From IMG/VR virus record IMGVR_UViG_3300017950_000006, positions 25,994 to 89,993 of that record: DNA of 64,000 nucleotides. One strand, written 5' to 3'. The notes beneath the pieces are model-generated. The model was not told where the DNA came from. It saw only the letters and a list, made by a program, of their open reading frames with translations, and searched no databases. Every line of letters starts with the position of its first letter. Positions within the stretch are counted from its first letter, which is position 1. The stretch comes from a virus. Of this stretch, positions 1-64,000 are shown piece after piece. The translations under genes and the position numbers were made by a program.

Positions 1-633
1 GATACGTTATATAACGGCCCTGCATATTGTTATTCAGATGAAGAGATTAAAGAAACAGCCGATCGGTATGAAGCAGAAGTACGTAGTGTTACTAAAGAAG
101 ATATTGTTAATTTATTGTCTGAAAGAAATATTGTTAGTATTTTTCAAGGACGATCAGAGAACGGTCCACGTGCTTTAGGTAATAGAAGTTTCTTATATGA
201 TCCTACAGATCCAGATGGTAAAGATCATGTAAACAAAGTTAAACGCCGTGAATACTTCCGTCCATTTGCAGGTACAATTCTTGAAGAAGATGTACACGAA
301 TGGTTTAACTTACGTGGTATGAAATCATCACCTACAATGATGTATGCTGTAAATTGTCAGCCAGGAATTGAAGAAAAGATTCCTGCTATTATTCACGTAG
401 ACGGTACTTGTCGTATCCAAACAGTGAATGAAAAACAAAACCCACACTACTATAATCTAATTAAAGCATTTAAAGAAAAAACTGGGATTCCTATGGTGTT
501 TAATACTAGTTTTAATTTAGGCGGAGATCCGCTAGTTGAAACGCTTGACGATGCTATTAGAACGCTTGCAAAAAGTGATGTAGAGTACCTATATTTGCCT
601 GAATACGATACCTTAATTACAGTTAAAAATTAA
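1..633 (+). CDS. Carbamoyltransferase, C-terminal domain (5' end outside window)
   Basis: The frame is open from the first base, so this is the C-terminal part of a gene that begins before the window; the TTG at 115 is an internal codon. The protein has the carbamoyltransferase C-domain (NodU/CmcH family) signature GRSENGPRALGNRS at about residues 49-62, then a conserved FRPFAG stretch and the terminal NTSFN...PLV motif. The family transfers carbamoyl from carbamoyl phosphate to hydroxyls of sugars or antibiotics. Whether an N-terminal domain precedes it in the same gene cannot be seen. A free N-terminal domain of the same family lies at 59558-60520. The call is family-level; the substrate is unknown. 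Confidence 0.85.
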   Translation, partial: DTLYNGPAYCYSDEEIKETADRYEAEVRSVTKEDIVNLLSERNIVSIFQGRSENGPRALGNRSFLYDPTDPDGKDHVNKVKRREYFRPFAGTILEEDVHEWFNLRGMKSSPTMMYAVNCQPGIEEKIPAIIHVDGTCRIQTVNEKQNPHYYNLIKAFKEKTGIPMVFNTSFNLGGDPLVETLDDAIRTLAKSDVEYLYLPEYDTLITVKN

Positions 634-645
634 ATCCTCATAAGC

Positions 646-653
646 GATAAATA
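646..653 (+). promoter_or_regulatory. Late promoter box GATAAATA
   Basis: Matches the T4 late -10 box (TATAAATA). It lies 18 bases before the ATG of the gene at 671, with an AGAGGA ribosome site between. Confidence 0.7.
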
Positions 654-670
654 CTATAAAGAGGACTAAA

Positions 671-1090
671 ATGTTTGATATCGGTAAATTTTTCGGCAAG
701 GGATTAAAGAACACAGTGCTAATGAAAAACGGCGCTAATATAAGTTATCACGGCCCTTGGAAAAAAATAACAGAAGATACGGTAATCGACCGTTGGCTAG
801 TTGGTGATTTTTGTGCCGCAGAATATACTATTGTAGCAGATCTTTCAACATTCCAAAAAGAAATTATCAAGTGTTTAGTAGTTGCTGGACCTAGTACTGC
901 TGAATTAGTAGTGTACGGACGTTCAAATCTTGGAAATCAAATTATCGACTTAACTGCAACAGTTAATGACAGTTATGTTAACATCATTGCTAATGCAAAA
1001 CCACTCGATGATTCAGCACCAGGACGAGGTGCGAAACTAGTTTTCAGTGCCAATTACTATCAAACACAAAATGTTTTAGTACCTGCTTAA
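671..1090 (+). CDS. Small conserved-type structural protein, function unknown
   Basis: A 139-residue protein that starts MFDIGKFFGKGL. It has no signal peptide or membrane segment and is predicted beta-rich in its second half (alternating small and hydrophobic residues to the end). It is preceded by a late promoter box and AGAGGA Shine-Dalgarno, and followed by tail-fibre-like genes also behind late boxes. This context suggests a virion or tail-fibre-associated protein. I do not recognise a named family. Confidence 0.6.
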   Translation: MFDIGKFFGKGLKNTVLMKNGANISYHGPWKKITEDTVIDRWLVGDFCAAEYTIVADLSTFQKEIIKCLVVAGPSTAELVVYGRSNLGNQIIDLTATVNDSYVNIIANAKPLDDSAPGRGAKLVFSANYYQTQNVLVPA

Positions 1091-1096
1091 CGAGCA

Positions 1097-1104
1097 GATA
1101 AATA
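1097..1104 (+). promoter_or_regulatory. Late promoter box GATAAATA
   Basis: T4-late-like box between the stop at 1090 and the ATG at 1124. A GGAG ribosome site at 1114-1117 follows it. Confidence 0.7.
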
Positions 1105-1123
1105 TGTGTAATTGGAGCATCAT

Positions 1124-2161
1124 ATGGCAGTAACTTATAACCCTTTCGAGTCAGAGCATGGATTTAAAAGCCCAGGCTTTACAGTTGATGATAACGGTAA
1201 TGTTACAGTTCGTAGTCTTTCTTATATTGAGGAAGAAGAAGTAGTTCTTGAAGGTAGATTATATTTTAATCAATTAGGAACAGGCGATCAAGCAGTTTAT
1301 ACTCAGGACGGCGTATTTGCACCAGGTTCAGATGTCCTTAGGCAAAATCCTCCATTACAATTTACTAGAGGTGAAACATATTCATTTAACTTAAATAATT
1401 TTAATTATCTTACATGGAATATTTGGCAAGAAGATCTAACAGGAAATTCAGCAGTTACAATTAATGGAACTCCAGTAGTTTATTATAACAATGGAATTAG
1501 TTATAAAGTTAGCGATACTGATGTTTCAACACTAGAAGGACAAGATGCACAAGGAAAAACTAATGGTGTATTTTTCTTCGAGGTTCCACCTTTAGCACCT
1601 GAAACATTATACTATGGAACAGGTGATGGATCTATATTTGGTGTTATTACAACAGCAGATCCAACTATTACAGGTGTTGGTAGTTTTAGTTCTTTAAATG
1701 TTATTGGAGATGCAACATTTACAGGACAAGATTCAGAAATTACTATTGCACCATCTGGTCAGTATGGTACTGTTACAATTAGTCCTGGCGGAGCAGGTAC
1801 ATTAAGTAATATGTACGTCCAAGCAATTACATTAGATGTAACAGATACGACTACAATTACTCCTGATAATAGAAGTGTAACAATAGCACCAACAGGAACA
1901 GGAATTTTAACACTATCATCTGGACTAACAGGATCTATCGATAACATGGAAATAGGTCAGTCAATTCCAAGAGATGGTTCATTCTTAGCCCTAAATGCAG
2001 AAAATGGGTTAAATAGTACAGTGATAGGAAATGTTACTCCAGAAGAGGCAACATTTACACAAGCAACAGGAAAAAACGCACCAGTGACTAGTCAACATTT
2101 AACAAACAAACAGTACGTAGATAATACAGCAACGGCGTTGGCTATTGCATTAGGAGTATAA
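1124..2161 (+). CDS. Tail-fibre-like structural protein
   Basis: About 345 residues. I chose the ATG at 1124 (MAVTYNPFES) over the upstream in-frame TTG at 1112 because GGAG at 1114-1117 sits six bases before it. The middle and C-terminal parts are rich in Thr/Gly/Asn beta-strand-like segments typical of fibre shafts. The C-terminus carries LTNKQYVDNTA, a motif common at the ends of T4-type tail-fibre subunits. It directly precedes the giant structural gene at 2168 with six bases between. Probable role: fibre or baseplate-attached virion protein; the exact T4 counterpart is not assignable. Confidence 0.65.
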   Translation: MAVTYNPFESEHGFKSPGFTVDDNGNVTVRSLSYIEEEEVVLEGRLYFNQLGTGDQAVYTQDGVFAPGSDVLRQNPPLQFTRGETYSFNLNNFNYLTWNIWQEDLTGNSAVTINGTPVVYYNNGISYKVSDTDVSTLEGQDAQGKTNGVFFFEVPPLAPETLYYGTGDGSIFGVITTADPTITGVGSFSSLNVIGDATFTGQDSEITIAPSGQYGTVTISPGGAGTLSNMYVQAITLDVTDTTTITPDNRSVTIAPTGTGILTLSSGLTGSIDNMEIGQSIPRDGSFLALNAENGLNSTVIGNVTPEEATFTQATGKNAPVTSQHLTNKQYVDNTATALAIALGV

Positions 2162-2167
2162 TAAGAG

Positions 2168-5100
2168 ATGGCAAAAAGAAAAATTAATGAGTACATTTTC
2201 CATAACGGAATTTCTTATAGTGATAATTACTATCCTAATGCATATTGGTTAATTGAAAACAACGTTGAATTTATCATTGACGAAGTTCGTGCATATATTA
2301 ATACTAATATTGCAAAAGCCGCACAGCACACTCCAACAGACGCAACGTATAATCCGCAAACTGGAATAATGACACTGACTATTCCTAGTCATCCGTTTGT
2401 TCCAGGAGATCAAATTATTATTGAAGAAAGTGCGTTAGTGTTTACTTGTGGATTTGACAATTATGCAACCACACACGCATACCCAAGAGGTTCAGGAGCA
2501 CCAAACGATGCAGGAACTGATCCATATTTTGATGCACCGATTTTAATTACATCAACAACAACATCTACTATTACATTCTTTATTGGAATTTCATCAAATA
2601 CTTCAACACACGTTTTTGATTCAGCAGTTGCTAATGGTGTGCGAAGTGTGTTTTATAACTATGTAAATGATAGTGATGCTAAGTGTGAACGCGATATGCG
2701 TTATAATCTAATTGGTGGAGATAAGAATAATAGTGTTACAGATCAGCCAGGTGGATTATTATACGACTTAAGATATAAAGGTAATGAACAAGCACGTTAT
2801 CTAGCATCAACATATTGGGATAAAGCAATACCTCAGATTGATGGAGATAGAAATCCAGAAAGAGCCGCAAAGAATTTTTGTGCTTGGTTAATTAACAATT
2901 ACATTTTTACTAACGAAGCATGGACAACAAATCAAAGTCCTGCTGTAACAACACAAACTATTAATAGTGAATATATTGCAGAATCAGGCGCATCAAGTCA
3001 AGTTAATAAAGTATTAGTAGATACTATTGGTAGAGTTATTGTTGAAGGCACTGATGCAATGCCAGATTTCCATCGTGCAGAAATTAGTAGAGCAATTTTT
3101 CCAACAAAAGTAACACAAGACAATCTATTATTAATTACAAATACAACTACAAATCAAGTGTTGTTTAACTTTAGTGATCCATCTAAAGGCGCTGACGTAA
3201 AATATACATATGATTCTGTTGAATACACACCTACATATTTCTACTTTCAAAAATTCCTTGAAACTACTGATACAATTACTCAAGTATTATTCAACATAGA
3301 TACTACTAACGAAGAATATCTTACAAATTGTAGAGCATTACTTACAAATAACAAAGAGTTTATTAAAGACGAAGTACGTGCTTGGATCGCAGATCAAGTA
3401 GCAAATGCATCTGTAGGAAGTATCTGGGATGGATATACCTATAATGCGGCTAAGTGTGAAAGAGATACAGGATTTAACATTGACGCAATTATTGCTGATA
3501 TGCAATATGGTGGAAATGCAAACGTAAGAACCACAGCGTCAAAATATTGGAAGGGTCCTACTCCTCAAATTGACGGCACACGCGAACAAGAAATTGCCGC
3601 TAAAAACTTCATGCGTGATTTGGTTAACAATTATATTCTAACAAAAGCGGTATACCCAACAAAGCAAACAGGAACTCCAGAAACTACACAATACTTCTTA
3701 GGTGCAGATTGTGAACTTGGTGGGAACACAAGAGTTACATCACTTGTTTCAATTCTTACTGAAGTAATTGAAAAAGGTTTAGATTTTCTTCCAGTTGAAG
3801 ATAAGCCGAATGTATTTTCTGAAACAGATACACTTCAGATTTTTGTTGAGCAAGGTGATTTAAGAACAAGACCATATGATTTTGGTACTGATGCTATTGA
3901 AAGACAAAGAGTTGCAAATGCACTATCGATGCTTGATGCTGACTTTGAGTACGGATTACAGCCTACTAAATGGCAGGCAATTGGAACGATGCGTGGATAT
4001 CCATCAACATATGAAGTTCCGGGAACAGATACCGCAGTACAAAGTGTTATTACAGATGCGTCAGACGGCTCTGAAGGCATTGGTCAATCATTAATTACAG
4101 TTGTAACGGTTGGACCACATGGCGTACTTGCTGGACAGCCTATTACTATTAGAGGATTAGATGGCGCTGTTAAAGGCAACGGTCGTGCAGAAGGTACATT
4201 TATTGTTAATACTATTGTTAATAATTCAACATTTACATACTATGCAAAAGCAAAAGTTGGCACAGCCGCTGGAACACAGTTAGTAACATTTTATACAATT
4301 TTAAGACAGGCGGCATTTTATACAGGTGCGGCAATCCAAGGAGATACAGCAGGCTTTGTAGTTACATCTCAAGGATCATCAGGCTCATTTAGTCTTGCAT
4401 TAGGAGTTGATGCTGAAGAAAATAGATTACCTATTCAAGGAACACCACCAAGTCTTGGTGCTCCACTACAAGCAACCGGCGGAGGAATTCCAGTAGGTTC
4501 TCAGGTTACTGGTATCACTGGCGACGGAAATATTATTACAACTCCGGTTACTACCGCTGATACACCACAAGGAAGTTTTACAATATCTGTTGAAGATGCA
4601 ACTGATGTTGAAATTGGTTCAGCATTAGATAGAGGTGACGGATCAGCGGCCTTTGTTACTAATGTTGTAGGTAATGATTTAACTATTAGTTCAGCAACTA
4701 CACAAGTACTAGTTGGTAATAGAGTTTTATACTCAGGATTAACTGGAACAAATGATACTACAATTGGTAACGGTGCTACGTTTGATGTAACTAGAACAAG
4801 TGGAGTATACGCAGTATCACTTGGAAATACAGGACAAGATTATAAAATCGGTGATAACATTGTTATTAGTGGTGGAAGTTTAGGCGGAACAGATACAACA
4901 AACGATTTACGTATTGTTATTGAAGATGTTGACACTGGTGGAGAAATAGTTTCATTCGCATTCAGCGGTACAGGATTTGACGGTGAAGGAACATTCTTTG
5001 GAGTTAATGGACAACTTGCTGGCGGACAAGGTACTGATCCAGTATTTGATATTACATATACTAACAACGTTTATACTGCAAGTGTAGCATCACCTGATAC

Positions 5101-8100
5101 ATCATCAGGATATACAGTTGGCGATATTATTGTTATTGATGGTTTTGATGTTGGCGGACAAAGTGTAACCAACGATGCATTTATTAAAGTTGAAACTGTT
5201 GGGGCTGGCGGCTCTATTACTAGTGTATCAACTACAGGTACAGCAGTTGACGCTGATGTGAGTTATTCATCTCCTCCTTACACATCAACTACTATATCAG
5301 GTCTTGGTGCTGACTTTAACGTACAACGTATCGGTACTGTTTATTCAGTAGTAGTAACTAATCCAGGTACAGGATACTTAGCGGCAGAAACATTTACAAT
5401 TTTAGGATCAGAACTTGGTGGCGCTGACGGAACAAATAACTTAACAATTACAATCACTACTGTTGATGTTAACGGCGGTATTACTGGAGTAAGTACAGCA
5501 GGTACAGCAATTAATACAAGATCATATGGTTATGTTTCAGGTACTAACCAAATTGGATCTGGAGCAACATTCCAAATTGATCTAAGTGGCGGCGCTTATA
5601 CAATTAATATTGAAGGTGCAGGCCAAAGGTATGGTGTTGATCAAGTTATTAATATTTTAGGTACTCAAGTTAGCGGCACAGTTCCAGAAAACGACATTGC
5701 TATTACTATTACTTCTATTCAAAATGATGGAGGTATTACAGGAATATCATTTACAGGATCAGGTGCTACAGGATCAGGAACATATCTTGGAGCAATTGGC
5801 GATAACGATCCAAACTCTGGTGCAGATGCAGTCTTTAGTGTAACTAGAGATGCTGGAACTTATTCTATTGTTAATGCAACCGACAACGGTAGCGGATATA
5901 AAGTTGGTGATAGAATTATTATTCCAGGTGATCAATTAGGTGGCGACACTCCTACAAACGATTTAACACTTCGTTGTACAGTTGAATCTACTGAAGGTGA
6001 TTTCTTAGGAATTGATATTAGCGGAACAGCAGTTCCAGGCAGTACATTAGATCTTTATAGTTCTATAACAATGTCAGAGGAAACAACATCTAATATTAGT
6101 CAAGCAACAGTTATTACTTATAGTGCATTAGCAAGTATTAGAGTTACATTCCAAACACCTCATGGTCTTGTACCTGGAGATAGTTTTGCTGTAACTATAT
6201 CATCTGATGATGGTGCTAATCTTCATAACTTAGCGGCTGGACCGTTCAGTGCTACAGCAGTTCCTAGTTTAACACAATTAGAATATCAATGTAGATCACC
6301 AGGATTTATTGATACTGGAACAGCAAACGATCAACCAATTATTGGTGCAGTTTATCCAAGACCAGATTCGTTCTTTCTCCACAGACCATATGATGGTGGT
6401 GTTCAGTTAGGAACAGGTGGTCCACAACACGGTGCTCAAGCAATTAGACAGAGTAAAAAGTATATTAGATATCAGTCAGGTAAAGGTATTATGTACACAA
6501 CTGGTGCACTTTTTGCTCCAAGTTATAATATTCTTAATATTACAGCAAGCAATACATCACCAGGATCTGTAATCACTGTAACTACTGATGAAACAGAACA
6601 CGGGTTACAAGTTGGCGGACAAATTCGTATTATCGGAGTTGACACTGTAGGATATAATGATACTTACACTGTATCAGCGGTCAATGACGAAAATGAATTT
6701 GAAATTATTGCTGTAAATGCACTAGGATCAGTTACTCCTGAACTAAGTTCGGAATGTCAAGTGTCAATTAGTAAGTTTCACGGTGCAACTGTACGTTCAG
6801 GAGCATTTGATGATCAAAACGGTATCTTCTTTGAATATGACGGTACACAATTTAGTGCTGTACAAAGAACTGCTACTTTACAATTAGCAGGTGTTGTTGA
6901 TATCGATGTTGACTCTAACACTTGTACAGGAACAGGAACAAGATTTAGAGAACAACTAAAAGCAGGTGATAGAATTGTTCTTAAAGGTATGACTCACGTT
7001 GTATCCCAGGTTGTTGACAATACAACAATGTACCTTGCACCTGACTTCCGTGGTGTTACTAATGTACGTTCAAGTAAGATTTGTTTAGTAAGAGATAAGA
7101 AAACAGAACAAAAAGATTTTAACAGAGACAGAGGTGACGGAACAGGACCAAGTGGATATAACATTGATATCAGTAAGATGCAGATGGTAGGTATTCAATA
7201 TTCATGGTACGGTGCTGGTTTTATTGATTATATGCTACGTGGTGCAGATGGTAACTTTGTGTTTATGCACAGAATGAGAAACTCAAACATTAACACAGAA
7301 GCATTTATGCGTACAGGTAATATGCCAGTACGTTACGAAATTACTAACGAAGGACCAAGTGGTAAACTTTCACAAAATATTGACGCAGTAGTTGACACTA
7401 TTCCGTTAGTAGATGCTTCGTTCTTTCCACCAGAAGGCGGAACAGTTTATATTGATGCAGAAATGATACGTTTCACTGGAGTTGATGGTAAAAACTTAAT
7501 AGGTTGTACACGAGCAAGTACAATGACAAACTTTGCATCAGGCGCTACAAGAACATATAGCGGTGGACCAGCGGCGCAACATACACGAAATACAGGAGTT
7601 GTATTAATTAGTAATACAGCGTCACCGGTTATTTCACACTGGGGTTCAGCGTTTATTACAGACGGCGGCTTTGACTCAGATCGTGGATACTTGTTCTCAT
7701 ACAAATCAACTGGAGTTCAAGTTAGCACAACAAGAACAACATCATTCTTGCTTAGACTAGCACCGTCAGTATCTAACGCACTAGTTGGAGACTTGGGTGA
7801 AAGAGAACTACTTAACAGAGCACAGTTACTACTTGAAGGTCTTGAGATTACAACAGACCAACCGGTAGCGTTAGACACGGGCGGTATTGTTATTGAAGGT
7901 ATTTTGAATCCACAAAACTATCCATTAAACCCAGCGGACGTTGGTTGGCAGGGACTGTCAGGACTAGCACAAGGTGGACAGCCTAGTTTTGCACAAGTAG
8001 CACCAGGTGGTTCTACTAACTGGAACTCGGGTGATATACCAACCCAATCACTAGTCCTTACACAGGCACCGATTACTGCCGCTGTTACAGGTGTTGATAG

Positions 8101-8839
8101 AGGATATAGAAATAATAACGACTATTGGGATAATGCTGTGCGTACAGGAAGAAACTTCTTCTGGGTACAAGAGTCATTTTATGCGGCAAATCAAGCCTTA
8201 TTCCAAGTAGGTATTGAAATAGAATCACCAGGAAACTTCCCAGCAGGTACTACTATTCAACAAGTTGGTTCTTGGACAACGAGTTCGGCTAGTTCAGGAA
8301 CAATTAGACCAATTTATCTTAGTTCCAATGGTCAAACAAACGTTACAACCGGATCAATAGCCATTACATTTAAGAAAACGTTTAAAGAAGCACCAACTAA
8401 CAACATCTTCTTTGACAAAACTAGTTTTGATGCGGCTGGTGTAGCACAAGGTACTAACGTAAGTGATGGCAGATTCCCAGCAGGAACACAGGTATCTACA
8501 GTTAGTATTGGTGAATATAATAATGTAGAATATTATAGCGTAACATTTAACCAAACTTCAGATAACAGTGCTATTACTGCAGGTACTACAACTATTGAAT
8601 TTGAATTTGTGCAACCACCGTTTGCTCAACCAGGCGAAACTATCTTCTCATTCATTGCACAGCCTGGAGAAAGATCAACTCTTGATCTATCATTCATTAA
8701 GGAATTAACTAATACTACACTAGGTGGTAGAGGTACATTCCCGAATGGTCCAGACGTATTAGCAATTAACGTTTATAAGACATCGGGTGCGTCAATCATT
8801 AGTAACATTGTACTACGTTGGTCGGAAGCACAAGCATAA
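2168..8839 (+). CDS. Giant repeat-containing virion structural protein (2223 aa)
   Basis: A 2223-residue protein, the largest gene in the window. Residues about 28-290 and 393-560 are two copies of a domain with (I)DEVRA, AKCER and YW-PQIDG motifs. Residues about 869-1300 hold five tandem repeats of 75-90 residues, each running from a V/F-D/N-x-T start through G-Y-x-x-G-D, LGG-x-x-x-TND and ending GT/SG. Three shorter HGL-x-x-G modules flank them (about residues 655, 1335 and 1475). The C-terminal third is non-repetitive. The architecture fits a tail-fibre or baseplate-periphery protein of marine T4-like phages. It follows the 1124 gene in one operon. The fibre role is inference; virion location is likely. 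Confidence 0.75.
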   Translation: MAKRKINEYIFHNGISYSDNYYPNAYWLIENNVEFIIDEVRAYINTNIAKAAQHTPTDATYNPQTGIMTLTIPSHPFVPGDQIIIEESALVFTCGFDNYATTHAYPRGSGAPNDAGTDPYFDAPILITSTTTSTITFFIGISSNTSTHVFDSAVANGVRSVFYNYVNDSDAKCERDMRYNLIGGDKNNSVTDQPGGLLYDLRYKGNEQARYLASTYWDKAIPQIDGDRNPERAAKNFCAWLINNYIFTNEAWTTNQSPAVTTQTINSEYIAESGASSQVNKVLVDTIGRVIVEGTDAMPDFHRAEISRAIFPTKVTQDNLLLITNTTTNQVLFNFSDPSKGADVKYTYDSVEYTPTYFYFQKFLETTDTITQVLFNIDTTNEEYLTNCRALLTNNKEFIKDEVRAWIADQVANASVGSIWDGYTYNAAKCERDTGFNIDAIIADMQYGGNANVRTTASKYWKGPTPQIDGTREQEIAAKNFMRDLVNNYILTKAVYPTKQTGTPETTQYFLGADCELGGNTRVTSLVSILTEVIEKGLDFLPVEDKPNVFSETDTLQIFVEQGDLRTRPYDFGTDAIERQRVANALSMLDADFEYGLQPTKWQAIGTMRGYPSTYEVPGTDTAVQSVITDASDGSEGIGQSLITVVTVGPHGVLAGQPITIRGLDGAVKGNGRAEGTFIVNTIVNNSTFTYYAKAKVGTAAGTQLVTFYTILRQAAFYTGAAIQGDTAGFVVTSQGSSGSFSLALGVDAEENRLPIQGTPPSLGAPLQATGGGIPVGSQVTGITGDGNIITTPVTTADTPQGSFTISVEDATDVEIGSALDRGDGSAAFVTNVVGNDLTISSATTQVLVGNRVLYSGLTGTNDTTIGNGATFDVTRTSGVYAVSLGNTGQDYKIGDNIVISGGSLGGTDTTNDLRIVIEDVDTGGEIVSFAFSGTGFDGEGTFFGVNGQLAGGQGTDPVFDITYTNNVYTASVASPDTSSGYTVGDIIVIDGFDVGGQSVTNDAFIKVETVGAGGSITSVSTTGTAVDADVSYSSPPYTSTTISGLGADFNVQRIGTVYSVVVTNPGTGYLAAETFTILGSELGGADGTNNLTITITTVDVNGGITGVSTAGTAINTRSYGYVSGTNQIGSGATFQIDLSGGAYTINIEGAGQRYGVDQVINILGTQVSGTVPENDIAITITSIQNDGGITGISFTGSGATGSGTYLGAIGDNDPNSGADAVFSVTRDAGTYSIVNATDNGSGYKVGDRIIIPGDQLGGDTPTNDLTLRCTVESTEGDFLGIDISGTAVPGSTLDLYSSITMSEETTSNISQATVITYSALASIRVTFQTPHGLVPGDSFAVTISSDDGANLHNLAAGPFSATAVPSLTQLEYQCRSPGFIDTGTANDQPIIGAVYPRPDSFFLHRPYDGGVQLGTGGPQHGAQAIRQSKKYIRYQSGKGIMYTTGALFAPSYNILNITASNTSPGSVITVTTDETEHGLQVGGQIRIIGVDTVGYNDTYTVSAVNDENEFEIIAVNALGSVTPELSSECQVSISKFHGATVRSGAFDDQNGIFFEYDGTQFSAVQRTATLQLAGVVDIDVDSNTCTGTGTRFREQLKAGDRIVLKGMTHVVSQVVDNTTMYLAPDFRGVTNVRSSKICLVRDKKTEQKDFNRDRGDGTGPSGYNIDISKMQMVGIQYSWYGAGFIDYMLRGADGNFVFMHRMRNSNINTEAFMRTGNMPVRYEITNEGPSGKLSQNIDAVVDTIPLVDASFFPPEGGTVYIDAEMIRFTGVDGKNLIGCTRASTMTNFASGATRTYSGGPAAQHTRNTGVVLISNTASPVISHWGSAFITDGGFDSDRGYLFSYKSTGVQVSTTRTTSFLLRLAPSVSNALVGDLGERELLNRAQLLLEGLEITTDQPVALDTGGIVIEGILNPQNYPLNPADVGWQGLSGLAQGGQPSFAQVAPGGSTNWNSGDIPTQSLVLTQAPITAAVTGVDRGYRNNNDYWDNAVRTGRNFFWVQESFYAANQALFQVGIEIESPGNFPAGTTIQQVGSWTTSSASSGTIRPIYLSSNGQTNVTTGSIAITFKKTFKEAPTNNIFFDKTSFDAAGVAQGTNVSDGRFPAGTQVSTVSIGEYNNVEYYSVTFNQTSDNSAITAGTTTIEFEFVQPPFAQPGETIFSFIAQPGERSTLDLSFIKELTNTTLGGRGTFPNGPDVLAINVYKTSGASIISNIVLRWSEAQA

Positions 8840-8964
8840 TGGAAATCACAGCAGATCTAATTAGAGCAATGAACGAAACATCGTGGGTAGATGGTATTGG
8901 TACTATTGTTGTACTATTATTAGCCTATGCGGCTTATCGTTGGATTAAAAATAAGACTAAGTAG
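8839..8964 (+). CDS. Small single-pass membrane protein (41 aa)
   Basis: The ATG at 8839 overlaps the stop of the giant structural gene (TAATG). It encodes 41 residues, MEITADLIRAMNETSWVDGI and onwards, with one membrane segment (GTIVVLLLAYAAYRWI) and a basic C-terminus (KNKTK). The coupled start and membrane design support a real gene despite its size. It overlaps the convergent cupin gene by eight bases. Function unknown; a late membrane or lysis-accessory role is possible but unsupported. Confidence 0.5.
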   Translation: MEITADLIRAMNETSWVDGIGTIVVLLLAYAAYRWIKNKTK

Positions 8965-9361
8965 GCATCGGCGGCGGATTATTTTTCTTTATAACATCTT
9001 TTTGACTGTCACCTGGAATAATGCGGTAGTTGTCTTCAACTGAATCTGGTGTACTTACTTCACTTACAGAACTATTTGGTTCTAACGCAATAAGTTGGTG
9101 CGGTTGTAGTGGTGGATTATGCCAAGTATCCCCGGGTTTCAATTCTTTGCTGTATAATACAGCATCTTTTGTGTCAATCCATTTAACTTCAAAACGTCCT
9201 TGGTTAACAAACCAGGTTTCGTCTTTCTCTTTATGAAAATGCATAGAAAATTTAGCACCTGCTTTTTCAAATACCATAATTTTTCCGCAGTACTTGTCAT
9301 TAGTAGCCCAGATTAACTCGTAGCCCCAACCTTTTTCAACTTTACCATCAAGTCGACTCAT
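8957..9361 (-). CDS. Cupin-fold protein of the sugar-phosphate isomerase type
   Basis: 134 residues. The start motif GWGYE and the metal-site pattern MHFHKEKDETW (about residues 39-49) with a later PPLQPHQ histidine match single-domain cupins related to mannose-6-phosphate isomerase/GDP-mannose pyrophosphorylase C-domains. The segment EVSTPDSVEDNYRI near the end is typical of cupins encoded beside heptose and NDP-sugar genes. It is the last gene of a minus-strand run with the unknown gene at 9358, HldD and HldE, so a role in heptose or sugar-phosphate isomerisation or epimerisation is plausible. The substrate is unproven. Confidence 0.7.
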   Translation of the reverse strand: MSRLDGKVEKGWGYELIWATNDKYCGKIMVFEKAGAKFSMHFHKEKDETWFVNQGRFEVKWIDTKDAVLYSKELKPGDTWHNPPLQPHQLIALEPNSSVSEVSTPDSVEDNYRIIPGDSQKDVIKKNNPPPMPT

Positions 9362-10059
9362 TCTTTACTCCATTTTTTCATAAAATTTTTGTATGCTCCA
9401 CGAAACTTACTTTGAAAGATCATATTACTAACAAAACTAGCACGATACTTCTCTTGATCTTCGTCTTGTACAGTCGTTTCTAACTCAGTAAGTCTAATAG
9501 GAATGTACATTGCTAAAGGTGTACCTTTTTCTATTAAAAATTCACCTTCTTTTTTAATTAGTAGTTGTTGATTGATCTGATGACTCCATTCGGTATGGGT
9601 AACACCAGGCATACATTCAAAATATTCATTAAAATCATAAAACATCGGTAATTGCATCATTGCCCAACCCGGACTTGTGCGTACACGCCACGGACAATCG
9701 GTTTTCGCAACACATAAAAACTTATCTTTCACATTTTCTGGCAAATAGTTTTTAAACTGTTCGTCATAATGTAAACTCATAGTAAAATCTTCATTACTCG
9801 AATGCCATGCAAACTCGTTCTTCGTTACTTTCAGGTGAAAATCACACCACATAGTAACTACATAAGCATTTTTATAATAATCAACAAAACCAGGACAGTT
9901 TTTTAATGTGCCTTTGTCTTTAAAATTATCCTCTTGAATAAATTTAGGCATATTTTTAAACCATAACGGCAGAAACTTAGTAGCAGACTGTACCGGTTCT
10001 ACTTTAGTAAGACCAGGTACTACACTCCACCATTCAACTTTACATTTATTTTGACTCAT
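9358..10059 (-). CDS. Unknown phage protein, paralogue of the gene at 51860
   Basis: About 233 residues from the ATG at 10059 (MSQNKCKVEWWSVVPG). The upstream in-frame start at 10095 would run deep into hldD. The ATG overlaps the hldD stop, which indicates translational coupling. It shares its layout with the protein at 51860: a W/P-rich segment, then LKNCP (LKRCP in the paralogue), then aromatic beta-strand segments and a basic C-terminus. It has no membrane segment or recognised catalytic motif. Its place inside the heptose operon suggests a sugar- or surface-related function, but none is assigned. Confidence 0.6.
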   Translation of the reverse strand: MSQNKCKVEWWSVVPGLTKVEPVQSATKFLPLWFKNMPKFIQEDNFKDKGTLKNCPGFVDYYKNAYVVTMWCDFHLKVTKNEFAWHSSNEDFTMSLHYDEQFKNYLPENVKDKFLCVAKTDCPWRVRTSPGWAMMQLPMFYDFNEYFECMPGVTHTEWSHQINQQLLIKKEGEFLIEKGTPLAMYIPIRLTELETTVQDEDQEKYRASFVSNMIFQSKFRGAYKNFMKKWSKE

Positions 10060-10870
10060 GTATCCATTCCGTTGGTCTAATAAAAGAATGATCAATTACA
10101 TTAAGCAATTTTGTGTTATCAGCACAGGTGTACTCTTGATATTGACTTTTTAATTTTTCAGGCATAGGTATATATTCTATTCTAGCATCATATTTTTTAG
10201 CAATGGTTAACGCAATGTCTTTGAATGATGTTGCAGTACCAGTACCTAAGTTAAAAATACCATTTACGTCTTTTTCTAACATTTTTTCATGCACTAAACA
10301 CACATCCTGTACACTAATAAAATCACGCAAGTAATTTTCACTATTTTCAAACAATGTAATCACACCACGTTCTTTGGCTTGTTTAGTAAACTTAGTTATT
10401 GGACTTGCTTGATCTCCTTTATGGTCTTCATAATTTCCATATACATTAAAATAACGGAATCCTTGAATATTAATTTTAAAGTCATCATTAAAATCATTAA
10501 CCCATCTATCAATAAGATACTTGCTCCATGCATAAGGACTTTGTGGAAAGCATTTAGATGTTTCACGAAATCCATCTGCTCCAGGCCCATACACACTTGC
10601 TGAACTTGAAAACTGTAAACTAGTACCCATCATATCACAAATTTCAATAAGTTTCATTGTCCATTCATAATTTTGTTTTAATACCTTTTCAACATCGGAT
10701 TCAGTAGTACTTGAAATAGCACCGCAGTGAATAATACGATCATATTGTTGAGCATCAGGAAACTTGTTTTCTTGCCACTCCCAACCTTCAACATCATGTC
10801 CTTTATGTTGTAAGTAAGAAGAAAGATTTTTACCAATAAATCCTTCATGTCCTGTAACTAAAATTTTCAT
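10046..10870 (-). CDS. hldD: ADP-L-glycero-D-manno-heptose 6-epimerase
   Basis: 274 residues of the extended short-chain dehydrogenase family. It has the N-terminal NAD(P) motif TGHEGFIG (residues 6-13), SSTTE as in HldD, a YAWSK catalytic tyrosine/lysine pair, and HldD-specific blocks FRYFNVYG, EDHKGDQAS, FNLGTG and YIPMPEKLKSQYQ. HldD converts ADP-D-glycero- to ADP-L-glycero-D-manno-heptose, the donor for LPS heptose. It overlaps hldE by four bases. It is somewhat shorter than the bacterial enzyme (about 310 aa). The match is strong. Confidence 0.92.
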   Translation of the reverse strand: MKILVTGHEGFIGKNLSSYLQHKGHDVEGWEWQENKFPDAQQYDRIIHCGAISSTTESDVEKVLKQNYEWTMKLIEICDMMGTSLQFSSSASVYGPGADGFRETSKCFPQSPYAWSKYLIDRWVNDFNDDFKINIQGFRYFNVYGNYEDHKGDQASPITKFTKQAKERGVITLFENSENYLRDFISVQDVCLVHEKMLEKDVNGIFNLGTGTATSFKDIALTIAKKYDARIEYIPMPEKLKSQYQEYTCADNTKLLNVIDHSFIRPTEWIHESK

Positions 10871-12114
10871 TTAAAACTCTCTATTATTTTTGTAGTTGAA
10901 TTTCCTTCTACTGTTGGAAAAATTTCAACAGGATATTCTTCATGTCCAACTACCGTTTCTATTGTATAGTCTCCGCCCTTAATAATCAAGTCCGGATTGT
11001 ATTTTTTTATTACATTTATAGGAGTGTCCTCATCAAAAATGATAACTTCATCTACCCACGGTAATAATTTTAAATTTATTTGTCTTTGTAACTGATTGTT
11101 AATTGGACGATTTTCGCCTTTTAATCTTTTTGTACTAGAATCACTATTAATGCCAACAACTAAGTATTGTCCTTTAGACTTTGCAAACTTTAGTAATTGA
11201 AAATGCCCTTCGTGTAATATGTCAAACACTCCATTGGTCCATACTAATTTTGATTTTAAATCATCCTTAGTAATAACTACAACTCCTCTACGTTCAACAG
11301 TCCTTGCCGCGGCATAGCAAGCCATCTTACAACATTCAGCAATTGACATATTTCTTTCAATGCCGTATGCAATAACAGATAGTACAGTGTCACCTGCACC
11401 AGTAACATCAGCCACCTCGTGTACCGGTTCTTTAAAATGAAAATAATTTTTATTCTCATCAAGAACATGAATACCATTTGCTCCGTCAGTTACTACTAAA
11501 TTTTTCCAGTTATACTCGTGCATTTTAAGTAATGCAATTTCTTTCCTAAACGTACCAAACCAAGATACATATTCTTTCATATTCGGTTTAACTAAAAAAG
11601 CACCTTTATAAAATTCAGGCTCTTGTTTAGGATCAACTAAAACCTTATCAGTCTTTTTAAGTAATTCTTTTACTGTATTTTTATTAATAGTACCTTTTGC
11701 ATAATCACTAACACAAACAATATCAGATTGTTTAGTATCATTTACTAATCTTTTAAATCCTTCAGTACTATGAAATGTAGTTTCTCTATCCCAACGTAAT
11801 AATTGCTGACCGTTATCACCAACTAGCCTTGTTTTAGTAGTAGTCATTGGTGAATCCATTGTAAGGTTAGAATGTAAATTAGTTACATCAAGTAACTCAA
11901 TAGCCTTGTATCCTTCTTTATCACAGGATAATGCACCATATAAACTAACATCTCCGTTAATAGAAGAAATATTTAATGCTAAGTTACCGGCACCGCCAAT
12001 ACTATATGTTTGTTCTATTTCTTTTAAAATAGGAATAGGCGCTTCAGGACTAATTCTATCAGCATTACCAAAAATCCATCGATCTAGCATTATGTCGCCA
12101 TATACTCTAATCAT
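10867..12114 (-). CDS. hldE: Bifunctional heptose-7-phosphate kinase / heptose-1-phosphate adenylyltransferase
   Basis: 415 residues. The N-terminal domain is a ribokinase-type (PfkB) kinase with GGAGNLALN near residue 40 and DVTGAGDT near 237. The C-terminal domain is a nucleotidyltransferase with NGVFDILHEGH near residue 300 and IKGGDYT further on. This is the HldE order; E. coli HldE is longer (477 aa). The enzyme phosphorylates D-glycero-D-manno-heptose-7-phosphate at C1 and, after dephosphorylation, makes ADP-heptose. GmhA and GmhB steps are not seen in this window, so the host would have to supply the precursor unless they lie elsewhere. Confidence 0.92.
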   Translation of the reverse strand: MIRVYGDIMLDRWIFGNADRISPEAPIPILKEIEQTYSIGGAGNLALNISSINGDVSLYGALSCDKEGYKAIELLDVTNLHSNLTMDSPMTTTKTRLVGDNGQQLLRWDRETTFHSTEGFKRLVNDTKQSDIVCVSDYAKGTINKNTVKELLKKTDKVLVDPKQEPEFYKGAFLVKPNMKEYVSWFGTFRKEIALLKMHEYNWKNLVVTDGANGIHVLDENKNYFHFKEPVHEVADVTGAGDTVLSVIAYGIERNMSIAECCKMACYAAARTVERRGVVVITKDDLKSKLVWTNGVFDILHEGHFQLLKFAKSKGQYLVVGINSDSSTKRLKGENRPINNQLQRQINLKLLPWVDEVIIFDEDTPINVIKKYNPDLIIKGGDYTIETVVGHEEYPVEIFPTVEGNSTTKIIESFK

Positions 12115-12117
12115 ATA

Positions 12118-12558
12118 TTAAGTCTCTAATAGGTTTACAACTTGGAATACTGTTTCTAGTTTTGTGATATTTGTTTTATTTTGAAGTGTATTACGTAATC
12201 CTTGGTGTAAAGGTTTTGGCCATTTTCCAAAACTAGCCCAAGCATACCCATCATGTTCGATATTAAGAGTTGGTAAGAATTCTTCTTTAACAACTATAAG
12301 GTATGTATGGAAATTAAACTTTTCGTCTGTGCTTACAAATGTTTCTAGGGGAATGGATTTTATAAACTTAGGTGTAGGACCTATTTCTTCGGAAATTTCT
12401 CTAGTAAGAGCATCAAATGGTGTTTCGCCAGAATTACTTCTACCACCTACTAATCCCCAAACTTGAGATTGTTTACTTTGAGTACGGTGTAAGAATAAAA
12501 AACGTTTTGTGTTAAGGGCATAAAATAATGCACCACTACATGATATCTTCTGGCTCAT
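12118..12558 (-). CDS. Nudix hydrolase
   Basis: 146 residues with a complete Nudix box, G-x5-E-x7-REIxEEIG, at residues 39-60 (GGRSNSGETPFDA then LTREISEEIG). These enzymes cleave nucleoside diphosphates linked to another group. It is the first gene of the minus-strand heptose run, three bases before hldE. A late-type TTTAAATA box lies just upstream. The substrate may be an ADP-sugar or an oxidised nucleotide; the sequence does not decide. Confidence 0.85.
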   Translation of the reverse strand: MSQKISCSGALFYALNTKRFLFLHRTQSKQSQVWGLVGGRSNSGETPFDALTREISEEIGPTPKFIKSIPLETFVSTDEKFNFHTYLIVVKEEFLPTLNIEHDGYAWASFGKWPKPLHQGLRNTLQNKTNITKLETVFQVVNLLET

Positions 12559-12567
12559 ATATATAGT

Positions 12568-12575
12568 TATTTAAA
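12568..12575 (-). promoter_or_regulatory. Late promoter box TTTAAATA for the Nudix-hldE-hldD run
   Basis: On the minus strand this box ends nine bases before the ATG of the Nudix gene. It overlaps the stop region of the gp15 gene. The first two bases differ from the commonest GATAAATA form, so confidence is moderate. Confidence 0.5.
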
Positions 12576-13989
12576 ACTGTATACGCCAAGTGCCGTTTCG
12601 ATATTCGCCTTCGAATGATAAAACCCATTCACTGCCAGTCCATTTATATTGGACTCCAGTATTTAAGTTAGTAGTGTATTTGATATTTGTTTCAGTACTT
12701 GAATCAAATAATACTTCCCATTTCGAACCTGTCCATTCAATAATATCATTTTCGCCTGCAATAAGATCAGTGTTATCGGTGTTTTTCCAAGCAACCGGAC
12801 CACTAGCATTACTAGCATCACCGATACTACCTAACAGTAATATTCTTACTCCTGGATTTTTAATATTTGATGGATTATAAGTTTTTGGATCGATAATATA
12901 ATCAATTTTATTTCTATCGCCAGTTGAGCCTGCAATAACCGTGTCACTAGGAATAGTATCACTATCCCAAGTAATTGCTAGTTTAGTATCATCATTAGGA
13001 TTAATTGCAACAGTACCATTAATACTTTGTGATATGTCTTGTCTTGTAAGTTGTAGTTGACTCACACCAGACGTAAATGATCCTGGTAATGAATCTAACA
13101 ATTCAGTCCACGGAGTGGAACCAACTACACCTCTATAAATTAATTGTGCTTCGTTACCCATTACAAGTAAATCATAATTATTATACGCAGTAATAGCAAG
13201 GCCAGCAGTATCTTTTCTAGTAGCAGGTTGATTATTATCCGGCTGTGTAGGTTGTTCTGCAAGTTCGTCATTATATCGTTTAAACTCAGGAGTTGATTCT
13301 CCTAAGTCAATAGTTCCGTTGTCTTCGTTAAAGATGCTCATAATAACACTTGTAATAACTCCAAGTTTTTTAACTTTTGCAGGCGGACTAATATAGATAG
13401 GAGTTGTAAATTGTAAACTTCCAACGTCAATCTCACTTTCAGTACCTGTTGGAATACTTCTACCACTCCAAGTAACACCATCTAGATTTACTACACTTAA
13501 ACTAGTCCAGTCGATATAATTATCAGTTGTTTGAATCTCTAAACTAGGATTAAACAACATTAGGATCTGCTCCATAATTTGTAATTTTTGATCTGTATTA
13601 GTTGACCAAATATCTGCTGTTACTTGTAATGTATAAGGAGTTGGCATTAAACGTTCTACTGTAACATTTTTACCTTGTGTATTTAAATATTCGTTATTAT
13701 CTTCATCATATGCACGTTCACGCAAATGAACCTTGCTTACGTGTGTAGCATCTGCTAATCGATCACGATCTAATTCTAAACCAGTCATATAAACTGCTAT
13801 GCGAGGAGCACTTGGAATTTTATTTTCAGAATTATCTCTAAGGATATGTCCTACTTGTCTAGTAATGTCGCCGTACATAACAGGAATTTGTCTTAAATTC
13901 CCATCGCCATCCTTATAAGAAAAATTACTCATAAGTCTAATCAACTGAGTAATGTATCTTCTTATTTGTCCATCATAAAAATGTTGCAT
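12571..13989 (-). CDS. 15: Tail sheath stabilizer/completion protein gp15 with long C-terminal extension
   Basis: 472 residues. The first 250 or so align in character with T4 gp15 (272 aa): FYDGQIRRYITQLIRLMSNF, IPVMYG, then PRIAVYMTGLELDRDRL, PTPYTLQVTADIWS and EQILMLFNPSLE. gp15 caps the tail and joins it to the head. The remaining 200 or so residues are an added domain ending with WTGSKW and WTGSEW motifs like those inserted in the sheath protein here. Its start overlaps the stop of gp14. In T4 the order is 13-14-15 on one strand; here 14-15 are inverted relative to 13. Confidence 0.82.
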   Translation of the reverse strand: MQHFYDGQIRRYITQLIRLMSNFSYKDGDGNLRQIPVMYGDITRQVGHILRDNSENKIPSAPRIAVYMTGLELDRDRLADATHVSKVHLRERAYDEDNNEYLNTQGKNVTVERLMPTPYTLQVTADIWSTNTDQKLQIMEQILMLFNPSLEIQTTDNYIDWTSLSVVNLDGVTWSGRSIPTGTESEIDVGSLQFTTPIYISPPAKVKKLGVITSVIMSIFNEDNGTIDLGESTPEFKRYNDELAEQPTQPDNNQPATRKDTAGLAITAYNNYDLLVMGNEAQLIYRGVVGSTPWTELLDSLPGSFTSGVSQLQLTRQDISQSINGTVAINPNDDTKLAITWDSDTIPSDTVIAGSTGDRNKIDYIIDPKTYNPSNIKNPGVRILLLGSIGDASNASGPVAWKNTDNTDLIAGENDIIEWTGSKWEVLFDSSTETNIKYTTNLNTGVQYKWTGSEWVLSFEGEYRNGTWRIQF

Positions 13990-15152
13990 TAATTATCTGC
14001 CTTAGGTCTAAGTGCTTGTGAAAGACTTTGTCTTTCTTCTACTTGTTCACCATTAATATCTGATGTTTTAGTATTATTAATAAAGTCTGTCTTATATGTA
14101 TTTCTATCATTAGTATTTGTCATAGTCATACGTACTTGATCTTCCATCTTAACCCATCTTGTTCCATCGAAGCGGAATAAGCGTTTAGGCAAAAAGTCTG
14201 TTCTTAAATAATAGTCACCTTTAGTAGTAGTTAGCGGGAATGATGTTCCAAAACCAAATGCTTCACCGTTAGGCGGAATACCGTCACCGATTAAGTAACC
14301 TTGATATCCTTCTCTTTCTGGTGTTTCGTTTACTCTACTTGCATCAATGTTACCATTAGCAATACTAGCATCAATAAGTGTTTCGTCTGCACCCACAAGT
14401 TCTGGCTTACCTTCTGCATCAACTTGTAATGTATAAAGAGATGTTGTATCATAACCTGACTTAGGTGCATCGGCTTCTGCTTGATCTAATATAGCATTAT
14501 TAATTTGCATTTCTTTTTCGTATGTACTAAGCACATCACGTAATGTATTAGTACTTCCTTCTTCTGCCGGTAAATCAAGTATATCTTTAAACTCTTGAGA
14601 GTCAACTATTTGTTTTAATTTAACTCTATATAAATGTGGATACCAAGTTTGTGTAAATCCTTCTGCGGCCCTGTTTACATCTTCTACAACATAAAAACGT
14701 TTCAATGCTACACTATAATCATTAAGTGCATTTTCGTCTTTTAAGTGAGGTAATTCAAATACGTCACCTGGCATTACTTTTCTGCCTAACGTTTTTACAC
14801 TATAATTGATCGGTATGGTCATAAACAATGTGTCGTTGGTTAAGAATAAACCAAATTGGCTCATATCAAAGTCAACATCTTGTACATTGTAAATACCTCG
14901 AATTACGTAAACATCTGGATCATATTTTCTATCACGGTTTTCCATGAATAACATATCTTGAATGTTAGTTTCTTTTACAGCATCGTAATGAGGCTGTGAC
15001 GGAGTAGCATCTGCTTCGTCTGGGTTTTTAGGGCCTAAATATTTGTGAACAAATACGTCAGTTCCGCCAACAGTAAACATTTCTGTTACTGTTCTGTCTA
15101 GGAACTCGTAATCGTTGCCCTTTTCTGGTTTGTATAAACTTATCCTTGGCAT
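13989..15152 (-). CDS. 14: Neck protein gp14
   Basis: 387 residues (T4 gp14 is 256). It starts at an ATG eight bases after a late box. The N-terminal segment LDRTVTEMFTVGGTDVFVHK matches the family's start, followed by a GDVFELP segment and YRVKLKQIVDSQEF. The C-terminal part contains GDYYLRTDFLPKRLFRFDGT followed by RWVKMED, a module familiar from gp14 proteins of marine T4-like phages. It acts with gp13 at the head-tail neck. Identity rests on the combination of motifs and on neighbours gp15 and gp13. Confidence 0.75.
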   Translation of the reverse strand: MPRISLYKPEKGNDYEFLDRTVTEMFTVGGTDVFVHKYLGPKNPDEADATPSQPHYDAVKETNIQDMLFMENRDRKYDPDVYVIRGIYNVQDVDFDMSQFGLFLTNDTLFMTIPINYSVKTLGRKVMPGDVFELPHLKDENALNDYSVALKRFYVVEDVNRAAEGFTQTWYPHLYRVKLKQIVDSQEFKDILDLPAEEGSTNTLRDVLSTYEKEMQINNAILDQAEADAPKSGYDTTSLYTLQVDAEGKPELVGADETLIDASIANGNIDASRVNETPEREGYQGYLIGDGIPPNGEAFGFGTSFPLTTTKGDYYLRTDFLPKRLFRFDGTRWVKMEDQVRMTMTNTNDRNTYKTDFINNTKTSDINGEQVEERQSLSQALRPKADN

Positions 15153-15160
15153 AGTAATAG

Positions 15161-15168
15161 TATTTATC
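15161..15168 (-). promoter_or_regulatory. Late promoter box GATAAATA (minus strand, gp14-gp15)
   Basis: The box ends eight bases before the gp14 ATG and has no room for a strong ribosome site. It is paired with a divergent box at 15185 for gp13. Confidence 0.75.
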
Positions 15169-15184
15169 GTTAGATAATCGTTCG

Positions 15185-15192
15185 CATAAATA
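15185..15192 (+). promoter_or_regulatory. Late promoter box CATAAATA (plus strand, gp13)
   Basis: Divergent from the box at 15161. Predicted start about 14 bases before the gp13 ATG, leaving GGAG at 15198-15201 as ribosome site. Confidence 0.75.
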
Positions 15193-15211
15193 CTAATGGA
15201 GACTGAAACTT

Positions 15212-15961
15212 ATGGCGACACAAAAACAAGAAATATTTGATTATGTAGCGGCTATGCTAGGAAGTGGCATGGTTGATGTTGAACTAGATCCAGTACATTA
15301 TGAAGTAGGATTGCAAGCGGCATTTGACAAATATCGTCAACGTTCAGATAATTCTGTAGAAGAATCTTATGCATTCTTAACTACTGTAATTGATCAGAAC
15401 GAGTATACTTTAGATCCAAACATTATGGAAGTTCGCCAAATTTTCCGTAGATCAATTGGGTCAAGAACAGGTGGTGGTGATGGCGGAACATTGTTTGAGC
15501 CGTTTAACTTAGCCTATACAAATACATACTTGCTATCTAGTTCAAATATGGGTGGACTAGCAACTTATAATATGTTTGCAAGTTATCAAGAACTTGTAGG
15601 ACGTATGTTTGGATCATTTATTGAATTTAAATGGAACAACACTACTAAAAATCTTACAATTCTTCAACGTCCTAGAGCAGAAGAAGAATTACTTTTATAC
15701 TGTTACAATAAACGACCTGATTCAGAAATATTAAATGACTATCTAGCAAAGCAATGGATTAAAGATTATACACTTGCTAAGTGTAAGTATATGCTAGGTG
15801 AAGCACGTAGTAAATTTGCTACTATTGCTGGTCCACAAGGAGGTTCAACTCTAAATGGCGATGCACTAAAAGCAGAAGCACAGGGCGAAATGGAAAAATT
15901 AGAACAAGATCTAATGACCAATGTTGCCGGCGGCGTTGGCTACGGCTTTACAATTGGCTAG
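15212..15961 (+). CDS. 13: Neck protein gp13
   Basis: 249 residues. The N-terminal helix pattern (MATQKQEIFDYVAAMLGSGM), VELDPVHYEVGLQAAFDKYR, and the ILQRPRAEEELLLYCYNKRP and WIKDYTLAKCKYMLGEAR blocks match gp13 of T4-like phages. gp13 with gp14 forms the collar at the head-tail junction. The ATG at 15212 is preceded by GGAG and a late box. It is shorter than T4 gp13 (309 aa), as is usual in marine relatives. Confidence 0.85.
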   Translation: MATQKQEIFDYVAAMLGSGMVDVELDPVHYEVGLQAAFDKYRQRSDNSVEESYAFLTTVIDQNEYTLDPNIMEVRQIFRRSIGSRTGGGDGGTLFEPFNLAYTNTYLLSSSNMGGLATYNMFASYQELVGRMFGSFIEFKWNNTTKNLTILQRPRAEEELLLYCYNKRPDSEILNDYLAKQWIKDYTLAKCKYMLGEARSKFATIAGPQGGSTLNGDALKAEAQGEMEKLEQDLMTNVAGGVGYGFTIG

Positions 15962-15968
15962 ATTCAAC

Positions 15969-15997
15969 TTGACATCCTTCACATAAGATTATATACT
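15969..15997 (+). promoter_or_regulatory. Sigma70-type early promoter for gene 1
   Basis: TTGACA at 15969-15974 and TATACT at 15992-15997 with a 17-bp spacer. The ribosome site AAGGAG follows before the ATG at 16023. Confidence 0.85.
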
Positions 15998-16022
15998 ATA
16001 TACTTCTAATAAGGAGTTTTAT

Positions 16023-16634
16023 ATGATCATCGGCATTTGCGGTTTAATCGGTTCTGGTAAAGATACAGTTGCCCAATATCTTATTGATAATCACAATTTT
16101 CAAAAAATCTCGTTTGCAGACAAATTAAAAGATTCTGTTGCTGTTATGTTTGATTGGGATAGAGAATTACTTGATGGAAAAACAGATGAATCAAGACAAT
16201 GGCGAGAGACGCAAGACGACTATTGGACTAAAGAAACTGGACGTACAATTACTCCACGCAAAGTGCTTCAAGAATTTGGCACAGAATGTATGCGTAACGG
16301 ATTCTATGATGGAATTTGGGTTAGTTTAACTAAGAAAATACTAATAGATAATAAGAATACAAACTTTGTTATACCTGATGTACGGTTTCCTAACGAAGCA
16401 CTAATGCTTACAAAAATGGGCAGTGAATTATGGCGTGTTCGAAGAGGAGCAGATCCTGTATGGTTTAGAATGTATCAAGATATCGGAGTTGAACCAAAGG
16501 ATGTTCATGCATCTGAATGGGCATGGGCAAATTCAAACTTTACACAAATTATTGATAACAACAGTACACTTGATGATCTTAAAAATCAGGTGAAAGGTCA
16601 CCTTGCTTCCACTTCACACCTTTCCGTTGCATAG
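16023..16634 (+). CDS. 1: Deoxynucleoside monophosphate kinase (T4 gp1-like)
   Basis: 203 residues. The P-loop GLIGSGKDT at residues 7-15 and ISFADKLKD near 30 match the T4 gp1 dNMP kinase family, followed by PRKVLQEFGTE and VIPDVRFPNEA blocks. It phosphorylates dNMPs for phage DNA synthesis. It has its own strong sigma70-type promoter and AAGGAG site, so it is an early gene placed inside the late tail module. Its last 56 bases overlap the convergent HNH gene tail to tail. Confidence 0.88.
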   Translation: MIIGICGLIGSGKDTVAQYLIDNHNFQKISFADKLKDSVAVMFDWDRELLDGKTDESRQWRETQDDYWTKETGRTITPRKVLQEFGTECMRNGFYDGIWVSLTKKILIDNKNTNFVIPDVRFPNEALMLTKMGSELWRVRRGADPVWFRMYQDIGVEPKDVHASEWAWANSNFTQIIDNNSTLDDLKNQVKGHLASTSHLSVA

Positions 16635-16911
16635 CAATTTGACAGTTAGCACAAATAGTTTTTAAATTAGCAGGTCTACAATTTTCTAAGTTTCCGTCTA
16701 TATGATAGACTCTTAATTGTTCTTTATATTCTGCTTTAAACCCGCATTTTTCACATTCGGGTTTTTGTCGATATCCTGATTGATGCCATCGAGGTTTCTT
16801 AGGTGTTCCGTTGCGTAAACATCTATCACATTTAGTTCTATAAAACGTTTTGTTGTGTTTTTTATAATTAACGGCTACAGGCCTCTGTCCACAACTGCAT
16901 AAAGGTCTCAT
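16579..16911 (-). CDS. HNH-type endonuclease-like zinc protein
   Basis: 110 residues. It has four pairs of zinc-ligand cysteines: CSCG at residues 5-8, CDRC near 28, CEKCG near 53, and ICANC near 86. VYHIDGN and NLKTIC fit the H-N-H core (His near 69, Asn in ENCRPANL). It begins at an ATG four bases after a GCTAAATA box. Such small HNH proteins are common in marine T4-like phages and may be homing nucleases. It overlaps the 3' end of gene 1 on the opposite strand. Confidence 0.7.
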   Translation of the reverse strand: MRPLCSCGQRPVAVNYKKHNKTFYRTKCDRCLRNGTPKKPRWHQSGYRQKPECEKCGFKAEYKEQLRVYHIDGNLENCRPANLKTICANCQIAMQRKGVKWKQGDLSPDF

Positions 16912-16915
16912 ATTG

Positions 16916-16923
16916 TATTTAGC
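16916..16923 (-). promoter_or_regulatory. Late promoter box GCTAAATA for the HNH gene
   Basis: Four bases separate the box from the ATG, so the transcript would be leaderless or nearly so. Confidence 0.55.
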
Positions 16924-16978
16924 ATACCTTTTTCTGCCCTTTTTCGACGGTAATATAATGTCCTTTTTGAGTGAAACA

Positions 16979-16986
16979 TATAAATA
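16979..16986 (+). promoter_or_regulatory. Late promoter box TATAAATA for the sheath gene
   Basis: Exact T4 late consensus. The predicted leader to the ATG at 17030 is about 38 bases and includes AGGAG. Confidence 0.85.
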
Positions 16987-17029
16987 CTATTGACAGAACA
17001 AAGTTTAAAGTTCAACAGGAGAACACAAG

Positions 17030-20000
17030 ATGGCAAACTTAGTATCACCAGGAGTATCGGTCAGCGTAATTGACGAAAGTTTTTATACGCCCGCTGAGCC
17101 AGGTACTACCCCAATGATTTTCGTTGCTACTGCACAGGATAAAGCCAATGCAAGTGGCACAGGTACAGCAAGAGGAACTACACAAGCAAATGCAGGTGTA
17201 CCTTTCTTGTTAACATCGCAAAGAGATCTTTCAGAGACTTTTGGCGATCCGTTATTTTATACAGATAACAACAACAATCCAATTCACGGTGGAGAACTTA
17301 ATGAATACGGATTGCAAGCGGCATACTCATACTTAGGCGTAAGTAACAGAGCGTGGGTCGTAAGAGCAGATATTAATCTAGGCGAACTGCAAGCAAGTGC
17401 AACAGCACCAGCGGCTGATCCAGAAGATGGAACACAATGGTTCGACACACAAGTTTCAAAATTTGGTATTTTTGAATGGAATGGTAACTCTGTATCATCT
17501 ACAGGCGGACAAACGTTCACTAACAAAGTACCTACAGTAATTACAGACAATACTAAACTAGTAGGTAATAGCAATACTGGCGTTCCGAAGACTTCTGTTG
17601 GACAGGCGGGCGACTATGTTGTTGTTGCAACAACTACTATAAACAAAGTATACTATAAAGCATCTACAGGTGAATGGGTTAAAGTAGGTTCTGACAATTG
17701 GGTAGCATCTTGGCCCACAGTTGTTGGTACTGTAAGCAATCCAACTTTCACAGGTGACTTTACTATCAATGGTACAACAGTTACTGGTGGTGGAACACTT
17801 GCAGACTTAGTTTTAGACATTAATAACGATGCTACTTTACAAACAGCAGGTATTACTGCTAAAGCAGTTAACAGCAAGTTAGAAATTTATTCAACAGGTG
17901 TAGCAGTTGTTATTGCTGATCCAAACAGCAACATTGTTGCAGGATTAGGTTTAACAGCGGCAACTTACCAAGCACCGAAATTAAGTATTGCTCCGCATAC
18001 AAGCATTCCAGAATACAAGTCAACAGATACTAATCCACGTCCAAGTGGATCTGTTTGGTTTAAGACTACAGATGCTAACCAAGGTGCAAACTTAAATGTT
18101 AAAACATTTAACGCAACAACTGGTTTGTGGGAAAAGAAAGATGTTCCGATTTATGCGAACAACGCTTCTGCACTAGAAAAACTAGATTCAACAGGTGGTG
18201 GCAAGAACTTATCAATTGATACTTACTATGCACAAACTAATGTTGTTGAAGGTAGTGACGCAGAGTTTGATTTTAAAATCTTCAAACGTGCAACGGCTGG
18301 ATCAACAGCAGTTGTATCAAGCATTATTCCTTCAAGTGGTGTTGCGGCAAGCACATATACATTTACAGTGGCTGAAACACTAGTTAATGATGCAGACTTT
18401 ACTACACCAGTAACAGTTAGCATAATTACTACTGGCGCGGCAGGCGACGCTGATGAAATTGCAGGACAAATTAACTCAGCAGGTTTAACAAATGTTATTG
18501 CTTCAGTTGACGCACAGAACAGAGTTGTTATTGAACATACATTAGGCGGTGATATTAGATTTGTTGACACAGACGGATTGCTTAACCTTATTGGTTATGC
18601 ACCTTACGTAAGTGCAACATCTGGTACTGCTAACTTATACTTTGTTCCAGGTACAGACGGTGATACAAATCCAGAACAGTACATGGCATCAAACTGGAGA
18701 GTATTATCATATACTGCAAGTGAAGATGCTCCAAATGCACTAGCATCAGATGGTCAACTATGGTACAATTCAATTGTTGACGAAGTTGATATGCTAATTC
18801 ATAATGGTACTAACTGGGTAGGTTATCAAAATTATCAGTCAGGTAGCATTGATTACGCCGACACTTCACCAGCAGGTCCAATTGTTTCAGCAACTGAGCC
18901 AACACAACAATCAGATGGTTCTGATTTAGTTGAAGGTGATCTTTGGATTTCAACAGCAGACTTAGAAAATTATCCACTAGTTTATCAGTATAACTTTACT
19001 ACTAAAAAGTGGACACTAAGAGATAGTTCAGATCAATCAACTGACAACGGTATTTTATTTGCAGATGCACGTTATAATACAGCAGGTGCAAATAGTGACG
19101 AAGCAGGTGATATTACAGATCTACTAGCAAGCGATTACTTAGATCCAGACGCTCCAGATCCAGCATTATATCCAAAAGGTATGTTGCTTTGGAATTTAAG
19201 ACGTTCAGGATTTAATGTTAAGAAATTTGTACGTAACTACATTGACACTACAGAAGATAACGGACGTGGTAGCGATGATGGTTCTTCAATGGATGCTTAC
19301 TATCCACACAGATGGGTAACTGAAAGTGCTAACCAAGCAGACGGTTCAGGTTCATTTGGTAGAAAAGCACAGCGTAAAGTTATTGTACAATCATTCCAAG
19401 CAATGGTTAATAGCAATGATGACATTAGAGATAATGAATCACGTATCTTTAACTTAATGGCAACACCAGGATATCCAGAACTAATTGGCGAAATGATTTC
19501 ACTAAACTATGACAGAGGCTTAACTGCGTTTGTTGTTGGTGATTCTCCATTCAGACTAAAAAGCGATGGTACTACATTAAACAACTGGGCAACTAACGTT
19601 GCAGGTGCAGTTGAAGATAATGATCAAGGTCTAGTAAGTAATGACGAATACCTAGGTATTTTTTACCCAAGTTTATTCACAAGCGACAATGCAGGAAATA
19701 ACGTAGTTGTTCCAGCATCGCATGGTATACTAAGAACTATTGCACTAAGTGACAATGTTTCTTATCCATGGTTTGCACCAGCAGGAACTAGAAGAGGCGG
19801 CATTACAAATGCTACTTCCGCAGGTTACATTGATGCAGAAGGTGAATTTAAAACTGTTGCACTTAACGAAGGTCAAAGAGATACATTGTACAGCAGTGCA
19901 GTTAATCCGATTACATTCTTAACTGGTTCTGGACTTGTTAACTTTGGTCAAAAGACAAGAGCAAGAAACGCTAGTTCTTTAGATAGAATTAACGTTGCAC

Positions 20001-20299
20001 GTTTAGTAATTTACTTACGTTCACAATTGAACAAACTTGCTAAACCATATATCTTTGAACCTAATGATAAGATCACTAGGGATGAGATTAAACAGCAAGT
20101 TGATAGTTTAATGCTAGAACTTGTAGGACAAAGAGCGTTATATGATTTCCTAGTAGTGTGTGATGAATCAAACAACACACCAAATAGAATTGATCGTAAC
20201 GAGTTATATGTAGATATAGCGATTGAACCAGTAAAAGCAGTAGAATTTATTTACATTCCACTAAGACTTAAAAATACTGGTGAGATAGCGGGCCTATAA
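17030..20299 (+). CDS. 18: Tail sheath protein gp18 with inserted domains
   Basis: 1089 residues against 659 in T4. The N-terminus (SPGVSVSVIDESFYTPAEPG, PMIFVATAQDKA) and the C-terminal third (MATPGYPELIGEMISLNYDR, YPSLFTSDNAGN, PWFAPAGTRRGG, INVARLVIYLRSQLNKLAKP) are classical sheath blocks. Residues about 130-680 are extra. They hold four copies of a G-x-x-W-F/Y...G/N-x-x-W module (near residues 132, 338, 573, 635) and two IN-motif-like segments. The sheath polymer contracts to drive the tube. The insertions probably face outward. It follows a consensus late promoter. Confidence 0.93.
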   Translation: MANLVSPGVSVSVIDESFYTPAEPGTTPMIFVATAQDKANASGTGTARGTTQANAGVPFLLTSQRDLSETFGDPLFYTDNNNNPIHGGELNEYGLQAAYSYLGVSNRAWVVRADINLGELQASATAPAADPEDGTQWFDTQVSKFGIFEWNGNSVSSTGGQTFTNKVPTVITDNTKLVGNSNTGVPKTSVGQAGDYVVVATTTINKVYYKASTGEWVKVGSDNWVASWPTVVGTVSNPTFTGDFTINGTTVTGGGTLADLVLDINNDATLQTAGITAKAVNSKLEIYSTGVAVVIADPNSNIVAGLGLTAATYQAPKLSIAPHTSIPEYKSTDTNPRPSGSVWFKTTDANQGANLNVKTFNATTGLWEKKDVPIYANNASALEKLDSTGGGKNLSIDTYYAQTNVVEGSDAEFDFKIFKRATAGSTAVVSSIIPSSGVAASTYTFTVAETLVNDADFTTPVTVSIITTGAAGDADEIAGQINSAGLTNVIASVDAQNRVVIEHTLGGDIRFVDTDGLLNLIGYAPYVSATSGTANLYFVPGTDGDTNPEQYMASNWRVLSYTASEDAPNALASDGQLWYNSIVDEVDMLIHNGTNWVGYQNYQSGSIDYADTSPAGPIVSATEPTQQSDGSDLVEGDLWISTADLENYPLVYQYNFTTKKWTLRDSSDQSTDNGILFADARYNTAGANSDEAGDITDLLASDYLDPDAPDPALYPKGMLLWNLRRSGFNVKKFVRNYIDTTEDNGRGSDDGSSMDAYYPHRWVTESANQADGSGSFGRKAQRKVIVQSFQAMVNSNDDIRDNESRIFNLMATPGYPELIGEMISLNYDRGLTAFVVGDSPFRLKSDGTTLNNWATNVAGAVEDNDQGLVSNDEYLGIFYPSLFTSDNAGNNVVVPASHGILRTIALSDNVSYPWFAPAGTRRGGITNATSAGYIDAEGEFKTVALNEGQRDTLYSSAVNPITFLTGSGLVNFGQKTRARNASSLDRINVARLVIYLRSQLNKLAKPYIFEPNDKITRDEIKQQVDSLMLELVGQRALYDFLVVCDESNNTPNRIDRNELYVDIAIEPVKAVEFIYIPLRLKNTGEIAGL

Positions 20300-20302
20300 C
20301 AT

Positions 20303-20310
20303 GATAAATA
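20303..20310 (+). promoter_or_regulatory. Late promoter box GATAAATA for gp19
   Basis: Sits between the sheath stop and the tube gene. AGGAG at 20319-20323 follows before the ATG at 20332. Confidence 0.8.
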
Positions 20311-20331
20311 ATATTAATAGGAGCAAATAAA

Positions 20332-20961
20332 ATGGCAATTTCATCACTCTCAAGATTAACAGTGCCTTTGGATAGTAACGCGAGTTCTTCCGCTCAAGGT
20401 TTGTTAATGCCAAAACTGCAATACCGCTTTAGGGTATCGCTAGAAAACTTTGGTGTAAGTACACCAACTACTGAATTAACCAAACAGGTAGTTGATGTTA
20501 CAAGACCTAACGTTTCATTCGAACAGATTACACTTGATGTATATAACTCACGTGTGTACCTAGCAGGTAAACACACTTGGGAACCAATTACACTTAACTT
20601 ACGTGAAGATGTTTCAAACAATGTTCAGAAACTTGTAGGCGAGCAACTACAGAAGCAATTCGACTTCTTCGAACAGTCGAGTGCGGCTTCAGGCGCGGAT
20701 TACAAATTCGTTACACGTATCGAAATTTTAGATGGTGGTAACGGAGCGAATACGGCAAGTGTGCTAGAGACTTTTGAATTGTACGGTTGTTATCTTGAGA
20801 GTGCAAACTACAACTCATTAGCGTATTCAACTAATGATCCTGTAACTGTTGCACTATCTATTAGATACGATAACGCAATTCAAACACCACAAGGTACTGG
20901 TATTGGTACTGCTGTAGGCAGAACTGTAAATACTCTAGTTACTGGCGGTGGCGCAAGTTAA
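20332..20961 (+). CDS. 19: Tail tube protein gp19
   Basis: 209 residues. YRFRVSLENFG, TRPNVSFEQITLDVYNSRVY and AGKHTWEPITLNLREDV are tail-tube fold signatures; T4 gp19 is 163 aa. LETFELYGCYLESANYNSLA fits the C-terminal strands. It forms the inner tube of the tail and sits directly after the sheath gene as in T4. Strong AGGAG ribosome site; terminator immediately downstream. Confidence 0.92.
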   Translation: MAISSLSRLTVPLDSNASSSAQGLLMPKLQYRFRVSLENFGVSTPTTELTKQVVDVTRPNVSFEQITLDVYNSRVYLAGKHTWEPITLNLREDVSNNVQKLVGEQLQKQFDFFEQSSAASGADYKFVTRIEILDGGNGANTASVLETFELYGCYLESANYNSLAYSTNDPVTVALSIRYDNAIQTPQGTGIGTAVGRTVNTLVTGGGAS

Positions 20962-20984
20962 TTAAAGTTTTAATTAAAAATATT

Positions 20985-21010
20985 AAAGGCGGCTTTATGT
21001 CGCCTTTTTT
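20985..21010 (+). terminator. Rho-independent terminator after gp19
   Basis: Stem AAAGGCG (20985-20991) pairs with CGCCTTT (21001-21007) around a nine-base loop and is followed by a T run. Confidence 0.85.
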
Positions 21011-21034
21011 ATTATCTGCGTACTTTTTATATTA

Positions 21035-21042
21035 GATAAATA
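21035..21042 (+). promoter_or_regulatory. Late promoter box GATAAATA, leaderless geometry
   Basis: Five bases (TTAGT) separate the box from the ATG at 21048. With T4 late spacing the start of transcription falls on the A of ATG. No ribosome site is possible. Confidence 0.75.
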
Positions 21043-21047
21043 TTAGT

Positions 21048-22403
21048 ATGGCAGACATATCCAAATTTCTTAACAACTTAGCCAGTGGTGCTCTCAACCC
21101 TAAAGGCAATCTTGCAGACTTTCAACATGGCGCAAGATTATATGTTGATGATAATTTTAAATTTGCTCCAAAGCAAAAATTCCTTTATCATGTTGCATTT
21201 AATATTAATCCTCAAGCATCAGCAATTATTCCACAGTTAACACAAAAGCATAGTAATACAATTAATATGCTTGTAAAAAGTGTAGACTTGCCTAAGTTTG
21301 ATATTACTACTGAAGTCAAACACGCATATAATAGAAAACGTGTTTTACAAAAACGTATTGACTATAGTCCATGTAATGTTACATTCCATGATGACAATTA
21401 TGGATTAACAACAGCGATGTGGGAAGCATACTATAGATATTATTACAGAGATGGTAACTATGCATCAGTTGATCAAGCAGGTAATCCTGAACAAACAGCA
21501 ACAGCATACAACAGAGGAAACATATACGGAACAGATGCACAAAATAAATTTCGTTATGGTTTTGATAATGACAGTTATAGCCCATTCTTTAACAGTATTA
21601 TTGTATATCAAATGTCAAGGAAAAGATATACAGCATATACGCTAGTTAATCCGATAATTCAAAGTTGGCAACACGATACTATGGATCAGTCTGTAAGTGA
21701 TCCTGTACAAAGTACTATGTCAATTCAATTTGAAACAGTTTGGTATTCGCGAGGTCCAGTGTCAAAAGGGTCAGCACCAAAAGGATTTGCAACAGAACAT
21801 TACGACCAAACTCCAAGTCCACTAACATTGGCTGGTGGAGGAACATCAAGTTTATTCGGTGTTGGAGGAGTTGCGTCTGGTACCGCTGATGTATTTGATG
21901 ATATTACTAGTGGCAGAGCATTTAGTTCTCCGGGGGCACTATTAGGTACAGTATTAAAAGCAGGTAATATTGCTAAAAATGTCAAGTCTTTAAGTAAAGA
22001 CGGTTTAAGACAAGAAGGATTTCAAATTTTAAAAGGAGCGTTAGGAGACATAAGTGGTGCACCAGTTGGCGGCGTTGCAAATTCATTGTTTCCAAAGTCA
22101 GCAGGCAATGGAGGATTGAACAATGTTGTTACAGCAATCGCAGGAGTAAGTGCAGTTGCTAAAATTGCTTCACTAGCACAAACAACTAGTTTATCAGATG
22201 CTAAAGCGGCTCTCGAAGCAAATCCAGATGCATTAGCAGACTTAACAAAGTCAACAACATTTAAAAAGACACACCTAGCAGGAGGAGGCGATCCTAGTGT
22301 CAATGCTATTAATAATGCATGGGAAACTACTAGTGCCTCATTTAAGACTGCTCAGAATAATGAAACGTTAAATAACTTAGGAAACATAATTAAAGGTGCA
22401 TAA
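21048..22403 (+). CDS. Tail-tube-like baseplate protein (gp48/gp54-type candidate)
   Basis: 451 residues. The first 240 or so look like an elongated tube fold: KFLYHVAFNINP, NMLVKSVDLPKFDITTEVKH, NVTFHDDNYGLTTAMWEAYY and STMSIQFETVWYSRGPV resemble the strands of gp19-type proteins. The rest is Ala/Gly/Ser-rich with short helices. Its position after gp19 and before gp4 suggests the tube-initiating or tube-cap protein of the baseplate (T4 gp54 or gp48 role). I cannot choose between them from sequence alone. Its ATG lies five bases from a late box. Confidence 0.6.
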   Translation: MADISKFLNNLASGALNPKGNLADFQHGARLYVDDNFKFAPKQKFLYHVAFNINPQASAIIPQLTQKHSNTINMLVKSVDLPKFDITTEVKHAYNRKRVLQKRIDYSPCNVTFHDDNYGLTTAMWEAYYRYYYRDGNYASVDQAGNPEQTATAYNRGNIYGTDAQNKFRYGFDNDSYSPFFNSIIVYQMSRKRYTAYTLVNPIIQSWQHDTMDQSVSDPVQSTMSIQFETVWYSRGPVSKGSAPKGFATEHYDQTPSPLTLAGGGTSSLFGVGGVASGTADVFDDITSGRAFSSPGALLGTVLKAGNIAKNVKSLSKDGLRQEGFQILKGALGDISGAPVGGVANSLFPKSAGNGGLNNVVTAIAGVSAVAKIASLAQTTSLSDAKAALEANPDALADLTKSTTFKKTHLAGGGDPSVNAINNAWETTSASFKTAQNNETLNNLGNIIKGA

Positions 22404-22771
22404 TGGCTAGTAACTTACCAAAGACACAATCAAGAGACAGCGCAAGTGAAGTAAAGCAATTTTATAATCAGTATTTTACTGACTTTATTAATTTTCCTTC
22501 AAATGATGTTGACGCAGTAATTGGATTTTTTGAAAATAGAGGATTTAGTAAAACAGGCGCCATTGCAGTTGGAACTGTGCTACTCCAACAAGCAAAGTTA
22601 GACGGTATTAAAGTTTTTGAATTATTAGATACATTAAAGCAAACTGATCAAGTACAATTAAGCAGTGTAGTTACAGAAGTATTAAACTACAATAGAGAAA
22701 AAATTTCTACACTAGGTTATAAAGTTGATAATACTTCAAATAGAATCGAAGCACGAAACATAGAGGTGTAG
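22403..22771 (+). CDS. Conserved-type structural module protein, unknown
   Basis: 122 residues, mostly helical. The start codon overlaps the upstream stop (TAATG). It contains QFYNQYFTDFINFPSNDVDA then GFFENRGFSKTGAIAVGTVL. It sits between the tube-like protein and head-completion gp4 in a run of overlapping late genes, so a baseplate or assembly role is likely. I do not recognise a named family. Confidence 0.6.
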   Translation: MASNLPKTQSRDSASEVKQFYNQYFTDFINFPSNDVDAVIGFFENRGFSKTGAIAVGTVLLQQAKLDGIKVFELLDTLKQTDQVQLSSVVTEVLNYNREKISTLGYKVDNTSNRIEARNIEV

Positions 22772-22772
22772 C

Positions 22773-23213
22773 ATGGCTAAATTTGCCCAAGGGCGATATA
22801 ACCTCAAAAATCCAGACAAATACGTAGGACGCAAAACACCACTATATAGAAGTAGTTGGGAATTTGCTTTTATGAAGTTCTGTGATGAAAATCCCAATGT
22901 TGCTAAGTGGGCCAGTGAAGCAGTTAAGATACCTTATCTTAATCCGTTAACAGGTAAACACACAGTTTATGTTCCAGACTTCTTTATTGCATATGCAGAT
23001 AAGAATGGCAAACAACGTGCAGAAGTAATTGAAGTAAAACCGGATAATCAAACTACACTTGAAAGTGCAGGACGTAATAAGTATAAACAAGCACAAGTAG
23101 TACTTAATATGGCTAAATGGGAAGCCGCTAGAGCATGGTGTAGAGATAAAGGACTATTTTTTAGAGTAATTACTGAAAAGGATATGTTCCATCAAGGAAC
23201 ACGTAAAGGCTAA
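22773..23213 (+). CDS. 4: Head completion protein gp4
   Basis: 146 residues (T4 gp4 150). RYNLKNPDKYVGRKTPLYRS followed by SWEFAFMKFCDENP is the family N-terminus. VPDFFIAY and EVIEVKP give the Asp and Glu-x-Lys of a restriction-endonuclease/TnsA-like fold. gp4 is required to finish DNA-filled heads before tail joining. It starts one base after the upstream stop. Confidence 0.88.
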   Translation: MAKFAQGRYNLKNPDKYVGRKTPLYRSSWEFAFMKFCDENPNVAKWASEAVKIPYLNPLTGKHTVYVPDFFIAYADKNGKQRAEVIEVKPDNQTTLESAGRNKYKQAQVVLNMAKWEAARAWCRDKGLFFRVITEKDMFHQGTRKG

Positions 23214-23216
23214 ATA
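23209..23216 (+). promoter_or_regulatory. Late promoter box GCTAAATA before gp16
   Basis: Overlaps the gp4 stop. The predicted leader to the ATG at 23244 is about 22 bases. GCTAAATA is less common than GATAAATA here. Confidence 0.5.
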
Positions 23217-23243
23217 ATAGTAGCATATAATGGATTTTAAGTT

Positions 23244-23735
23244 ATGAAGAAACTAGAAGAATTGCTTAATTTGCCCGAGTCTAAAGAAATTGTAGACGAA
23301 GCAAAATCTGAAGCAAAAGCAGAAGCAAAAACGGCTGTTATTGAACGTGAAGAAACACAGCGTAGTATTGCTGAATTAGATAAGATTAGTTCTGCACTTC
23401 CACAAGTTAAAGGCCTAGGAGAAATGGCTGATAAAGAACTTAATGAAGTTGCAGATAAAGCCATGCAAGCATACGAAGATCTAATGGACTTGGGTATGAA
23501 TGTAGAAAGCCGTTATAGTGGTAGAGTTTTTGAAGTAGCCGGCGGTATGCTTAAAACTAGTTTAGATGCTAAAGTTGCTAAGTTAGATAAGAAACTTAAA
23601 ATGGTAGAATTGCAACTTAAAAAAGAAAAACAAGATAAAGACGGTGGAAACGACGATGATCTAGTTTCAGGTGAAGGATATGTAGTTGCAGACCGAAATA
23701 GTTTACTTGAAAAATTGAAAAACATGGATAAATAA
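23244..23735 (+). CDS. 16: Small terminase subunit gp16
   Basis: 163 residues (T4 gp16 is 164). A helical, highly charged protein with a central block (QAYEDLMDLGMNVESRYSGR, VFEVAGGMLKTSLDAKVAK) and a coiled-coil LDKKLKMVELQLKKEK, as in small terminases of marine T4-like phages. The C-terminus is GYVVADRNSLLEKLKN. It would recognise DNA and regulate gp17. Unlike T4, two genes separate it from gp17. Confidence 0.75.
   Translation: MKKLEELLNLPESKEIVDEAKSEAKAEAKTAVIEREETQRSIAELDKISSALPQVKGLGEMADKELNEVADKAMQAYEDLMDLGMNVESRYSGRVFEVAGGMLKTSLDAKVAKLDKKLKMVELQLKKEKQDKDGGNDDDLVSGEGYVVADRNSLLEKLKNMDK
23727..23734 (+). promoter_or_regulatory. Late promoter box GATAAATA
   Basis: Overlaps the gp16 stop. 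The ATG at 23756 follows after a TAGGAAA ribosome site. Confidence 0.7.
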
Positions 23736-23755
23736 CATTGTAATAGGAAACGGAT

Positions 23756-24322
23756 ATGAAATTATACAGCGAATATTTAACAGAAGCATACAACAATAAA
23801 ACTTACGAGTTTAAGATTGGTGTTGCTGGCGACAACGATGGTGTTGCAGATAAACTTGAAATGTGTCTTAAAAAGTTTGGAGTTACAAATATTACTCCAG
23901 GCAAAAAAACACCAATTCAAGAACGCCCACTAGATTTTCCACAGTTGCAAAACGAAGAAGTAACTTATTACGAAGCAACTATTACATATCCAACACACGC
24001 TGAAGCATTACAAGAGTATCTAGGTTATAATATTGGTAAATCACAATCACACATTATGGTACGCAATATGAATGCTCCACAAGAAGTTTATCAAGAGATT
24101 AACGATGCACCATATGAAATAAAACTTACTAAAGAAGATATGGGCGGCGAATCAGCACAAGAAAATGTTGGAAACAACAGAGTTATGGATTTGCTTAAAG
24201 AGTTAGAAACTGCTCGTAAAGAACACGAGTACGATCCAACTGCTACTGCAAAGACTATTACATCAGACCAACCAAAAACAGAAATGACTGACGTTAAGTC
24301 TAAAAGTCCAATAGGGAGTTAA
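23756..24322 (+). CDS. Putative packaged internal (head) protein with capsid-targeting-like N-terminus
   Basis: 188 residues. The first 11, MKLYSEYLTEA, closely resemble the capsid-targeting sequence of T4 internal proteins (MKTYQEFIAEA, from memory), including an (L/I)-x-E|A prohead protease cleavage site after Glu10. The following domain (YEFKIGVAGDNDGVADKLEM, then VTYYEATITYPTHAEAL) looks compact alpha/beta, and the C-terminus is disordered and polar. It lies between gp16 and gp17 behind a late box. Packaging in the head is inference; no function is known. Confidence 0.6.
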   Translation: MKLYSEYLTEAYNNKTYEFKIGVAGDNDGVADKLEMCLKKFGVTNITPGKKTPIQERPLDFPQLQNEEVTYYEATITYPTHAEALQEYLGYNIGKSQSHIMVRNMNAPQEVYQEINDAPYEIKLTKEDMGGESAQENVGNNRVMDLLKELETARKEHEYDPTATAKTITSDQPKTEMTDVKSKSPIGS

Positions 24323-24324
24323 TT

Positions 24325-25125
24325 ATGAGATTAGATGACATTTACAAAAAGATTCAGCAATTGGACGAGGCGATGAATGAAGCCGCTTCTGCTTCGATTA
24401 ATATGTCAGGCGACAATGCTGAGGACGTTATAAAATTAATGAATGCACTTAAAGGTGGTTCGGGCGCAGATTCAATTGACAGTATTCCAACTGCAATTAA
24501 GAAACCAGTTGCACCTATGCCTGTTATGGGTCCACCAGATATGAGCGACGACATGGCTAAGTTAAGAGACATTGTAGACGGTCCAAAAGATAGAGATCAA
24601 TTGAAGCCGGGCATACAGGGAGAACCATGTAAGATTTGCGGTAAAGATCATTTAGGCAATTCAGGATGTGGAGAAGATATTGAAACAAGTGAAGGCGCTG
24701 GCGTAAGTTTAGATCAAGCACGTGAATACTTTTTTGATAAGCATGACTTTGCTGATGAAAATGTTCAAGGCGAATATGACGAAATGGCAAGCAAAATGTC
24801 TCCAGAAGATGCTGAGACACTTAAAAAAGAACTTGAAGAATTTTATCCTGATGTTACTTTTGAAGGTTATGCTAACGAGCCAGATGAAAGTTATCAAGAT
24901 CAGCATTATATGACTAAAGATTTATCAGGCGGTAGTGAACAAGGTCAAAAGAAATCATATCCAAAAGCGGCTGGCGGAGATAATCCAATGGCACTAGAGG
25001 CTGAAATTGCAAAAAGTTTAGCGGCACAGTTAAAAACATTTATGTCTGAAGGTAAAGGCTGTGAATGTAATGACGGCGGCTCATGTGATTGCGACGATAG
25101 TTGCGAAGATTGTAGTTGTAAATAG
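24325..25125 (+). CDS. Putative internal/prohead protein with cysteine-rich tail
   Basis: 266 residues, acidic. The N-terminal 15 residues (MRLDDIYKKIQQLDE, then A) form a short amphipathic helix ending in L-D-E|A, a possible prohead-protease site. A CKICGKDHLGNSGC segment (near residue 92) resembles a zinc knuckle. The last 24 residues carry seven cysteines in C-x-C and C-x2-C spacing. The rest is low-complexity acidic helix. It starts two bases after the previous gene; a terminator follows. Metal binding and head location are inferences. Confidence 0.6.
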   Translation: MRLDDIYKKIQQLDEAMNEAASASINMSGDNAEDVIKLMNALKGGSGADSIDSIPTAIKKPVAPMPVMGPPDMSDDMAKLRDIVDGPKDRDQLKPGIQGEPCKICGKDHLGNSGCGEDIETSEGAGVSLDQAREYFFDKHDFADENVQGEYDEMASKMSPEDAETLKKELEEFYPDVTFEGYANEPDESYQDQHYMTKDLSGGSEQGQKKSYPKAAGGDNPMALEAEIAKSLAAQLKTFMSEGKGCECNDGGSCDCDDSCEDCSCK

Positions 25126-25144
25126 TTTACTCAAAGGCTATTTC

Positions 25145-25172
25145 AAATAGGGCCTCCGGGCCCTATTTTTTT
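25145..25172 (+). terminator. Rho-independent terminator before gp17
   Basis: A ten-base-pair stem AAATAGGGCC/GGCCCTATTT closed by a TCCG (UNCG-type) tetraloop, followed by T residues. Confidence 0.92.
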
Positions 25173-25173
25173 G

Positions 25174-25181
25174 AGTAAATA
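25174..25181 (+). promoter_or_regulatory. Late promoter box AGTAAATA, leaderless geometry
   Basis: Five bases (CTAGT) separate it from the gp17 ATG at 25187. It directly abuts the terminator T run, so the gene depends on this promoter. Confidence 0.7.
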
Positions 25182-25186
25182 CTAGT

Positions 25187-26779
25187 ATGGCAAACAAAAG
25201 TTTAGACGGTGTACTAACTAAGAAAGCACACCAAAAAGAAAAGTTTACACAAGTACAGATTGAGGATTTGGCTAACTGTATGGATCCTGAATCGGGGTAT
25301 CTATATTTTGCTAGGAAGTTCTTCTATATTCAACATCCTGTAAAAGGTAAAGTGTTGTTTGAACCTTATGATTATCAAACACGACTACTTTCAAGTTATC
25401 ACGATCATCGATTTAATATTAATATGTTACCTAGACAGAGCGGAAAGACTACTACTGCCGCAGGATATCTATTATGGTATGCAATGTTTCATCCAGACCA
25501 AACAATTCTAATTGCCGCTCACAAATATACAGGTGCCCAAGAAATTATGCAACGTATTAGATACGGATATGAACTGTGTCCTGATCACATACGTGCTGGA
25601 GTTGTTAACTATAATAAAGGGTCAATGGAATTTGAAAATGGATCACGTATTGTAGCACAAACAACCACAGGCAACACAGGACGTGGTATGAGTATCTCAT
25701 TACTATACTGTGACGAGTTTGCGTTTGTGCAACCTAACATTGCTACAGACTTTTGGACTTCGATATCACCTACACTAGCAACTGGTGGTCGTGCTATTAT
25801 TACAAGCACACCAAACTCAGACGAAGATACATTTGCTATTATTTGGAAAGAATCTCAAAACAAATTTGATGAACACGGCAACGAACAACAAGTAGGTATT
25901 AATGGTTTCCATGGGTTTACTGCATCCTGGGACGAACATCCTGATCGAGATGATGAATGGAAGAAAACTGAATTAGGACGTATCGGAGAAGAAAGATTCC
26001 GTCGTGAGTATGGTTGTGAATTCTTAGTATTTGATGAAACACTAATTAATTCAATTAAACTTGCGTCAATGGAAGGTAACGATCCAATTGAGAATATGGG
26101 CCAAATACGTTGGTATAAAAAATTAGATCCAACACAAACTTACACAATTAGTTTAGATCCTGCTATGGGCACAGGCGGTGATTACTCTGCTATCCAAGTG
26201 TTTGAAGTTCCTTCATACAAACAAGTTGCAGAATGGAGACACAACACAACTCCTATTACTGGGCAAGTTAGAATACTAAAAGAAATTTGTGACTATATTA
26301 AAGAAACAACTAGGAATAATACTGCTAGTAACATTTATTGGAGTATAGAAAATAACACAATTGGAGAAGCGGCTTTAATTGTTGTTCAGGATATTGGCGA
26401 AGAAAATATACCAGGGCTATTTGTAAGTGAACCTATGCGTAAAGGACACGTTAGAAAATTCCGTAAAGGATTTAATACTACCCATGCTACTAAAATTAGT
26501 GCTTGTGCTAAATTAAAGAGTATGGTAGAATCAGATCTTATGACGATTAACAGTAAAGCATTAATATCAGAACTTAAAGGATTTGTAGCAAGTGGAACAA
26601 GTTTTAAAGCAAAGCCGGGTGAAACTGACGATTTAATCAGTGCAACACTACTGGCATTAAGAATGATGAAAGTTTTAAAGGACTGGGATCCTAGAGTGTA
26701 CAATACATTTAAGCAAGATCACGTAGATGGAGAGGATTATGAGCCGCCGATGCCAATTTTTGTATCTTCCGGCTTCTAG
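25187..26779 (+). CDS. 17: Large terminase subunit gp17
   Basis: 530 residues (T4 gp17 610). Walker A LPRQSGKTT at residues 81-89, Walker B with DE at 176-177 (LLYCDEFA), coupling motif ITSTPN, then the RNase H-like nuclease domain with SLDPAMGTGGDYSA and the final acidic site KPGETDDLIS. It packages DNA into proheads. It has its own terminator-insulated late promoter and probably a leaderless transcript. Confidence 0.95.
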   Translation: MANKSLDGVLTKKAHQKEKFTQVQIEDLANCMDPESGYLYFARKFFYIQHPVKGKVLFEPYDYQTRLLSSYHDHRFNINMLPRQSGKTTTAAGYLLWYAMFHPDQTILIAAHKYTGAQEIMQRIRYGYELCPDHIRAGVVNYNKGSMEFENGSRIVAQTTTGNTGRGMSISLLYCDEFAFVQPNIATDFWTSISPTLATGGRAIITSTPNSDEDTFAIIWKESQNKFDEHGNEQQVGINGFHGFTASWDEHPDRDDEWKKTELGRIGEERFRREYGCEFLVFDETLINSIKLASMEGNDPIENMGQIRWYKKLDPTQTYTISLDPAMGTGGDYSAIQVFEVPSYKQVAEWRHNTTPITGQVRILKEICDYIKETTRNNTASNIYWSIENNTIGEAALIVVQDIGEENIPGLFVSEPMRKGHVRKFRKGFNTTHATKISACAKLKSMVESDLMTINSKALISELKGFVASGTSFKAKPGETDDLISATLLALRMMKVLKDWDPRVYNTFKQDHVDGEDYEPPMPIFVSSGF

Positions 26780-26786
26780 ATAAATA
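26779..26786 (+). promoter_or_regulatory. Late promoter box GATAAATA, leaderless geometry
   Basis: Overlaps the gp17 stop. Five bases (CTAAT) separate it from the ATG at 26792. Confidence 0.75.
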
Positions 26787-26791
26787 CTAAT

Positions 26792-29563
26792 ATGTTAAAC
26801 TTAGACAAAATTGCAGAAGAACTTTTTAATAAGATTAGAGGTCGTTATCCTAAAGTAACACTAGGAGACGAAAACTCTCTTATTACAAATGTGCCAAATA
26901 AAGCACGATTTTTTGATTTTGAGTTTAGTAAAGGAAATAAAGTAAATATTACTGTTGACGAAAAATCAGTAACTGTACTATATAATAACAAATTACTATC
27001 AGATGACAGCAAAATTCAAAAAGAAGACTGGTATGGTTTTATGAAAGAATTAAGAGTTTTTGCTAAAAAGCGTATGCTTAATTTTGATACTCGAGATATT
27101 ACTAAAACAAACTTAGATAAAAGAGATTATCAGTACATAGCAACAAATAGACCCGGAGAAGAAAAAATGAGTGAAAGTAAGATGTATGGAACTAGTAGAA
27201 CTAGTTTCCAAGATTTAGGAAATGCTAGACTTGTAGTCAAGCATAGAAATGCAGTTGATCAAGAAAATCCTGCAGGACGTACACAACAAATTGATAGCAT
27301 TTATATTGAAAGCAGTGAGGGTGAAAGATTTAAATATCCTTACAGACATCTCAACGGTGCAAGAGCAATGGCTATGCACGTTTCAGAAGGTGGCAATGCA
27401 TATGACACATTTGGTAAGCACATCGTATCACTCAGCGAAGAACTTAGCAAACTACGTCAATTCAAAACTTATATGAATCGTTCAAGTGTAATGGCTGAGG
27501 GTCTTGCTGGTTACATGGACATTGTTAATGAAAGAATTGACACTGTTAAAGAAACAGTTTTTAAATTACAAAGACAAAATTATTACAAAGAAGCATTTGA
27601 ATCATTTGAAGAAACAGTAATGGAAGAAGTACCAACTGACGTAAGTTCAAACTGGATTGATGAATTAACTATTCGTCAATTTAATGAAGAACTAAAAAGT
27701 GTATTCCCTTACATTTATAATCTTGTTAAAGAAAATACAAAACCTACACAGATTGGTCCGGAAGATTTGTTAGGCGAAGAAAAATTAGATTTTAGTGACA
27801 AGAATAAAGAACTATCTATGTGGCTGGCAAAGTATGACGAATACACCGGCGGCAATGGTGATGGATTACCTATGGGCTGGATCAAAGCCATGACATCAAC
27901 TGGGATTGTAAGTGATGGATATGAGCAAGACGAACTTATAGCATTTGAAAAGAAAATTGGCAAAGAAGAATCCGAGTGGGAAGATGCAGAATGGGATGAA
28001 TTTAGAAAGCCTGAAAATTCTCCAATCACTTCAAAAATGTTTGCAGACTTAGCAAAGATTATCGGCACAGACGATCATGATGAAGATGTTGCTCGTGCTG
28101 TCAGCGATGCATTAAGTATCGGCGAAGGTGAAACAAATAAAGCAGACAGCATGAACATGGAAGAAGCAGATGATGGTAAGAAAGAACAACTCCAGGCATG
28201 GTATGAAAAGTATAACCAATATGACCCTGCAGACATCGGTAGTTTAGCAGACGGTATGTTTAAGTTCTTTCAAGATTCGGGTGTGGATTTAGACACAGTC
28301 GAAAAAAGTGAATACGATGCACTCGTAGCAAAACACGGCGAAGACAAAATAGAAGGTAATGCCTTGAGATTTTTAAGTGATGAGGATACACCTATCACTA
28401 AAGCAATGTTCGACGAGTTTGAAAGAATAATGGGCGAACCTGCAGATGAAGAAAGTTCAGAAAAAGCGGTATCATTGCTGGGACTGGATGAAGGTATGAA
28501 CATGGAAGATGCATATGCTTCACACTTAGACAATATAGTTGCTACATCAAAACACGAGCAAGGTCCAGAACAAAACGAAGGCTCAGTACCTAACTACCTT
28601 GACAGCGAATGGAAAGATAAGTTAGCGGCTTGTGCTAAAGGTGAAGAAGGCGGTGAAGACGCAGTGTGCGATATGCTGGATAAGTTTGATATTCCAAAAG
28701 ACAAAGCCGGCGATTTAATTCAAAAACAAATTGACAAAAAGTTTAAAGGCATTGGAGTAATGTTTAAAAATCCATTGAAAGCGGATCCTGAATGGGACAA
28801 CCTACAAAAATTAGTTGATCGCTTAAAAGGCAAAAGTATGGGCGAAGGCAACGAATTTGCACAAAAGGTACAAGCACTAAAAGCCAAAGGTGCTAAGCCA
28901 GGAACTAAATTCAAAACATCAGACGGTGAAGAACATACACTCGAAGATGCTATTAGATTAGCAGGACTACAAGTTGAAGACTTTTGGACTGCTGAAGAAT
29001 TAGTATCTGAAAGCGAACTTCCAAAAAGTCCCAAAGTATTAAAACTTGTTATTGATGATTTGAAAAAATTTAAAGCGGAACAAGAAGAAGCAAAAAAACA
29101 AGGCTATGACGAAGATGTAAGAATGATGCAAGGTCGAATTGACGATATGATGGACATTGCAAATCTTATAAAGGATGGTGGTCCTATAGCCGCTTTGGAT
29201 ACATCAGTACAGGACCTTATTGTAGATTACTACGAAAAAGCAGGTGAGCCGTTACCATTTGCAAAAGAAGCAGATGATGACACTATGGATATCAAAATTG
29301 ACAAAGACGGTGCGTTATCAAAAGCAGATGCTCCAGACAAGTTACACGATAAAGAAGAATTACCTTTAGATGAGTTTATCAAAGGACACTTTGATTACAC
29401 TTCTAATCAATTCCCTAAAGGTGAAACTGCGGTCATGACAGCAGTTGAAAAGAAGTATGGTGACGAAGCAATAAAAGATGCTATGAACATCATGAAGGAA
29501 TTGGTTACAAATCAAGATGAAGAGATGGCAAGAATTAAGACTTTAGCGGGTTTGGCTCACTAA
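26792..29563 (+). CDS. Large acidic putative virion or head protein (923 aa)
   Basis: 923 residues, very acidic and helical. Residues about 340-565 contain a duplicated segment: two copies with (L)xxWxxKYxxY...G...GxxxDxxExxE and a later PITxxMF motif. The end (EEMARIKTLAGLAH) is a short helix of a type often seen at the termini of marine T4-like virion proteins. It follows gp17 behind a late box and has no recognised enzyme motif. A structural, scaffold or injected role is likely. This is an unrecognised protein with structural context. Confidence 0.6.
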   Translation: MLNLDKIAEELFNKIRGRYPKVTLGDENSLITNVPNKARFFDFEFSKGNKVNITVDEKSVTVLYNNKLLSDDSKIQKEDWYGFMKELRVFAKKRMLNFDTRDITKTNLDKRDYQYIATNRPGEEKMSESKMYGTSRTSFQDLGNARLVVKHRNAVDQENPAGRTQQIDSIYIESSEGERFKYPYRHLNGARAMAMHVSEGGNAYDTFGKHIVSLSEELSKLRQFKTYMNRSSVMAEGLAGYMDIVNERIDTVKETVFKLQRQNYYKEAFESFEETVMEEVPTDVSSNWIDELTIRQFNEELKSVFPYIYNLVKENTKPTQIGPEDLLGEEKLDFSDKNKELSMWLAKYDEYTGGNGDGLPMGWIKAMTSTGIVSDGYEQDELIAFEKKIGKEESEWEDAEWDEFRKPENSPITSKMFADLAKIIGTDDHDEDVARAVSDALSIGEGETNKADSMNMEEADDGKKEQLQAWYEKYNQYDPADIGSLADGMFKFFQDSGVDLDTVEKSEYDALVAKHGEDKIEGNALRFLSDEDTPITKAMFDEFERIMGEPADEESSEKAVSLLGLDEGMNMEDAYASHLDNIVATSKHEQGPEQNEGSVPNYLDSEWKDKLAACAKGEEGGEDAVCDMLDKFDIPKDKAGDLIQKQIDKKFKGIGVMFKNPLKADPEWDNLQKLVDRLKGKSMGEGNEFAQKVQALKAKGAKPGTKFKTSDGEEHTLEDAIRLAGLQVEDFWTAEELVSESELPKSPKVLKLVIDDLKKFKAEQEEAKKQGYDEDVRMMQGRIDDMMDIANLIKDGGPIAALDTSVQDLIVDYYEKAGEPLPFAKEADDDTMDIKIDKDGALSKADAPDKLHDKEELPLDEFIKGHFDYTSNQFPKGETAVMTAVEKKYGDEAIKDAMNIMKELVTNQDEEMARIKTLAGLAH

Positions 29564-29587
29564 GTCACTTTTTTGACAAAGTTTCAC

Positions 29588-29616
29588 TTGACTTTATAAG
29601 TAAGTTTGTGTATTAT
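29588..29616 (+). promoter_or_regulatory. Sigma70-type early promoter for gp32
   Basis: TTGACT at 29588-29593 and TATTAT at 29611-29616 with a 17-bp spacer. The leader to the ATG at 29686 is about 65 bases and ends with AGGAGG. Confidence 0.8.
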
Positions 29617-29685
29617 AGTAAATGTACTGCACAATCTAGGCAATACAATAACAGCCAAAGGCAAATAACATAGGAGGCTTTAATT

Positions 29686-30675
29686 ATGGCAACATTAGCA
29701 GAAATTCGTGCTAAACTAAAAGAACAAGAATCACGCACAGGTGGTTCTAATCAATCAACAAGCGGCGACAACGCCATTTACCCATTTTGGAACTTAAAGG
29801 AAGGCGAGCAGTCAACTGTACGTTTCTTACCTGATGGTGACGAAAATAACACTTTCTTTTGGAAAGAGCGTTTGATGATCAAACTACCTTTCGCAGGTGT
29901 TAAGGGTGAAACAGACTCACGTCCAGTTCAAGTACAAGTACCATGTATGGAAATGTATGGTGAATCTTGTCCAATCCTAAGCGAAGTTCGCGGATGGTTT
30001 AAAGATCCAACTCTAGAAGATATGGGTCGTAAGTATTGGAAAAAGCGTTCATACGTATTCCAAGGTTTTGTAACTGAGAACGGTCTTAATGAAGACAAAA
30101 CTCCAGAAAATCCAATCAGACGTTTTATTATTGGTCCACAAATTTTCCAAATCATTAAGGGTGCATTAATGGATCCTGAAATGGAAGAACTACCAACTGA
30201 TTATACAGCAGGAGTAGACTTTAGACTTATTAAAACTTCTAAAGGCGGCTATGCTGATTACTCAACATCACAATGGTCACGTAGAGAGCGTCCATTAACT
30301 GATGCAGAGATGCAAGCAGTTAACACAAATGGATTGTTTAACATGAGCGACTTTTTACCTAAGAAACCAGGTGAAGTAGAAGTTAAAGTAATGCAAGAAA
30401 TGTTCCAAGCATCAGTTGACGGTGAAGCATATGATCCGGAACGTTGGGGACAGTACTTCCGTCCAGCAGGGATGGCGGCACGTACAGGTGATCCGAATAC
30501 TCAATCATCTGCTCCGACTACACCAGTATCGACAGCACCAGAGGCTACAACTACACCAGTAGTAGAAGCACCTGCGGCGCCAGCACCAGAAGTAGCACCG
30601 GTGTCGGCACCAGCAAGCGATAATGGTAAAGCCGAAGATATCTTGGCAATGATCCGTTCACGTCAAGCACAGTAA
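29686..30675 (+). CDS. 32: Single-stranded DNA-binding protein gp32
   Basis: 329 residues. N-terminal MATLAEIRAKLKEQ (cooperativity region), the OB-fold block YPFWNLKEGEQSTVRFLPDG, and a zinc/core region around VPCMEMYGESCPIL. Residues about 268-315 are a Pro/Ala/Thr-rich linker leading to a conserved tail AEDILAMIRSRQAQ. It coats ssDNA in replication and recombination. Own sigma70-type promoter, AGGAGG site and a strong terminator after it. Confidence 0.92.
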   Translation: MATLAEIRAKLKEQESRTGGSNQSTSGDNAIYPFWNLKEGEQSTVRFLPDGDENNTFFWKERLMIKLPFAGVKGETDSRPVQVQVPCMEMYGESCPILSEVRGWFKDPTLEDMGRKYWKKRSYVFQGFVTENGLNEDKTPENPIRRFIIGPQIFQIIKGALMDPEMEELPTDYTAGVDFRLIKTSKGGYADYSTSQWSRRERPLTDAEMQAVNTNGLFNMSDFLPKKPGEVEVKVMQEMFQASVDGEAYDPERWGQYFRPAGMAARTGDPNTQSSAPTTPVSTAPEATTTPVVEAPAAPAPEVAPVSAPASDNGKAEDILAMIRSRQAQ

Positions 30676-30683
30676 TAATAATT

Positions 30684-30709
30684 AAAGGGTGGCTTCGGTC
30701 ACCCTTTTT
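30684..30709 (+). terminator. Rho-independent terminator after gp32
   Basis: Stem AAAGGGTGGC pairs (with one G-T) to GTCACCCTTT, closed by a C(TTCG)G tetraloop and followed by T residues. Confidence 0.92.
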
Positions 30710-30726
30710 ATGCTAAAGGAGAAACC

Positions 30727-31824
30727 ATGGCTAGTAAAGCATTTGACGTTTCTAAGTTTCGTAAAAACTTAACTAAATCTATTTCAGGCATGAGTGCAGG
30801 ATTTAACGATCCTACTGATTGGATTAGTACAGGTAACTATGCACTCAACTTCCTTATCTCAGGAGACTTTAACAAAGGTGTTCCACTAGGTAAGGTAACT
30901 GTTTTTGCAGGAGAATCTGGTGCAGGTAAATCATATATCTGTGCAGGTAACATTGTAAAGGCGGCACAAGATCAAGGCATCTTTGTAGTTCTAATTGACT
31001 CAGAGAACGCACTTGATGAAACATGGCTACAGGCTCTTGAAGTTGACACAAGTGAAGAAAAACTTCTTAAACTTAATATGTCAATGATTGATGATGTAGC
31101 AAAAACAATTTCAACATTTATGGCAGACTATAAAGAAATGCCGGATGAAGAACGTCCTAAAGTATTATTTGTTATTGATAGTTTAGGTATGTTGCTAACA
31201 CCTACTGATGTTGATCAGTTTAACAAGGGTGATATGAAAGGTGATATGGGTCGTAAGCCTAAGGCATTGACTTCACTTGTTCGTAACACAGTTAATATGA
31301 TTGGCTCACACAATGTTGGCTTGGTATGTACTAACCATACATACGCATCGCAAGATATGTTCGATCCAGATGATAAGATTTCAGGTGGACAAGGATTTAT
31401 CTATGCATCTTCAATTGTTGTAGCAATGAAAAAACTAAAACTAAAAGAAGATGAAGATGGTAATAAAATTAGCGAAGTGCGTGGAATTAGAGCAGGTTGT
31501 AAAGTAATGAAAACACGTTACGCAAAACCGTTCGAAGGCGTACAAGTTAAAATTCCATACGAAACTGGTATGAATCCTTACAGTGGACTTGTTGATCTTT
31601 TTGAGAAAAAAGGTATGCTTGTTAAAGATGGTAACAGACTTAAATATGTTACTACTACAGGCGAAGAAGTTAAAGAATATCGTAAAGTTTGGGAAGCCGG
31701 CGGCACTTTATTAGATCAAGTCATGAATGACTTTAGTAACCGTGAGGAAGAACTAATTACAGATGAAGAGGTTCAAATCGAACCTGATGAAACTGTAGTA
31801 CAGGAACCAGTAACTGAGGAGTAA
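30727..31824 (+). CDS. uvsX: RecA-like recombinase UvsX
   Basis: 365 residues. Walker A GESGAGKS at residues 62-69, LIDSENALDETW, Walker B LFVIDSLG, and a DNA-binding-loop region near ISGGQGF match UvsX (T4 391 aa). The C-terminal tail is acidic. It drives strand exchange for recombination-dependent replication together with gp32 and UvsY, which flank it. AAAGGAG ribosome site precedes the ATG. Confidence 0.95.
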   Translation: MASKAFDVSKFRKNLTKSISGMSAGFNDPTDWISTGNYALNFLISGDFNKGVPLGKVTVFAGESGAGKSYICAGNIVKAAQDQGIFVVLIDSENALDETWLQALEVDTSEEKLLKLNMSMIDDVAKTISTFMADYKEMPDEERPKVLFVIDSLGMLLTPTDVDQFNKGDMKGDMGRKPKALTSLVRNTVNMIGSHNVGLVCTNHTYASQDMFDPDDKISGGQGFIYASSIVVAMKKLKLKEDEDGNKISEVRGIRAGCKVMKTRYAKPFEGVQVKIPYETGMNPYSGLVDLFEKKGMLVKDGNRLKYVTTTGEEVKEYRKVWEAGGTLLDQVMNDFSNREEELITDEEVQIEPDETVVQEPVTEE

Positions 31825-31832
31825 TTTGTTTT

Positions 31833-32060
31833 ATGGATAGTTCACAAGTTGTAGATATATGGAATCTTTTTAAAGAGCATACAGATAAGAAACATCTCGA
31901 AACACTTGCTGAAAGGTTTGTTGATCTTTTAGCAGATTATGGTGTTGGTGATGATGCGCTTAAAGATGCCATTGGTAACTGCGATTTCCTTGATTCAGCA
32001 ATTAACTATTATCTTGATATAGATGAAGAACTAGTTTCAGACGATGATGATTGGGATTAA
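31833..32060 (+). CDS. Small acidic protein between uvsX and uvsY
   Basis: 75 residues, helical, ending in a strongly acidic tail (DEELVSDDDDWD). It is embedded between uvsX and uvsY with an eight-base gap before it, so it is probably co-expressed with the recombination machinery. No family recognised. Confidence 0.65.
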   Translation: MDSSQVVDIWNLFKEHTDKKHLETLAERFVDLLADYGVGDDALKDAIGNCDFLDSAINYYLDIDEELVSDDDDWD

Positions 32061-32062
32061 TA

Positions 32063-32515
32063 ATGTGGTATAGCAAAATATCAAAAGATATTAGCCATAT
32101 TCCAGATGCTATATCATACTTCGAAGCAGAACTTATTGAAGCAAAAAAAGAAATCCGAATTTATGGAAATCTAGAGAAGGCCGCGGCAGAAATGCCCGGC
32201 CTTGTCGAGCATCGTTTTAATCAATTACAAGAACTTGAAGCAATACTTGAGTATCTTAATATCGAACTTCGTAGACTTCGTAGTAGTTTTTTTAAAAAAT
32301 ATCTTGAAAACTATCAACGTGCATTAAGCAGTCGTGACGTTGAAAAATACGTTGACGGTGAGGCAGACGTTGTTGACTACGAAAAGATTATTAACGAGTT
32401 TGCTCTTATGCGTAATAAATGGTTAGGAATCTCGAAAGGACTTGATCAGAAGCAATGGCAGATTACAAACATTACTAAGTTACGTGTAGCGGGCATGGAA
32501 GATGCATCAATTTAA
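32063..32515 (+). CDS. uvsY: Recombination mediator UvsY
   Basis: About 150 residues from the ATG at 32063 (MWYSKISKDIS); the TTG twelve bases upstream overlaps the previous gene. Helical throughout, with LEKAAAEMPGLVEHRFNQLQ and the C-terminal WQITNITKLRVAGMEDASI. Length (T4 137 aa), character and position after uvsX fit UvsY, which loads UvsX onto gp32-coated DNA. Confidence 0.85.
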   Translation: MWYSKISKDISHIPDAISYFEAELIEAKKEIRIYGNLEKAAAEMPGLVEHRFNQLQELEAILEYLNIELRRLRSSFFKKYLENYQRALSSRDVEKYVDGEADVVDYEKIINEFALMRNKWLGISKGLDQKQWQITNITKLRVAGMEDASI

Positions 32516-33050
32516 CAATGAACTAGATACCCTTATGTCCAAAGTTAAAAAAGGACAAATGGAAAGATCCGAATATGCTTACATTGCCGAAAGACTTGGA
32601 AATAAAAATTTATTAATATTTGGTACCGGACATGATTCTCAATTTTGGAGACACGCTAATACCGGTACTACAATTTTTCTAGAACATGATCCGGAATGGG
32701 TACTAGAAAAAACTAAAGATGTATTCTTAATTGAATATACATCAAACATAAAAGATTATCAAAAACTATTAGACGAATACAATTCTAATAACTTTTCTAA
32801 CTTAGAAATTACCTTACCTTCTGTTGTTTATGAGCACGAATGGGACGTAATATTTGTTGACGGACCTCCAGGAAATAAAAAGAAAAGTATCGGACGTATG
32901 CAAAGTATCTATATGGCTAATAAATTAGCAAATAAGAATACTGATATATTTGTACATGATTGTAATCGTATTGTCGAAGACGTTTATACTAAGGCATTCT
33001 TTAACATACAAGAAGAATTAGTTAAACTTAGACACTGTAGGAAAAAATAA
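32502..33050 (+). CDS. GXM/IRX15-type (DUF579) polysaccharide O-methyltransferase
   Basis: 182 residues. LLIFGTGHDSQFW, TTIFLEHDPEWV, WDVIFVDGPPG, then GRMQSIYMANKLA and DIFVHDCNRIVEDVY reproduce in order the conserved blocks of plant glucuronoxylan 4-O-methyltransferases (GXM, IRX15, DUF579). These use S-adenosylmethionine to methylate glucuronic acid on a polymer. Here it overlaps the uvsY end by 14 bases and opens the accessory glycan island, so its target is probably a phage-made or host surface glycan. Substrate is inference. Confidence 0.75.
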   Translation: MHQFNNELDTLMSKVKKGQMERSEYAYIAERLGNKNLLIFGTGHDSQFWRHANTGTTIFLEHDPEWVLEKTKDVFLIEYTSNIKDYQKLLDEYNSNNFSNLEITLPSVVYEHEWDVIFVDGPPGNKKKSIGRMQSIYMANKLANKNTDIFVHDCNRIVEDVYTKAFFNIQEELVKLRHCRKK

Positions 33051-33790
33051 TGAATCGTATAATTTCTTTTGATCCTCGAGATCTAACATTTATTACAACT
33101 GCTAATAACTTATATGTTAATTTCGTAGAACCGTTTATATACTTTTGTAAAACTAGTAATCCTGGTTGTAAGATTGAAATTTGGGTTGATGACTTAAATG
33201 CAGTATCAAAAATAAATGATCCAGATGTTAGAATTCATCAATTACCAAACACTTATCATGTTGCAACATATAGATACATTTTAACACCAACTTGGGAAAC
33301 TAAGTATTACTATATTACTGATGTAGATATAATGCATACTGAATTTGTTCAACCATTTCATTTAATGCTTATGCAAGAATCTGGGTTGCCATTTAGTAAT
33401 ATTATACGCAACAAAAAAGGTCAACATAATCGTATGAGTGGTTTACATTTTGTAAAATCTCAATGGTACGAAGATACAAAAAATATAAGACCGCGAATTG
33501 AACCTAAAGGACAAGACGAAGAAATGTTATATCAGATTGCAAATAGCATTTATGATTTAGGAAAAGTTACTAAAGGTTTATCTAATAGACCTGTACAAGG
33601 AATTCATTGTTCGGTAGGACGTAATCCTAGAGATAAACAATCGTGGGAACTTACATCACAACGATCGGCTTATTTTGTTGATGCAATTTTAAAACATGGA
33701 ACATTTAATCCATGGTTTGAAGAAAAAGTATGTAGGCCAATAATAGGCGAAGATACATTTGATAAAATGAGAAAACGTAGACGGATATGA
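33050..33790 (+). CDS. Glycosyltransferase, GT-A/GT8-like
   Basis: 246 residues. KYYYITDVDIMH (near residue 86) provides a DxD metal/nucleotide-sugar motif after a central beta-strand. ITTANNLYVNFVEPFIYF and CKIEIWVDD fit the start of an alpha/beta glycosyltransferase. It begins on the last base of the methyltransferase stop and overlaps the next gene by four bases (ATGA). Donor and acceptor are unknown. Confidence 0.65.
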   Translation: MNRIISFDPRDLTFITTANNLYVNFVEPFIYFCKTSNPGCKIEIWVDDLNAVSKINDPDVRIHQLPNTYHVATYRYILTPTWETKYYYITDVDIMHTEFVQPFHLMLMQESGLPFSNIIRNKKGQHNRMSGLHFVKSQWYEDTKNIRPRIEPKGQDEEMLYQIANSIYDLGKVTKGLSNRPVQGIHCSVGRNPRDKQSWELTSQRSAYFVDAILKHGTFNPWFEEKVCRPIIGEDTFDKMRKRRRI

Positions 33791-34398
33791 AGTTCAACAT
33801 TGTAGTTGCTAGTGACATTAATTTAAAACGGTTTATTAATCCTTGCATTGACAGTATTAAGAAAATAGGATATGATCCAATGGTGTATGATCTTGGCGGA
33901 CTAGGATATGGTAAGCCTTTTGAAAGTACAACTAGCGATAAAGCACTTCAGAAATTTCCTAAAAAGCCATTTGTTATTAAAGATGCATTACAACGTATTC
34001 CAAAAGATAGTTGGCTTGCATGGATTGATATTGATTGCATTATGCAACACCCTATAGACGATGCTATTGGGGAGTATGACGTAGGAGTAACCTTTAGAAA
34101 AAATCATTTAAACTCTGGTGTAAATTTTTGGAAACACAACAGTAGAGCATTACACTTTCTAGATGTTTGGAGTAAAGAAGCATTACTAGTAGGTGGTGAT
34201 CAAAACGGTCTTAATAGGATATGTAAAATTACATCTGGTTCAAGTGTTAACACTATACTTGATATTGAAGGTGCTAAAGTAAAAGTTTTTGATTCAAGAG
34301 TTTATAATAATTTCTTTTTCAAGAAAGATCAAAGTAACGCAAGAATACTACATTACAAAAGTAAGTTTAGAAATAGGTTTCCCTTTGATGAAGTATGA
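33787..34398 (+). CDS. Glycosyltransferase-like protein, GT-A
   Basis: 203 residues. FNIVVASDINLKRFINPCID begins an alpha/beta fold and WLAWIDIDCIMQHP (near residue 76) carries a D-x-D motif. GVTFRKNHLNSGVNFW and the later LVGGDQNGLNRI fit nucleotide-diphospho-sugar transferases (DxD and D-Q motifs). It overlaps its neighbours on both sides. Specific activity is unknown. Confidence 0.65.
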   Translation: MKFNIVVASDINLKRFINPCIDSIKKIGYDPMVYDLGGLGYGKPFESTTSDKALQKFPKKPFVIKDALQRIPKDSWLAWIDIDCIMQHPIDDAIGEYDVGVTFRKNHLNSGVNFWKHNSRALHFLDVWSKEALLVGGDQNGLNRICKITSGSSVNTILDIEGAKVKVFDSRVYNNFFFKKDQSNARILHYKSKFRNRFPFDEV

Positions 34399-34972
34399 TT
34401 TTATAGAAATAGGAACTAGTAATTTTCATACATTGATTGAAAATGCTAATAATGAAATTGGTATTTCGATCGAACCTATGAAAAAATATCTAGATCAGTT
34501 GCCAACTCCAAGTAATGTTATTAAGTTAAATTGTGCAATTAGTTTTGACGGTAGTAATAATTTGATTGATTTTTACTATATTGATCCTGATACTATTAAG
34601 CACCTCAACTTAAAACCTTTTATGAAAGGGTGTAACTCAATAGGAAACTATCATCCTATGCACATAAAATATAATGTACAAGAACACGTAACTATAGACA
34701 AGGTAGAACAACGTTCTTTAAAATCTGTTCTTGAAGAATATAATGTTACCGAATTAGATTACTTAAAAATTGATACAGAAGGTGGCGACTGTAAAATCAT
34801 GCAACAACTATATAACATTAAATTCAAACCAAAAAAAATTAAGTTTGAAACAAACAGTCTAGCAAACCCAGATGATGTTGCACATATACTAGATATATTT
34901 TCTAAAATTGGCTATGATATTAGTTGGGATAATAAAGCCAAACGAGACACTATCTTAACATTGCATAGTTAA
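34388..34972 (+). CDS. FkbM-family methyltransferase
   Basis: About 194 residues from the ATG at 34388 (MKYDFIEIGTSNFHT), which overlaps the previous gene by 11 bases. The start 99 bases upstream lies inside the preceding gene and gives an unlikely N-terminus. IEIGTSNF is the SAM-binding strand-loop, ISIEPMKKY the next acidic position, and LDYLKIDTEGGDCKIMQ the FkbM signature. These enzymes O-methylate sugars or antibiotics, in keeping with the glycan island. Confidence 0.8.
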   Translation: MKYDFIEIGTSNFHTLIENANNEIGISIEPMKKYLDQLPTPSNVIKLNCAISFDGSNNLIDFYYIDPDTIKHLNLKPFMKGCNSIGNYHPMHIKYNVQEHVTIDKVEQRSLKSVLEEYNVTELDYLKIDTEGGDCKIMQQLYNIKFKPKKIKFETNSLANPDDVAHILDIFSKIGYDISWDNKAKRDTILTLHS

Positions 34973-34981
34973 ATATTGCTG

Positions 34982-35728
34982 ATGAAACAGCAACTGATTA
35001 ACCATATATTAGATAAATTCCCTGAAACATACGAACTGCAAAAGCAGTATAGAAGTCATCCTGACTACAGTTTATTAACATTAGAAAACTTTATTCCTCA
35101 AGATTTAGTTACACTAATGGCTAAAGAACTTGACGATATTCCATTAGAAGACTGTAAGCATTTTACAAGAGCAGGATCGTGTATGTATGAATTTAACAAT
35201 GTAGATCGTACACCTGTACAAGACGCTGTTGTACACGCACTACACAGTGGTACATTTATTAAATGGTTACAAGAAGTTACAGACACAGTTGATTTAATTC
35301 CTGATCCGCATCTCATTGGTGCAGGATATATGAAATCATTTACTGGCGATAGTTTAAAAGTTCACTCAGATTTTAACTGGAATGAACAACTTAGACTGCA
35401 TCGTATGTTAAGTGTAGTAATATATCTCAATGATGAATGGCAAGATGATTGGGGAGGACAGTTGCAGTTTTATGATACAAAAAGACAAAAGGTACATACT
35501 AAAGTACCAGTAGGACCAGGCAACTGTGTAATATGGAACTACAATAATTTTGCATTCCATGGTTACCCAGAACCAATGACTTGTCCCGAAGGTGTAAGCA
35601 GAAAGGGTATTAGGTTTTTCTATTACGTCAGTAATGCCAAGCATGATGACAAACATCCACCACATCGTAGTTTATATTGGTATGATGAAAAAACAGGAAC
35701 GCCATACGATCAGCCATGGAACAAATAA
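34982..35728 (+). CDS. 2OG-Fe(II) dioxygenase
   Basis: 248 residues from the ATG at 34982. The HSD pair at about residues 127-129, LSVVIYLNDEWQDDWGGQLQ, His 193 (NNFAFHGYPEP) and the Arg in KGIRFFYY form a standard H-x-D...H iron site with a 2-oxoglutarate-binding Arg (prolyl-hydroxylase-like family). It hydroxylates an unknown substrate. It overlaps the next gene by 13 bases. Confidence 0.85.
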   Translation: MKQQLINHILDKFPETYELQKQYRSHPDYSLLTLENFIPQDLVTLMAKELDDIPLEDCKHFTRAGSCMYEFNNVDRTPVQDAVVHALHSGTFIKWLQEVTDTVDLIPDPHLIGAGYMKSFTGDSLKVHSDFNWNEQLRLHRMLSVVIYLNDEWQDDWGGQLQFYDTKRQKVHTKVPVGPGNCVIWNYNNFAFHGYPEPMTCPEGVSRKGIRFFYYVSNAKHDDKHPPHRSLYWYDEKTGTPYDQPWNK

Positions 35729-36234
35729 ACATTACATTACCTGAATTAAATTATATACGTTTGCCATATAGAGCAATGGATAACGTTTCAGTTCAGGGTA
35801 GAGCAACTGCATTTGAAAGTCAAAACAAACGATATCATCTTGCTGGATTTACAAAAGAAAACACAAAGTATGAACAATGTTTTCCTGTAACAGATGATTA
35901 CGTACAGTTTGGTGCTACACTTTTTGATAGATGCACGGTAGCAGTAATGAAGCAGATGCCTGGACAAACACTACCAAGTCACGTAGACACATTTTACAAA
36001 ATTTCAAACGATTACGGTGTAGACCCGAAAGACTGTATTCGTGTAAACATCTTCCTTGAAGATTGGAAATCGGGTCATTATTTTGAAATAAATGAAAATC
36101 CGGTCTTGCAATGGAAGCGTGGTGATGCTATAATAATAGAAAAAGATGAACCGCATTTGAGTGCTAACAATGGTATGGTGCCTAAGTACACTATGCAAGT
36201 AACTGGAGTAAAAAATGAATTTAAGGGGTGCTAA
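35716..36234 (+). CDS. 2OG-Fe(II)/cupin-like dioxygenase
   Basis: 172 residues. LPSHVDTFY (His 89, Asp 91), CIRVNIFLEDWKSGHYFEI, KRGDAIIIEKDEPHLSANN (His 147) give an H-x-D...H site in a double-stranded beta-helix. It resembles aspartyl/asparaginyl-hydroxylase-like proteins. It is the second oxygenase in a row in this operon, and overlaps both neighbours. Substrate unknown; acting on the same pathway as the adjacent amino- and amidinotransferases is possible. Confidence 0.75.
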   Translation: MEQINITLPELNYIRLPYRAMDNVSVQGRATAFESQNKRYHLAGFTKENTKYEQCFPVTDDYVQFGATLFDRCTVAVMKQMPGQTLPSHVDTFYKISNDYGVDPKDCIRVNIFLEDWKSGHYFEINENPVLQWKRGDAIIIEKDEPHLSANNGMVPKYTMQVTGVKNEFKGC

Positions 36235-37087
36235 ACCTGTACCTGATAATAAGGTAAAACAGTTTATTGAAAGTTTAAATCCTGTAAAAGATTTATACAA
36301 TCCAAAACTTCCACAAGAATTTAAGTACGAATTTGTAGATTGGATTTTATCAAGCGAATTTAATTTTATTAAAGGTATTGAAGAGTTTCCAGACATTACA
36401 CTATGTAACGGAACTGTGCAAGCATTTGATCATTTCCATTATAGGCACAAAGAAAAACGTTTTAGATTTTTTAAAGGCGAGTTTATGTATCATCAGGCTT
36501 GTCTAAAAAACGGAAGTCAATTTGAATGGATTAATGATAAACCATTAATGGAAGGTGACGCACTTATACTAAGTGTCCCTTTCAGTGATAGAGGTATTCA
36601 ACACCCTGCAACAGATATGTTGTTGTTAAATGCAGAACAGTTTAATATTCCTGTACTACTTGATTTTGCTTATTATCCTTGTACAAAAAATATTAATTTA
36701 AATCTTAGCAACTACCCAGCAGTAGAAACGATTACATTTAGTATTAGTAAAGCATTCTACGGTGCAGAGTTTTTAAGAGTAGGTGTTCGTCTTGAACGTG
36801 CAAACACAGACGACGGCATTGATGTATTCAATTCTGTTGATATGCACAATAGGATAGATTTAAGTATAGCAAGTAGTTTAATTAAAACCTTTCCGGTTGA
36901 TTGGAACTGGAAAACATACACTGATGTATACAATCAAGTTTGTGAAGAAAAGAATCTTCAACTAACAGATTGTATTATGTTTGGTCTTGGCGGAGATGAG
37001 TACAAAGAGTATAATCGAGGCGGAGAAGTCAATCGTGTTTGCATTAGTGATTTAATAGGAGAGAAAGTAAATGACAATAGTAAGTAG
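36215..37087 (+). CDS. PLP-dependent aminotransferase-like protein (fold type I)
   Basis: 290 residues, shorter than typical fold-type-I enzymes (about 380-420). NGTVQAFDHF near residue 66, PVLLDFAYYPC near 146 (the Asp that contacts the pyridine nitrogen) and TFSISKAFYGAEFLRVGV with Lys 179 as the probable Schiff-base lysine give the active-site order. The small C-terminal domain is reduced. Immediately followed by an amidinotransferase, overlapping it by 17 bases. Possibly aminates a sugar, cyclitol or keto acid. Confidence 0.65.
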   Translation: MNLRGAKPVPDNKVKQFIESLNPVKDLYNPKLPQEFKYEFVDWILSSEFNFIKGIEEFPDITLCNGTVQAFDHFHYRHKEKRFRFFKGEFMYHQACLKNGSQFEWINDKPLMEGDALILSVPFSDRGIQHPATDMLLLNAEQFNIPVLLDFAYYPCTKNINLNLSNYPAVETITFSISKAFYGAEFLRVGVRLERANTDDGIDVFNSVDMHNRIDLSIASSLIKTFPVDWNWKTYTDVYNQVCEEKNLQLTDCIMFGLGGDEYKEYNRGGEVNRVCISDLIGEKVNDNSK

Positions 37088-38132
37088 TCATAATGATTGG
37101 GATCCGTTAGAGGAAGTATTTGTAGGTATTGCAGATCATGCACGTATTCCTACAGTGGATAAATCAACACACAGTTTCGGATTTGCTGATTGTAAATGGG
37201 AACACATTAAGGATCTTGAAGGACCTAGTCCAGAATGGGTAATTAATGAAGCAAACGAGGATTTAGACAATTTTGCAAAAGTATTATCTGATTTAGGTGT
37301 TAAAGTAAGACGCCCCGAATCAATTGACCATTCAAAGGAGTTTGGCTCTCCTGACTGGAAAACAACAGGGTGGTACACGTATTGTCCGCGTGATTTATTG
37401 TTGCCTTTAGATAATCTTATTATTGATTGTCCCGGCGCAATGAGAGCAAGGCAGTACGAAACAACTGCGTACAGAGAATTTTTGTATGAAGCAATGCAAG
37501 GCGGTAGTGAATGGATTAGTGCACCACGTCCAAGACTACTTGATGAAAGTTATCAGTTAGAGGATTTAAGTATTCCAACACTTGTAAACAAAGAGATTGT
37601 TTTTGACGCACCTAACATTGTACGCCTTGGTAAAGATTTATTGTATCAAGTAAGCAACAGTGGAACTAAATTAGGTTACGAATGGCTTAAAACTATTGTT
37701 GAACCAAGAGGTTATAAGTTGCATCTTGCTGAAGGCTTTTATAGTTATTCACACTTTGACTCAACTGTTATTCCTTTACGTCCGGGATTAGTATTGTTTA
37801 ATGGTGATAGAATTAGACCAGACTTTTATCCTAAAATCTTTGAGTCATGGGACAAAATTTATTTCCCAGGTGATAAAGTAATCGACATTGGTACAAACTT
37901 ACCAAATGGTGTATCACCTTGTAGTAAGTATATCGGTTTGAACTTTATGAGTGTAAATGAAAACTTGGTAATCTGTGATGAGAATCAAGAAGAACTACGT
38001 AAAGAGTTAGACAAACACGGTATTGAAACTATCGGATTGCCTATGCGTCAAGCACGTACACTAAGTGGCGGCTTCCATTGTGTTACTTTAGATACTAAAC
38101 GTAAAGGCACATTGGAAAGTTACTTTGACTAA
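37071..38132 (+). CDS. Glycine/inosamine-type amidinotransferase
   Basis: 353 residues of the arginine:glycine amidinotransferase family. The catalytic triad is visible: Asp 179 (FDAPN), His 228 (YSHFDST) and Cys 337 (GFHCVT). The Asp-His distance of 49 residues matches the human enzyme and the His-Cys distance is similar. The N-terminus (DPLEEVFVGIADHARIP) also fits. It moves an amidino group from arginine to an amine, making a guanidino compound. StrB of streptomycin synthesis is a relative. It sits after an aminotransferase-like gene, and before a radical SAM gene that it overlaps by eight bases. Confidence 0.88.
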   Translation: MTIVSSHNDWDPLEEVFVGIADHARIPTVDKSTHSFGFADCKWEHIKDLEGPSPEWVINEANEDLDNFAKVLSDLGVKVRRPESIDHSKEFGSPDWKTTGWYTYCPRDLLLPLDNLIIDCPGAMRARQYETTAYREFLYEAMQGGSEWISAPRPRLLDESYQLEDLSIPTLVNKEIVFDAPNIVRLGKDLLYQVSNSGTKLGYEWLKTIVEPRGYKLHLAEGFYSYSHFDSTVIPLRPGLVLFNGDRIRPDFYPKIFESWDKIYFPGDKVIDIGTNLPNGVSPCSKYIGLNFMSVNENLVICDENQEELRKELDKHGIETIGLPMRQARTLSGGFHCVTLDTKRKGTLESYFD

Positions 38133-38988
38133 ACGCGGACACCATATACCCAATCTTGAATATATGATCACAACCAGTTGCGATCTGGCTTGTCCAGGTT
38201 GTGACCGGTTTATTGATCACGGACATCCGTTTGTAGAGTCGTATGAAGACATAGTTGCTAATATGGAAAAATGGTTCTGTCGATTAGATCCAGACCACAT
38301 AACTATTATTGGTGGCGAACCTCTTCTTCATCCACGGATTTATGATATCCTAAAAGAAGCAAGAAGGATATTTGATCATGCAACTATTGAAGTATACACA
38401 AATGGATTTTTATTACCTAAAAGGCCCGATATACTTAAGGTATTAAAAAAAATTGGTCGTGCAAAAATTAGTTGTAGTATACACAATAAAAATCCAGAAG
38501 TAAGAAAATTAATTGAAAAAAATTTATGGGATTCGTTTTATAGTAAAGGACAATGGTCAATAGTAAGTCCTATTGCTCATAAACAAGACGGAGTAACTGT
38601 TGAAGTAACTGATCCTACCGAAGGTGGTTGGTATGATTATCGACGCAATGTAAATGGCAAACTTAAACCTTGGAACGATCAACAGCCTTCTAAGAGTTAC
38701 AGCAAGTGTGGTGTTTCTACATATCCTATTATCTATAAAGGTAAGTTATACAAGTGCCCACCTATTAGTATGTTAAAGACACACCTTGAAAAATTTGATA
38801 TGTTAGACGATCCTGATTGGAAACCATATTTAAACTACAAAGGATTAGATGTAGAGTGTGATGACGAGGTATTAGAAGCATTTGTAAAAAATATCTTCCA
38901 TCCACATCAAATTTGTTCTATGTGTCCTGCTAATCCAGAACTAAAACCGCAGGAAGAAGCAGTAATTAAAAACGTGAAAATACTATGA
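38125..38988 (+). CDS. Radical SAM enzyme
   Basis: 287 residues. Cys 19, 23 and 26 form C-x3-C-x2-C (TSCDLACPGC) for a 4Fe-4S cluster; ITIIGGEPLLHP is the GGE motif. Later cysteines (SKCGVSTYPIIYKGKLYKCP, and ICSMCP) could bind a second cluster. The TTG at 38125 was kept because the ATG at 38164 would remove the first core beta-strand. It overlaps the amidinotransferase stop and the next ATG, so it is co-translated with them. Reaction unknown. Confidence 0.8.
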   Translation: MTKRGHHIPNLEYMITTSCDLACPGCDRFIDHGHPFVESYEDIVANMEKWFCRLDPDHITIIGGEPLLHPRIYDILKEARRIFDHATIEVYTNGFLLPKRPDILKVLKKIGRAKISCSIHNKNPEVRKLIEKNLWDSFYSKGQWSIVSPIAHKQDGVTVEVTDPTEGGWYDYRRNVNGKLKPWNDQQPSKSYSKCGVSTYPIIYKGKLYKCPPISMLKTHLEKFDMLDDPDWKPYLNYKGLDVECDDEVLEAFVKNIFHPHQICSMCPANPELKPQEEAVIKNVKIL

Positions 38989-40139
38989 AAACAGTTCCTT
39001 TAATAACAATGGACAATAGTTCCAGAAGCCTTGGAACTGTTATTGAAAACTTCAAAGGCATTCTTAACTTTGAAGGTTATAATAATAAGATACTAGAGGA
39101 TATTGAACATCTTGTAGTATTTTTTGAATATGTTGGAGACAATGATCATACATTTAAAACATTTACTAACTTTTTTGAAACATATAAAATTCCGACCTTT
39201 CTTGTTATCGATGACTCATACGAAGGACTTACAGACTCTACATTTCTTACGTTGGTAGAAGAGACTGTTAAAAAGAATCCTTATATTAAAGATTGGGTTA
39301 TTTTAACTAATAACAAAAAGTTAAAGAGTCCGAACAAAATATATTTTAATGTACAATTACATTTAGACCGATATGACGGCATTGACATTAATAAACATAT
39401 TGACACAGACTGGAACGGTAATAGTAATTTACGTAAGAAAAAGTTTTTATGCTTAAACAGACAAGAACGATTGCATAGGTTAATAACAACAGACTTCTTG
39501 TTAAAAAATGATATTGCTAAACATACATATCTTAGTTGTCCATTAGGTAATTACAAATACGTCCTTGATGGAGAATTTGATCAACCTGAATATAAAAAAT
39601 ATTTAGATAAATCATTACAAGGCACAACCCTAAGTCAAGAGTCAATTAACCGTCTTAAAGAAAACTTACCTATTAGTTTAGACTTAGATGAAACAACATA
39701 TAAATCTATGTCTAGAAATCTGCCAGACGGTAGTCAATACTATGCTGAAAGTTATTTTAGTATTATTACAGAAGGTGACTACGATGACGACAATAGAGAA
39801 GCATTTACAGAGAAAGTATTAAAATGTTTCTTGTTCAAGCATCCGTTTATTGTTATTGGATTGCGTAACACACTACAGCAATTACGCGACTTAGGATTCA
39901 TAACTTTTAATGATGTTATTGACGAAAGATATGATGCGATGTCATTTGCTAGGCATCGGTTTGAATTAGCAACAGCAGAAATTAAGAAACTAAACAGTTA
40001 TAATATTCACGAATTAAGAGACTTATATAATGAGTTACAACCTATTCTTAATTATAACAGAGAACACTATCTACGATTGTTTAATCAAAAACAACCAGTA
40101 GAGTTAATACATAGAATTAAGAAGTTCGTAAATGATTAA
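38985..40139 (+). CDS. Putative glycosyltransferase-like protein, unknown family
   Basis: 384 residues. KKFLCLNRQERLHRLITTDF near residue 150 and a C-terminal block (YYAESYFSIITEGDYDD; FTEKVLKCFLFKHPFIVIG; LRDLGFITFNDVIDERYD) recall bacterial surface-polysaccharide transferases with a conserved TEK...PF...G pattern. No DxD site is certain. It overlaps the radical SAM gene by four bases and converges with the minus-strand radical SAM gene. Glycan role is inference. Confidence 0.5.
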   Translation: MKTVPLITMDNSSRSLGTVIENFKGILNFEGYNNKILEDIEHLVVFFEYVGDNDHTFKTFTNFFETYKIPTFLVIDDSYEGLTDSTFLTLVEETVKKNPYIKDWVILTNNKKLKSPNKIYFNVQLHLDRYDGIDINKHIDTDWNGNSNLRKKKFLCLNRQERLHRLITTDFLLKNDIAKHTYLSCPLGNYKYVLDGEFDQPEYKKYLDKSLQGTTLSQESINRLKENLPISLDLDETTYKSMSRNLPDGSQYYAESYFSIITEGDYDDDNREAFTEKVLKCFLFKHPFIVIGLRNTLQQLRDLGFITFNDVIDERYDAMSFARHRFELATAEIKKLNSYNIHELRDLYNELQPILNYNREHYLRLFNQKQPVELIHRIKKFVND

Positions 40140-41055
40140 TAATAAATTCTTTGTTAGGCACATTACACTGCTTTGCTACATCAATTAATTGTTTCTGTTC
40201 TTCCTTGTCAAGCAGTGCTATATCAAGATGTAAAGGATATGTTAATACGTTTATATACCAACGTACATCTTGAAAACGTCTGCAAAAGTCATTTAGTTTT
40301 TCTAAACCCATATAATTGTTTTTGTGTAACACAGTATTAAATTCTAAATTAAAACTTTTGTCGTAAACCCAGTCAATAAACTTAACCACGTCGGCCCACT
40401 TAGTACCGCCTCTAACTTTTTCTGCAAGTTCTCCAGTGCCGTCGATGCTTAGAATAAATGTAACATCTTTGTATTGATTTAGTTCCTTAACTATATCGTC
40501 ATTAGGAATAAATGTTCCATTCGTATTGTATATTACCGTTACTTTACTTTTGTGTTTAATTTGATATAACAATCGCAGATGTCTATCTGTAATTAATGGC
40601 TCACCGCCTAAAAATAAAATCTTTTCAATTGTATCAGGAACGTTGGTTACTGCATCAATCTCCATCAACTTGTGTTTTGGTGCTCCATAAATGTTTTTTT
40701 CTTTTACAATCCAACTTGTACTAAACTCTGAATTACATCCGTCGCAAGTTAGGTTGCACAAGTTATCAAACCCAATTTCTAAAAATTTAAGTTCAACGGA
40801 ATTAGTATCATATTTTTCATTAAATTCTTGGCGTAGACTTTTGTGTTGTATTGATTCTTCATAATAACATTTTTCACAACCTGGTATACGTTCGCCTGAC
40901 TCGCTTTGTTGTCGAAGTTCCTTGTATGCATCAGAGTGCAATATGTTGTCTACATTTCCATCAAACGTATCAATAGAATGTTTAAATCGGCAACAAGGAT
41001 AGACTCTATTGCCACTACGTATATTAGTGTGTTTCCAAAATGCACTACACTTCAT
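40117..41055 (-). CDS. Twitch-type radical SAM protein
   Basis: 312 residues. The cluster motif C-x3-C-x2-C is at Cys 100, 104 and 107 (CNLTCDGC), followed by ILFLGGEPLI and FILSIDGTG. An N-terminal cysteine group (YPCCRF near 21, GCEKCYYEE near 60) looks like a half SPASM/twitch site placed before the core. Such proteins occur in marine T4-like phages and may modify peptides or sugars. It overlaps its upstream neighbour (41045) by 11 bases. Confidence 0.75.
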   Translation of the reverse strand: MKCSAFWKHTNIRSGNRVYPCCRFKHSIDTFDGNVDNILHSDAYKELRQQSESGERIPGCEKCYYEESIQHKSLRQEFNEKYDTNSVELKFLEIGFDNLCNLTCDGCNSEFSTSWIVKEKNIYGAPKHKLMEIDAVTNVPDTIEKILFLGGEPLITDRHLRLLYQIKHKSKVTVIYNTNGTFIPNDDIVKELNQYKDVTFILSIDGTGELAEKVRGGTKWADVVKFIDWVYDKSFNLEFNTVLHKNNYMGLEKLNDFCRRFQDVRWYINVLTYPLHLDIALLDKEEQKQLIDVAKQCNVPNKEFIINHLRTS

Positions 41056-41461
41056 AATATGGAATCCATTTATCGTCTAAATCTTTTTGTAAGCATTTGG
41101 TTGCTAAATCTAGAAACGGTTTATAATCTATTTTGGTTTTATCTTCATTACGTAATGGATCAAAAACAAATATGTTGCTTCTGTTTGTAATGTCTAATTC
41201 ATCTGTATGTATGTTTAAGAACACCGGTTTGTTGGTGTCTAAGACGCATTTTAAAGCGCCTACACTGCATATAACATAGTCAGCACTATCAAACATAGCC
41301 TCTAGGTCTTTCTGGTGCTTATAAGACGTTTTAACAAGGTTTACACGTTCTTGTAACCAATTTGTAAGATGTGTTTCTAATACATTATCGTTAAGAGGCA
41401 ACATCAATACATAACTAAATTTATTTTGGTTTGCATCTTTGAATAATTTTTCAATGTTCAT
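41045..41461 (-). CDS. Unknown protein
   Basis: 138 residues, alpha/beta in character (FSYVLMLPLNDNVLETHL, YVICSVGALKCVLDTNKPVF). It has no recognised motif. It is coupled with the radical SAM gene downstream and the oxygenase-like gene upstream, each by a short overlap, in a three-gene minus-strand operon within the glycan island. Confidence 0.55.
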   Translation of the reverse strand: MNIEKLFKDANQNKFSYVLMLPLNDNVLETHLTNWLQERVNLVKTSYKHQKDLEAMFDSADYVICSVGALKCVLDTNKPVFLNIHTDELDITNRSNIFVFDPLRNEDKTKIDYKPFLDLATKCLQKDLDDKWIPYYEV

Positions 41462-42057
41462 TTCTTAATGATTTCTAAATCAAATGTAATTATACTTAGA
41501 GGATTTTCACTTTGATTTGGCGTAGTGCTTATATCAAAATATCCAGGAATAAAATATATTTCACCCTCGGGCATAGGCAAATATGTTTGCCAACTATTAA
41601 GTGCATTTCTATTTTCTATAGGAATACTATTGTAGTAATATTCACTAGCAGGATTATCAACAACTAATCCTCCACTCTTAGGATCACTAGTTACAAAATA
41701 CATACCGGTATAAAAACTTTGGGTATTTTTCTTTTTAGTTAAACACCCACCTGGCATAATACATTGTATCGTCGACCGTGTTATGGCAATATGCTGACCT
41801 TGTTTAATATCAAATTCTTTAAAAATAGTTTTACAGAATTCTTTAATTTCTTCACTTTCACTAATATGCTTAAATGCATTATTAGTTTGGAAGTTGTCTT
41901 TACTTTGCCAAGTGTTAATATGTTGAACATTTGTATTGTTTGATTGCTTTTGGAAATCTTCAACCAGTCGTCCAAACATAGCCTTTACGTCAGCGTGTTT
42001 AGCAAACGTACTGTGATACATAGTGTTTACAAAAATATTCAATTGATCCATATACAT
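41458..42057 (-). CDS. 2OG-oxygenase-fold protein lacking the usual iron ligands
   Basis: 199 residues. SFYTGMYFVTSDPKSGGLVV followed by a DNPAS segment and PEGEIYFIPGYFDISTTPNQ match the strand layout of a phage/marine 2OG-Fe(II) family (compare the gene at 51225). The H-x-D/H pair is absent and the second histidine position reads FDIST. Either a degenerate, non-catalytic relative or one with altered chemistry. First gene of a three-gene minus operon. A second possible start lies at MDQLN two codons downstream. Confidence 0.45.
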   Translation of the reverse strand: MYMDQLNIFVNTMYHSTFAKHADVKAMFGRLVEDFQKQSNNTNVQHINTWQSKDNFQTNNAFKHISESEEIKEFCKTIFKEFDIKQGQHIAITRSTIQCIMPGGCLTKKKNTQSFYTGMYFVTSDPKSGGLVVDNPASEYYYNSIPIENRNALNSWQTYLPMPEGEIYFIPGYFDISTTPNQSENPLSIITFDLEIIKK

Positions 42058-42101
42058 ACTTATTTTACGCTCAAATACGAATAGTCTAGTCTGGCTGAAA
42101 A

Positions 42102-42109
42102 TGTAAATA
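42102..42109 (+). promoter_or_regulatory. Late promoter box TGTAAATA, leaderless geometry
   Basis: Five bases (TCTAC) separate it from the ATG at 42115. It is the only late-like box inside the glycan island and faces away from the minus operon at 40117-42057. Confidence 0.55.
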
Positions 42110-42114
42110 TCTAC

Positions 42115-42882
42115 ATGAAAGTAGTATTAGTAACAGGTGGTTTTGATCCACTACACTCAGGGCATATTGCCTATCTTAAAGAAGCAAAAAAGTTAGGCGA
42201 CAAACTTATTGTTGGTGTAAACAGTGATGCCTGGCTAACACGCAAGAAAGGCAGACCTTTTATGCCTTTTGAAGAGCGTGTTGCATTAATACGAGAAATG
42301 AAAATTGTAGATAAAGTAATCGGATTTGACGATGCAGATAATTCGGCTTGTCAAGCAATTTTTCATACTCTAAGTACACATGGAGATATCAAACTAATCT
42401 TTGCCAATGGCGGAGATAGAACTAACATAACAACACCTGAATACAAAACATACGGAGATCATCCTCTTGTAGAGTTTGTGTTTGGCGTCGGTGGTGAAGA
42501 TAAAAAGAATAGTAGCAGTTGGATACTCGACGAATGGAAAACACAAAAGACAGAACGTGACTGGGGTTATTGGCGTGTACTAGATGACAAGCCAGAGAAA
42601 GGTTACAAAGTAAAAGAACTTGTAATATACCCAGGAAAAAGTCTTTCTATGCAATGTCACTTTAAACGTAGTGAACAATGGAATATATTAGAAGGAGTTG
42701 TCAAAATGGAAACTGAATACGACGGCAGAACAGATATTGTGCATTTAGAATCACATAATAAACCTTATGAGATTGGTATCGGTGTATGGCACAAAGCCAG
42801 TAATCCAAACGGAGTTAATGCTCATGTATTAGAAATACAAAGAGGCACTGAATGTGTTGAGGAAGATATAGAACGCAGATGA
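42115..42882 (+). CDS. Fusion of RfaE/TagD-type nucleotidyltransferase and mannose-6-phosphate-isomerase-type cupin
   Basis: 255 residues. Residues 1-140: GGFDPLHSGHIAYLKEAKKL with the HxGH nucleotide site and LIVGVNSDAWLTRKKGRPF, as in HldE C-domains and other cytidylyl/adenylyltransferases. Residues about 145-255: DWGYWRVLD, YKVKELVIYPGKSLSMQCHF, KRSEQWNILEG, GVWHKASNPN and a final VEEDIERR, as in ManC/ManA-type cupins. One protein therefore joins NDP-sugar formation and a sugar-phosphate cupin. It is followed by glycosyltransferases with a four-base overlap. Confidence 0.8.
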   Translation: MKVVLVTGGFDPLHSGHIAYLKEAKKLGDKLIVGVNSDAWLTRKKGRPFMPFEERVALIREMKIVDKVIGFDDADNSACQAIFHTLSTHGDIKLIFANGGDRTNITTPEYKTYGDHPLVEFVFGVGGEDKKNSSSWILDEWKTQKTERDWGYWRVLDDKPEKGYKVKELVIYPGKSLSMQCHFKRSEQWNILEGVVKMETEYDGRTDIVHLESHNKPYEIGIGVWHKASNPNGVNAHVLEIQRGTECVEEDIERR

Positions 42883-43574
42883 CACAAAAAATATACGTAG
42901 GTTACGACACAAGAGAAGACATTGCATGGCAAGTTTGCAAACATAGTATTGAAGTTAATTCTCCAACAGCAGTTGTTGAACCACTTAAACTTACAGAACT
43001 AAGAGAACACGGTTGGTACTGGAGAGACGTAGATAAGTTAGGATCAACTGAATTTACATTTAGTAGATTTTTAATTCCGGAACTAATGAACTTTCAAGGC
43101 TGGGCATTGTTTTGCGATAGCGATATTGTGTTTTTAGAAAATGTAAAAAACTTGTTTGATCAAGCAGATGACAAATATGCAGTCATGTGTGCAAAGCACG
43201 ACTATACACCTAAACCTGGAATCAAAATGGATGGCCAAACACAAACTGTTTATCCACGTAAGAATTGGTCAAGCGTTGTGTTATTCAACTGTGCTCATCC
43301 AAGTAACCAAGCACTTACTACAGAATTAGTTAATAATCCTCAAACCACAGGCAAGTACTTGCATAGATTTAGTTGGCTAAAAGACGAAGAAATAGGAACA
43401 CTGAGTCATGAGTGGAATTGGCTTGTTGGCTGGTATGAAGAACCGCAAGACGGGACTCCAAAAGCATTACACTATACAGAAGGTGGACCGTGGTTTGAAA
43501 ACTATAGACACTGTGCATATGGAGATGTCTGGAAAAAGTTTCTCACAGATATGATGTACTCAAATGACGATTGA
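42879..43574 (+). CDS. Glycosyltransferase, GT8-like
   Basis: 231 residues. IYVGYDTREDIAWQVCKHSI is a typical start of this GT-A group, and WALFCDSDIVFLEN (Asp-x-Asp near residue 79) the metal site. SSVVLFNCAHPSNQ and a histidine-containing PKALHYTEGGPWF block are family-like. It transfers a sugar from an NDP donor, perhaps made through the adjacent nucleotidyltransferase-cupin. It overlaps the next gene by 11 bases. Confidence 0.8.
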   Translation: MTQKIYVGYDTREDIAWQVCKHSIEVNSPTAVVEPLKLTELREHGWYWRDVDKLGSTEFTFSRFLIPELMNFQGWALFCDSDIVFLENVKNLFDQADDKYAVMCAKHDYTPKPGIKMDGQTQTVYPRKNWSSVVLFNCAHPSNQALTTELVNNPQTTGKYLHRFSWLKDEEIGTLSHEWNWLVGWYEEPQDGTPKALHYTEGGPWFENYRHCAYGDVWKKFLTDMMYSNDD

Positions 43575-44031
43575 AGAAAAAGTTAAAGACTGGGCATTCG
43601 GCCAATTATCAAAAGTAAGCGAGCAATTTAATAATATGTCTCCTTGCCCTTACGCTAAGGCTACCTTTGTTAATGATAAAGTTTCATTTGTAAAAACAGA
43701 TTACAAAGATTTTTTAGATACAGTTACAAAGGAAACATTAAACTTCACAGGTGAAAAAGATGTTGTAATTGTTTACTCCGAACACAATCCTTTTGGGTTA
43801 GATTATCTTGAAGGTAGTGTAGAAGCAATGAACTTTGCATTAAATCATATGAAAAAAGATATATGGTTATTAGGATTCCATCATGAATGGACAATGGTGT
43901 TTATTCAAAAAATTACAAAACTTGACGATGCCAGTATTGACTTAGAACAAAAGGGGTATTACAATAATTATAACAAAGACCAGTTTGATCATTATGTTGC
44001 AAAAAGAAGAAAATTGAGAGATAGATTATGA
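43564..44031 (+). CDS. Unknown protein with CPYA motif
   Basis: 155 residues. MSPCPYAKATFVNDKVSFVK near residue 25, DVVIVYSEHNPFGLDYLEG and KKDIWLLGFHHEWTMVFIQK are the only striking segments. It lies between two glycosyltransferase-type genes with overlaps on both sides, so it probably serves the same pathway. No function assigned. Confidence 0.6.
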   Translation: MTIEEKVKDWAFGQLSKVSEQFNNMSPCPYAKATFVNDKVSFVKTDYKDFLDTVTKETLNFTGEKDVVIVYSEHNPFGLDYLEGSVEAMNFALNHMKKDIWLLGFHHEWTMVFIQKITKLDDASIDLEQKGYYNNYNKDQFDHYVAKRRKLRDRL

Positions 44032-44828
44032 GAGACCACTGTTACATAACTGACTCCGAAGATGCTATTATTAAATTATTAATATCCTCGTTTAAGAACA
44101 ATCAACTCATCGGCTATAAAGAACTAGCAACAAAACCTGACAGAGTTCCATTAGTTGTTAGAGGTATGACTGAGCGTAAAGCCATTGAAGTTGCTATTAA
44201 ACAACATAGGGATTTCTATTACATTGATACAGGATATATGGGCAACTTACAAAAAAGAAAAGATTGGCATCGCGTTGTAAAAAATAATGTACAACACACA
44301 ACACCGCGGTATGACTTACCAGATGACCGTTTTAATCAAGCGGCGAGTAGAGATAGATTTACTGGTTGGAAAAAAATGGACGGTCCTATACTACTAGTAA
44401 CTCCTAGTGCAAAACCTTGTAACTATTATAATATTAATAGAGATCAATGGGTAAATGATACCATTATTGAAATTAAAAAATATACTGATAGACCTATTAT
44501 TATTAGAGATAAAGGACTACGTAGAGAACGACTAGGCGATAACAGCGTACCAGCACAGTTGTTAAGAGATAACATTCATTGTTTAGTAACATACAATTCG
44601 ATTGCGGCAACTGAAGCAATTAGTATGGGAGTTCCTGCTATTGCACTTGCCCCAGGTGCGGCAGGAGAGTTATGTACGGACTCAATAAGCAAAATTGAAT
44701 CACCATACTTTCCAGATGAAGATAAAGTTATTGCTTGGCAAAATTGGTTAGCGTATTGCCAATACACAACAACAGAATTACGTACAGGATTAGCACTAGG
44801 AATACAAGAGGATTTAAATTTATGTTAA
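44028..44828 (+). CDS. GT-B-like glycosyltransferase, paralogue 1
   Basis: 266 residues. A C-terminal Rossmann half with PILLVTPSAKP, DRPIIIRDKGL, CLVTYNSIAATEAISMGVPA and IALAPGAAGEL resembles capsule and Kdo-type GT-B transferases. The N-S-I...G-V-P block recurs at the same place in the next gene and in 46554. The three differ strongly otherwise. Overlaps the next ATG. Donor unknown. Confidence 0.6.
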   Translation: MRDHCYITDSEDAIIKLLISSFKNNQLIGYKELATKPDRVPLVVRGMTERKAIEVAIKQHRDFYYIDTGYMGNLQKRKDWHRVVKNNVQHTTPRYDLPDDRFNQAASRDRFTGWKKMDGPILLVTPSAKPCNYYNINRDQWVNDTIIEIKKYTDRPIIIRDKGLRRERLGDNSVPAQLLRDNIHCLVTYNSIAATEAISMGVPAIALAPGAAGELCTDSISKIESPYFPDEDKVIAWQNWLAYCQYTTTELRTGLALGIQEDLNLC

Positions 44829-45748
44829 CAGTAGCATCATACATGAAGGTTATTCCACCAGGGAATTCAAATCCTGAAAAACCAGCATTACTAAAAAACT
44901 TTATTACAGGTGTAAATGCATCTGGAGACCGAGGAATTATTTGTCAAACATTTCATCCAATGGATACCGATGTAGCAGTTATTCAAGGCTTTGTCCATGC
45001 TAACAGTAAAAATGTTCCTCATCTTAAATTGCGTAGACAAGTATATGAAAATCAAATGCGAAGAGAAAAGAAGTGTATTATTGTAGACAGTAACTTATTC
45101 CTAGCATATGACCCTAACAATACTAAAACATATCTACGTTACAGTTACGATGGCATTTTTGCAAACACTGGAGATTATTGTTATTCTAAAGAAACCGTAG
45201 ATCCAAAACGATGGGATAAGATAGCAAAGGATTTAAACATTCAAGTTAAACCTTGGCGTATGGCAGATCATGGACATATTCTTATTGCTTGTCAGCGAGA
45301 CGGCGGCTGGAGTATGCAAGGACAAAATGTATTACAATGGTTAGAACAAACAGTTAACAAAATTCGTAAAGTTACAGACTCCCCTATAGTTGTACGTTTT
45401 CATCCAGGGGATAAACGTAGAGATTTATATCCTAGAATGATCAAACATCTTGATGTAATTCCAAGTACAAAGACAACTCTACTACACGACTTACAATCTG
45501 CAAAAGCATTCGTAGGACATAACAGCAGTCCTGGAGTAATTGCGGCAATTGAAGGTGTGCCTGTATTTTTGACAGACGCTGGAAGAAGTCAGGCTAAAGA
45601 TGTTTCTCATTATAATTTTAACGATTTACTTCATCCTAAAGTCTTTGATAGAACAGAATGGTTACAGAAATTAGCAATGTGTCATTGGACTTTAGATGAA
45701 TTAAAAACTGGAGAGTGTTGGCAACATATGAGGAAATTTATCAAATGA
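44822..45748 (+). CDS. GT-B-like glycosyltransferase, paralogue 2
   Basis: About 308 residues from the ATG at 44822 (MLTVASYMKVIPPGNS), which overlaps the previous stop; the longer frame upstream lies within the previous gene. HILIACQRDGGWSMQGQN, DSPIVVRFHPGDKRRDLYP and FVGHNSSPGVIAAIEGVPVF give the GT-B C-domain pattern, with an HPG histidine. Related in layout to the genes at 44028 and 46554. Confidence 0.65.
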   Translation: MLTVASYMKVIPPGNSNPEKPALLKNFITGVNASGDRGIICQTFHPMDTDVAVIQGFVHANSKNVPHLKLRRQVYENQMRREKKCIIVDSNLFLAYDPNNTKTYLRYSYDGIFANTGDYCYSKETVDPKRWDKIAKDLNIQVKPWRMADHGHILIACQRDGGWSMQGQNVLQWLEQTVNKIRKVTDSPIVVRFHPGDKRRDLYPRMIKHLDVIPSTKTTLLHDLQSAKAFVGHNSSPGVIAAIEGVPVFLTDAGRSQAKDVSHYNFNDLLHPKVFDRTEWLQKLAMCHWTLDELKTGECWQHMRKFIK

Positions 45749-46572
45749 GAATACTAGTAGTCACAACATTCCATCAAGCAGGCATGGAAGTATACGGCCA
45801 AAGATTTATTGACACGTTTAGTACAAATGTAGATAAGCGTATTGATTTAAGAGTATACGCTGAAAATTGTAATCCAATAGTTCCAGAAGGAGAAGATCGA
45901 ATTGCAATCTTTTCTGCTGAATCCAATCTTCAAAAGTTACAAGCATTTAAACAAAAGTGGAAAGATGTTCCTAAGGCAAATGGAAAATGTCCTCCAGAAA
46001 TTAAAGTCAAACGTCCACGAGATTGGCATAAAGAATTTAAATGGGACGCAATACGCTTTGCCAATAAAGTATATGCTGTATTTGAAGCCTGTCAAGATCC
46101 CGAATATGATCTAGTTGTATGGATGGATGCTGACACAGTTTGTCATAGTCCAATCACGTATGAAAAATTTATTAGTTTCTTTCCTACAAGCACATGGCTA
46201 AGTTATTTAGGTAGAGGACATAAATGGCCCGAGTGTGGATTTTATGGACTGCAAGTTAAGAAGACTGCCTCTAAAGATTTTCTAAAAGAATTTGAACGTG
46301 TCTATGAAGATGCTGATAATGGAATTTTTAGAATGGAAGAGTGGCACGATAGTTATGTATTTGACGAAGTTCTTAAAAAGATTAGAACGACATATCCTGA
46401 GATACACGATTTAAGCGGACATTTAGTTAAAGGAGAAGGGCACCCCCTTATCAATTGCGAACTAGGTGCATACTTTGATCATCTTAAAGGCGGACGTAAA
46501 TCCGAAGGTATGAGTCGCCGTAAAGATCTTTTTAGAGTACGGAAAGAGGCATATTGGCAACAGGTAAAATAA
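45745..46572 (+). CDS. Glycosyltransferase, GT-A type
   Basis: 275 residues from the ATG at 45745 (MRILVVTTFHQAGMEVYGQR), four bases overlapping the previous stop. LVVWMDADTVCHSP near residue 128 carries the DxD site. ECGFYGLQVKK and a later EWHDSYVFDEVLKK complete the GT-A-like pattern. It lies between two GT-B-like genes. Confidence 0.7.
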   Translation: MRILVVTTFHQAGMEVYGQRFIDTFSTNVDKRIDLRVYAENCNPIVPEGEDRIAIFSAESNLQKLQAFKQKWKDVPKANGKCPPEIKVKRPRDWHKEFKWDAIRFANKVYAVFEACQDPEYDLVVWMDADTVCHSPITYEKFISFFPTSTWLSYLGRGHKWPECGFYGLQVKKTASKDFLKEFERVYEDADNGIFRMEEWHDSYVFDEVLKKIRTTYPEIHDLSGHLVKGEGHPLINCELGAYFDHLKGGRKSEGMSRRKDLFRVRKEAYWQQVK

Positions 46573-47414
46573 AATTCAGTTTGTTTACAGACTATGGAGC
46601 ACTTAATTCAAAAACAGTGTTCCAAGCATTTGCTCAAGGCTGTCAACAGTTAGGACATGATGTTGTTTACAACGACATGAATGCCGACGTTGCTGTTATC
46701 TGGAGTATACTGTGGCATGGAAGAATGACAGCGAATAAAAAAGTTTGGGATCATTTTAGAAATCAAAATAAGAATGTTATAGTATTAGAAGTAGGAGCAT
46801 TGCATAGAAATGTTACATGGAAAGTAGGTATAAATGGAATTAATAGAGACGCTTATTTTGGCGATGTGGGTATGGATAGTAGTCGTGCTGTTGGTCTCGG
46901 TGTTAAATTAAAACCTTGGCAAGATCCAGGAGAACATATATTAATTTGTACACAACATGATAAGAGTAGACAATGGGAAGGACTTCCGCCTATTAGTGAT
47001 TGGGTGTTAGAAGTTATAGATCATATTAGAAGTCAAACCGATCGTTCGGTTATAATTCGCCCGCATCCTAGATGTAAACTTGAAGGTATTCAACACGAGT
47101 TTCCTAATGTTAAATTACAGCATCCGGTTCATATTAACGGTACATATGATGATTTTGATTTAGACTTTAACAATGTGTATGCTATTGTTAATTGGTCTAG
47201 CAATCCTGCTATCCAATCAATCATCGAAGGTGTGCCTGCATATGTAAGTCAACACAGTCTAGCATATGATGTTGGTAATCCTATTTTTGGAGATTACAAT
47301 AATCCAATCAGGCCTGATAGACAACAATGGATTAACGATTTGGTACATACAGAATGGAGTGTACCTGAAATTGCACAAGGTATTCCACAAAAACGCTTGA
47401 CTTCTTTATTATAA
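46554..47414 (+). CDS. GT-B-like glycosyltransferase, paralogue 3
   Basis: 286 residues. It starts at TTG 46554 because AGAGG lies just five bases before it and no suitable ATG follows near the first strand (IKFSLFTDYG). HILICTQHDKSRQWEG, RSVIIRPHPRCKLEG and AIVNWSSNPAIQSIIEGVPA give the GT-B C-domain and its RPHP histidine. It is the last gene of the glycan island before the early promoter at 47397. Confidence 0.65.
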   Translation: MATGKIKFSLFTDYGALNSKTVFQAFAQGCQQLGHDVVYNDMNADVAVIWSILWHGRMTANKKVWDHFRNQNKNVIVLEVGALHRNVTWKVGINGINRDAYFGDVGMDSSRAVGLGVKLKPWQDPGEHILICTQHDKSRQWEGLPPISDWVLEVIDHIRSQTDRSVIIRPHPRCKLEGIQHEFPNVKLQHPVHINGTYDDFDLDFNNVYAIVNWSSNPAIQSIIEGVPAYVSQHSLAYDVGNPIFGDYNNPIRPDRQQWINDLVHTEWSVPEIAQGIPQKRLTSLL

Positions 47415-47425
47415 GACTGTATACT
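47397..47425 (+). promoter_or_regulatory. Sigma70-type early promoter for the uvsW operon
   Basis: TTGACT at 47397-47402 and TATACT at 47420-47425 with a 17-bp spacer, overlapping the end of the glycosyltransferase gene. Confidence 0.85.
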
Positions 47426-47452
47426 AGTTCATAATAGTAGAGGATTCATTTA

Positions 47453-48730
47453 ATGAAACATAGTTATTCAATAGAGGATTGTCTTGAGTTTCTTGTAGGA
47501 CACTCAATTGTTCCTGGATTACACTGGAAAGATAAACCATTTAATCTCTATAACGAAAATAGAAAGGTACTGTATAGTATCGGTACCCAGGTGTTTAAAG
47601 GAAAAGCATTAACTGATAAACAGCATGAGTTGGTTAAATCCTTGTTGGTTGAATGGTACTCAGATCAATTTAAAGCAGTTGGAATCAATATTGATCATCA
47701 TGTCGACATACTACGTTCAGAATATAGAGTTGTAGATAAAAGTCATTGGGTTAAGAAAACTACTTCAGAAGGAAACACATATATTAGTATACGTTTTCCG
47801 TTTAGTAATAATGCTATTGATCATATTGCTAAAATCAAATCATTAACTAGTGATAGACTTACTCACAAAGAAGATTATGTGTATAAAGATCATATTCATA
47901 GTTTTAGATACAACGAAATTAATGTTTATAAAATAGTTAATATAGCAAATTCATTTGATAATAAGCCTTTTGAGTTTGATGAAGAAGTTATTCAAGACTA
48001 TAATGATATTAAAAAATTTGATACAAACAAAGATGAATATGTTCCTGGCATTTACAATTTAGAATATAAAAACATTCCAACTACATTAGAATCACATCTA
48101 ACCAAACTATATGGCAAACCGTCCGAAAGTAATATCGTAGAACTTTGGGATAAAAGGCGTCTATATGGATTACACTCGTTTGACACTATTGATATTAGTA
48201 ACTATTCAACATTATCAAATAAAATTTTAGAAAGACAAGTTGCAAATATTCAAATTAGATCTGATGTTTGGACACTTGAACAACTGTTTGAATCAATCCG
48301 AGAACTAAATCGATTTCCGTTATTGGTGCTTATTAATGAGGATTATGCATCTGATGAGTTGTCTATGTTTTGGAATGTTGTAAAAGGATTTATAGATAAT
48401 AATGAGGTTTCAGTAACTTTTAGATTGGATAATAAAAATAATGAGGAATTTAACCAATTCATCAGAGATAAGGGATTAAATAATAGTGTAACAAATAAAA
48501 CTAAAATTGTTGTTGCTAATAGAAAGAAAATTTCAAAGCCGGTTATTAAGTCTGAATGGACACCAACGTGTATGTTAACATTTGGTACTTCACGAATCCC
48601 AAATCATATTGTTAATATCTACATGGAAAGTTTTGACTTAAAATTCTTTTATATAAAAGAAGACAGTTTAATATCTAGTACTATGCGTTCAAGACTACGC
48701 AAATACGACGAAGGAATTATTACAATATGA
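47453..48730 (+). CDS. Unknown early protein encoded upstream of uvsW
   Basis: 425 residues. No recognised domain. The first 70 residues (YSIEDCLEFLVGHSIVPGLH, KALTDKQHELVKSLL) look helical. The C-terminal half alternates strands and helices with FPLLVLINEDY, KTKIVVANRKKIS and CMLTFGTSRIPNHIV. It has its own promoter and overlaps uvsW by four bases, so it is probably an early protein acting with the UvsW helicase in replication or recombination. Function not known. Confidence 0.7.
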   Translation: MKHSYSIEDCLEFLVGHSIVPGLHWKDKPFNLYNENRKVLYSIGTQVFKGKALTDKQHELVKSLLVEWYSDQFKAVGINIDHHVDILRSEYRVVDKSHWVKKTTSEGNTYISIRFPFSNNAIDHIAKIKSLTSDRLTHKEDYVYKDHIHSFRYNEINVYKIVNIANSFDNKPFEFDEEVIQDYNDIKKFDTNKDEYVPGIYNLEYKNIPTTLESHLTKLYGKPSESNIVELWDKRRLYGLHSFDTIDISNYSTLSNKILERQVANIQIRSDVWTLEQLFESIRELNRFPLLVLINEDYASDELSMFWNVVKGFIDNNEVSVTFRLDNKNNEEFNQFIRDKGLNNSVTNKTKIVVANRKKISKPVIKSEWTPTCMLTFGTSRIPNHIVNIYMESFDLKFFYIKEDSLISSTMRSRLRKYDEGIITI

Positions 48731-50187
48731 CAACTTGCAGAATAGTTTTACAAGACGAAGTAAATCTAAAAATTGAAGGACTTGAAGTAGATGTTCGGAG
48801 AAAGATTGCGAACAAACTAAAGTTTCAAGTTCCTTATGCTCGTTATTTGCCTCAATATAAACTAGGTAGATGGGACGGAACTGTAGGCTTCTTTGGTTTA
48901 GGTGGCAGTGGTTATATTAATCACTTGGATGTTATTCTTCGAGTTCTACAAGAACAAGGTGTAGAAGTTGGGGATATTCAAGACAACAGAGAAAAACATA
49001 ATTTAAGTTTTCCACAAGTAACAGAACGATACTGGGCAGACCAAGGCGTTGTATGGCCTAAAGGTCATCCAGCAGAAGGCGAAGATATTATTCTGCGTGA
49101 CTATCAAGTAGAAGCAGTTAATAACTTTTTAAAAAATCCACAAAGTCTACAAGAGATTGCTACAGGTGCAGGTAAAACTATTACAACTGCTACACTATCT
49201 CATCTATGTGAACCATACGGACGTAGTCTTGTAATTGTGCCTAACAAATCACTTGTTACACAAACAGAAGAAGATTATATTAACTGCGGACTAGACGCAG
49301 GTGTTTACTTTGGAGACCGAAAAGAACTAGGCAAAACTCATACTATCTGCACTTGGCAATCACTAAACATATTAGATAAGAAAAGCAAAAACGGTGAAGA
49401 CGTCCTTACACTTGCAGAATTTTTAGATGGTGTTAGTGCTATTATTGTAGACGAAGTACACCAAGCAAAAGCAGATGTACTTAAAAAACTACTAACACAA
49501 AACTTAAAAAATGCTCCAATACGTTGGGGACTAACTGGAACTATTCCAAAAGAACAATTTGAATTTCAAAGTATTCTTGCAAGTCTCGGACCGGTTGTAG
49601 GAAGTATTACTGCAAAAGAACTACAAGACAAGGGTGTATTATCTGATTGTCACGTCAATGTTGTACAAATGATTGATACTCAAGTACACACTGACTATCA
49701 GAGCGAATTAAAATATCTTGTTACTAACAAAGACAGGATTGAGTATATAGGCAAACTTCTTAACAATATAAAACAAACAGGCAACACTCTAATTTTAGTA
49801 GATAGAATTAGTGCAGGCGAAATGTTACAAGAAATTATTCCAAACTCAACTTTTGTAAAGGGTGATGTTAAATTAAAAGATCGAAAAGAAACTTATGATA
49901 CAATTAAAGAAGGTACCAATGAGGTTATTATCGCTACTTATGGGGTTGCCGCTGTTGGCATTAATATTCCTCGTATTTTTAATTTGGTACTTATTGAACC
50001 CGGGAAAAGTTTTGTCCGAGTTATTCAAAGCATTGGGCGTGGAGTAAGAAAGGCAAAGGATAAAGATTTCGTACAAATATGGGATATAACTTCAACTTGT
50101 AAGTATGCAAAGAGGCATCTTACTGAACGTAAAAAGTTTTACAAAGAAGCACAATATCCATTCACAATAGAAAAAGTAGATTGGTAA
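48727..50187 (+). CDS. uvsW: Helicase UvsW (superfamily 2)
   Basis: 486 residues (T4 UvsW 503). The N-terminal substrate-binding region FQVPYARYLPQYKLGRWDGT, motif I EIATGAGKT near residue 143, motif II VDEVHQAK (DEVH), motif III GLTGTIP and motif VI SIGRGVRKAKDK are all present. UvsW unwinds branched DNA and R-loops, and directs the change to recombination-primed replication. It overlaps the unknown early gene before it. Confidence 0.93.
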   Translation: MTTCRIVLQDEVNLKIEGLEVDVRRKIANKLKFQVPYARYLPQYKLGRWDGTVGFFGLGGSGYINHLDVILRVLQEQGVEVGDIQDNREKHNLSFPQVTERYWADQGVVWPKGHPAEGEDIILRDYQVEAVNNFLKNPQSLQEIATGAGKTITTATLSHLCEPYGRSLVIVPNKSLVTQTEEDYINCGLDAGVYFGDRKELGKTHTICTWQSLNILDKKSKNGEDVLTLAEFLDGVSAIIVDEVHQAKADVLKKLLTQNLKNAPIRWGLTGTIPKEQFEFQSILASLGPVVGSITAKELQDKGVLSDCHVNVVQMIDTQVHTDYQSELKYLVTNKDRIEYIGKLLNNIKQTGNTLILVDRISAGEMLQEIIPNSTFVKGDVKLKDRKETYDTIKEGTNEVIIATYGVAAVGINIPRIFNLVLIEPGKSFVRVIQSIGRGVRKAKDKDFVQIWDITSTCKYAKRHLTERKKFYKEAQYPFTIEKVDW

Positions 50188-50195
50188 GGAGATAC

Positions 50196-50702
50196 ATGAA
50201 TATACTAACATTAGATAATAAATCATTTTCTTTAAACAACTTGCCTGAACAAATCGAAGAAGACATTAGATTCAGTGTTTTGGATAATAGTAATCCAAAA
50301 GAACCTGACTTCTTTTTTATTCCTTTGATTTTTTTGGAGTCATTTAGTTCACCTGCGATTGTTTTAGAAATTGCAGGAAAAGAAGTGAGTATGCCATTAG
50401 ATTGGCATATTGCAGTAGGAGATAGTTCAAGTGGAAACGACTTAGAAGTTCTTCCACTAACATCAATTAACGATAGAGGATTTGAAGCATTCGTCTTTAA
50501 TCCATTAACAAGTTTCAAACCAGACTTTGCAGAATTAAAAGTTATTAATTTTTACAATGATGTGAAGTGGCACGTACCAAAAACTAAAAACGGACAACTA
50601 CTAAGTGTTCCTATTACAGACGGCGATGATCCGTTCTGTGCATTCTTTATTAAAGACATTAGTAGACAGATTGAAACTATTGATTACGGAGAACTGTTTT
50701 AA
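50196..50702 (+). CDS. Conserved-type protein of unknown function
   Basis: About 168 residues from the ATG at 50196 with AAGGAGAT just before; the upstream TTG lies in uvsW. The protein is beta-rich: DFFFIPLIFLESFSSPAIVL, LDWHIAVGDSSSGNDLEVLP, VKWHVPKTKNGQLLSVPI. It touches the next gene (stop and start overlap by one base). It may be an early-region regulator or a virion-related protein. I do not recognise it. Confidence 0.6.
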   Translation: MNILTLDNKSFSLNNLPEQIEEDIRFSVLDNSNPKEPDFFFIPLIFLESFSSPAIVLEIAGKEVSMPLDWHIAVGDSSSGNDLEVLPLTSINDRGFEAFVFNPLTSFKPDFAELKVINFYNDVKWHVPKTKNGQLLSVPITDGDDPFCAFFIKDISRQIETIDYGELF

Positions 50703-51250
50703 TGGTGCACACTCTTTCGGATCATTATAGACGTCAACTTCTAAAGTTACATCATACTAAGAATTCGTTTGGTTCGAAGTCTTGGTATAAAGGACTTGAC
50801 GAGTTCTTTGAAAAATATGAACCGGAGAGTGTAATTGATTACGGTTGTGGTAAAGGTAAGTTGTTAGAATCTATTAAAACACGATATCAAATTAAGGGAG
50901 TGGGATACGATCCTGGTGTAATTGAATTTATGACAACCCCGACTGAGCCTGCAGATGTGCTAGTATGTACAGATGTATTAGAACACATTGAACCTAATTT
51001 TATCGATACAGTGCTTTCACAAATCGATAAGTTATATACAAAAGGAGCATGGCTATTAATAGATACTGCTCCAGCAATTAAGTTTTTAGCAGACGGAAGA
51101 AATGCTCATCTAATACTTGAAGATAAAGAATGGTGGGATGATAAAGTAAAAACAATAATGATTAATAGTACTATTGTTTCTAGTAAGTTTAAAAAAAATA
51201 AAGTTATAATGGAGGTGTGTAAAAATGGAACCGATACTAATAAGTCCTAA
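50702..51250 (+). CDS. Class I SAM-dependent methyltransferase
   Basis: 182 residues. VIDYGCGKGKLLE near residue 40 is motif I, GVGYDPGV the acidic loop, ADVLVCTDVLEHIE motif II/III, and GAWLLIDTAPA a following strand. The fold is that of small-molecule, protein or sugar methyltransferases; the substrate cannot be read. It overlaps the oxygenase gene after it by 26 bases. Confidence 0.8.
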   Translation: MVHTLSDHYRRQLLKLHHTKNSFGSKSWYKGLDEFFEKYEPESVIDYGCGKGKLLESIKTRYQIKGVGYDPGVIEFMTTPTEPADVLVCTDVLEHIEPNFIDTVLSQIDKLYTKGAWLLIDTAPAIKFLADGRNAHLILEDKEWWDDKVKTIMINSTIVSSKFKKNKVIMEVCKNGTDTNKS

Positions 51251-51860
51251 TTTAGTTTATAAGGCACATTGTCCTATAGATATGACTAATATTGCTGAAC
51301 GTGGTGCTAAACTTCTCGATACTATTGTTGACCCTGGCGAAGTTGAACAAGAAGGTGGCATAACAAGTACTGGACATCTAGATGCTCCACATATGTGGGA
51401 AGAAACACAATTATTAAACAAGTGGCTTAGAGTACAAGCAGAAAAGGTTTTAAATCTTTGGGATTTAAAATTTAATACATTTGGAGTTACTAAGAGTTGG
51501 GTTAATAGTCATTATCACGGAGCATGGACTGATTCACACGATCACGGTGACAGTCACTTAGTATGTTCAGTATACTTGAAACAACCGCCACACGGTGGCA
51601 ACTTAGAATTTGAAAATCTTGGTCGTTCAATGTTTGCAAGTTATCCACGTTTCCCTCAAAACAACAGTAGTCTACATAATTATTATACAGAAGTAGAAGT
51701 AAACCAAGGAGATGTTGTTTTCTTTCCTGGCTGGTTAAGTCATAAAAGTCAACCAAATAACAGTATGGAACGAAGAATAGTAATGGGTATGAATTGGCAC
51801 TGTTCTTTTGAAAGACCACCACAAATGAATAACAATCATATTACTAAGGACGCGGCCTAA
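51225..51860 (+). CDS. 2OG-Fe(II) oxygenase
   Basis: 211 residues. SHDHGDSH gives the first iron ligands (His 105 with Asp 106/His 107), GGNLEFENL the turn, and GDVVFFPGWLSHKSQPN the distal His 173; ERRIVMGMNW provides the 2OG Arg. This is a marine phage-type family whose degenerate relative is at 41458. It may hydroxylate a protein or nucleotide; substrate unknown. Confidence 0.8.
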   Translation: MEPILISPNLVYKAHCPIDMTNIAERGAKLLDTIVDPGEVEQEGGITSTGHLDAPHMWEETQLLNKWLRVQAEKVLNLWDLKFNTFGVTKSWVNSHYHGAWTDSHDHGDSHLVCSVYLKQPPHGGNLEFENLGRSMFASYPRFPQNNSSLHNYYTEVEVNQGDVVFFPGWLSHKSQPNNSMERRIVMGMNWHCSFERPPQMNNNHITKDAA

Positions 51861-52573
51861 TGTTTAGTATTTGGAAGAAACCCTCAACTATTACATTAGA
51901 TTGTTTTACAGACCAACGAGTTATTCATGATGCATACGAACCAGTACTTGCTAAAGACTGGATGCCAGACTGGTGGAAAAAAATGCCTGCTACACGTAAA
52001 TTTGATAGCAGAACATTCCAAGGACTAGACAACGCTACACTAAAACGTTGTCCTCATGTCAATCAACTTTTAACTACAGGTGTAATTTTTCCTGCGTGGA
52101 TGCAATTACAAATTAAAACTTTTGATAGAGTTGATCAAGCAATGATTCAAACCTATCCTGAAAATAGTCCTGTTATTCCTCATGACCCGCAAGACTATGC
52201 TCATCATAAACCAAATATGTTTCATGGTAAAGTTATGAGTCCTTGGCAGATTAGAGATAAGAGCGGAATTGACTGGATGTGGATGGCACCACAATGGCAT
52301 CAAACAAATCCTTTAGAATATTGGACAGTTCCAGCAATAACAGAATTTAAGTATCAACACGCTTCACTAGTAAACATTATGATTCCATTTAATACAGAAT
52401 TAAAAGTTGAACCTGGAGATCCTTGGTTACATTTAGTTCCACTCTCTGATAAAAGAATAAACATTAAAACTCACTTAGTAACAAGTCAAGAACTAGCAAA
52501 ACTAAACAGTCTAATGATGGGTGTTGGTAGTTATGCAAAGTTTATGACTAGGATGAAAAGGAAAGGCAAATGA
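51860..52573 (+). CDS. Unknown phage protein, paralogue of the gene at 9358
   Basis: 237 residues. WMPDWWKKMPA (WFKNMPK in the paralogue), LKRCP (LKNCP), and a central PAWMQLQIKTF strand are shared with the protein at 9358-10059. KVEPGDPWLHLVPLSD suggests a beta-sandwich. It lies in an overlapping chain with 2OG oxygenases and cupins, so a related role is likely, but none is assigned. Confidence 0.6.
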   Translation: MFSIWKKPSTITLDCFTDQRVIHDAYEPVLAKDWMPDWWKKMPATRKFDSRTFQGLDNATLKRCPHVNQLLTTGVIFPAWMQLQIKTFDRVDQAMIQTYPENSPVIPHDPQDYAHHKPNMFHGKVMSPWQIRDKSGIDWMWMAPQWHQTNPLEYWTVPAITEFKYQHASLVNIMIPFNTELKVEPGDPWLHLVPLSDKRINIKTHLVTSQELAKLNSLMMGVGSYAKFMTRMKRKGK

Positions 52574-52683
52574 CTGTCGGCGCTGGTATAGGTTTATTTT
52601 TTATAGGAATGATAGCAACCGTTGTGGTTATGTACATTATTATTCGAGCACAAGAAAACGAAAGCAAAGGAGACGACGAATGA
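52570..52683 (+). CDS. Small single-pass membrane protein (37 aa)
   Basis: The ATG overlaps the previous stop (ATGA) and its own stop overlaps the next ATG (ATGA). It encodes 37 residues: a membrane segment (GLFFIGMIATVVVMYIII) followed by a polar charged tail (RAQENESKGDDE). Coupling at both ends supports a real gene. Function unknown. Confidence 0.55.
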   Translation: MTVGAGIGLFFIGMIATVVVMYIIIRAQENESKGDDE

Positions 52684-53033
52684 AAGCAGGAAAGATTTGG
52701 GGTCAAACAGAATTGATCCATGCAAACGGTGTACTAGAATTTCATCGTATAGAATTTAAAAAAGGTTTCAAGTGTAGCGAACACGAACACAAATATAAGT
52801 GGAACGGATTCTTTGTGGAGTCAGGCAAGATGATTGTGCGTGTATGGCAAGATGCTGATCAAGAAGGTCTAGTTGATGAAACAATATTAGGTCCAGGCGA
52901 GTTTACACAGGTCAAGCCGGGCAAGATTCATCAATTTGAAGGTGTAGAAGATGGTGTAGCATTTGAACTGTATTGGGCAGAATTTAATCATGACGATATA
53001 GTAAGAAGAACAGTAGGTACAAAAATTAAGTAA
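52680..53033 (+). CDS. Cupin-fold protein
   Basis: 117 residues. CSEHEHKYKWNGFFVESGKM has the H-x-H...E pattern of a metal cupin, and GEFTQVKPGKIHQFEG the second His motif. It is a single-domain cupin with unknown ligand. Coupled to its neighbours by overlapping starts and stops in an operon that also holds two 2OG oxygenases. Confidence 0.7.
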   Translation: MKAGKIWGQTELIHANGVLEFHRIEFKKGFKCSEHEHKYKWNGFFVESGKMIVRVWQDADQEGLVDETILGPGEFTQVKPGKIHQFEGVEDGVAFELYWAEFNHDDIVRRTVGTKIK

Positions 53034-53260
53034 TGGTAAAGATATACGAATCCCCAGATGGAGGTAATACGATTTTTGAACGTGATACTTGCACAGGGGC
53101 TCGTGTTCTTATTGAAGAACTAGAATATCCTGATTGGTATTTGAGTGAATTAGAACTAAGTGAAATAGTAGATTATGCAAATGAAGGAAATAAGTCTTTA
53201 CAAATACAACTAAAGAAGTTAAAATTAATGTATAATCTTATAAAAGAAAGTAACTGGTAA
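53033..53260 (+). CDS. Small unknown protein
   Basis: 75 residues: a short beta-hairpin-like start (KIYESPDGGNTIFERD) followed by one long helix (LSELELSEIVDYANEGNKSL and onwards). One-base overlaps with both neighbours. No family recognised; it resembles small early proteins of marine T4-like phages. Confidence 0.6.
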   Translation: MVKIYESPDGGNTIFERDTCTGARVLIEELEYPDWYLSELELSEIVDYANEGNKSLQIQLKKLKLMYNLIKESNW

Positions 53261-53838
53261 TGAGAGATCCTAATAGAATTTTTGAAATAGAAAAACCATT
53301 TCCAGACTGGATGGTAAAGTATATTGAAGATCAAACTACTGATGTTGATTGGAAGTTTGTTCATGTTCCTGAAGAAGACGAAGTAGGCAATAACTACAAA
53401 ACACCTGCACTGTTTACTAATGTGATGTACTGCACACAGAGTGGTATACTTGATGATTGGAAAGAACTAAGCAAGATGTTACATACAGCATTGTGTATGA
53501 AAATTATTCCTGATTATATTCCGGACGCACACGTTAATCAAGTTACACGTACACGATTAAATGGAACAGTTAAAGGCGTGTATTATGGTCCTCATAACGA
53601 CGTAGCAAATGGACAGCCAGGATTATGGACGTTTGTTTATTATGTAAATGATGCAGACGGAGATACTATTTTCTTTTCAGATGACGGCAAAACTGAAATG
53701 AAAAGAACAAAATATAAAAAAGGAAATGCAGTTTTATTTCCTGCACATTATTGGCATACTATGGACGTGACAAATGTTCCGTTACGTGTTAGTATAGGAA
53801 TGACATACAGTATAGAGACAAAACTAAATGACGAATAA
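53260..53838 (+). CDS. 2OG-Fe(II) oxygenase, prolyl-hydroxylase-like
   Basis: 192 residues. GPHNDVANG (His 112, Asp 114), LWTFVYYVNDADGDTIFF, then NAVLFPAHYWHTMDVTN (His 166) and PLRVSIGMTY (Arg) are the complete H-x-D...H...R site. Overlaps the gp62 candidate by 11 bases. Substrate unknown. Confidence 0.85.
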   Translation: MRDPNRIFEIEKPFPDWMVKYIEDQTTDVDWKFVHVPEEDEVGNNYKTPALFTNVMYCTQSGILDDWKELSKMLHTALCMKIIPDYIPDAHVNQVTRTRLNGTVKGVYYGPHNDVANGQPGLWTFVYYVNDADGDTIFFSDDGKTEMKRTKYKKGNAVLFPAHYWHTMDVTNVPLRVSIGMTYSIETKLNDE

Positions 53839-54274
53839 ATTACCTTTAAAAGATATTCTAGGTGCAATTGATATGGGCGCCAGAGAAGTATGGGACGAAC
53901 TTGATGACGAGCAAAAGAAGTCTGTTTCTTTTTATTTGCTTAATCGTTATTGTAGTGTAGTCAAGGGTAAACGTGAAGCACAAGAACTTGCAGTGTTTAA
54001 GACAAATGAATATTATAACAAACATTACTTTACACTTGCTAAACATCAAAAACTATTATGGCAACTGTTATGCTTAACTTCAAATGCAGAAAAGAAGATA
54101 CAATATCACGAATGGATTGGCTACAAGAAAAAAGGAGCCAATACTAGTAAGTTAGGAAAAGAATTAGAAAAAATATTTCCTAATATGAAAACAGATGAAA
54201 TTCAGATGCTTGTTGATATGAATAGTAAAAAAGAAGTTGAAAAATATATTGAGGAATTCAATGGTAAAAACTAA
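53828..54274 (+). CDS. 62: Clamp-loader subunit gp62 (probable)
   Basis: 148 residues (T4 gp62 187). PLKDILGAIDMGAREVWDEL then KKSVSFYLLNRYCSVVKG, QELAVFKTNEYYNK and HQKLLWQLLC match my recollection of gp62 from marine T4-like phages. gp62 with gp44 loads the gp45 clamp. gp44 and gp45 are not in the window, so the neighbour evidence usual for gp62 is missing. Moderate confidence. Confidence 0.6.
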   Translation: MTNKLPLKDILGAIDMGAREVWDELDDEQKKSVSFYLLNRYCSVVKGKREAQELAVFKTNEYYNKHYFTLAKHQKLLWQLLCLTSNAEKKIQYHEWIGYKKKGANTSKLGKELEKIFPNMKTDEIQMLVDMNSKKEVEKYIEEFNGKN

Positions 54275-55064
54275 TGGAAGATTATTTACATTTGGTTGTA
54301 GCCTAACAAGATATCACTGGCCTACATGGGCAGACATCTTAGGACAAAGTTATAAAGAATTTTACAACTGGGCAAATCGAGGTGCAGGTAATCGACAAAT
54401 ATTTGAAAGGTTTTCAGAGTTTTTAAGTAAGACTGATCTTTCAGTTGACGATGTTATTGTTATTCAATGGACAGACTTTCATAGATTTGATTATCACATA
54501 TGGGATGAAGAAGCACACGAAACTTGGTATCCTGGAGGAAGTTTATTTGCAAATGTAGAACAGGATCCTATGAAAGGATTTGTAGTGTCTAAAGTTTGGG
54601 AAGAAGAAAGTTATAAGATGCACTCTTTTAATTTTATTCATGCGGCAGTTAGTTTGGCTAGGAATACACCGTGCAAGATACTAATGACATTTTCGCAAGA
54701 CTTTAGACCAGATTTAAATATGAGTTATTGGAAAAACTACAAAAAGATTTTACAAAATAGTTATTGGATTGAAGGTGATATGTACAACTGGCTCTGTGAA
54801 TTACACGATGGAAGGTTGTCATTTTCGGGAGCAAAGCCTGGAGACTTAGCAGAAGATAAACATATGGATTATCATCCAACTCCTATTATGTATTACAAAT
54901 GGCTCAAAGAAAAAGTCAGTACAAAGTTAGGAATTCAAATTGATTTAGAGTTTGCAACTAAAATGCAAAATGCTGTTCAAAAAGTAGAACGATATCAAGA
55001 CATTGGGCAAGCAGTTTTAGATGCAGGATATGATACTAACAAACATTACGTTAGAGGTTACTAA
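54261..55064 (+). CDS. SGNH/GDSL-like hydrolase family protein
   Basis: About 267 residues from the ATG at 54261 (GAGG ribosome site; overlaps the previous stop by 14 bases). LFTFGCSLTRYHWPTWADIL is a G-x-S block I as in SGNH hydrolases; NWANRGAGNRQIFERF supplies the block II Gly/Asn; DDVIVIQWTDFHRFD a block III-like strand; DYHPTP a possible terminal Asp-x-x-His. Such proteins in marine phages may remove or add acyl groups on glycans. Activity unproven. Confidence 0.6.
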   Translation: MVKTNGRLFTFGCSLTRYHWPTWADILGQSYKEFYNWANRGAGNRQIFERFSEFLSKTDLSVDDVIVIQWTDFHRFDYHIWDEEAHETWYPGGSLFANVEQDPMKGFVVSKVWEEESYKMHSFNFIHAAVSLARNTPCKILMTFSQDFRPDLNMSYWKNYKKILQNSYWIEGDMYNWLCELHDGRLSFSGAKPGDLAEDKHMDYHPTPIMYYKWLKEKVSTKLGIQIDLEFATKMQNAVQKVERYQDIGQAVLDAGYDTNKHYVRGY

Positions 55065-55747
55065 TGTCAGATAAACCGTTTGTTTGTCAATATTGTAATG
55101 TAGGTTACACAAGAGAAAAGACTCTTGCTGTTCATATGTGTGAGCAAAAACGTAGAGCATTACAAAAAGGCGAGAAGCACGTTCAGTTAGGCTATTATGC
55201 GTTCACAAGGTTTTATCAACTATGTCAAAATTTGAAAGGTACAAAGACCTATGAAGAATTCTGTAAGTCTACCTATTATAATGCTTTTGTTAAGTTTGGT
55301 TCCTTTGTTTCAAATGTACGACCGCTATATCCAGAAAAGTATGTTGACTATGTGGTCACATCAGGAGTCAAACTTGATCACTGGTGCCGAGACGAACTAT
55401 ACGAAAAGTACGCACTCGAACTTATCAAAAAAGAAGGTGTCGAAACAGCAGTTGAACGTTCAATCAAAACCATGATGGATTGGGCTGATGCAAATAATGC
55501 TCCGTGGACTCATTATTTCCGTTATGCAAGTTTAAACAGAGTAACACAACATTTACGAGATGGCAAAATTAGTCCATGGCTTGTGTTGAACTGTAAGAGT
55601 GGAAAAGAGATGCTAGGCAAATTTAACGACGAACAACTGGCTATTGTATATCCTGTAATGGATCCACAGCATTGGGCATTACGGTTTAAGCGTAGTCCTG
55701 CTGATATTGAATTGGTAAAAGAAATTGCAGAAAAGGCTAGACTTTAA
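55064..55747 (+). CDS. Zinc-finger protein of unknown function
   Basis: 227 residues. FVCQYCNVGYTREKTLAVHM followed by CEQKRR gives a C-x2-C-x12-H-x-C finger at residues 8-25. The rest is helical and basic/aromatic (MMDWADANNAPWTHYFRYAS, DPQHWALRFKRSPADI). Such proteins recur in marine T4-like phages near replication genes; DNA or RNA binding is likely. Its start overlaps the previous stop by one base. Confidence 0.65.
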   Translation: MSDKPFVCQYCNVGYTREKTLAVHMCEQKRRALQKGEKHVQLGYYAFTRFYQLCQNLKGTKTYEEFCKSTYYNAFVKFGSFVSNVRPLYPEKYVDYVVTSGVKLDHWCRDELYEKYALELIKKEGVETAVERSIKTMMDWADANNAPWTHYFRYASLNRVTQHLRDGKISPWLVLNCKSGKEMLGKFNDEQLAIVYPVMDPQHWALRFKRSPADIELVKEIAEKARL

Positions 55748-55766
55748 CAATATTAGATGTTATAAT
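55738..55766 (+). promoter_or_regulatory. Sigma70-type early promoter
   Basis: TAGACT at 55738-55743 and TATAAT at 55761-55766 with a 17-bp spacer, overlapping the end of the zinc-finger gene. It would drive the small genes from 55774. Confidence 0.65.
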
Positions 55767-55773
55767 AAAAAAC

Positions 55774-56100
55774 ATGAACGACACATTTAACAAAGATTAT
55801 GAATCTAGGACAATAGAGATAGCATCTAATCATGTAGGACCTAATGGTGAAAGTATTGATCGTATTTACGGCAGTCCGGCTAGTGGCGGAACATTAAGAT
55901 TAGTTAATAGAGACTATACAACATACAAAGGTACTATAACTAAAAAAAGTATTACTAGTAAAGGTATTGATGGTAATAATTTTAGAACTCATGTTTATGT
56001 CACAGATGATAATCGATGGTTTGATAGAACAGGAATGCCAATATCAAAAGATAGTGTAAAACTTGACAAAGAGGAGGTTCATGATGCTACACAAGATTAG
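55774..56100 (+). CDS. Small unknown protein
   Basis: 108 residues, polar. The core alternates strands (GGTLRLVNRDYTTYKGTITK, FRTHVYVTDDNRWFDRTG). Only seven bases lie between the TATAAT box and the ATG, so the transcript would start at or very near the start codon. First of a chain of four overlapping plus-strand genes. Function unknown. Confidence 0.55.
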   Translation: MNDTFNKDYESRTIEIASNHVGPNGESIDRIYGSPASGGTLRLVNRDYTTYKGTITKKSITSKGIDGNNFRTHVYVTDDNRWFDRTGMPISKDSVKLDKEEVHDATQD

Positions 56101-56284
56101 TCAACTATGCGATAAAATTGACTCACTGAAACTAGATGCTGACAGACTACGAAAAGCAAAGTACGAAAAACCAAAGCGAACAGATGCAGAAATTAATCAA
56201 CTTATTTCACAAATACAATCAGATTGCTATTTGATTTCGCAAGACAAAACACCATATGAAAAAAACGAACAAGAAACAACATAA
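56081..56284 (+). CDS. Small coiled-coil-like protein
   Basis: 67 residues from the ATG at 56081, chosen because GAGGAGG precedes it by five bases; the upstream TTG lacks a site. Charged helices throughout (SQLCDKIDSLKLDADRLRKA). It overlaps both neighbours. Function unknown. Confidence 0.55.
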   Translation: MMLHKISQLCDKIDSLKLDADRLRKAKYEKPKRTDAEINQLISQIQSDCYLISQDKTPYEKNEQETT

Positions 56285-56480
56285 AAAATATTCTGAGGTT
56301 TCACAATATAACCCAGATATACATACAAAAACAAAAGGCGGATTAGGATTCGGTATGAAAAGAAATGTTAAGGATAAAAAATATGACAGCAGTGGTTTAC
56401 ATCTTATTGATGTATTCAAGTGGGAAGTGCCTGAGCATTTAAAAGAAGCATACTTAGAAATGAAAAAAGAAAATGCCTGA
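56256..56480 (+). CDS. Small basic protein
   Basis: 74 residues, lysine-rich at the start (MKKTNKKQHKKYSEVSQYNP), with a short C-terminal amphipathic segment (FKWEVPEHLKEAYLEM). It overlaps the previous gene by 29 bases and the DnaE-like gene by 8. Could bind nucleic acid. Function unknown. Confidence 0.55.
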   Translation: MKKTNKKQHKKYSEVSQYNPDIHTKTKGGLGFGMKRNVKDKKYDSSGLHLIDVFKWEVPEHLKEAYLEMKKENA

Positions 56481-57042
56481 TATTGATATAGATTTTGCTA
56501 ACAGAGATCTTATACTTGATAAACTTAAACATCGAGTAGCAAAACTTGATACTGGTAAGAAACATAACACAGGAATTTATGCAACTGAGATCCCCCACAA
56601 TCCAATTGACAATCTTTCAACAATAGATTACGAAACAGCAGAAGAAAGGGGATACTTTAAATTAGACTTTCTTAATGTTTCGATATATACAGATATAAAA
56701 GATGAAGCCCATCTTTTAAACCTTATGAAAAGAGAACCACTATGGGACCTGCTTACCGAGCCAGAATTCAGCGACAACTTATTTCACGTCGCAGGACACA
56801 GTACCTTACTAAAAACAATGAAACCACAGAGTATTCCACAACTAGCCGCTTGCCTAGCAATGATACGTCCAGCGAAGAGACATTTAGTTGGACAACCGTG
56901 GGATACGGTGATGAAAGAAGTGTGGACGAAACCTGAGGACGGAAGTTATTTCTTTAAGAAAGCACACGCAATGGCTTATGCTGTTGGAGTGATTGTACAC
57001 ATGAATTTAATTTGTGAAAAAATTAGTTACGGATACAGTTAA
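56473..57042 (+). CDS. Miniature DnaE/PolC-like (DNA polymerase III alpha) protein
   Basis: 189 residues against more than 1100 in bacterial DnaE. PDIDIDF at residues 2-8 matches the catalytic PD-x-D-x-DF motif. YFKLDFLNVSIYTDIKD (Asp 65) matches the segment with the third catalytic Asp. CLAMIRPAK near 127 and FFKKAHAMAYAVGVIVH near 160 match two further alpha-subunit blocks. The order agrees with DnaE but almost all the intervening polymerase, PHP and tau-binding regions are gone. Whether it polymerises is doubtful. It could regulate or mimic host Pol III. T4-like phages normally use gp43 for replication. Confidence 0.7.
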   Translation: MPDIDIDFANRDLILDKLKHRVAKLDTGKKHNTGIYATEIPHNPIDNLSTIDYETAEERGYFKLDFLNVSIYTDIKDEAHLLNLMKREPLWDLLTEPEFSDNLFHVAGHSTLLKTMKPQSIPQLAACLAMIRPAKRHLVGQPWDTVMKEVWTKPEDGSYFFKKAHAMAYAVGVIVHMNLICEKISYGYS

Positions 57043-57411
57043 TTATTTAGGTTTTCTAATAAGTTGAACTGAACGCCTTTTAACTCTTTTAACTGAAAGA
57101 TTCTTTAAATTAACACACGGTCCTAGTAATACTTTTACGTCTTTGCTATTCATATTAACCATACAATATCTAAACGTTTCCATTTCATGTCGTAAAAAGA
57201 TGTTAATCGGAATCATTCGATTAGATTCCCACCACCAGGCTTCACCTAGTTCTATAAAGTGTGTTTGATGTTCTTCATTAAGTATATTCGAATAAACGTA
57301 CATACTTGTAATAAAGTTATCTTGATTATTGATTATCCCAACATACTCCTGCCCACCGTAGGTAACTACGCTTAGGAATGGGAAATTTTCTTCTATGTCT
57401 GTTCTTAGCAT
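57043..57411 (-). CDS. Conserved-type small protein, unknown
   Basis: 122 residues. LSVVTYGGQEYVGIINNQDN then ITSMYVY, GEAWWWESNRMIPINIFL and RYCMVNMNSKDVKVLLGP form a beta-rich body with a basic tail (VKRVKRRSVQLIRKPK). AAAGAGAT precedes its ATG. It is the only minus-strand gene between 42.1 and 63.2 kb. The Sm-like look of the sequence is only an impression. Function unknown. Confidence 0.6.
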   Translation of the reverse strand: MLRTDIEENFPFLSVVTYGGQEYVGIINNQDNFITSMYVYSNILNEEHQTHFIELGEAWWWESNRMIPINIFLRHEMETFRYCMVNMNSKDVKVLLGPCVNLKNLSVKRVKRRSVQLIRKPK

Positions 57412-57423
57412 GATCTCTTTTTA

Positions 57424-57431
57424 AATAAATA
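57424..57431 (+). promoter_or_regulatory. Late promoter box AATAAATA, leaderless geometry
   Basis: Five bases (TGTGT) separate it from the ATG at 57437. It places a late gene inside the replication module. Confidence 0.65.
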
Positions 57432-57436
57432 TGTGT

Positions 57437-58213
57437 ATGCAACTTACACCTAGATATTTAGTCAATAACAAAACCATTATTGTAGCAGATTTGGCTACAG
57501 GCAACATTACGGAGTATAAACCAGTGTACGCAAAAAATCTAAAAGTATACAGAGGAATAGACAATGTCTTAACCTTTGAAATTAAAAACAACGATCAAAA
57601 ACCAATTAGTATTTTAAACACATATACACCTAAACTAATTGCCTACGATGAAACTAAAACTAAGGTGTTAGAAAAATTAGGAACTGTTATCGAAACATCA
57701 ACTCCTAATTATAAAGGACAATTTACAGTTAATGTATCAGCAAACGATACATTAAACTTAAAAGATCAGTTCTTGTCTTATGCTATCTATTTGGTAAACA
57801 ACAATGATAGTTCAAATGTAGCAACATACGCAAACGCTCATTTTGAAATGTGCGGAATTATAGAAGTTGATAGTTGTGCATTTCCTGGACCAAAAGAATC
57901 GACAACTATTTCATCATTTATAGAATCAGATAGTGTTTATACAAGCGGACCTGTAGGTGCTGAACCAGCACTAAATGGTAATGAAGCATTGCATACTGCG
58001 GCTATCTACTCTACAGACTTTAATGGTACTGTAACTATTCAAGGTAGTTTAGAAAATCAAAATCCAACAAATTGGTTTGACATAACAAATACTGTTTTAA
58101 GTTCTCCAACAGAGCCAGTATATGTTAATTTCAATGGAGTGTTTAATTGGGTAAGAACAACTTATACAACTTCAAATTCTGGAACAATTGATAAAGTACT
58201 CGTCCGAAACTGA
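57437..58213 (+). CDS. Putative virion structural protein
   Basis: 258 residues from the ATG at 57437 (MQLTPRYLVNNKTIIVADLA). The frame also allows an ATG at 57431, but that overlaps the promoter box. Beta-rich with two Ig-like halves: residues 1-150, and a C-terminal part with HTAAIYSTDFNGTVTIQGSL, PTNWFDI and FNWVRTTYTTSNSGTI. This looks like a discoidin/Ig-like virion decoration. It is preceded by a late box and followed by the early primase promoter. Confidence 0.6.
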   Translation: MQLTPRYLVNNKTIIVADLATGNITEYKPVYAKNLKVYRGIDNVLTFEIKNNDQKPISILNTYTPKLIAYDETKTKVLEKLGTVIETSTPNYKGQFTVNVSANDTLNLKDQFLSYAIYLVNNNDSSNVATYANAHFEMCGIIEVDSCAFPGPKESTTISSFIESDSVYTSGPVGAEPALNGNEALHTAAIYSTDFNGTVTIQGSLENQNPTNWFDITNTVLSSPTEPVYVNFNGVFNWVRTTYTTSNSGTIDKVLVRN

Positions 58214-58242
58214 TTGACTTTTCTGTAGACTTATACTATAAT
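58214..58242 (+). promoter_or_regulatory. Sigma70-type early promoter for primase
   Basis: TTGACT at 58214-58219 and TATAAT at 58237-58242 with a 17-bp spacer. The ATG at 58249 is only seven bases after the -10 box, so this mRNA may also be nearly leaderless. Confidence 0.8.
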
Positions 58243-58248
58243 AATAGT

Positions 58249-59205
58249 ATGAGCATCGTGTCAGATACATTACAATTACACTTACCAGCGAAACGGAAAA
58301 CTACTCCTAGTGGTTGGACTAGTTTTAATGCTCCCTGTTGTATTCACAATGGCGATAGTGCAGATAAAAGACAGCGTGGTGGATTGATTGCAAATGGCGA
58401 TGGTGGTATTTCTTATCACTGCTTCAATTGTGGATTCAAAGCAAGTTGGGCACCGGGTAGACAATTAAGTCACAAGATGCGTAAACTCTTCCAATGGTTA
58501 GGAACTCCAGACGATACTATTAACAAACTTGCACTTCAATGTTTACAACTAGAAGAAACAGGTACATCGTCTGTTAAAATAGAATTACCAAACTTTGAAG
58601 TAAAAGAATTACCAAACGATTCTAAACTTATCGATGAGCAAACACCTATAGAAGTTATTCAATACTTGCAAACAAGGAATTTATTTTTAGAAGATTATAA
58701 ATTTTATTGGAGTCCTGAATTAAAAGATAGAATTATTATTCCGTTTTATTATAAACAAAACATTGTAGGATATACTGCACGTAAAATTAAATCCGGCAAT
58801 CCTAAATATCTTAGTGAACAACAACCTGGATATGTTTTTAATATTGATAATCAAACATATGATAGAAAATATACTATTGTAGTTGAAGGTCCGTTCGATG
58901 CTGTTACTGTAGAAGGATGTGCATTATTAGGAAGTGAAATCAAAGATCAACAGGCTATGATCCTCAATAGTTTAAATACTACGAAGATAGTTGTACCAGA
59001 TCGCGATGATGCTGGTTCTAAACTTGTTGACCAAGCCATTGAACTTGGTTGGAATGTTAGTATGCCGGACTGGCATGAAAACATAAATGATGTAAACGAT
59101 GCTGTAAATAGATACGGCAAACTTTATACACTGTACTCAATTATTAGTGCAAGTGAAAGCAGTGAGTTAAAAATTAAACTACGGAGCAAAAAATGGTTTG
59201 GCTAA
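58249..59205 (+). CDS. 61: DNA primase gp61
   Basis: 318 residues (T4 gp61 342). Zinc ligands in APCCIHNGD (Cys 30, 31) and YHCFNCGFK (Cys 58, 61), an RIIIPFYYKQNIVGYTARKI strand region, and the TOPRIM VVEGPFDAVTVEGCAL with VVPDRDDAG. It makes RNA primers with helicase gp41, encoded shortly downstream. Confidence 0.92.
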   Translation: MSIVSDTLQLHLPAKRKTTPSGWTSFNAPCCIHNGDSADKRQRGGLIANGDGGISYHCFNCGFKASWAPGRQLSHKMRKLFQWLGTPDDTINKLALQCLQLEETGTSSVKIELPNFEVKELPNDSKLIDEQTPIEVIQYLQTRNLFLEDYKFYWSPELKDRIIIPFYYKQNIVGYTARKIKSGNPKYLSEQQPGYVFNIDNQTYDRKYTIVVEGPFDAVTVEGCALLGSEIKDQQAMILNSLNTTKIVVPDRDDAGSKLVDQAIELGWNVSMPDWHENINDVNDAVNRYGKLYTLYSIISASESSELKIKLRSKKWFG

Positions 59206-59315
59206 AGAATATTTGGAACAAACTTACTAAGCCTTATCGTGCTTGGCAAGAAAAAAAACGAATGGAAAAGAAAATTGAAGAACTTAAAAAACGAGATCCT
59301 TTTATATACAAGTAA
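59193..59315 (+). CDS. Small basic conserved-type protein (40 aa)
   Basis: 40 residues starting MVWLKNIWNKLTKPYRAW and ending KKRDPFIYK, mostly a charged helix. CGGAG precedes the ATG, which overlaps the primase end by 13 bases. Proteins of this size and pattern follow primase in related marine phages, to my recollection. Function unknown. Confidence 0.6.
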   Translation: MVWLKNIWNKLTKPYRAWQEKKRMEKKIEELKKRDPFIYK

Positions 59316-59561
59316 ATGTTTATGAGTGAATTTAGACAAGGTATTTTTAATTTGTTAAAACGATTGATTGGCGGTAGCAGTGCGGCGCTGGCAATAGTGT
59401 ACACTATTGGACACATTGTAATTGCTATGATCTGTAACAATTTAATTACTGGTGCTTCATTTGAATTAGCGGCAGTTGATGCTATTGTTGAACCAATGAT
59501 TAACGGTGTGTGGTTTTATATATTACACACAAGTTATAAAAAATTTAAAGGTGTAGAATGA
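59316..59561 (+). CDS. DUF2061-type membrane protein
   Basis: 81 residues. GSSAALAIVYTIGHIVIAMI is one membrane segment, and INGVWFYILHTSYK a second. The layout matches the DUF2061 family of small predicted inner-membrane proteins. It begins immediately after the previous stop and overlaps the carbamoyltransferase start by four bases. A second ATG two codons in is equally possible. Role unknown. Confidence 0.7.
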   Translation: MFMSEFRQGIFNLLKRLIGGSSAALAIVYTIGHIVIAMICNNLITGASFELAAVDAIVEPMINGVWFYILHTSYKKFKGVE

Positions 59562-60520
59562 TAATTTGGGGAATGGTCGGCAACAGTCACGATGCAAGTT
59601 TAGCAGTGTTTAAAGACGGCAAACTAAAATGGGCGGCACTTGCTAAAGACTTTAGTGGCGTAGCAAATGATCCAAACTTTAGTTGGACTATGTTAAGTGT
59701 AGCAAGAGAAATGTACGGAGAACCAGATAAGGTAGTTTGGTATGAACGTCCTATGCTTAAATCTTTTAGACAACTACTAGCCGGACAAGGATTCTTATTT
59801 AAAGAAAACAATATTGAAAGTTATCTAAAGCAATGGAGCATTAGATGTCCTATTGAATATGTACAGCATCATCACAGTCATGCGGCATATGGATATTATA
59901 CTAGTGGCTTTAGAGATGCTAGTATTATTTGTATTGACAGTATTGGAGAGTGGGAAACTCTTACTATGTGGAAAGGCGAAGGGGATAAACTAACAAAAGT
60001 CAGTTCACAAGGATATCCACACAGTCTAGGTTTGTGGTACAGTGCAATGACACAGCGTCTAGGATTTGAACCAAACAAAGACGAATACAAAGTTTCTCAA
60101 CTTGCTATGAAAGGCGACTATAGACTTTACGACCAAGTTATATTAAATGAATTTTTTGAATTTGAACCAAATAACCCATTCTGTGTTGTAAAACTAAAAG
60201 AAAATTGTCATAGAGGTTTACGTTGGTGGAGACCTGAAATCGAAGATTTAGAAAACTTGGCGGCGGCAGTTCAATTTGTTTTCCAAAAGATTGTATTACG
60301 ATTAACAACAAGTATGGCGTTACATATGCCTAGTAAAAATTTAATTGTAACTGGAGGTTGTGCATTAAACAAAGGAGCAATGGACTATATTAGACCAAAC
60401 TGGGAAAACTTATGGATCCCACCAAATCCGGGAGATCCAGGATCATGTATTGGAGCAGTGTTGGCTTCGGAAAAGAAACATATTGACTTTAATCCAGAAG
60501 TATGGTATAATAGCAAGTAA
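59558..60520 (+). CDS. Carbamoyltransferase N-terminal domain, standing alone
   Basis: 320 residues. GNSHDASLAVFKDGKLKWAA near the start, VQHHHSHAAYGYYTSGF (the metal/carbamoyl-phosphate histidines) near residue 107, IICIDSIGEWETLTMW, and VTGGCALNKGAMDY with WIPPNPGDPGSCIGAVLAS near the end complete the TsaD-like N-domain of NodU/CmcH carbamoyltransferases. The gene stops where the C-domain should begin. A C-domain of this family is at 1-633. Without that domain the protein would lack half of its active site. It overlaps the promoter of gp41. Confidence 0.85.
   Translation: MIIWGMVGNSHDASLAVFKDGKLKWAALAKDFSGVANDPNFSWTMLSVAREMYGEPDKVVWYERPMLKSFRQLLAGQGFLFKENNIESYLKQWSIRCPIEYVQHHHSHAAYGYYTSGFRDASIICIDSIGEWETLTMWKGEGDKLTKVSSQGYPHSLGLWYSAMTQRLGFEPNKDEYKVSQLAMKGDYRLYDQVILNEFFEFEPNNPFCVVKLKENCHRGLRWWRPEIEDLENLAAAVQFVFQKIVLRLTTSMALHMPSKNLIVTGGCALNKGAMDYIRPNWENLWIPPNPGDPGSCIGAVLASEKKHIDFNPEVWYNSK
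60483..60511 (+). promoter_or_regulatory. Sigma70-type early promoter for helicase gp41
   Basis: TTGACT at 60483-60488 and TATAAT at 60506-60511 with a 17-bp spacer, inside the last codons of the carbamoyltransferase gene. Confidence 0.8.
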
Positions 60521-60536
60521 TATAAAGGATCGCTGA

Positions 60537-61964
60537 ATGACAAAACAAAATAGAGATTATGGTTATGATGTACAAAAAGTATATCTAGAAATGATGCTGA
60601 GTGATGCACAATCATTTGTGCGTTGTCAGACAATCTTTGACCATTCTTTGTTTGATAGAAAACTACAAAACGCCGCAGAATTTATTAATGAATATGTTAC
60701 AAATCATAACGCATTACCTACAGAAGATATGGTCAATGCTAACTGTAAAACAGATTTAAAGATTCCTACAGGATTACGTGAAGAACACTATGATTGGTTA
60801 TTGCAAGAATTTGAAACGTTTACTAGACATAAAGGTTTAGAAAGAGCAATCCTTGAAAGTGCTAACTTACTTGAAGAAGGTAACTATGGTCCTGTAGAAG
60901 AAAAAATTAAGAATGCAGTCCAAGTAGGACTAACAAAAGATCTAGGTACAGATTACTTTGAAGATCCTAAAGCAAGACTTATGGGACTTAAAGATAACAA
61001 CGGACAAGTAAGCACAGGTTGGAAGACACTTGACAGGAAACTGTTTGGTGGATTTAATAGAGGTGAACTGAATATCTTTGCAGGCGGTTCGGGTGCAGGT
61101 AAATCTTTGTTCTTGGCTAACTTAGGAGTAAACTGGGCACTCAACGGAATGAATGTTGTGTATCTAAGTTTTGAGTTAAGTGAAGCACTTGTAGCAATGC
61201 GTATTGATAGTATGGTAACTGATGTTCCAACTAAAGAAATTTTTAAAGATCTTGACGGCGTTGAAATGAAAGTTAAACTAATTGGTAAGAAGTCTGGAGC
61301 ATTCCAAGTCAAGTATATGCCAAGTGGTAAAAATGCAAACGACATTAGAAGTTACGTAAAAGAGTATGAAATTAAAACAGGTAAAAAGATTGACGTATTA
61401 TTAATTGACTACTTAGACTTGATGATGCCAATGAGTAGAAAAGTGTCACCGAGTGATTTGTTTATTAAAGATAAATTTGTATCAGAAGAATTACGTAATC
61501 TTGCAATGGAAACGCAAACTGTATTTGTAACTGCATCACAATTGAACAGAGGGGCTGTTGAAGAAATTGAATTTGATCACTCGCACATCTCAGGTGGTTT
61601 GAGTAAGATTCAAACAGCAGATAATGTGATTGGTATCTTTACTAGTAGAGCAATGCGTGAACGAGGACGTTATCAGATACAGTTAATGAAAACAAGAAGT
61701 TCAAGTGGCGTTGGTAGTAAGATTGATTTAGAATTTGACGTTGACAGTTTACGTATTAGAGATCTTGAAGAAGACGATGATACAAACTCATATGGTACAT
61801 CTAAAGCAGGATCAAGTATATTATCAGGACTACAAAGATCATCAACAACATCAAGCGATACTGAAACTATTGAACCTAATGAAGGTGCTCCAGTTAAGAA
61901 AGTAAAAGCAGATGTTGATAGCACTAAGTTACGTGAATTCTTAGGTAACTTAGGCAATGACTAA
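60537..61964 (+). CDS. 41: Replicative DNA helicase gp41
   Basis: 475 residues (T4 gp41 475). DnaB-type N-domain, Walker A GGSGAGKS at residues 183-190, Walker B VLLIDYLDLM, VTASQLNRG, and HISGGLSKIQTADNVIGI. The C-terminal tail has a Ser/Thr-rich linker and an end helix (STKLREFLGNLGND). It unwinds the fork ahead of gp43 and recruits primase. Confidence 0.94.
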   Translation: MTKQNRDYGYDVQKVYLEMMLSDAQSFVRCQTIFDHSLFDRKLQNAAEFINEYVTNHNALPTEDMVNANCKTDLKIPTGLREEHYDWLLQEFETFTRHKGLERAILESANLLEEGNYGPVEEKIKNAVQVGLTKDLGTDYFEDPKARLMGLKDNNGQVSTGWKTLDRKLFGGFNRGELNIFAGGSGAGKSLFLANLGVNWALNGMNVVYLSFELSEALVAMRIDSMVTDVPTKEIFKDLDGVEMKVKLIGKKSGAFQVKYMPSGKNANDIRSYVKEYEIKTGKKIDVLLIDYLDLMMPMSRKVSPSDLFIKDKFVSEELRNLAMETQTVFVTASQLNRGAVEEIEFDHSHISGGLSKIQTADNVIGIFTSRAMRERGRYQIQLMKTRSSSGVGSKIDLEFDVDSLRIRDLEEDDDTNSYGTSKAGSSILSGLQRSSTTSSDTETIEPNEGAPVKKVKADVDSTKLREFLGNLGND

Positions 61965-61972
61965 ATCGTAAA

Positions 61973-61980
61973 GATAAATA
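61973..61980 (+). promoter_or_regulatory. Late promoter box GATAAATA for the HNH gene
   Basis: Lies nine bases after the gp41 stop. Predicted leader to the GTG at 62003 is 17 bases with GGGAG. Confidence 0.7.
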
Positions 61981-62002
61981 TTTTTGTACAAGGGAGTATG
62001 AA

Positions 62003-62515
62003 GTGTCTGATACACTTGTTCTAAATGCCGATGCCAAACCTTACAGTGTTTTACCATTGTCAACTATCACGTGGCAAGAATCAATCAAATATCTAGTTTT
62101 AGAAAAAGTTACAGTACTCGAATGGTATGACGATTGGCTAGTAAGTTCTATGGAATGGGAAACTCGTGTTCCTGCTGTAGTTATGGTTAAGAAGTATGTG
62201 CGTAAAAATTCTAGTGTACGCTTTACTAAATTTAATATGATGTTGCGGGATAGTTTTACTTGTCAATACTGTGAAGAAGTGTTACATCGAAATATCTGTA
62301 CTATGGATCATGTCGTTCCTGTAAGTAAAGGAGGTCGAACTACTTGGACAAATGTAGTTACAGCCTGTGGACCTTGCAATGTAGCAAAAGGCGATAAACT
62401 ACATCCAAAACCAATTCGTCAACCTTTTAAGCCTACCTACTATGATCTAGTTAAAAATAAAGAACATCTACAGTACAAACTAAAACACGAAAGTTGGAAA
62501 AACTTTATTTTTTAG
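62003..62515 (+). CDS. HNH endonuclease
   Basis: 170 residues. CQYCEEVLHRNICTMDHVVP, then SKGGRTTWTNVVTACGPCNV and AKGDK, form the zinc-bound HNH site (Cys pairs, DH, N, CxxC). The start is GTG at 62003: GGGAG lies six bases before it, and the ATG at 61998 is in another frame. The N-terminal 70 residues (LVLNADAKPYSVLPLSTITW) are usual in this family. It may be a homing endonuclease or take part in DNA processing. Confidence 0.88.
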   Translation: MSDTLVLNADAKPYSVLPLSTITWQESIKYLVLEKVTVLEWYDDWLVSSMEWETRVPAVVMVKKYVRKNSSVRFTKFNMMLRDSFTCQYCEEVLHRNICTMDHVVPVSKGGRTTWTNVVTACGPCNVAKGDKLHPKPIRQPFKPTYYDLVKNKEHLQYKLKHESWKNFIF

Positions 62516-62701
62516 TTGTTCAAGGGTAAAAATGCCCCTATGCGACAGACGTCTTAAATGCATGAAAATCACCCCTAAATGGCTCTTATTTGCCGACTTA
62601 AGGAGTTTTACTATACAATGTATATCAAACAGGGTTTTATGCGAGTAACGGTGTTTTAACCGCTTTTAAGACGCCTATTATATATGTATATAAGTACTAG
62701 T
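62516..62701 (+). other. Non-coding gap with 9-bp inverted repeat
   Basis: No gene found in 186 bases, the longest gap in the window. CGTCTTAAA at 62550-62558 is the exact reverse complement of TTTAAGACG at 62665-62673. AGACGTCT at 62547-62554 is a palindrome. A weak TTGCCG/TATACA pair (62590, 62612) with 16-bp spacing and a 13-codon reading frame from the ATG at 62619 lie between. It could hold a small RNA or regulatory leader; nothing is certain. Confidence 0.35.
62689..62696 (+). promoter_or_regulatory. Late promoter box TATAAGTA, leaderless geometry
   Basis: One change from TATAAATA. Five bases (CTAGT) separate it from the ATG at 62702, the same spacing as the other leaderless genes. Confidence 0.6.
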
Positions 62702-63286
62702 ATGATTAAAGATTTTATAGGTGTGTTTGACAATCAACTCGATCCAGAGTACTGTCAAACTGTAATTGATTACTATCACCAACAAGAAGGAACACGTATA
62801 CTTACACGCCAAACTGCTAACGAGCAAGCACCAAAGATGAACAAGGACGGTGCGATGCTATATGACGAAGGTGAGTCTGGTACGTTTGCTTTAAGTATGA
62901 ACAAACTGCTAGAGCCTTACTACAATGCTCTTCAAAATTGTATACTAGATTATACACAAGAATTTGGTGTGTTCGAAAATCTTAATCCAATTCAAATATC
63001 ACATTCGATTAAAATACAACATACCCGCCCTACAGAAGGATATCATATTTGGCACTGTGAACACGCAAGTCGCGATACAGGACAACGTGCTTTATTGGCT
63101 ATGGCTTATTTGAATACTGTAAAAGAAGGTGGCGAAACAGAGTTCTTGTATCAAAGCAGACGCATACCTGCGACACAAGGAACTATTATGATTTGTCCTG
63201 CAGGATTTACTCATACACATAGAGGCAATCCTCCACTAAGTGGTGACAAATATGCTATCACCACTTGGTTGGAGTTTACTCACTAA
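62702..63286 (+). CDS. 2OG-Fe(II) oxygenase
   Basis: 194 residues from the ATG at 62702 (MIKDFIGVFDNQLDPEYCQT); the start 18 bases upstream would lie within the promoter. YHIWHCEHAS gives His 118 and Glu 120 in place of the usual H-x-D; LLAMAYLNTVKEGGETEFLY is the core strand; PAGFTHTHRGNPP (His 171 region) the distal ligand. Found widely in marine T4-like phages; substrate unknown. Confidence 0.82.
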   Translation: MIKDFIGVFDNQLDPEYCQTVIDYYHQQEGTRILTRQTANEQAPKMNKDGAMLYDEGESGTFALSMNKLLEPYYNALQNCILDYTQEFGVFENLNPIQISHSIKIQHTRPTEGYHIWHCEHASRDTGQRALLAMAYLNTVKEGGETEFLYQSRRIPATQGTIMICPAGFTHTHRGNPPLSGDKYAITTWLEFTH

Positions 63287-63481
63287 TTACCAGTTATTAG
63301 TAGATTTAGTAGACTGATGGCCTAAGATTTTATCTTTATTAAGACCATGCTTTACTACATAACCAGAAGTACCATTGGCATTTACTTCCACCTCATGACG
63401 AGCCTTCCATAATTCCATTTCTTTCTTTTTACGTAGTTGTTGCTCAGAATATTGCTTGAGCATAAATGAGTGTCTATCCAT
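63287..63481 (-). CDS. Small unknown protein (64 aa)
   Basis: 64 residues, charged helix then a short strand-rich part (EVEVNANGTSGYVVKHGL). A perfect AAGGAGG ribosome site lies just before the ATG. A sigma70-type promoter (63591-63619) and a late-type box (63559-63566) face it. Function unknown. Confidence 0.65.
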   Translation of the reverse strand: MDRHSFMLKQYSEQQLRKKKEMELWKARHEVEVNANGTSGYVVKHGLNKDKILGHQSTKSTNNW

Positions 63482-63558
63482 GTCACCCTCCTTTTTAAAG
63501 TTAGGTGCGTTCCTTCGACATAGTGTCTACTTCCAAGCGTATTGCTCGAACGTATTAG

Positions 63559-63566
63559 TATTTAGC
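63559..63566 (-). promoter_or_regulatory. Possible late promoter box GCTAAATA
   Basis: On the minus strand, giving a leader of about 72 bases to the gene ending at 63287. Weaker evidence because of the long leader. Confidence 0.4.
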
Positions 63567-63590
63567 ATAGCAGGTATGTGTTTTGGGTAT

Positions 63591-63619
63591 ATTATAGTAG
63601 ATCTTTTAGCGTACTTCAA
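63591..63619 (-). promoter_or_regulatory. Sigma70-type promoter on minus strand
   Basis: TTGAAG (63619-63614) and TATAAT (63596-63591) with a 17-bp spacer, starting inside the end of the structural gene at 63606. Confidence 0.65.
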
Positions 63620-64000
63620 TCCAACCTAGACTTGCAAAGCCATCTTTGTTTGCAACAGTCGATGCCATAGCAATAAGGAATGTGTCACTGGTATCGCCCA
63701 GCGTGGTTGTAGTTCTTCTATCAATCTGTGTGATTGCTCGTTCGTTAAATCTAAAGATGTTGCCTTGTCCGCTTGAACTTACATAGATTGTTTCAACAGG
63801 AATGCCTCCTGTATAACCAGTTGCGGTTATGTTGTATTCAATGGGCGAATCGTCACTATAACTTACCCAAGTGCCGCCTGTGATGACAGCACCTTCTACT
63901 GCCCTAGCAAACACGTTAGAGTTATCCAATGTTGCCGCAGAGAATGAATCAGGTAGTACTACGCTGTTGAGTGCTGTGCTTTTCAATCTAATAGCAACCA
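63606..64000 (-). CDS. C-terminal end of a virion structural protein (5' end outside window)
   Basis: The frame is open to the window edge; the TTG at 63986 is internal. The visible 131 residues are beta-rich with Ser/Thr/Gly: VNF-free strands such as ITATGYTGGIPVETIYVSSS and GNIFRFNERAITQIDRRTTT, ending with FASLGWIEVR. This is the style of tail-fibre or capsid-decoration C-termini in marine myoviruses. Family not identified. Confidence 0.55.
   Translation of the reverse strand, partial: VAIRLKSTALNSVVLPDSFSAATLDNSNVFARAVEGAVITGGTWVSYSDDSPIEYNITATGYTGGIPVETIYVSSSGQGNIFRFNERAITQIDRRTTTTLGDTSDTFLIAMASTVANKDGFASLGWIEVR

Follow-up and report, generated by a model that had tools for sequence, protein, structure and literature searches.

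A three-unit gene island between uvsY and uvsW of an uncultured T4-like phage, with a mobile PLP-amidinotransferase-radical-SAM core and a possible role in guanidino-sugar glycan modification

We find that the uvsY-uvsW interval of an uncultured T4-like phage holds an island of 20 genes (g1 to g20, positions 32502-47414 by ORF calls) that is made of three units, not one. These are a replaceable methyl/glycosyl cassette on the left side (g1-g4), a separate mobile module to the left of the third unit (g5-g13), and an old glycosyltransferase cassette (g14-g20). Glycan synthesis with guanidino modification is the best-supported reading of the enzymes, and the sugar that receives the guanidine group probably belongs to either the phage particle or the host surface. 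In its full form, this reading describes a composite glycan-modification island whose core builds a guanidino-sugar and whose glycosyltransferases attach it to a glycan, and we put it a little short of an even chance. Positions refer to the window, the whole stretch of 64,000 nucleotides that was analyzed.

Organization of the island

The island is bordered on the left by uvsY (32051-32515, plus strand; named by the sequence-only reading), which lies 3' of uvsX (30727-31824) and is conserved with it in relatives, and on the right by the uvsW helicase gene (48727-50187, plus strand). An almost unbroken overlapping chain of about 18 genes had been described here from the sequence alone. The dense chain stands, as 18 of the 19 internal junctions are overlaps or spacings of at most 3 nt, with a single gap of 57 nt between g13 and g14. 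However, the count is 20, a further gene without an assigned product (g21; 47453-48730, plus strand) precedes uvsW, and the chain has no single direction, since g11-g13 run on the minus strand. Gene order is preserved across dozens of contigs, which rules out chance. Inside the island, we found no Rfam match and no late-promoter motif. The only PADLOC matches were generic ones, of 2OG and viperin-like type, in the 2OG and radical-SAM proteins. No island protein has a hydrophobic segment above 1.8, and no membrane protein, flippase, polymerase or ligase is predicted.

Three units with separate histories

The units are separable among relatives, and a single pathway of all 20 genes is therefore rejected. 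The g14-g20 cassette is retained by 48 of 51 uvsW-anchored relatives and stands without the amidinotransferase core in 40 of them, whereas g5-g13 are present in 8. Thus, of the 'full toolkit' for a methylated, perhaps guanidino-bearing sugar that had been proposed, the guanidino-glycan reading remains the best supported, but its glycosyltransferase half and its core do not form one set. In five relatives, the uvsY-uvsW interval is nearly empty (1.2-1.3 kb), and four of these five carry a g21 homologue with 25-27% identity. The core is also present in further phage lineages, often immediately 5' of giant tail-fibre genes.

The PLP enzyme, the StrB-like amidinotransferase and the N-twitch radical-SAM protein travel together in rearranged order. 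Both partners are present in 38 of 41 well-flanked radical-SAM loci, and when loci were fetched separately for each protein, the three co-occurred in 53/55, 66/80 and 71/80. Homologues of the core are thus not scattered without co-occurrence, a pattern that would have counted against the sequence-only reading. Glycosyltransferase-like genes lie alongside the core in most loci. Two observations count against the preferred reading: the core and the glycosyltransferase cassette are mostly not inherited jointly, and distant g7 relatives frequently lack an amidinotransferase, which is present in 2 of 11.

Enzymes of the island

The sequence-only observation was borne out, and for nearly all the enzymes that it named, a profile, a motif or a predicted fold gave confirmation. 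The left cassette begins with a GXM/IRX15-type O-methyltransferase (g1; 32502-33050, plus strand; PF21729, 1.8e-31) and ends with an FkbM methyltransferase (g4; 34388-34972, plus strand; PF05050, 1.8e-10), both above curated cut-offs. Between them are a GT-A-like protein recognized by its DxD motif alone (g2; 33050-33790, plus strand; YITDVDIMHTE, no Pfam match) and a nucleotide-sugar transferase with a DxD motif (g3; 33787-34398, plus strand; Nucleotid_trans PF03407, 1.9e-6, above cut-off).

The core opens with two 2OG oxygenases that keep their HxD...H triad: g5, a 2OG-Fe(II) oxygenase (34976-35728, plus strand; PF13640, 4.9e-15, above cut-off; invariant H130-x-D132...H195), and the short 2OG-type g6 (35716-36234, plus strand; H89-x-D91...H147 invariant in 12 relatives). 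The third, degenerate member, g13 (41458-42057, minus strand; PF13759, 0.0009), has lost the HxD...H triad. The PLP enzyme g7 (36215-37087, plus strand) has a predicted fold-type-I PLP fold (AF2 pLDDT 89.5; HisC E 3e-11 by fold search), and Lys179 and Asp150 are invariant. This fold is of the aspartate-aminotransferase/HisC class and not the DegT/StsC type of streptomycin-type pathways; since DegT is usual for sugar aminotransferases, the substrate of g7 may not be a sugar. A search of 398 Pseudomonadota genomes, run without a positive control, gave no g7 homologues.

The amidinotransferase g8 (37071-38132, plus strand) matches StrB1, the inosamine-phosphate amidinotransferase of streptomycin synthesis, at E 4e-90 and 45% identity, and shares its catalytic His and Cys. 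The pentein amidinotransferase residues H228, D230 and C337 are invariant in 11 sequences, in which position D179 is D or E. In the tree, g8 sides with StrB1 and not with the glycine enzyme AGAT; the StrB1-side fork has a support of 90/91, slightly under the starred threshold. On the same side are gvgD and a bacterial amidinotransferase whose gene lies in a polysaccharide cluster; that cluster also encodes a g9-like radical-SAM protein (30%). Protein identity is 82-90% for g8 versus 54-73% for its neighbours g6 and g7, and identity at fourfold sites is similar (47-56% versus 48-64%). Judged from these alignments, g8 is under strong purifying selection. Recent transfer as the source of its high identity is rejected, because its fourfold sites have diverged as much as those of the neighbours.

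Both radical-SAM proteins exceed the cut-offs of curated models. In g9 (38125-38988, plus strand), a twitch-like C-terminal region carries a single four-Cys set (C195, C211, C264 and C267) that is invariant in nine sequences and fits the published description of the BtrN twitch domain (PMC6231123). These cysteines are putative ligands of the one auxiliary cluster expected of BtrN-like twitch dehydrogenases. The N-twitch protein g11 (40117-41055, minus strand) scores 210 bits against NF033640 (curated cut-off 170). Associated with the core is g10 (38985-40139, plus strand), a GT-B-like glycosyltransferase by predicted fold (AF2 pLDDT 85.3; Foldseek SenB/BshA/MshA), at a TM of only about 0.4. 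Profile searches of g7 and g10 against PDB sequences gave nothing significant, whereas the fold search did match. The small protein g12 (41045-41461, minus strand) has no family match and is possibly a GT-B half.

The g14-g20 cassette lies on the plus strand. Its first protein, g14 (42115-42882), joins a heptose-1-P-adenylyltransferase-like domain to an MPI cupin (PF01467 and PF01050); the cytidylyltransferase and mannose-P-isomerase cupin models are above curated cut-offs, and TIGR02199 scores under its own. A GT8 glycosyltransferase follows (g15; 42879-43574; PF01501, 8e-6, above cut-off), with relatives in phage Mosig, S-SCSM2R and Caulobacter jumbo phages. The product of g16 (43564-44031; PHROG 28122) has no assignment, and the gene is missing from some relatives. 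The proteins g17 (44028-44828), g18 (44822-45748) and g20 (46554-47414) align with each other as distant GT-B-like paralogues and are candidate glycosyltransferases; g18 has a very weak match to Epimerase_2, a GT-B fold (E 0.005). The GT-A-like g19 (45745-46572) is recognized by a DxD alone (D128, D130), invariant in six relatives. Profiles of g17, g18, g20 and g19 matched no solved structure. The evidence for glycosyltransferases, of which the earlier tally had at least six, comes by mixed routes: Pfam for g3 and g15, fold for g10 and DxD motifs for g2 and g19, with g12, g17, g18 and g20 as candidates. In Caulobacter phage CcrColossus, the g15 homologue adjoins a g18 homologue and homologues of the cassette adjoin a tail protein gene; in Mosig, it is a g19 homologue that adjoins the g15 homologue.

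A possible route to a guanidino-sugar

From the enzymes identified, we infer an order of reactions, a sugar and a target. One of the twitch radical-SAM enzymes, g9 or g11, would convert a sugar hydroxyl into a ketone by oxidation, in the manner of BtrN in butirosin synthesis; g7 would aminate the ketone; and g8 would transfer the amidino group of arginine onto the new amine to give a guanidine, as StrB1 does. The 2OG enzymes could add further hydroxylation and the GXM and FkbM methyltransferases O-methyl caps, and soluble glycosyltransferases would put the guanidino-sugar onto a glycan. The acceptor would most likely be on the virion, as an adhesin or tail fibre; failing that, it would be the glycan of the host outer surface to which this adhesin binds. 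This explanation draws on the co-occurrence of the three core enzymes, the StrB1-side position of g8 and the strong purifying selection on it, and the BtrN-like four-Cys set of g9. It also draws on the core lying 5' of giant tail-fibre genes elsewhere, the CcrColossus glycosyltransferase homologues near a tail gene, the g7 homologue beside tail fibres in Mosig and the lack of matches to DNA glycosyltransferase families. Against it counts the explicit statement that radical-SAM reactions are unreadable from sequence (PMC6231123).

The route resembles the dehydrogenase-aminotransferase-amidinotransferase logic of streptomycin, although the PLP partner differs in fold, the oxidation would be a radical-SAM reaction, and glycosyltransferases are attached. 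A radical-SAM core and one C-terminal four-Cys set are common to g9 and BtrN, which is one of the weak matches of g9 in the PDB (E 0.015); the similarity is confined to the core domain. Campylobacter phages CP220 and CPt10 carry exchangeable modules with an amidinotransferase, five radical-SAM genes (PMC2853527) and GT-A genes, but their amidinotransferase is merely 29% identical to g8, on a long branch, and no g7 homologue or close g11 homologue was detected in CP220. In Synechococcus phage S-SCSM2R, an amidinotransferase, a radical-SAM protein, a g6-like oxygenase and glycosyltransferases share one operon; however, a DegT-type fragment ('AHBA synthase') replaces g7, and the amidinotransferase lies on another branch. 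In Pelagibacter phage Mosig EXVC030M, a distant g7 homologue lies beside a carbamoyltransferase, MoaA-like proteins and the tail fibres, and the g15 and g19 pair adjoins recombination and reductase genes; no amidinotransferase homologue was detected in its record.

Glycan-modification islands are published for cyanophages and pelagiphages (PMC7824862, PMC7029224). Like the LPS/capsule clusters of P-SSM2-type cyanophages and the pelagimyophage host recognition cluster, which have many glycosyltransferases, nucleotide-sugar enzymes, radical-SAM cassettes and variable content, the present island combines several glycosyltransferases with a nucleotide-sugar enzyme and methyltransferases. It differs from them in its defined guanidination core and in its uvsY-uvsW position, where the host recognition cluster sits between VrlC and gp14.

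Where the product may act

The same chemistry could instead have host LPS or capsule as its sole target, the altered receptor excluding competing phages during infection. We regard this as possible but distinctly less probable than the composite reading. It has been proposed for the glycosyltransferase genes of pelagimyophages and cyanophages (PMC7029224, PMC7824862), and it agrees with the polysaccharide cluster that holds a bacterial relative of g8. It also agrees with the place of the island among replication and recombination genes without a late-promoter motif, a lack that counts against the composite reading as far as joint expression with virion genes is concerned. Yet the island lacks the membrane flippase, polymerase or ligase that a Wzx/Wzy-type O-antigen or capsule locus would have, which means that it can modify a lipid-linked polymer but has no means to assemble one. 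The adjacency of the core to tail-fibre genes in other lineages also speaks for the virion, though such linkage fits receptor matching too.

A diffusible small molecule, such as a guanidino amino acid or an oxyvinylglycine-like compound acting in the host or against competitors, is unlikely. The Pseudomonas gvg amidinotransferase (46% identity) adjoins a NodU carbamoyltransferase and an aminotransferase, the phage studied here has a NodU carbamoyltransferase gene of its own where the window starts, and g7 has an amino-acid-type PLP fold. But gvgD is dispensable for FVG (PMC8064604, PMC8067088), and ORF and family scans recognized no gvgA, gvgC, gvgF, gvgH or gvgI partner from the FVG cluster in the island. 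Nor does the island have an exporter or assembly-line gene, and the core comes with two methyltransferases and between two and eight glycosyltransferase-like genes. The carbamoyltransferase gene itself is intact and merely cut by the window edge; a split gene is rejected.

Direct modification of peptides or virion proteins by the radical-SAM and 2OG enzymes, without a sugar, is more doubtful still: these enzymes weakly resemble peptide maturases, but all such matches fall far under cut-off, no precursor peptide was recognized, and the glycosyltransferase-like neighbours of the core argue otherwise. Least probable by our estimate is DNA base hypermodification, for which the replication gene block and the role of PLP and radical-SAM enzymes in known thymine hypermodification would speak, because the substrates of the GT8, GXM and FkbM families are glycans, Pfam matches of island proteins include no T4 AGT/BGT type, and the core adjoins tail-fibre genes in other phages.

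Implications

The view that no such combined pathway is known was too strong, given the islands already published (PMC7824862, PMC7029224, PMC2853527); the conserved PLP-amidinotransferase-twitch core nonetheless appears undescribed. We propose, as a speculative extension that we hold less likely than the glycan reading itself, that a mobile radical-SAM/PLP/amidinotransferase relay is shared among diverse phages of aquatic habitats, which would use it to make a guanidino-sugar and display it on tail fibres or the host envelope. If true, the relay would yield a positively charged glycan mark, for which we found no counterpart from any virus in the literature, and phages would possess a defined pathway, able to move between genomes, that makes an unusual cationic glycan. 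The relay would also suggest a likely function for two uncharacterized families, the g7 PLP family and the N-twitch radical-SAM proteins, and would explain, in a concrete form open to testing, why marine phages carry large sugar islands.

Layout and expression of the island

The window (positions 25994-89993) lies within a 90-kb linear IMG/VR virus fragment whose terminase and uvsW are T4-like; the closest annotated records, at about 50-56% identity, belong to jumbo phages, among them PA5oct and Phosso. Genes run in the order uvsX, uvsY, uvsW, with g1-g20 (32502-47414) and g21 (47453-48730) between the latter two. Within g1-g20, adjacent genes overlap or are separated by at most 3 nt at 18 of the 19 internal junctions, and g11-g13 are on the strand opposite to the other island genes. 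The T4-type late-promoter core ATAAATA is strongly depleted across window positions 1-64000 (11 copies versus 35 ± 6 expected). Each of the 11 copies precedes an ORF start by no more than about 65 nt, and several of these ORFs are virion-structure genes, including that of the tail sheath. A motif scan found none between 26787 and 57424, a span that contains the island. Its siting among recombination genes, without late-promoter motifs, points to earlier expression.

Modularity between uvsY and uvsW

We compared the interval among the 80 best-scoring relatives per search, which are mostly metagenomic contigs and not a random sample. Among 42 relatives with both uvsY and uvsW, 37 hold the g15-g20 glycosyltransferase cassette, usually with g14, spanning 6-10 kb; the other five have a near-empty interval (1.2-1.3 kb), four of them with a g21-like gene. 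The sequence-only reading had raised the possibility of a replaceable cassette. This holds for the left cassette g1-g4, which has a 67-78% match in loci L044 and L045 and is replaced elsewhere. Genes of the g17-g20 type are kept in 48 of 51 uvsW-anchored loci (at least 8 kb upstream), the g9-g13 part of the core in only 8. The amidinotransferase is present in 3 of 35 uvsY-anchored loci (at least 5 kb downstream). This separable distribution rules out the island as a single unit. Two relatives carry an inverted g19 between g18 and g20 (L016:13780-14658 and L021:18240-19058).

Judged from its distribution in sequence searches, the core (g5-g13) is a unit in its own right. We searched separately with g8 (amidinotransferase), g7 (PLP enzyme) and g11 (radical SAM), taking up to the best 80 loci each. 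Counts include related contigs, and the searches share some contigs and are not independent samples: g7 is present in 53 of 55 g8 loci, and g8 in 66 of the best 80 g7 loci and 71 of the best 80 g11 loci. Among loci with at least 8 kb either side of the anchor, the partner was found in 18/18, 20/29 and 38/41 (g8, g7 and g11 searches). Core gene order and strand vary (for example, in L011, L046, L056, L192 and L200), indicating co-inheritance beyond mere synteny. In L041, L114, L167, L177 and other loci, a gene of 2000-3000 residues lies directly downstream of the core; the two tested (L041 and L177) have tail-fibre PHROG matches, and that of L177 also matches the T4 gp9/10 N terminus. The viral contig L200 carries two distinct amidinotransferases (positions ~12300 and ~17000), one of core type and one of S-SCSM2R type.

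Enzymes of the core and descent of g8

Island genes were identified by searches of Pfam, PHROGs, NCBIfam and PDB sequences, together with structure predictions for two proteins. Over its full length, g8 aligns with StrB1 (4e-90, 45% identity), which ranks before SxtG, HsvA and AGAT, and H228, D230 and C337 of g8 are invariant among aligned relatives. A Pfam search with g7 gave no match; in a fold search its predicted structure (pLDDT 89.5) matched aminotransferases of the histidinol-phosphate and aspartate types, and K179 and D150 are invariant among relatives as low as 31% identity. The N_Twi_rSAM cut-off is exceeded by g11, whose auxiliary cysteines (C3, C21/C22, C60, C63) are N-terminal to the CX3CX2C core, and g9 has a radical-SAM core motif with a single C-terminal four-cysteine set. 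Of the 2OG-oxygenase-type proteins, g5 and g6 retain the iron triad; a motif check found it absent from g13. From its model, with modest TM-scores, g10 looks like a GT-B-type enzyme; g2, g12 and g17-g20 are putative glycosyltransferases from motifs or weak matches, unproven for g17, g18 and g20.

Among relatives, g8 protein identity is 82-90%, versus down to 54-73% for g6 and g7, yet about half of fourfold-degenerate sites are identical in all three. This indicates protein constraint and rules out recent transfer as the source of the likeness. In the g8 tree, viral core amidinotransferases form a single clade (95/95), which groups with StrB1, Pseudomonas gvgD, a beta-proteobacterial polysaccharide-cluster enzyme and S-SCSM2R (90/91). 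AGAT and alphaproteobacterial relatives stand apart (99/97), and the CP220 enzyme falls elsewhere on a long branch.

Known systems and neighboring genes

Phage glycan islands have been published for cyanophages and pelagiphages, with superinfection exclusion proposed (PMC7824862, PMC7029224), and we regard the present island as a variant of this type. Isolated phages hold only pieces of the core: Mosig a distant g7 homologue adjoining tail fibres, S-SCSM2R an amidinotransferase with radical SAM and glycosyltransferase genes, and CP220 an amidinotransferase with several radical-SAM genes, described as an exchangeable module (PMC2853527). The literature searched, with incomplete coverage, yielded no description of a PLP–amidinotransferase–N-twitch core. 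In Pseudomonas, the StrB-like amidinotransferase gene gvgD sits beside a NodU carbamoyltransferase and is dispensable there (PMC8064604, PMC8067088).

A full-length NodU-type carbamoyltransferase gene, cut by the window edge, occupies window 1-633 and L067:11812-13626; a second copy (59558-60520) has the N-terminal domain only. A second sugar cluster (8957-12558, minus strand) encodes a NUDIX-like protein, an HldE-like kinase/nucleotidyltransferase, an NAD epimerase, a protein that matched nothing in Pfam, and a cupin; its product is possibly a heptose-type nucleotide sugar. It sits downstream of two minus-strand genes (12571-15152) beginning at a late-promoter motif. Three SGNH-type-esterase-like paralogues opening FTFGCSxTxYxWPTxADIL (window 54237-55064; L067:10009-11810) have a possible role in sugar O-acyl editing. 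Three glycine- and cysteine-rich paralogues of ~240 aa each, in a virion-gene region (L067:4238-7183), are perhaps adhesins. A short ORF (56473-57042; start MPDIDIDFANRD) is similar to part of the alpha subunit of bacterial DNA polymerase III.

Proposed pathway and target

The analysis establishes that the genes are there, that active-site residues are intact, that the core is co-inherited and that g8 has affinity to StrB; the reaction steps are proposed. By analogy, a radical-SAM enzyme would oxidize a hydroxyl, as BtrN does; the PLP enzyme would aminate the product, as a general aminotransferase does; and amidino transfer would follow the StrB1 model, before glycosyl transfer and capping by O-methylation. 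The weak link is g7, given that the usual substrates of its fold class are amino acids or phosphorylated amino-alcohols.

No membrane segment is predicted in any island protein; this speaks against the building of an entire lipid-linked polymer. In Caulobacter jumbo phages (L387, CcrColossus 94207-108944), g15 and g18 homologues, a GT9 gene and a sialyltransferase-like gene come right after a tail protein gene. This glycosyltransferase pair beside a tail protein, and the core adjoining tail-fibre genes in other lineages, point to the virion as a candidate target, or to receptor matching, and the CcrColossus locus offers a workable laboratory model.
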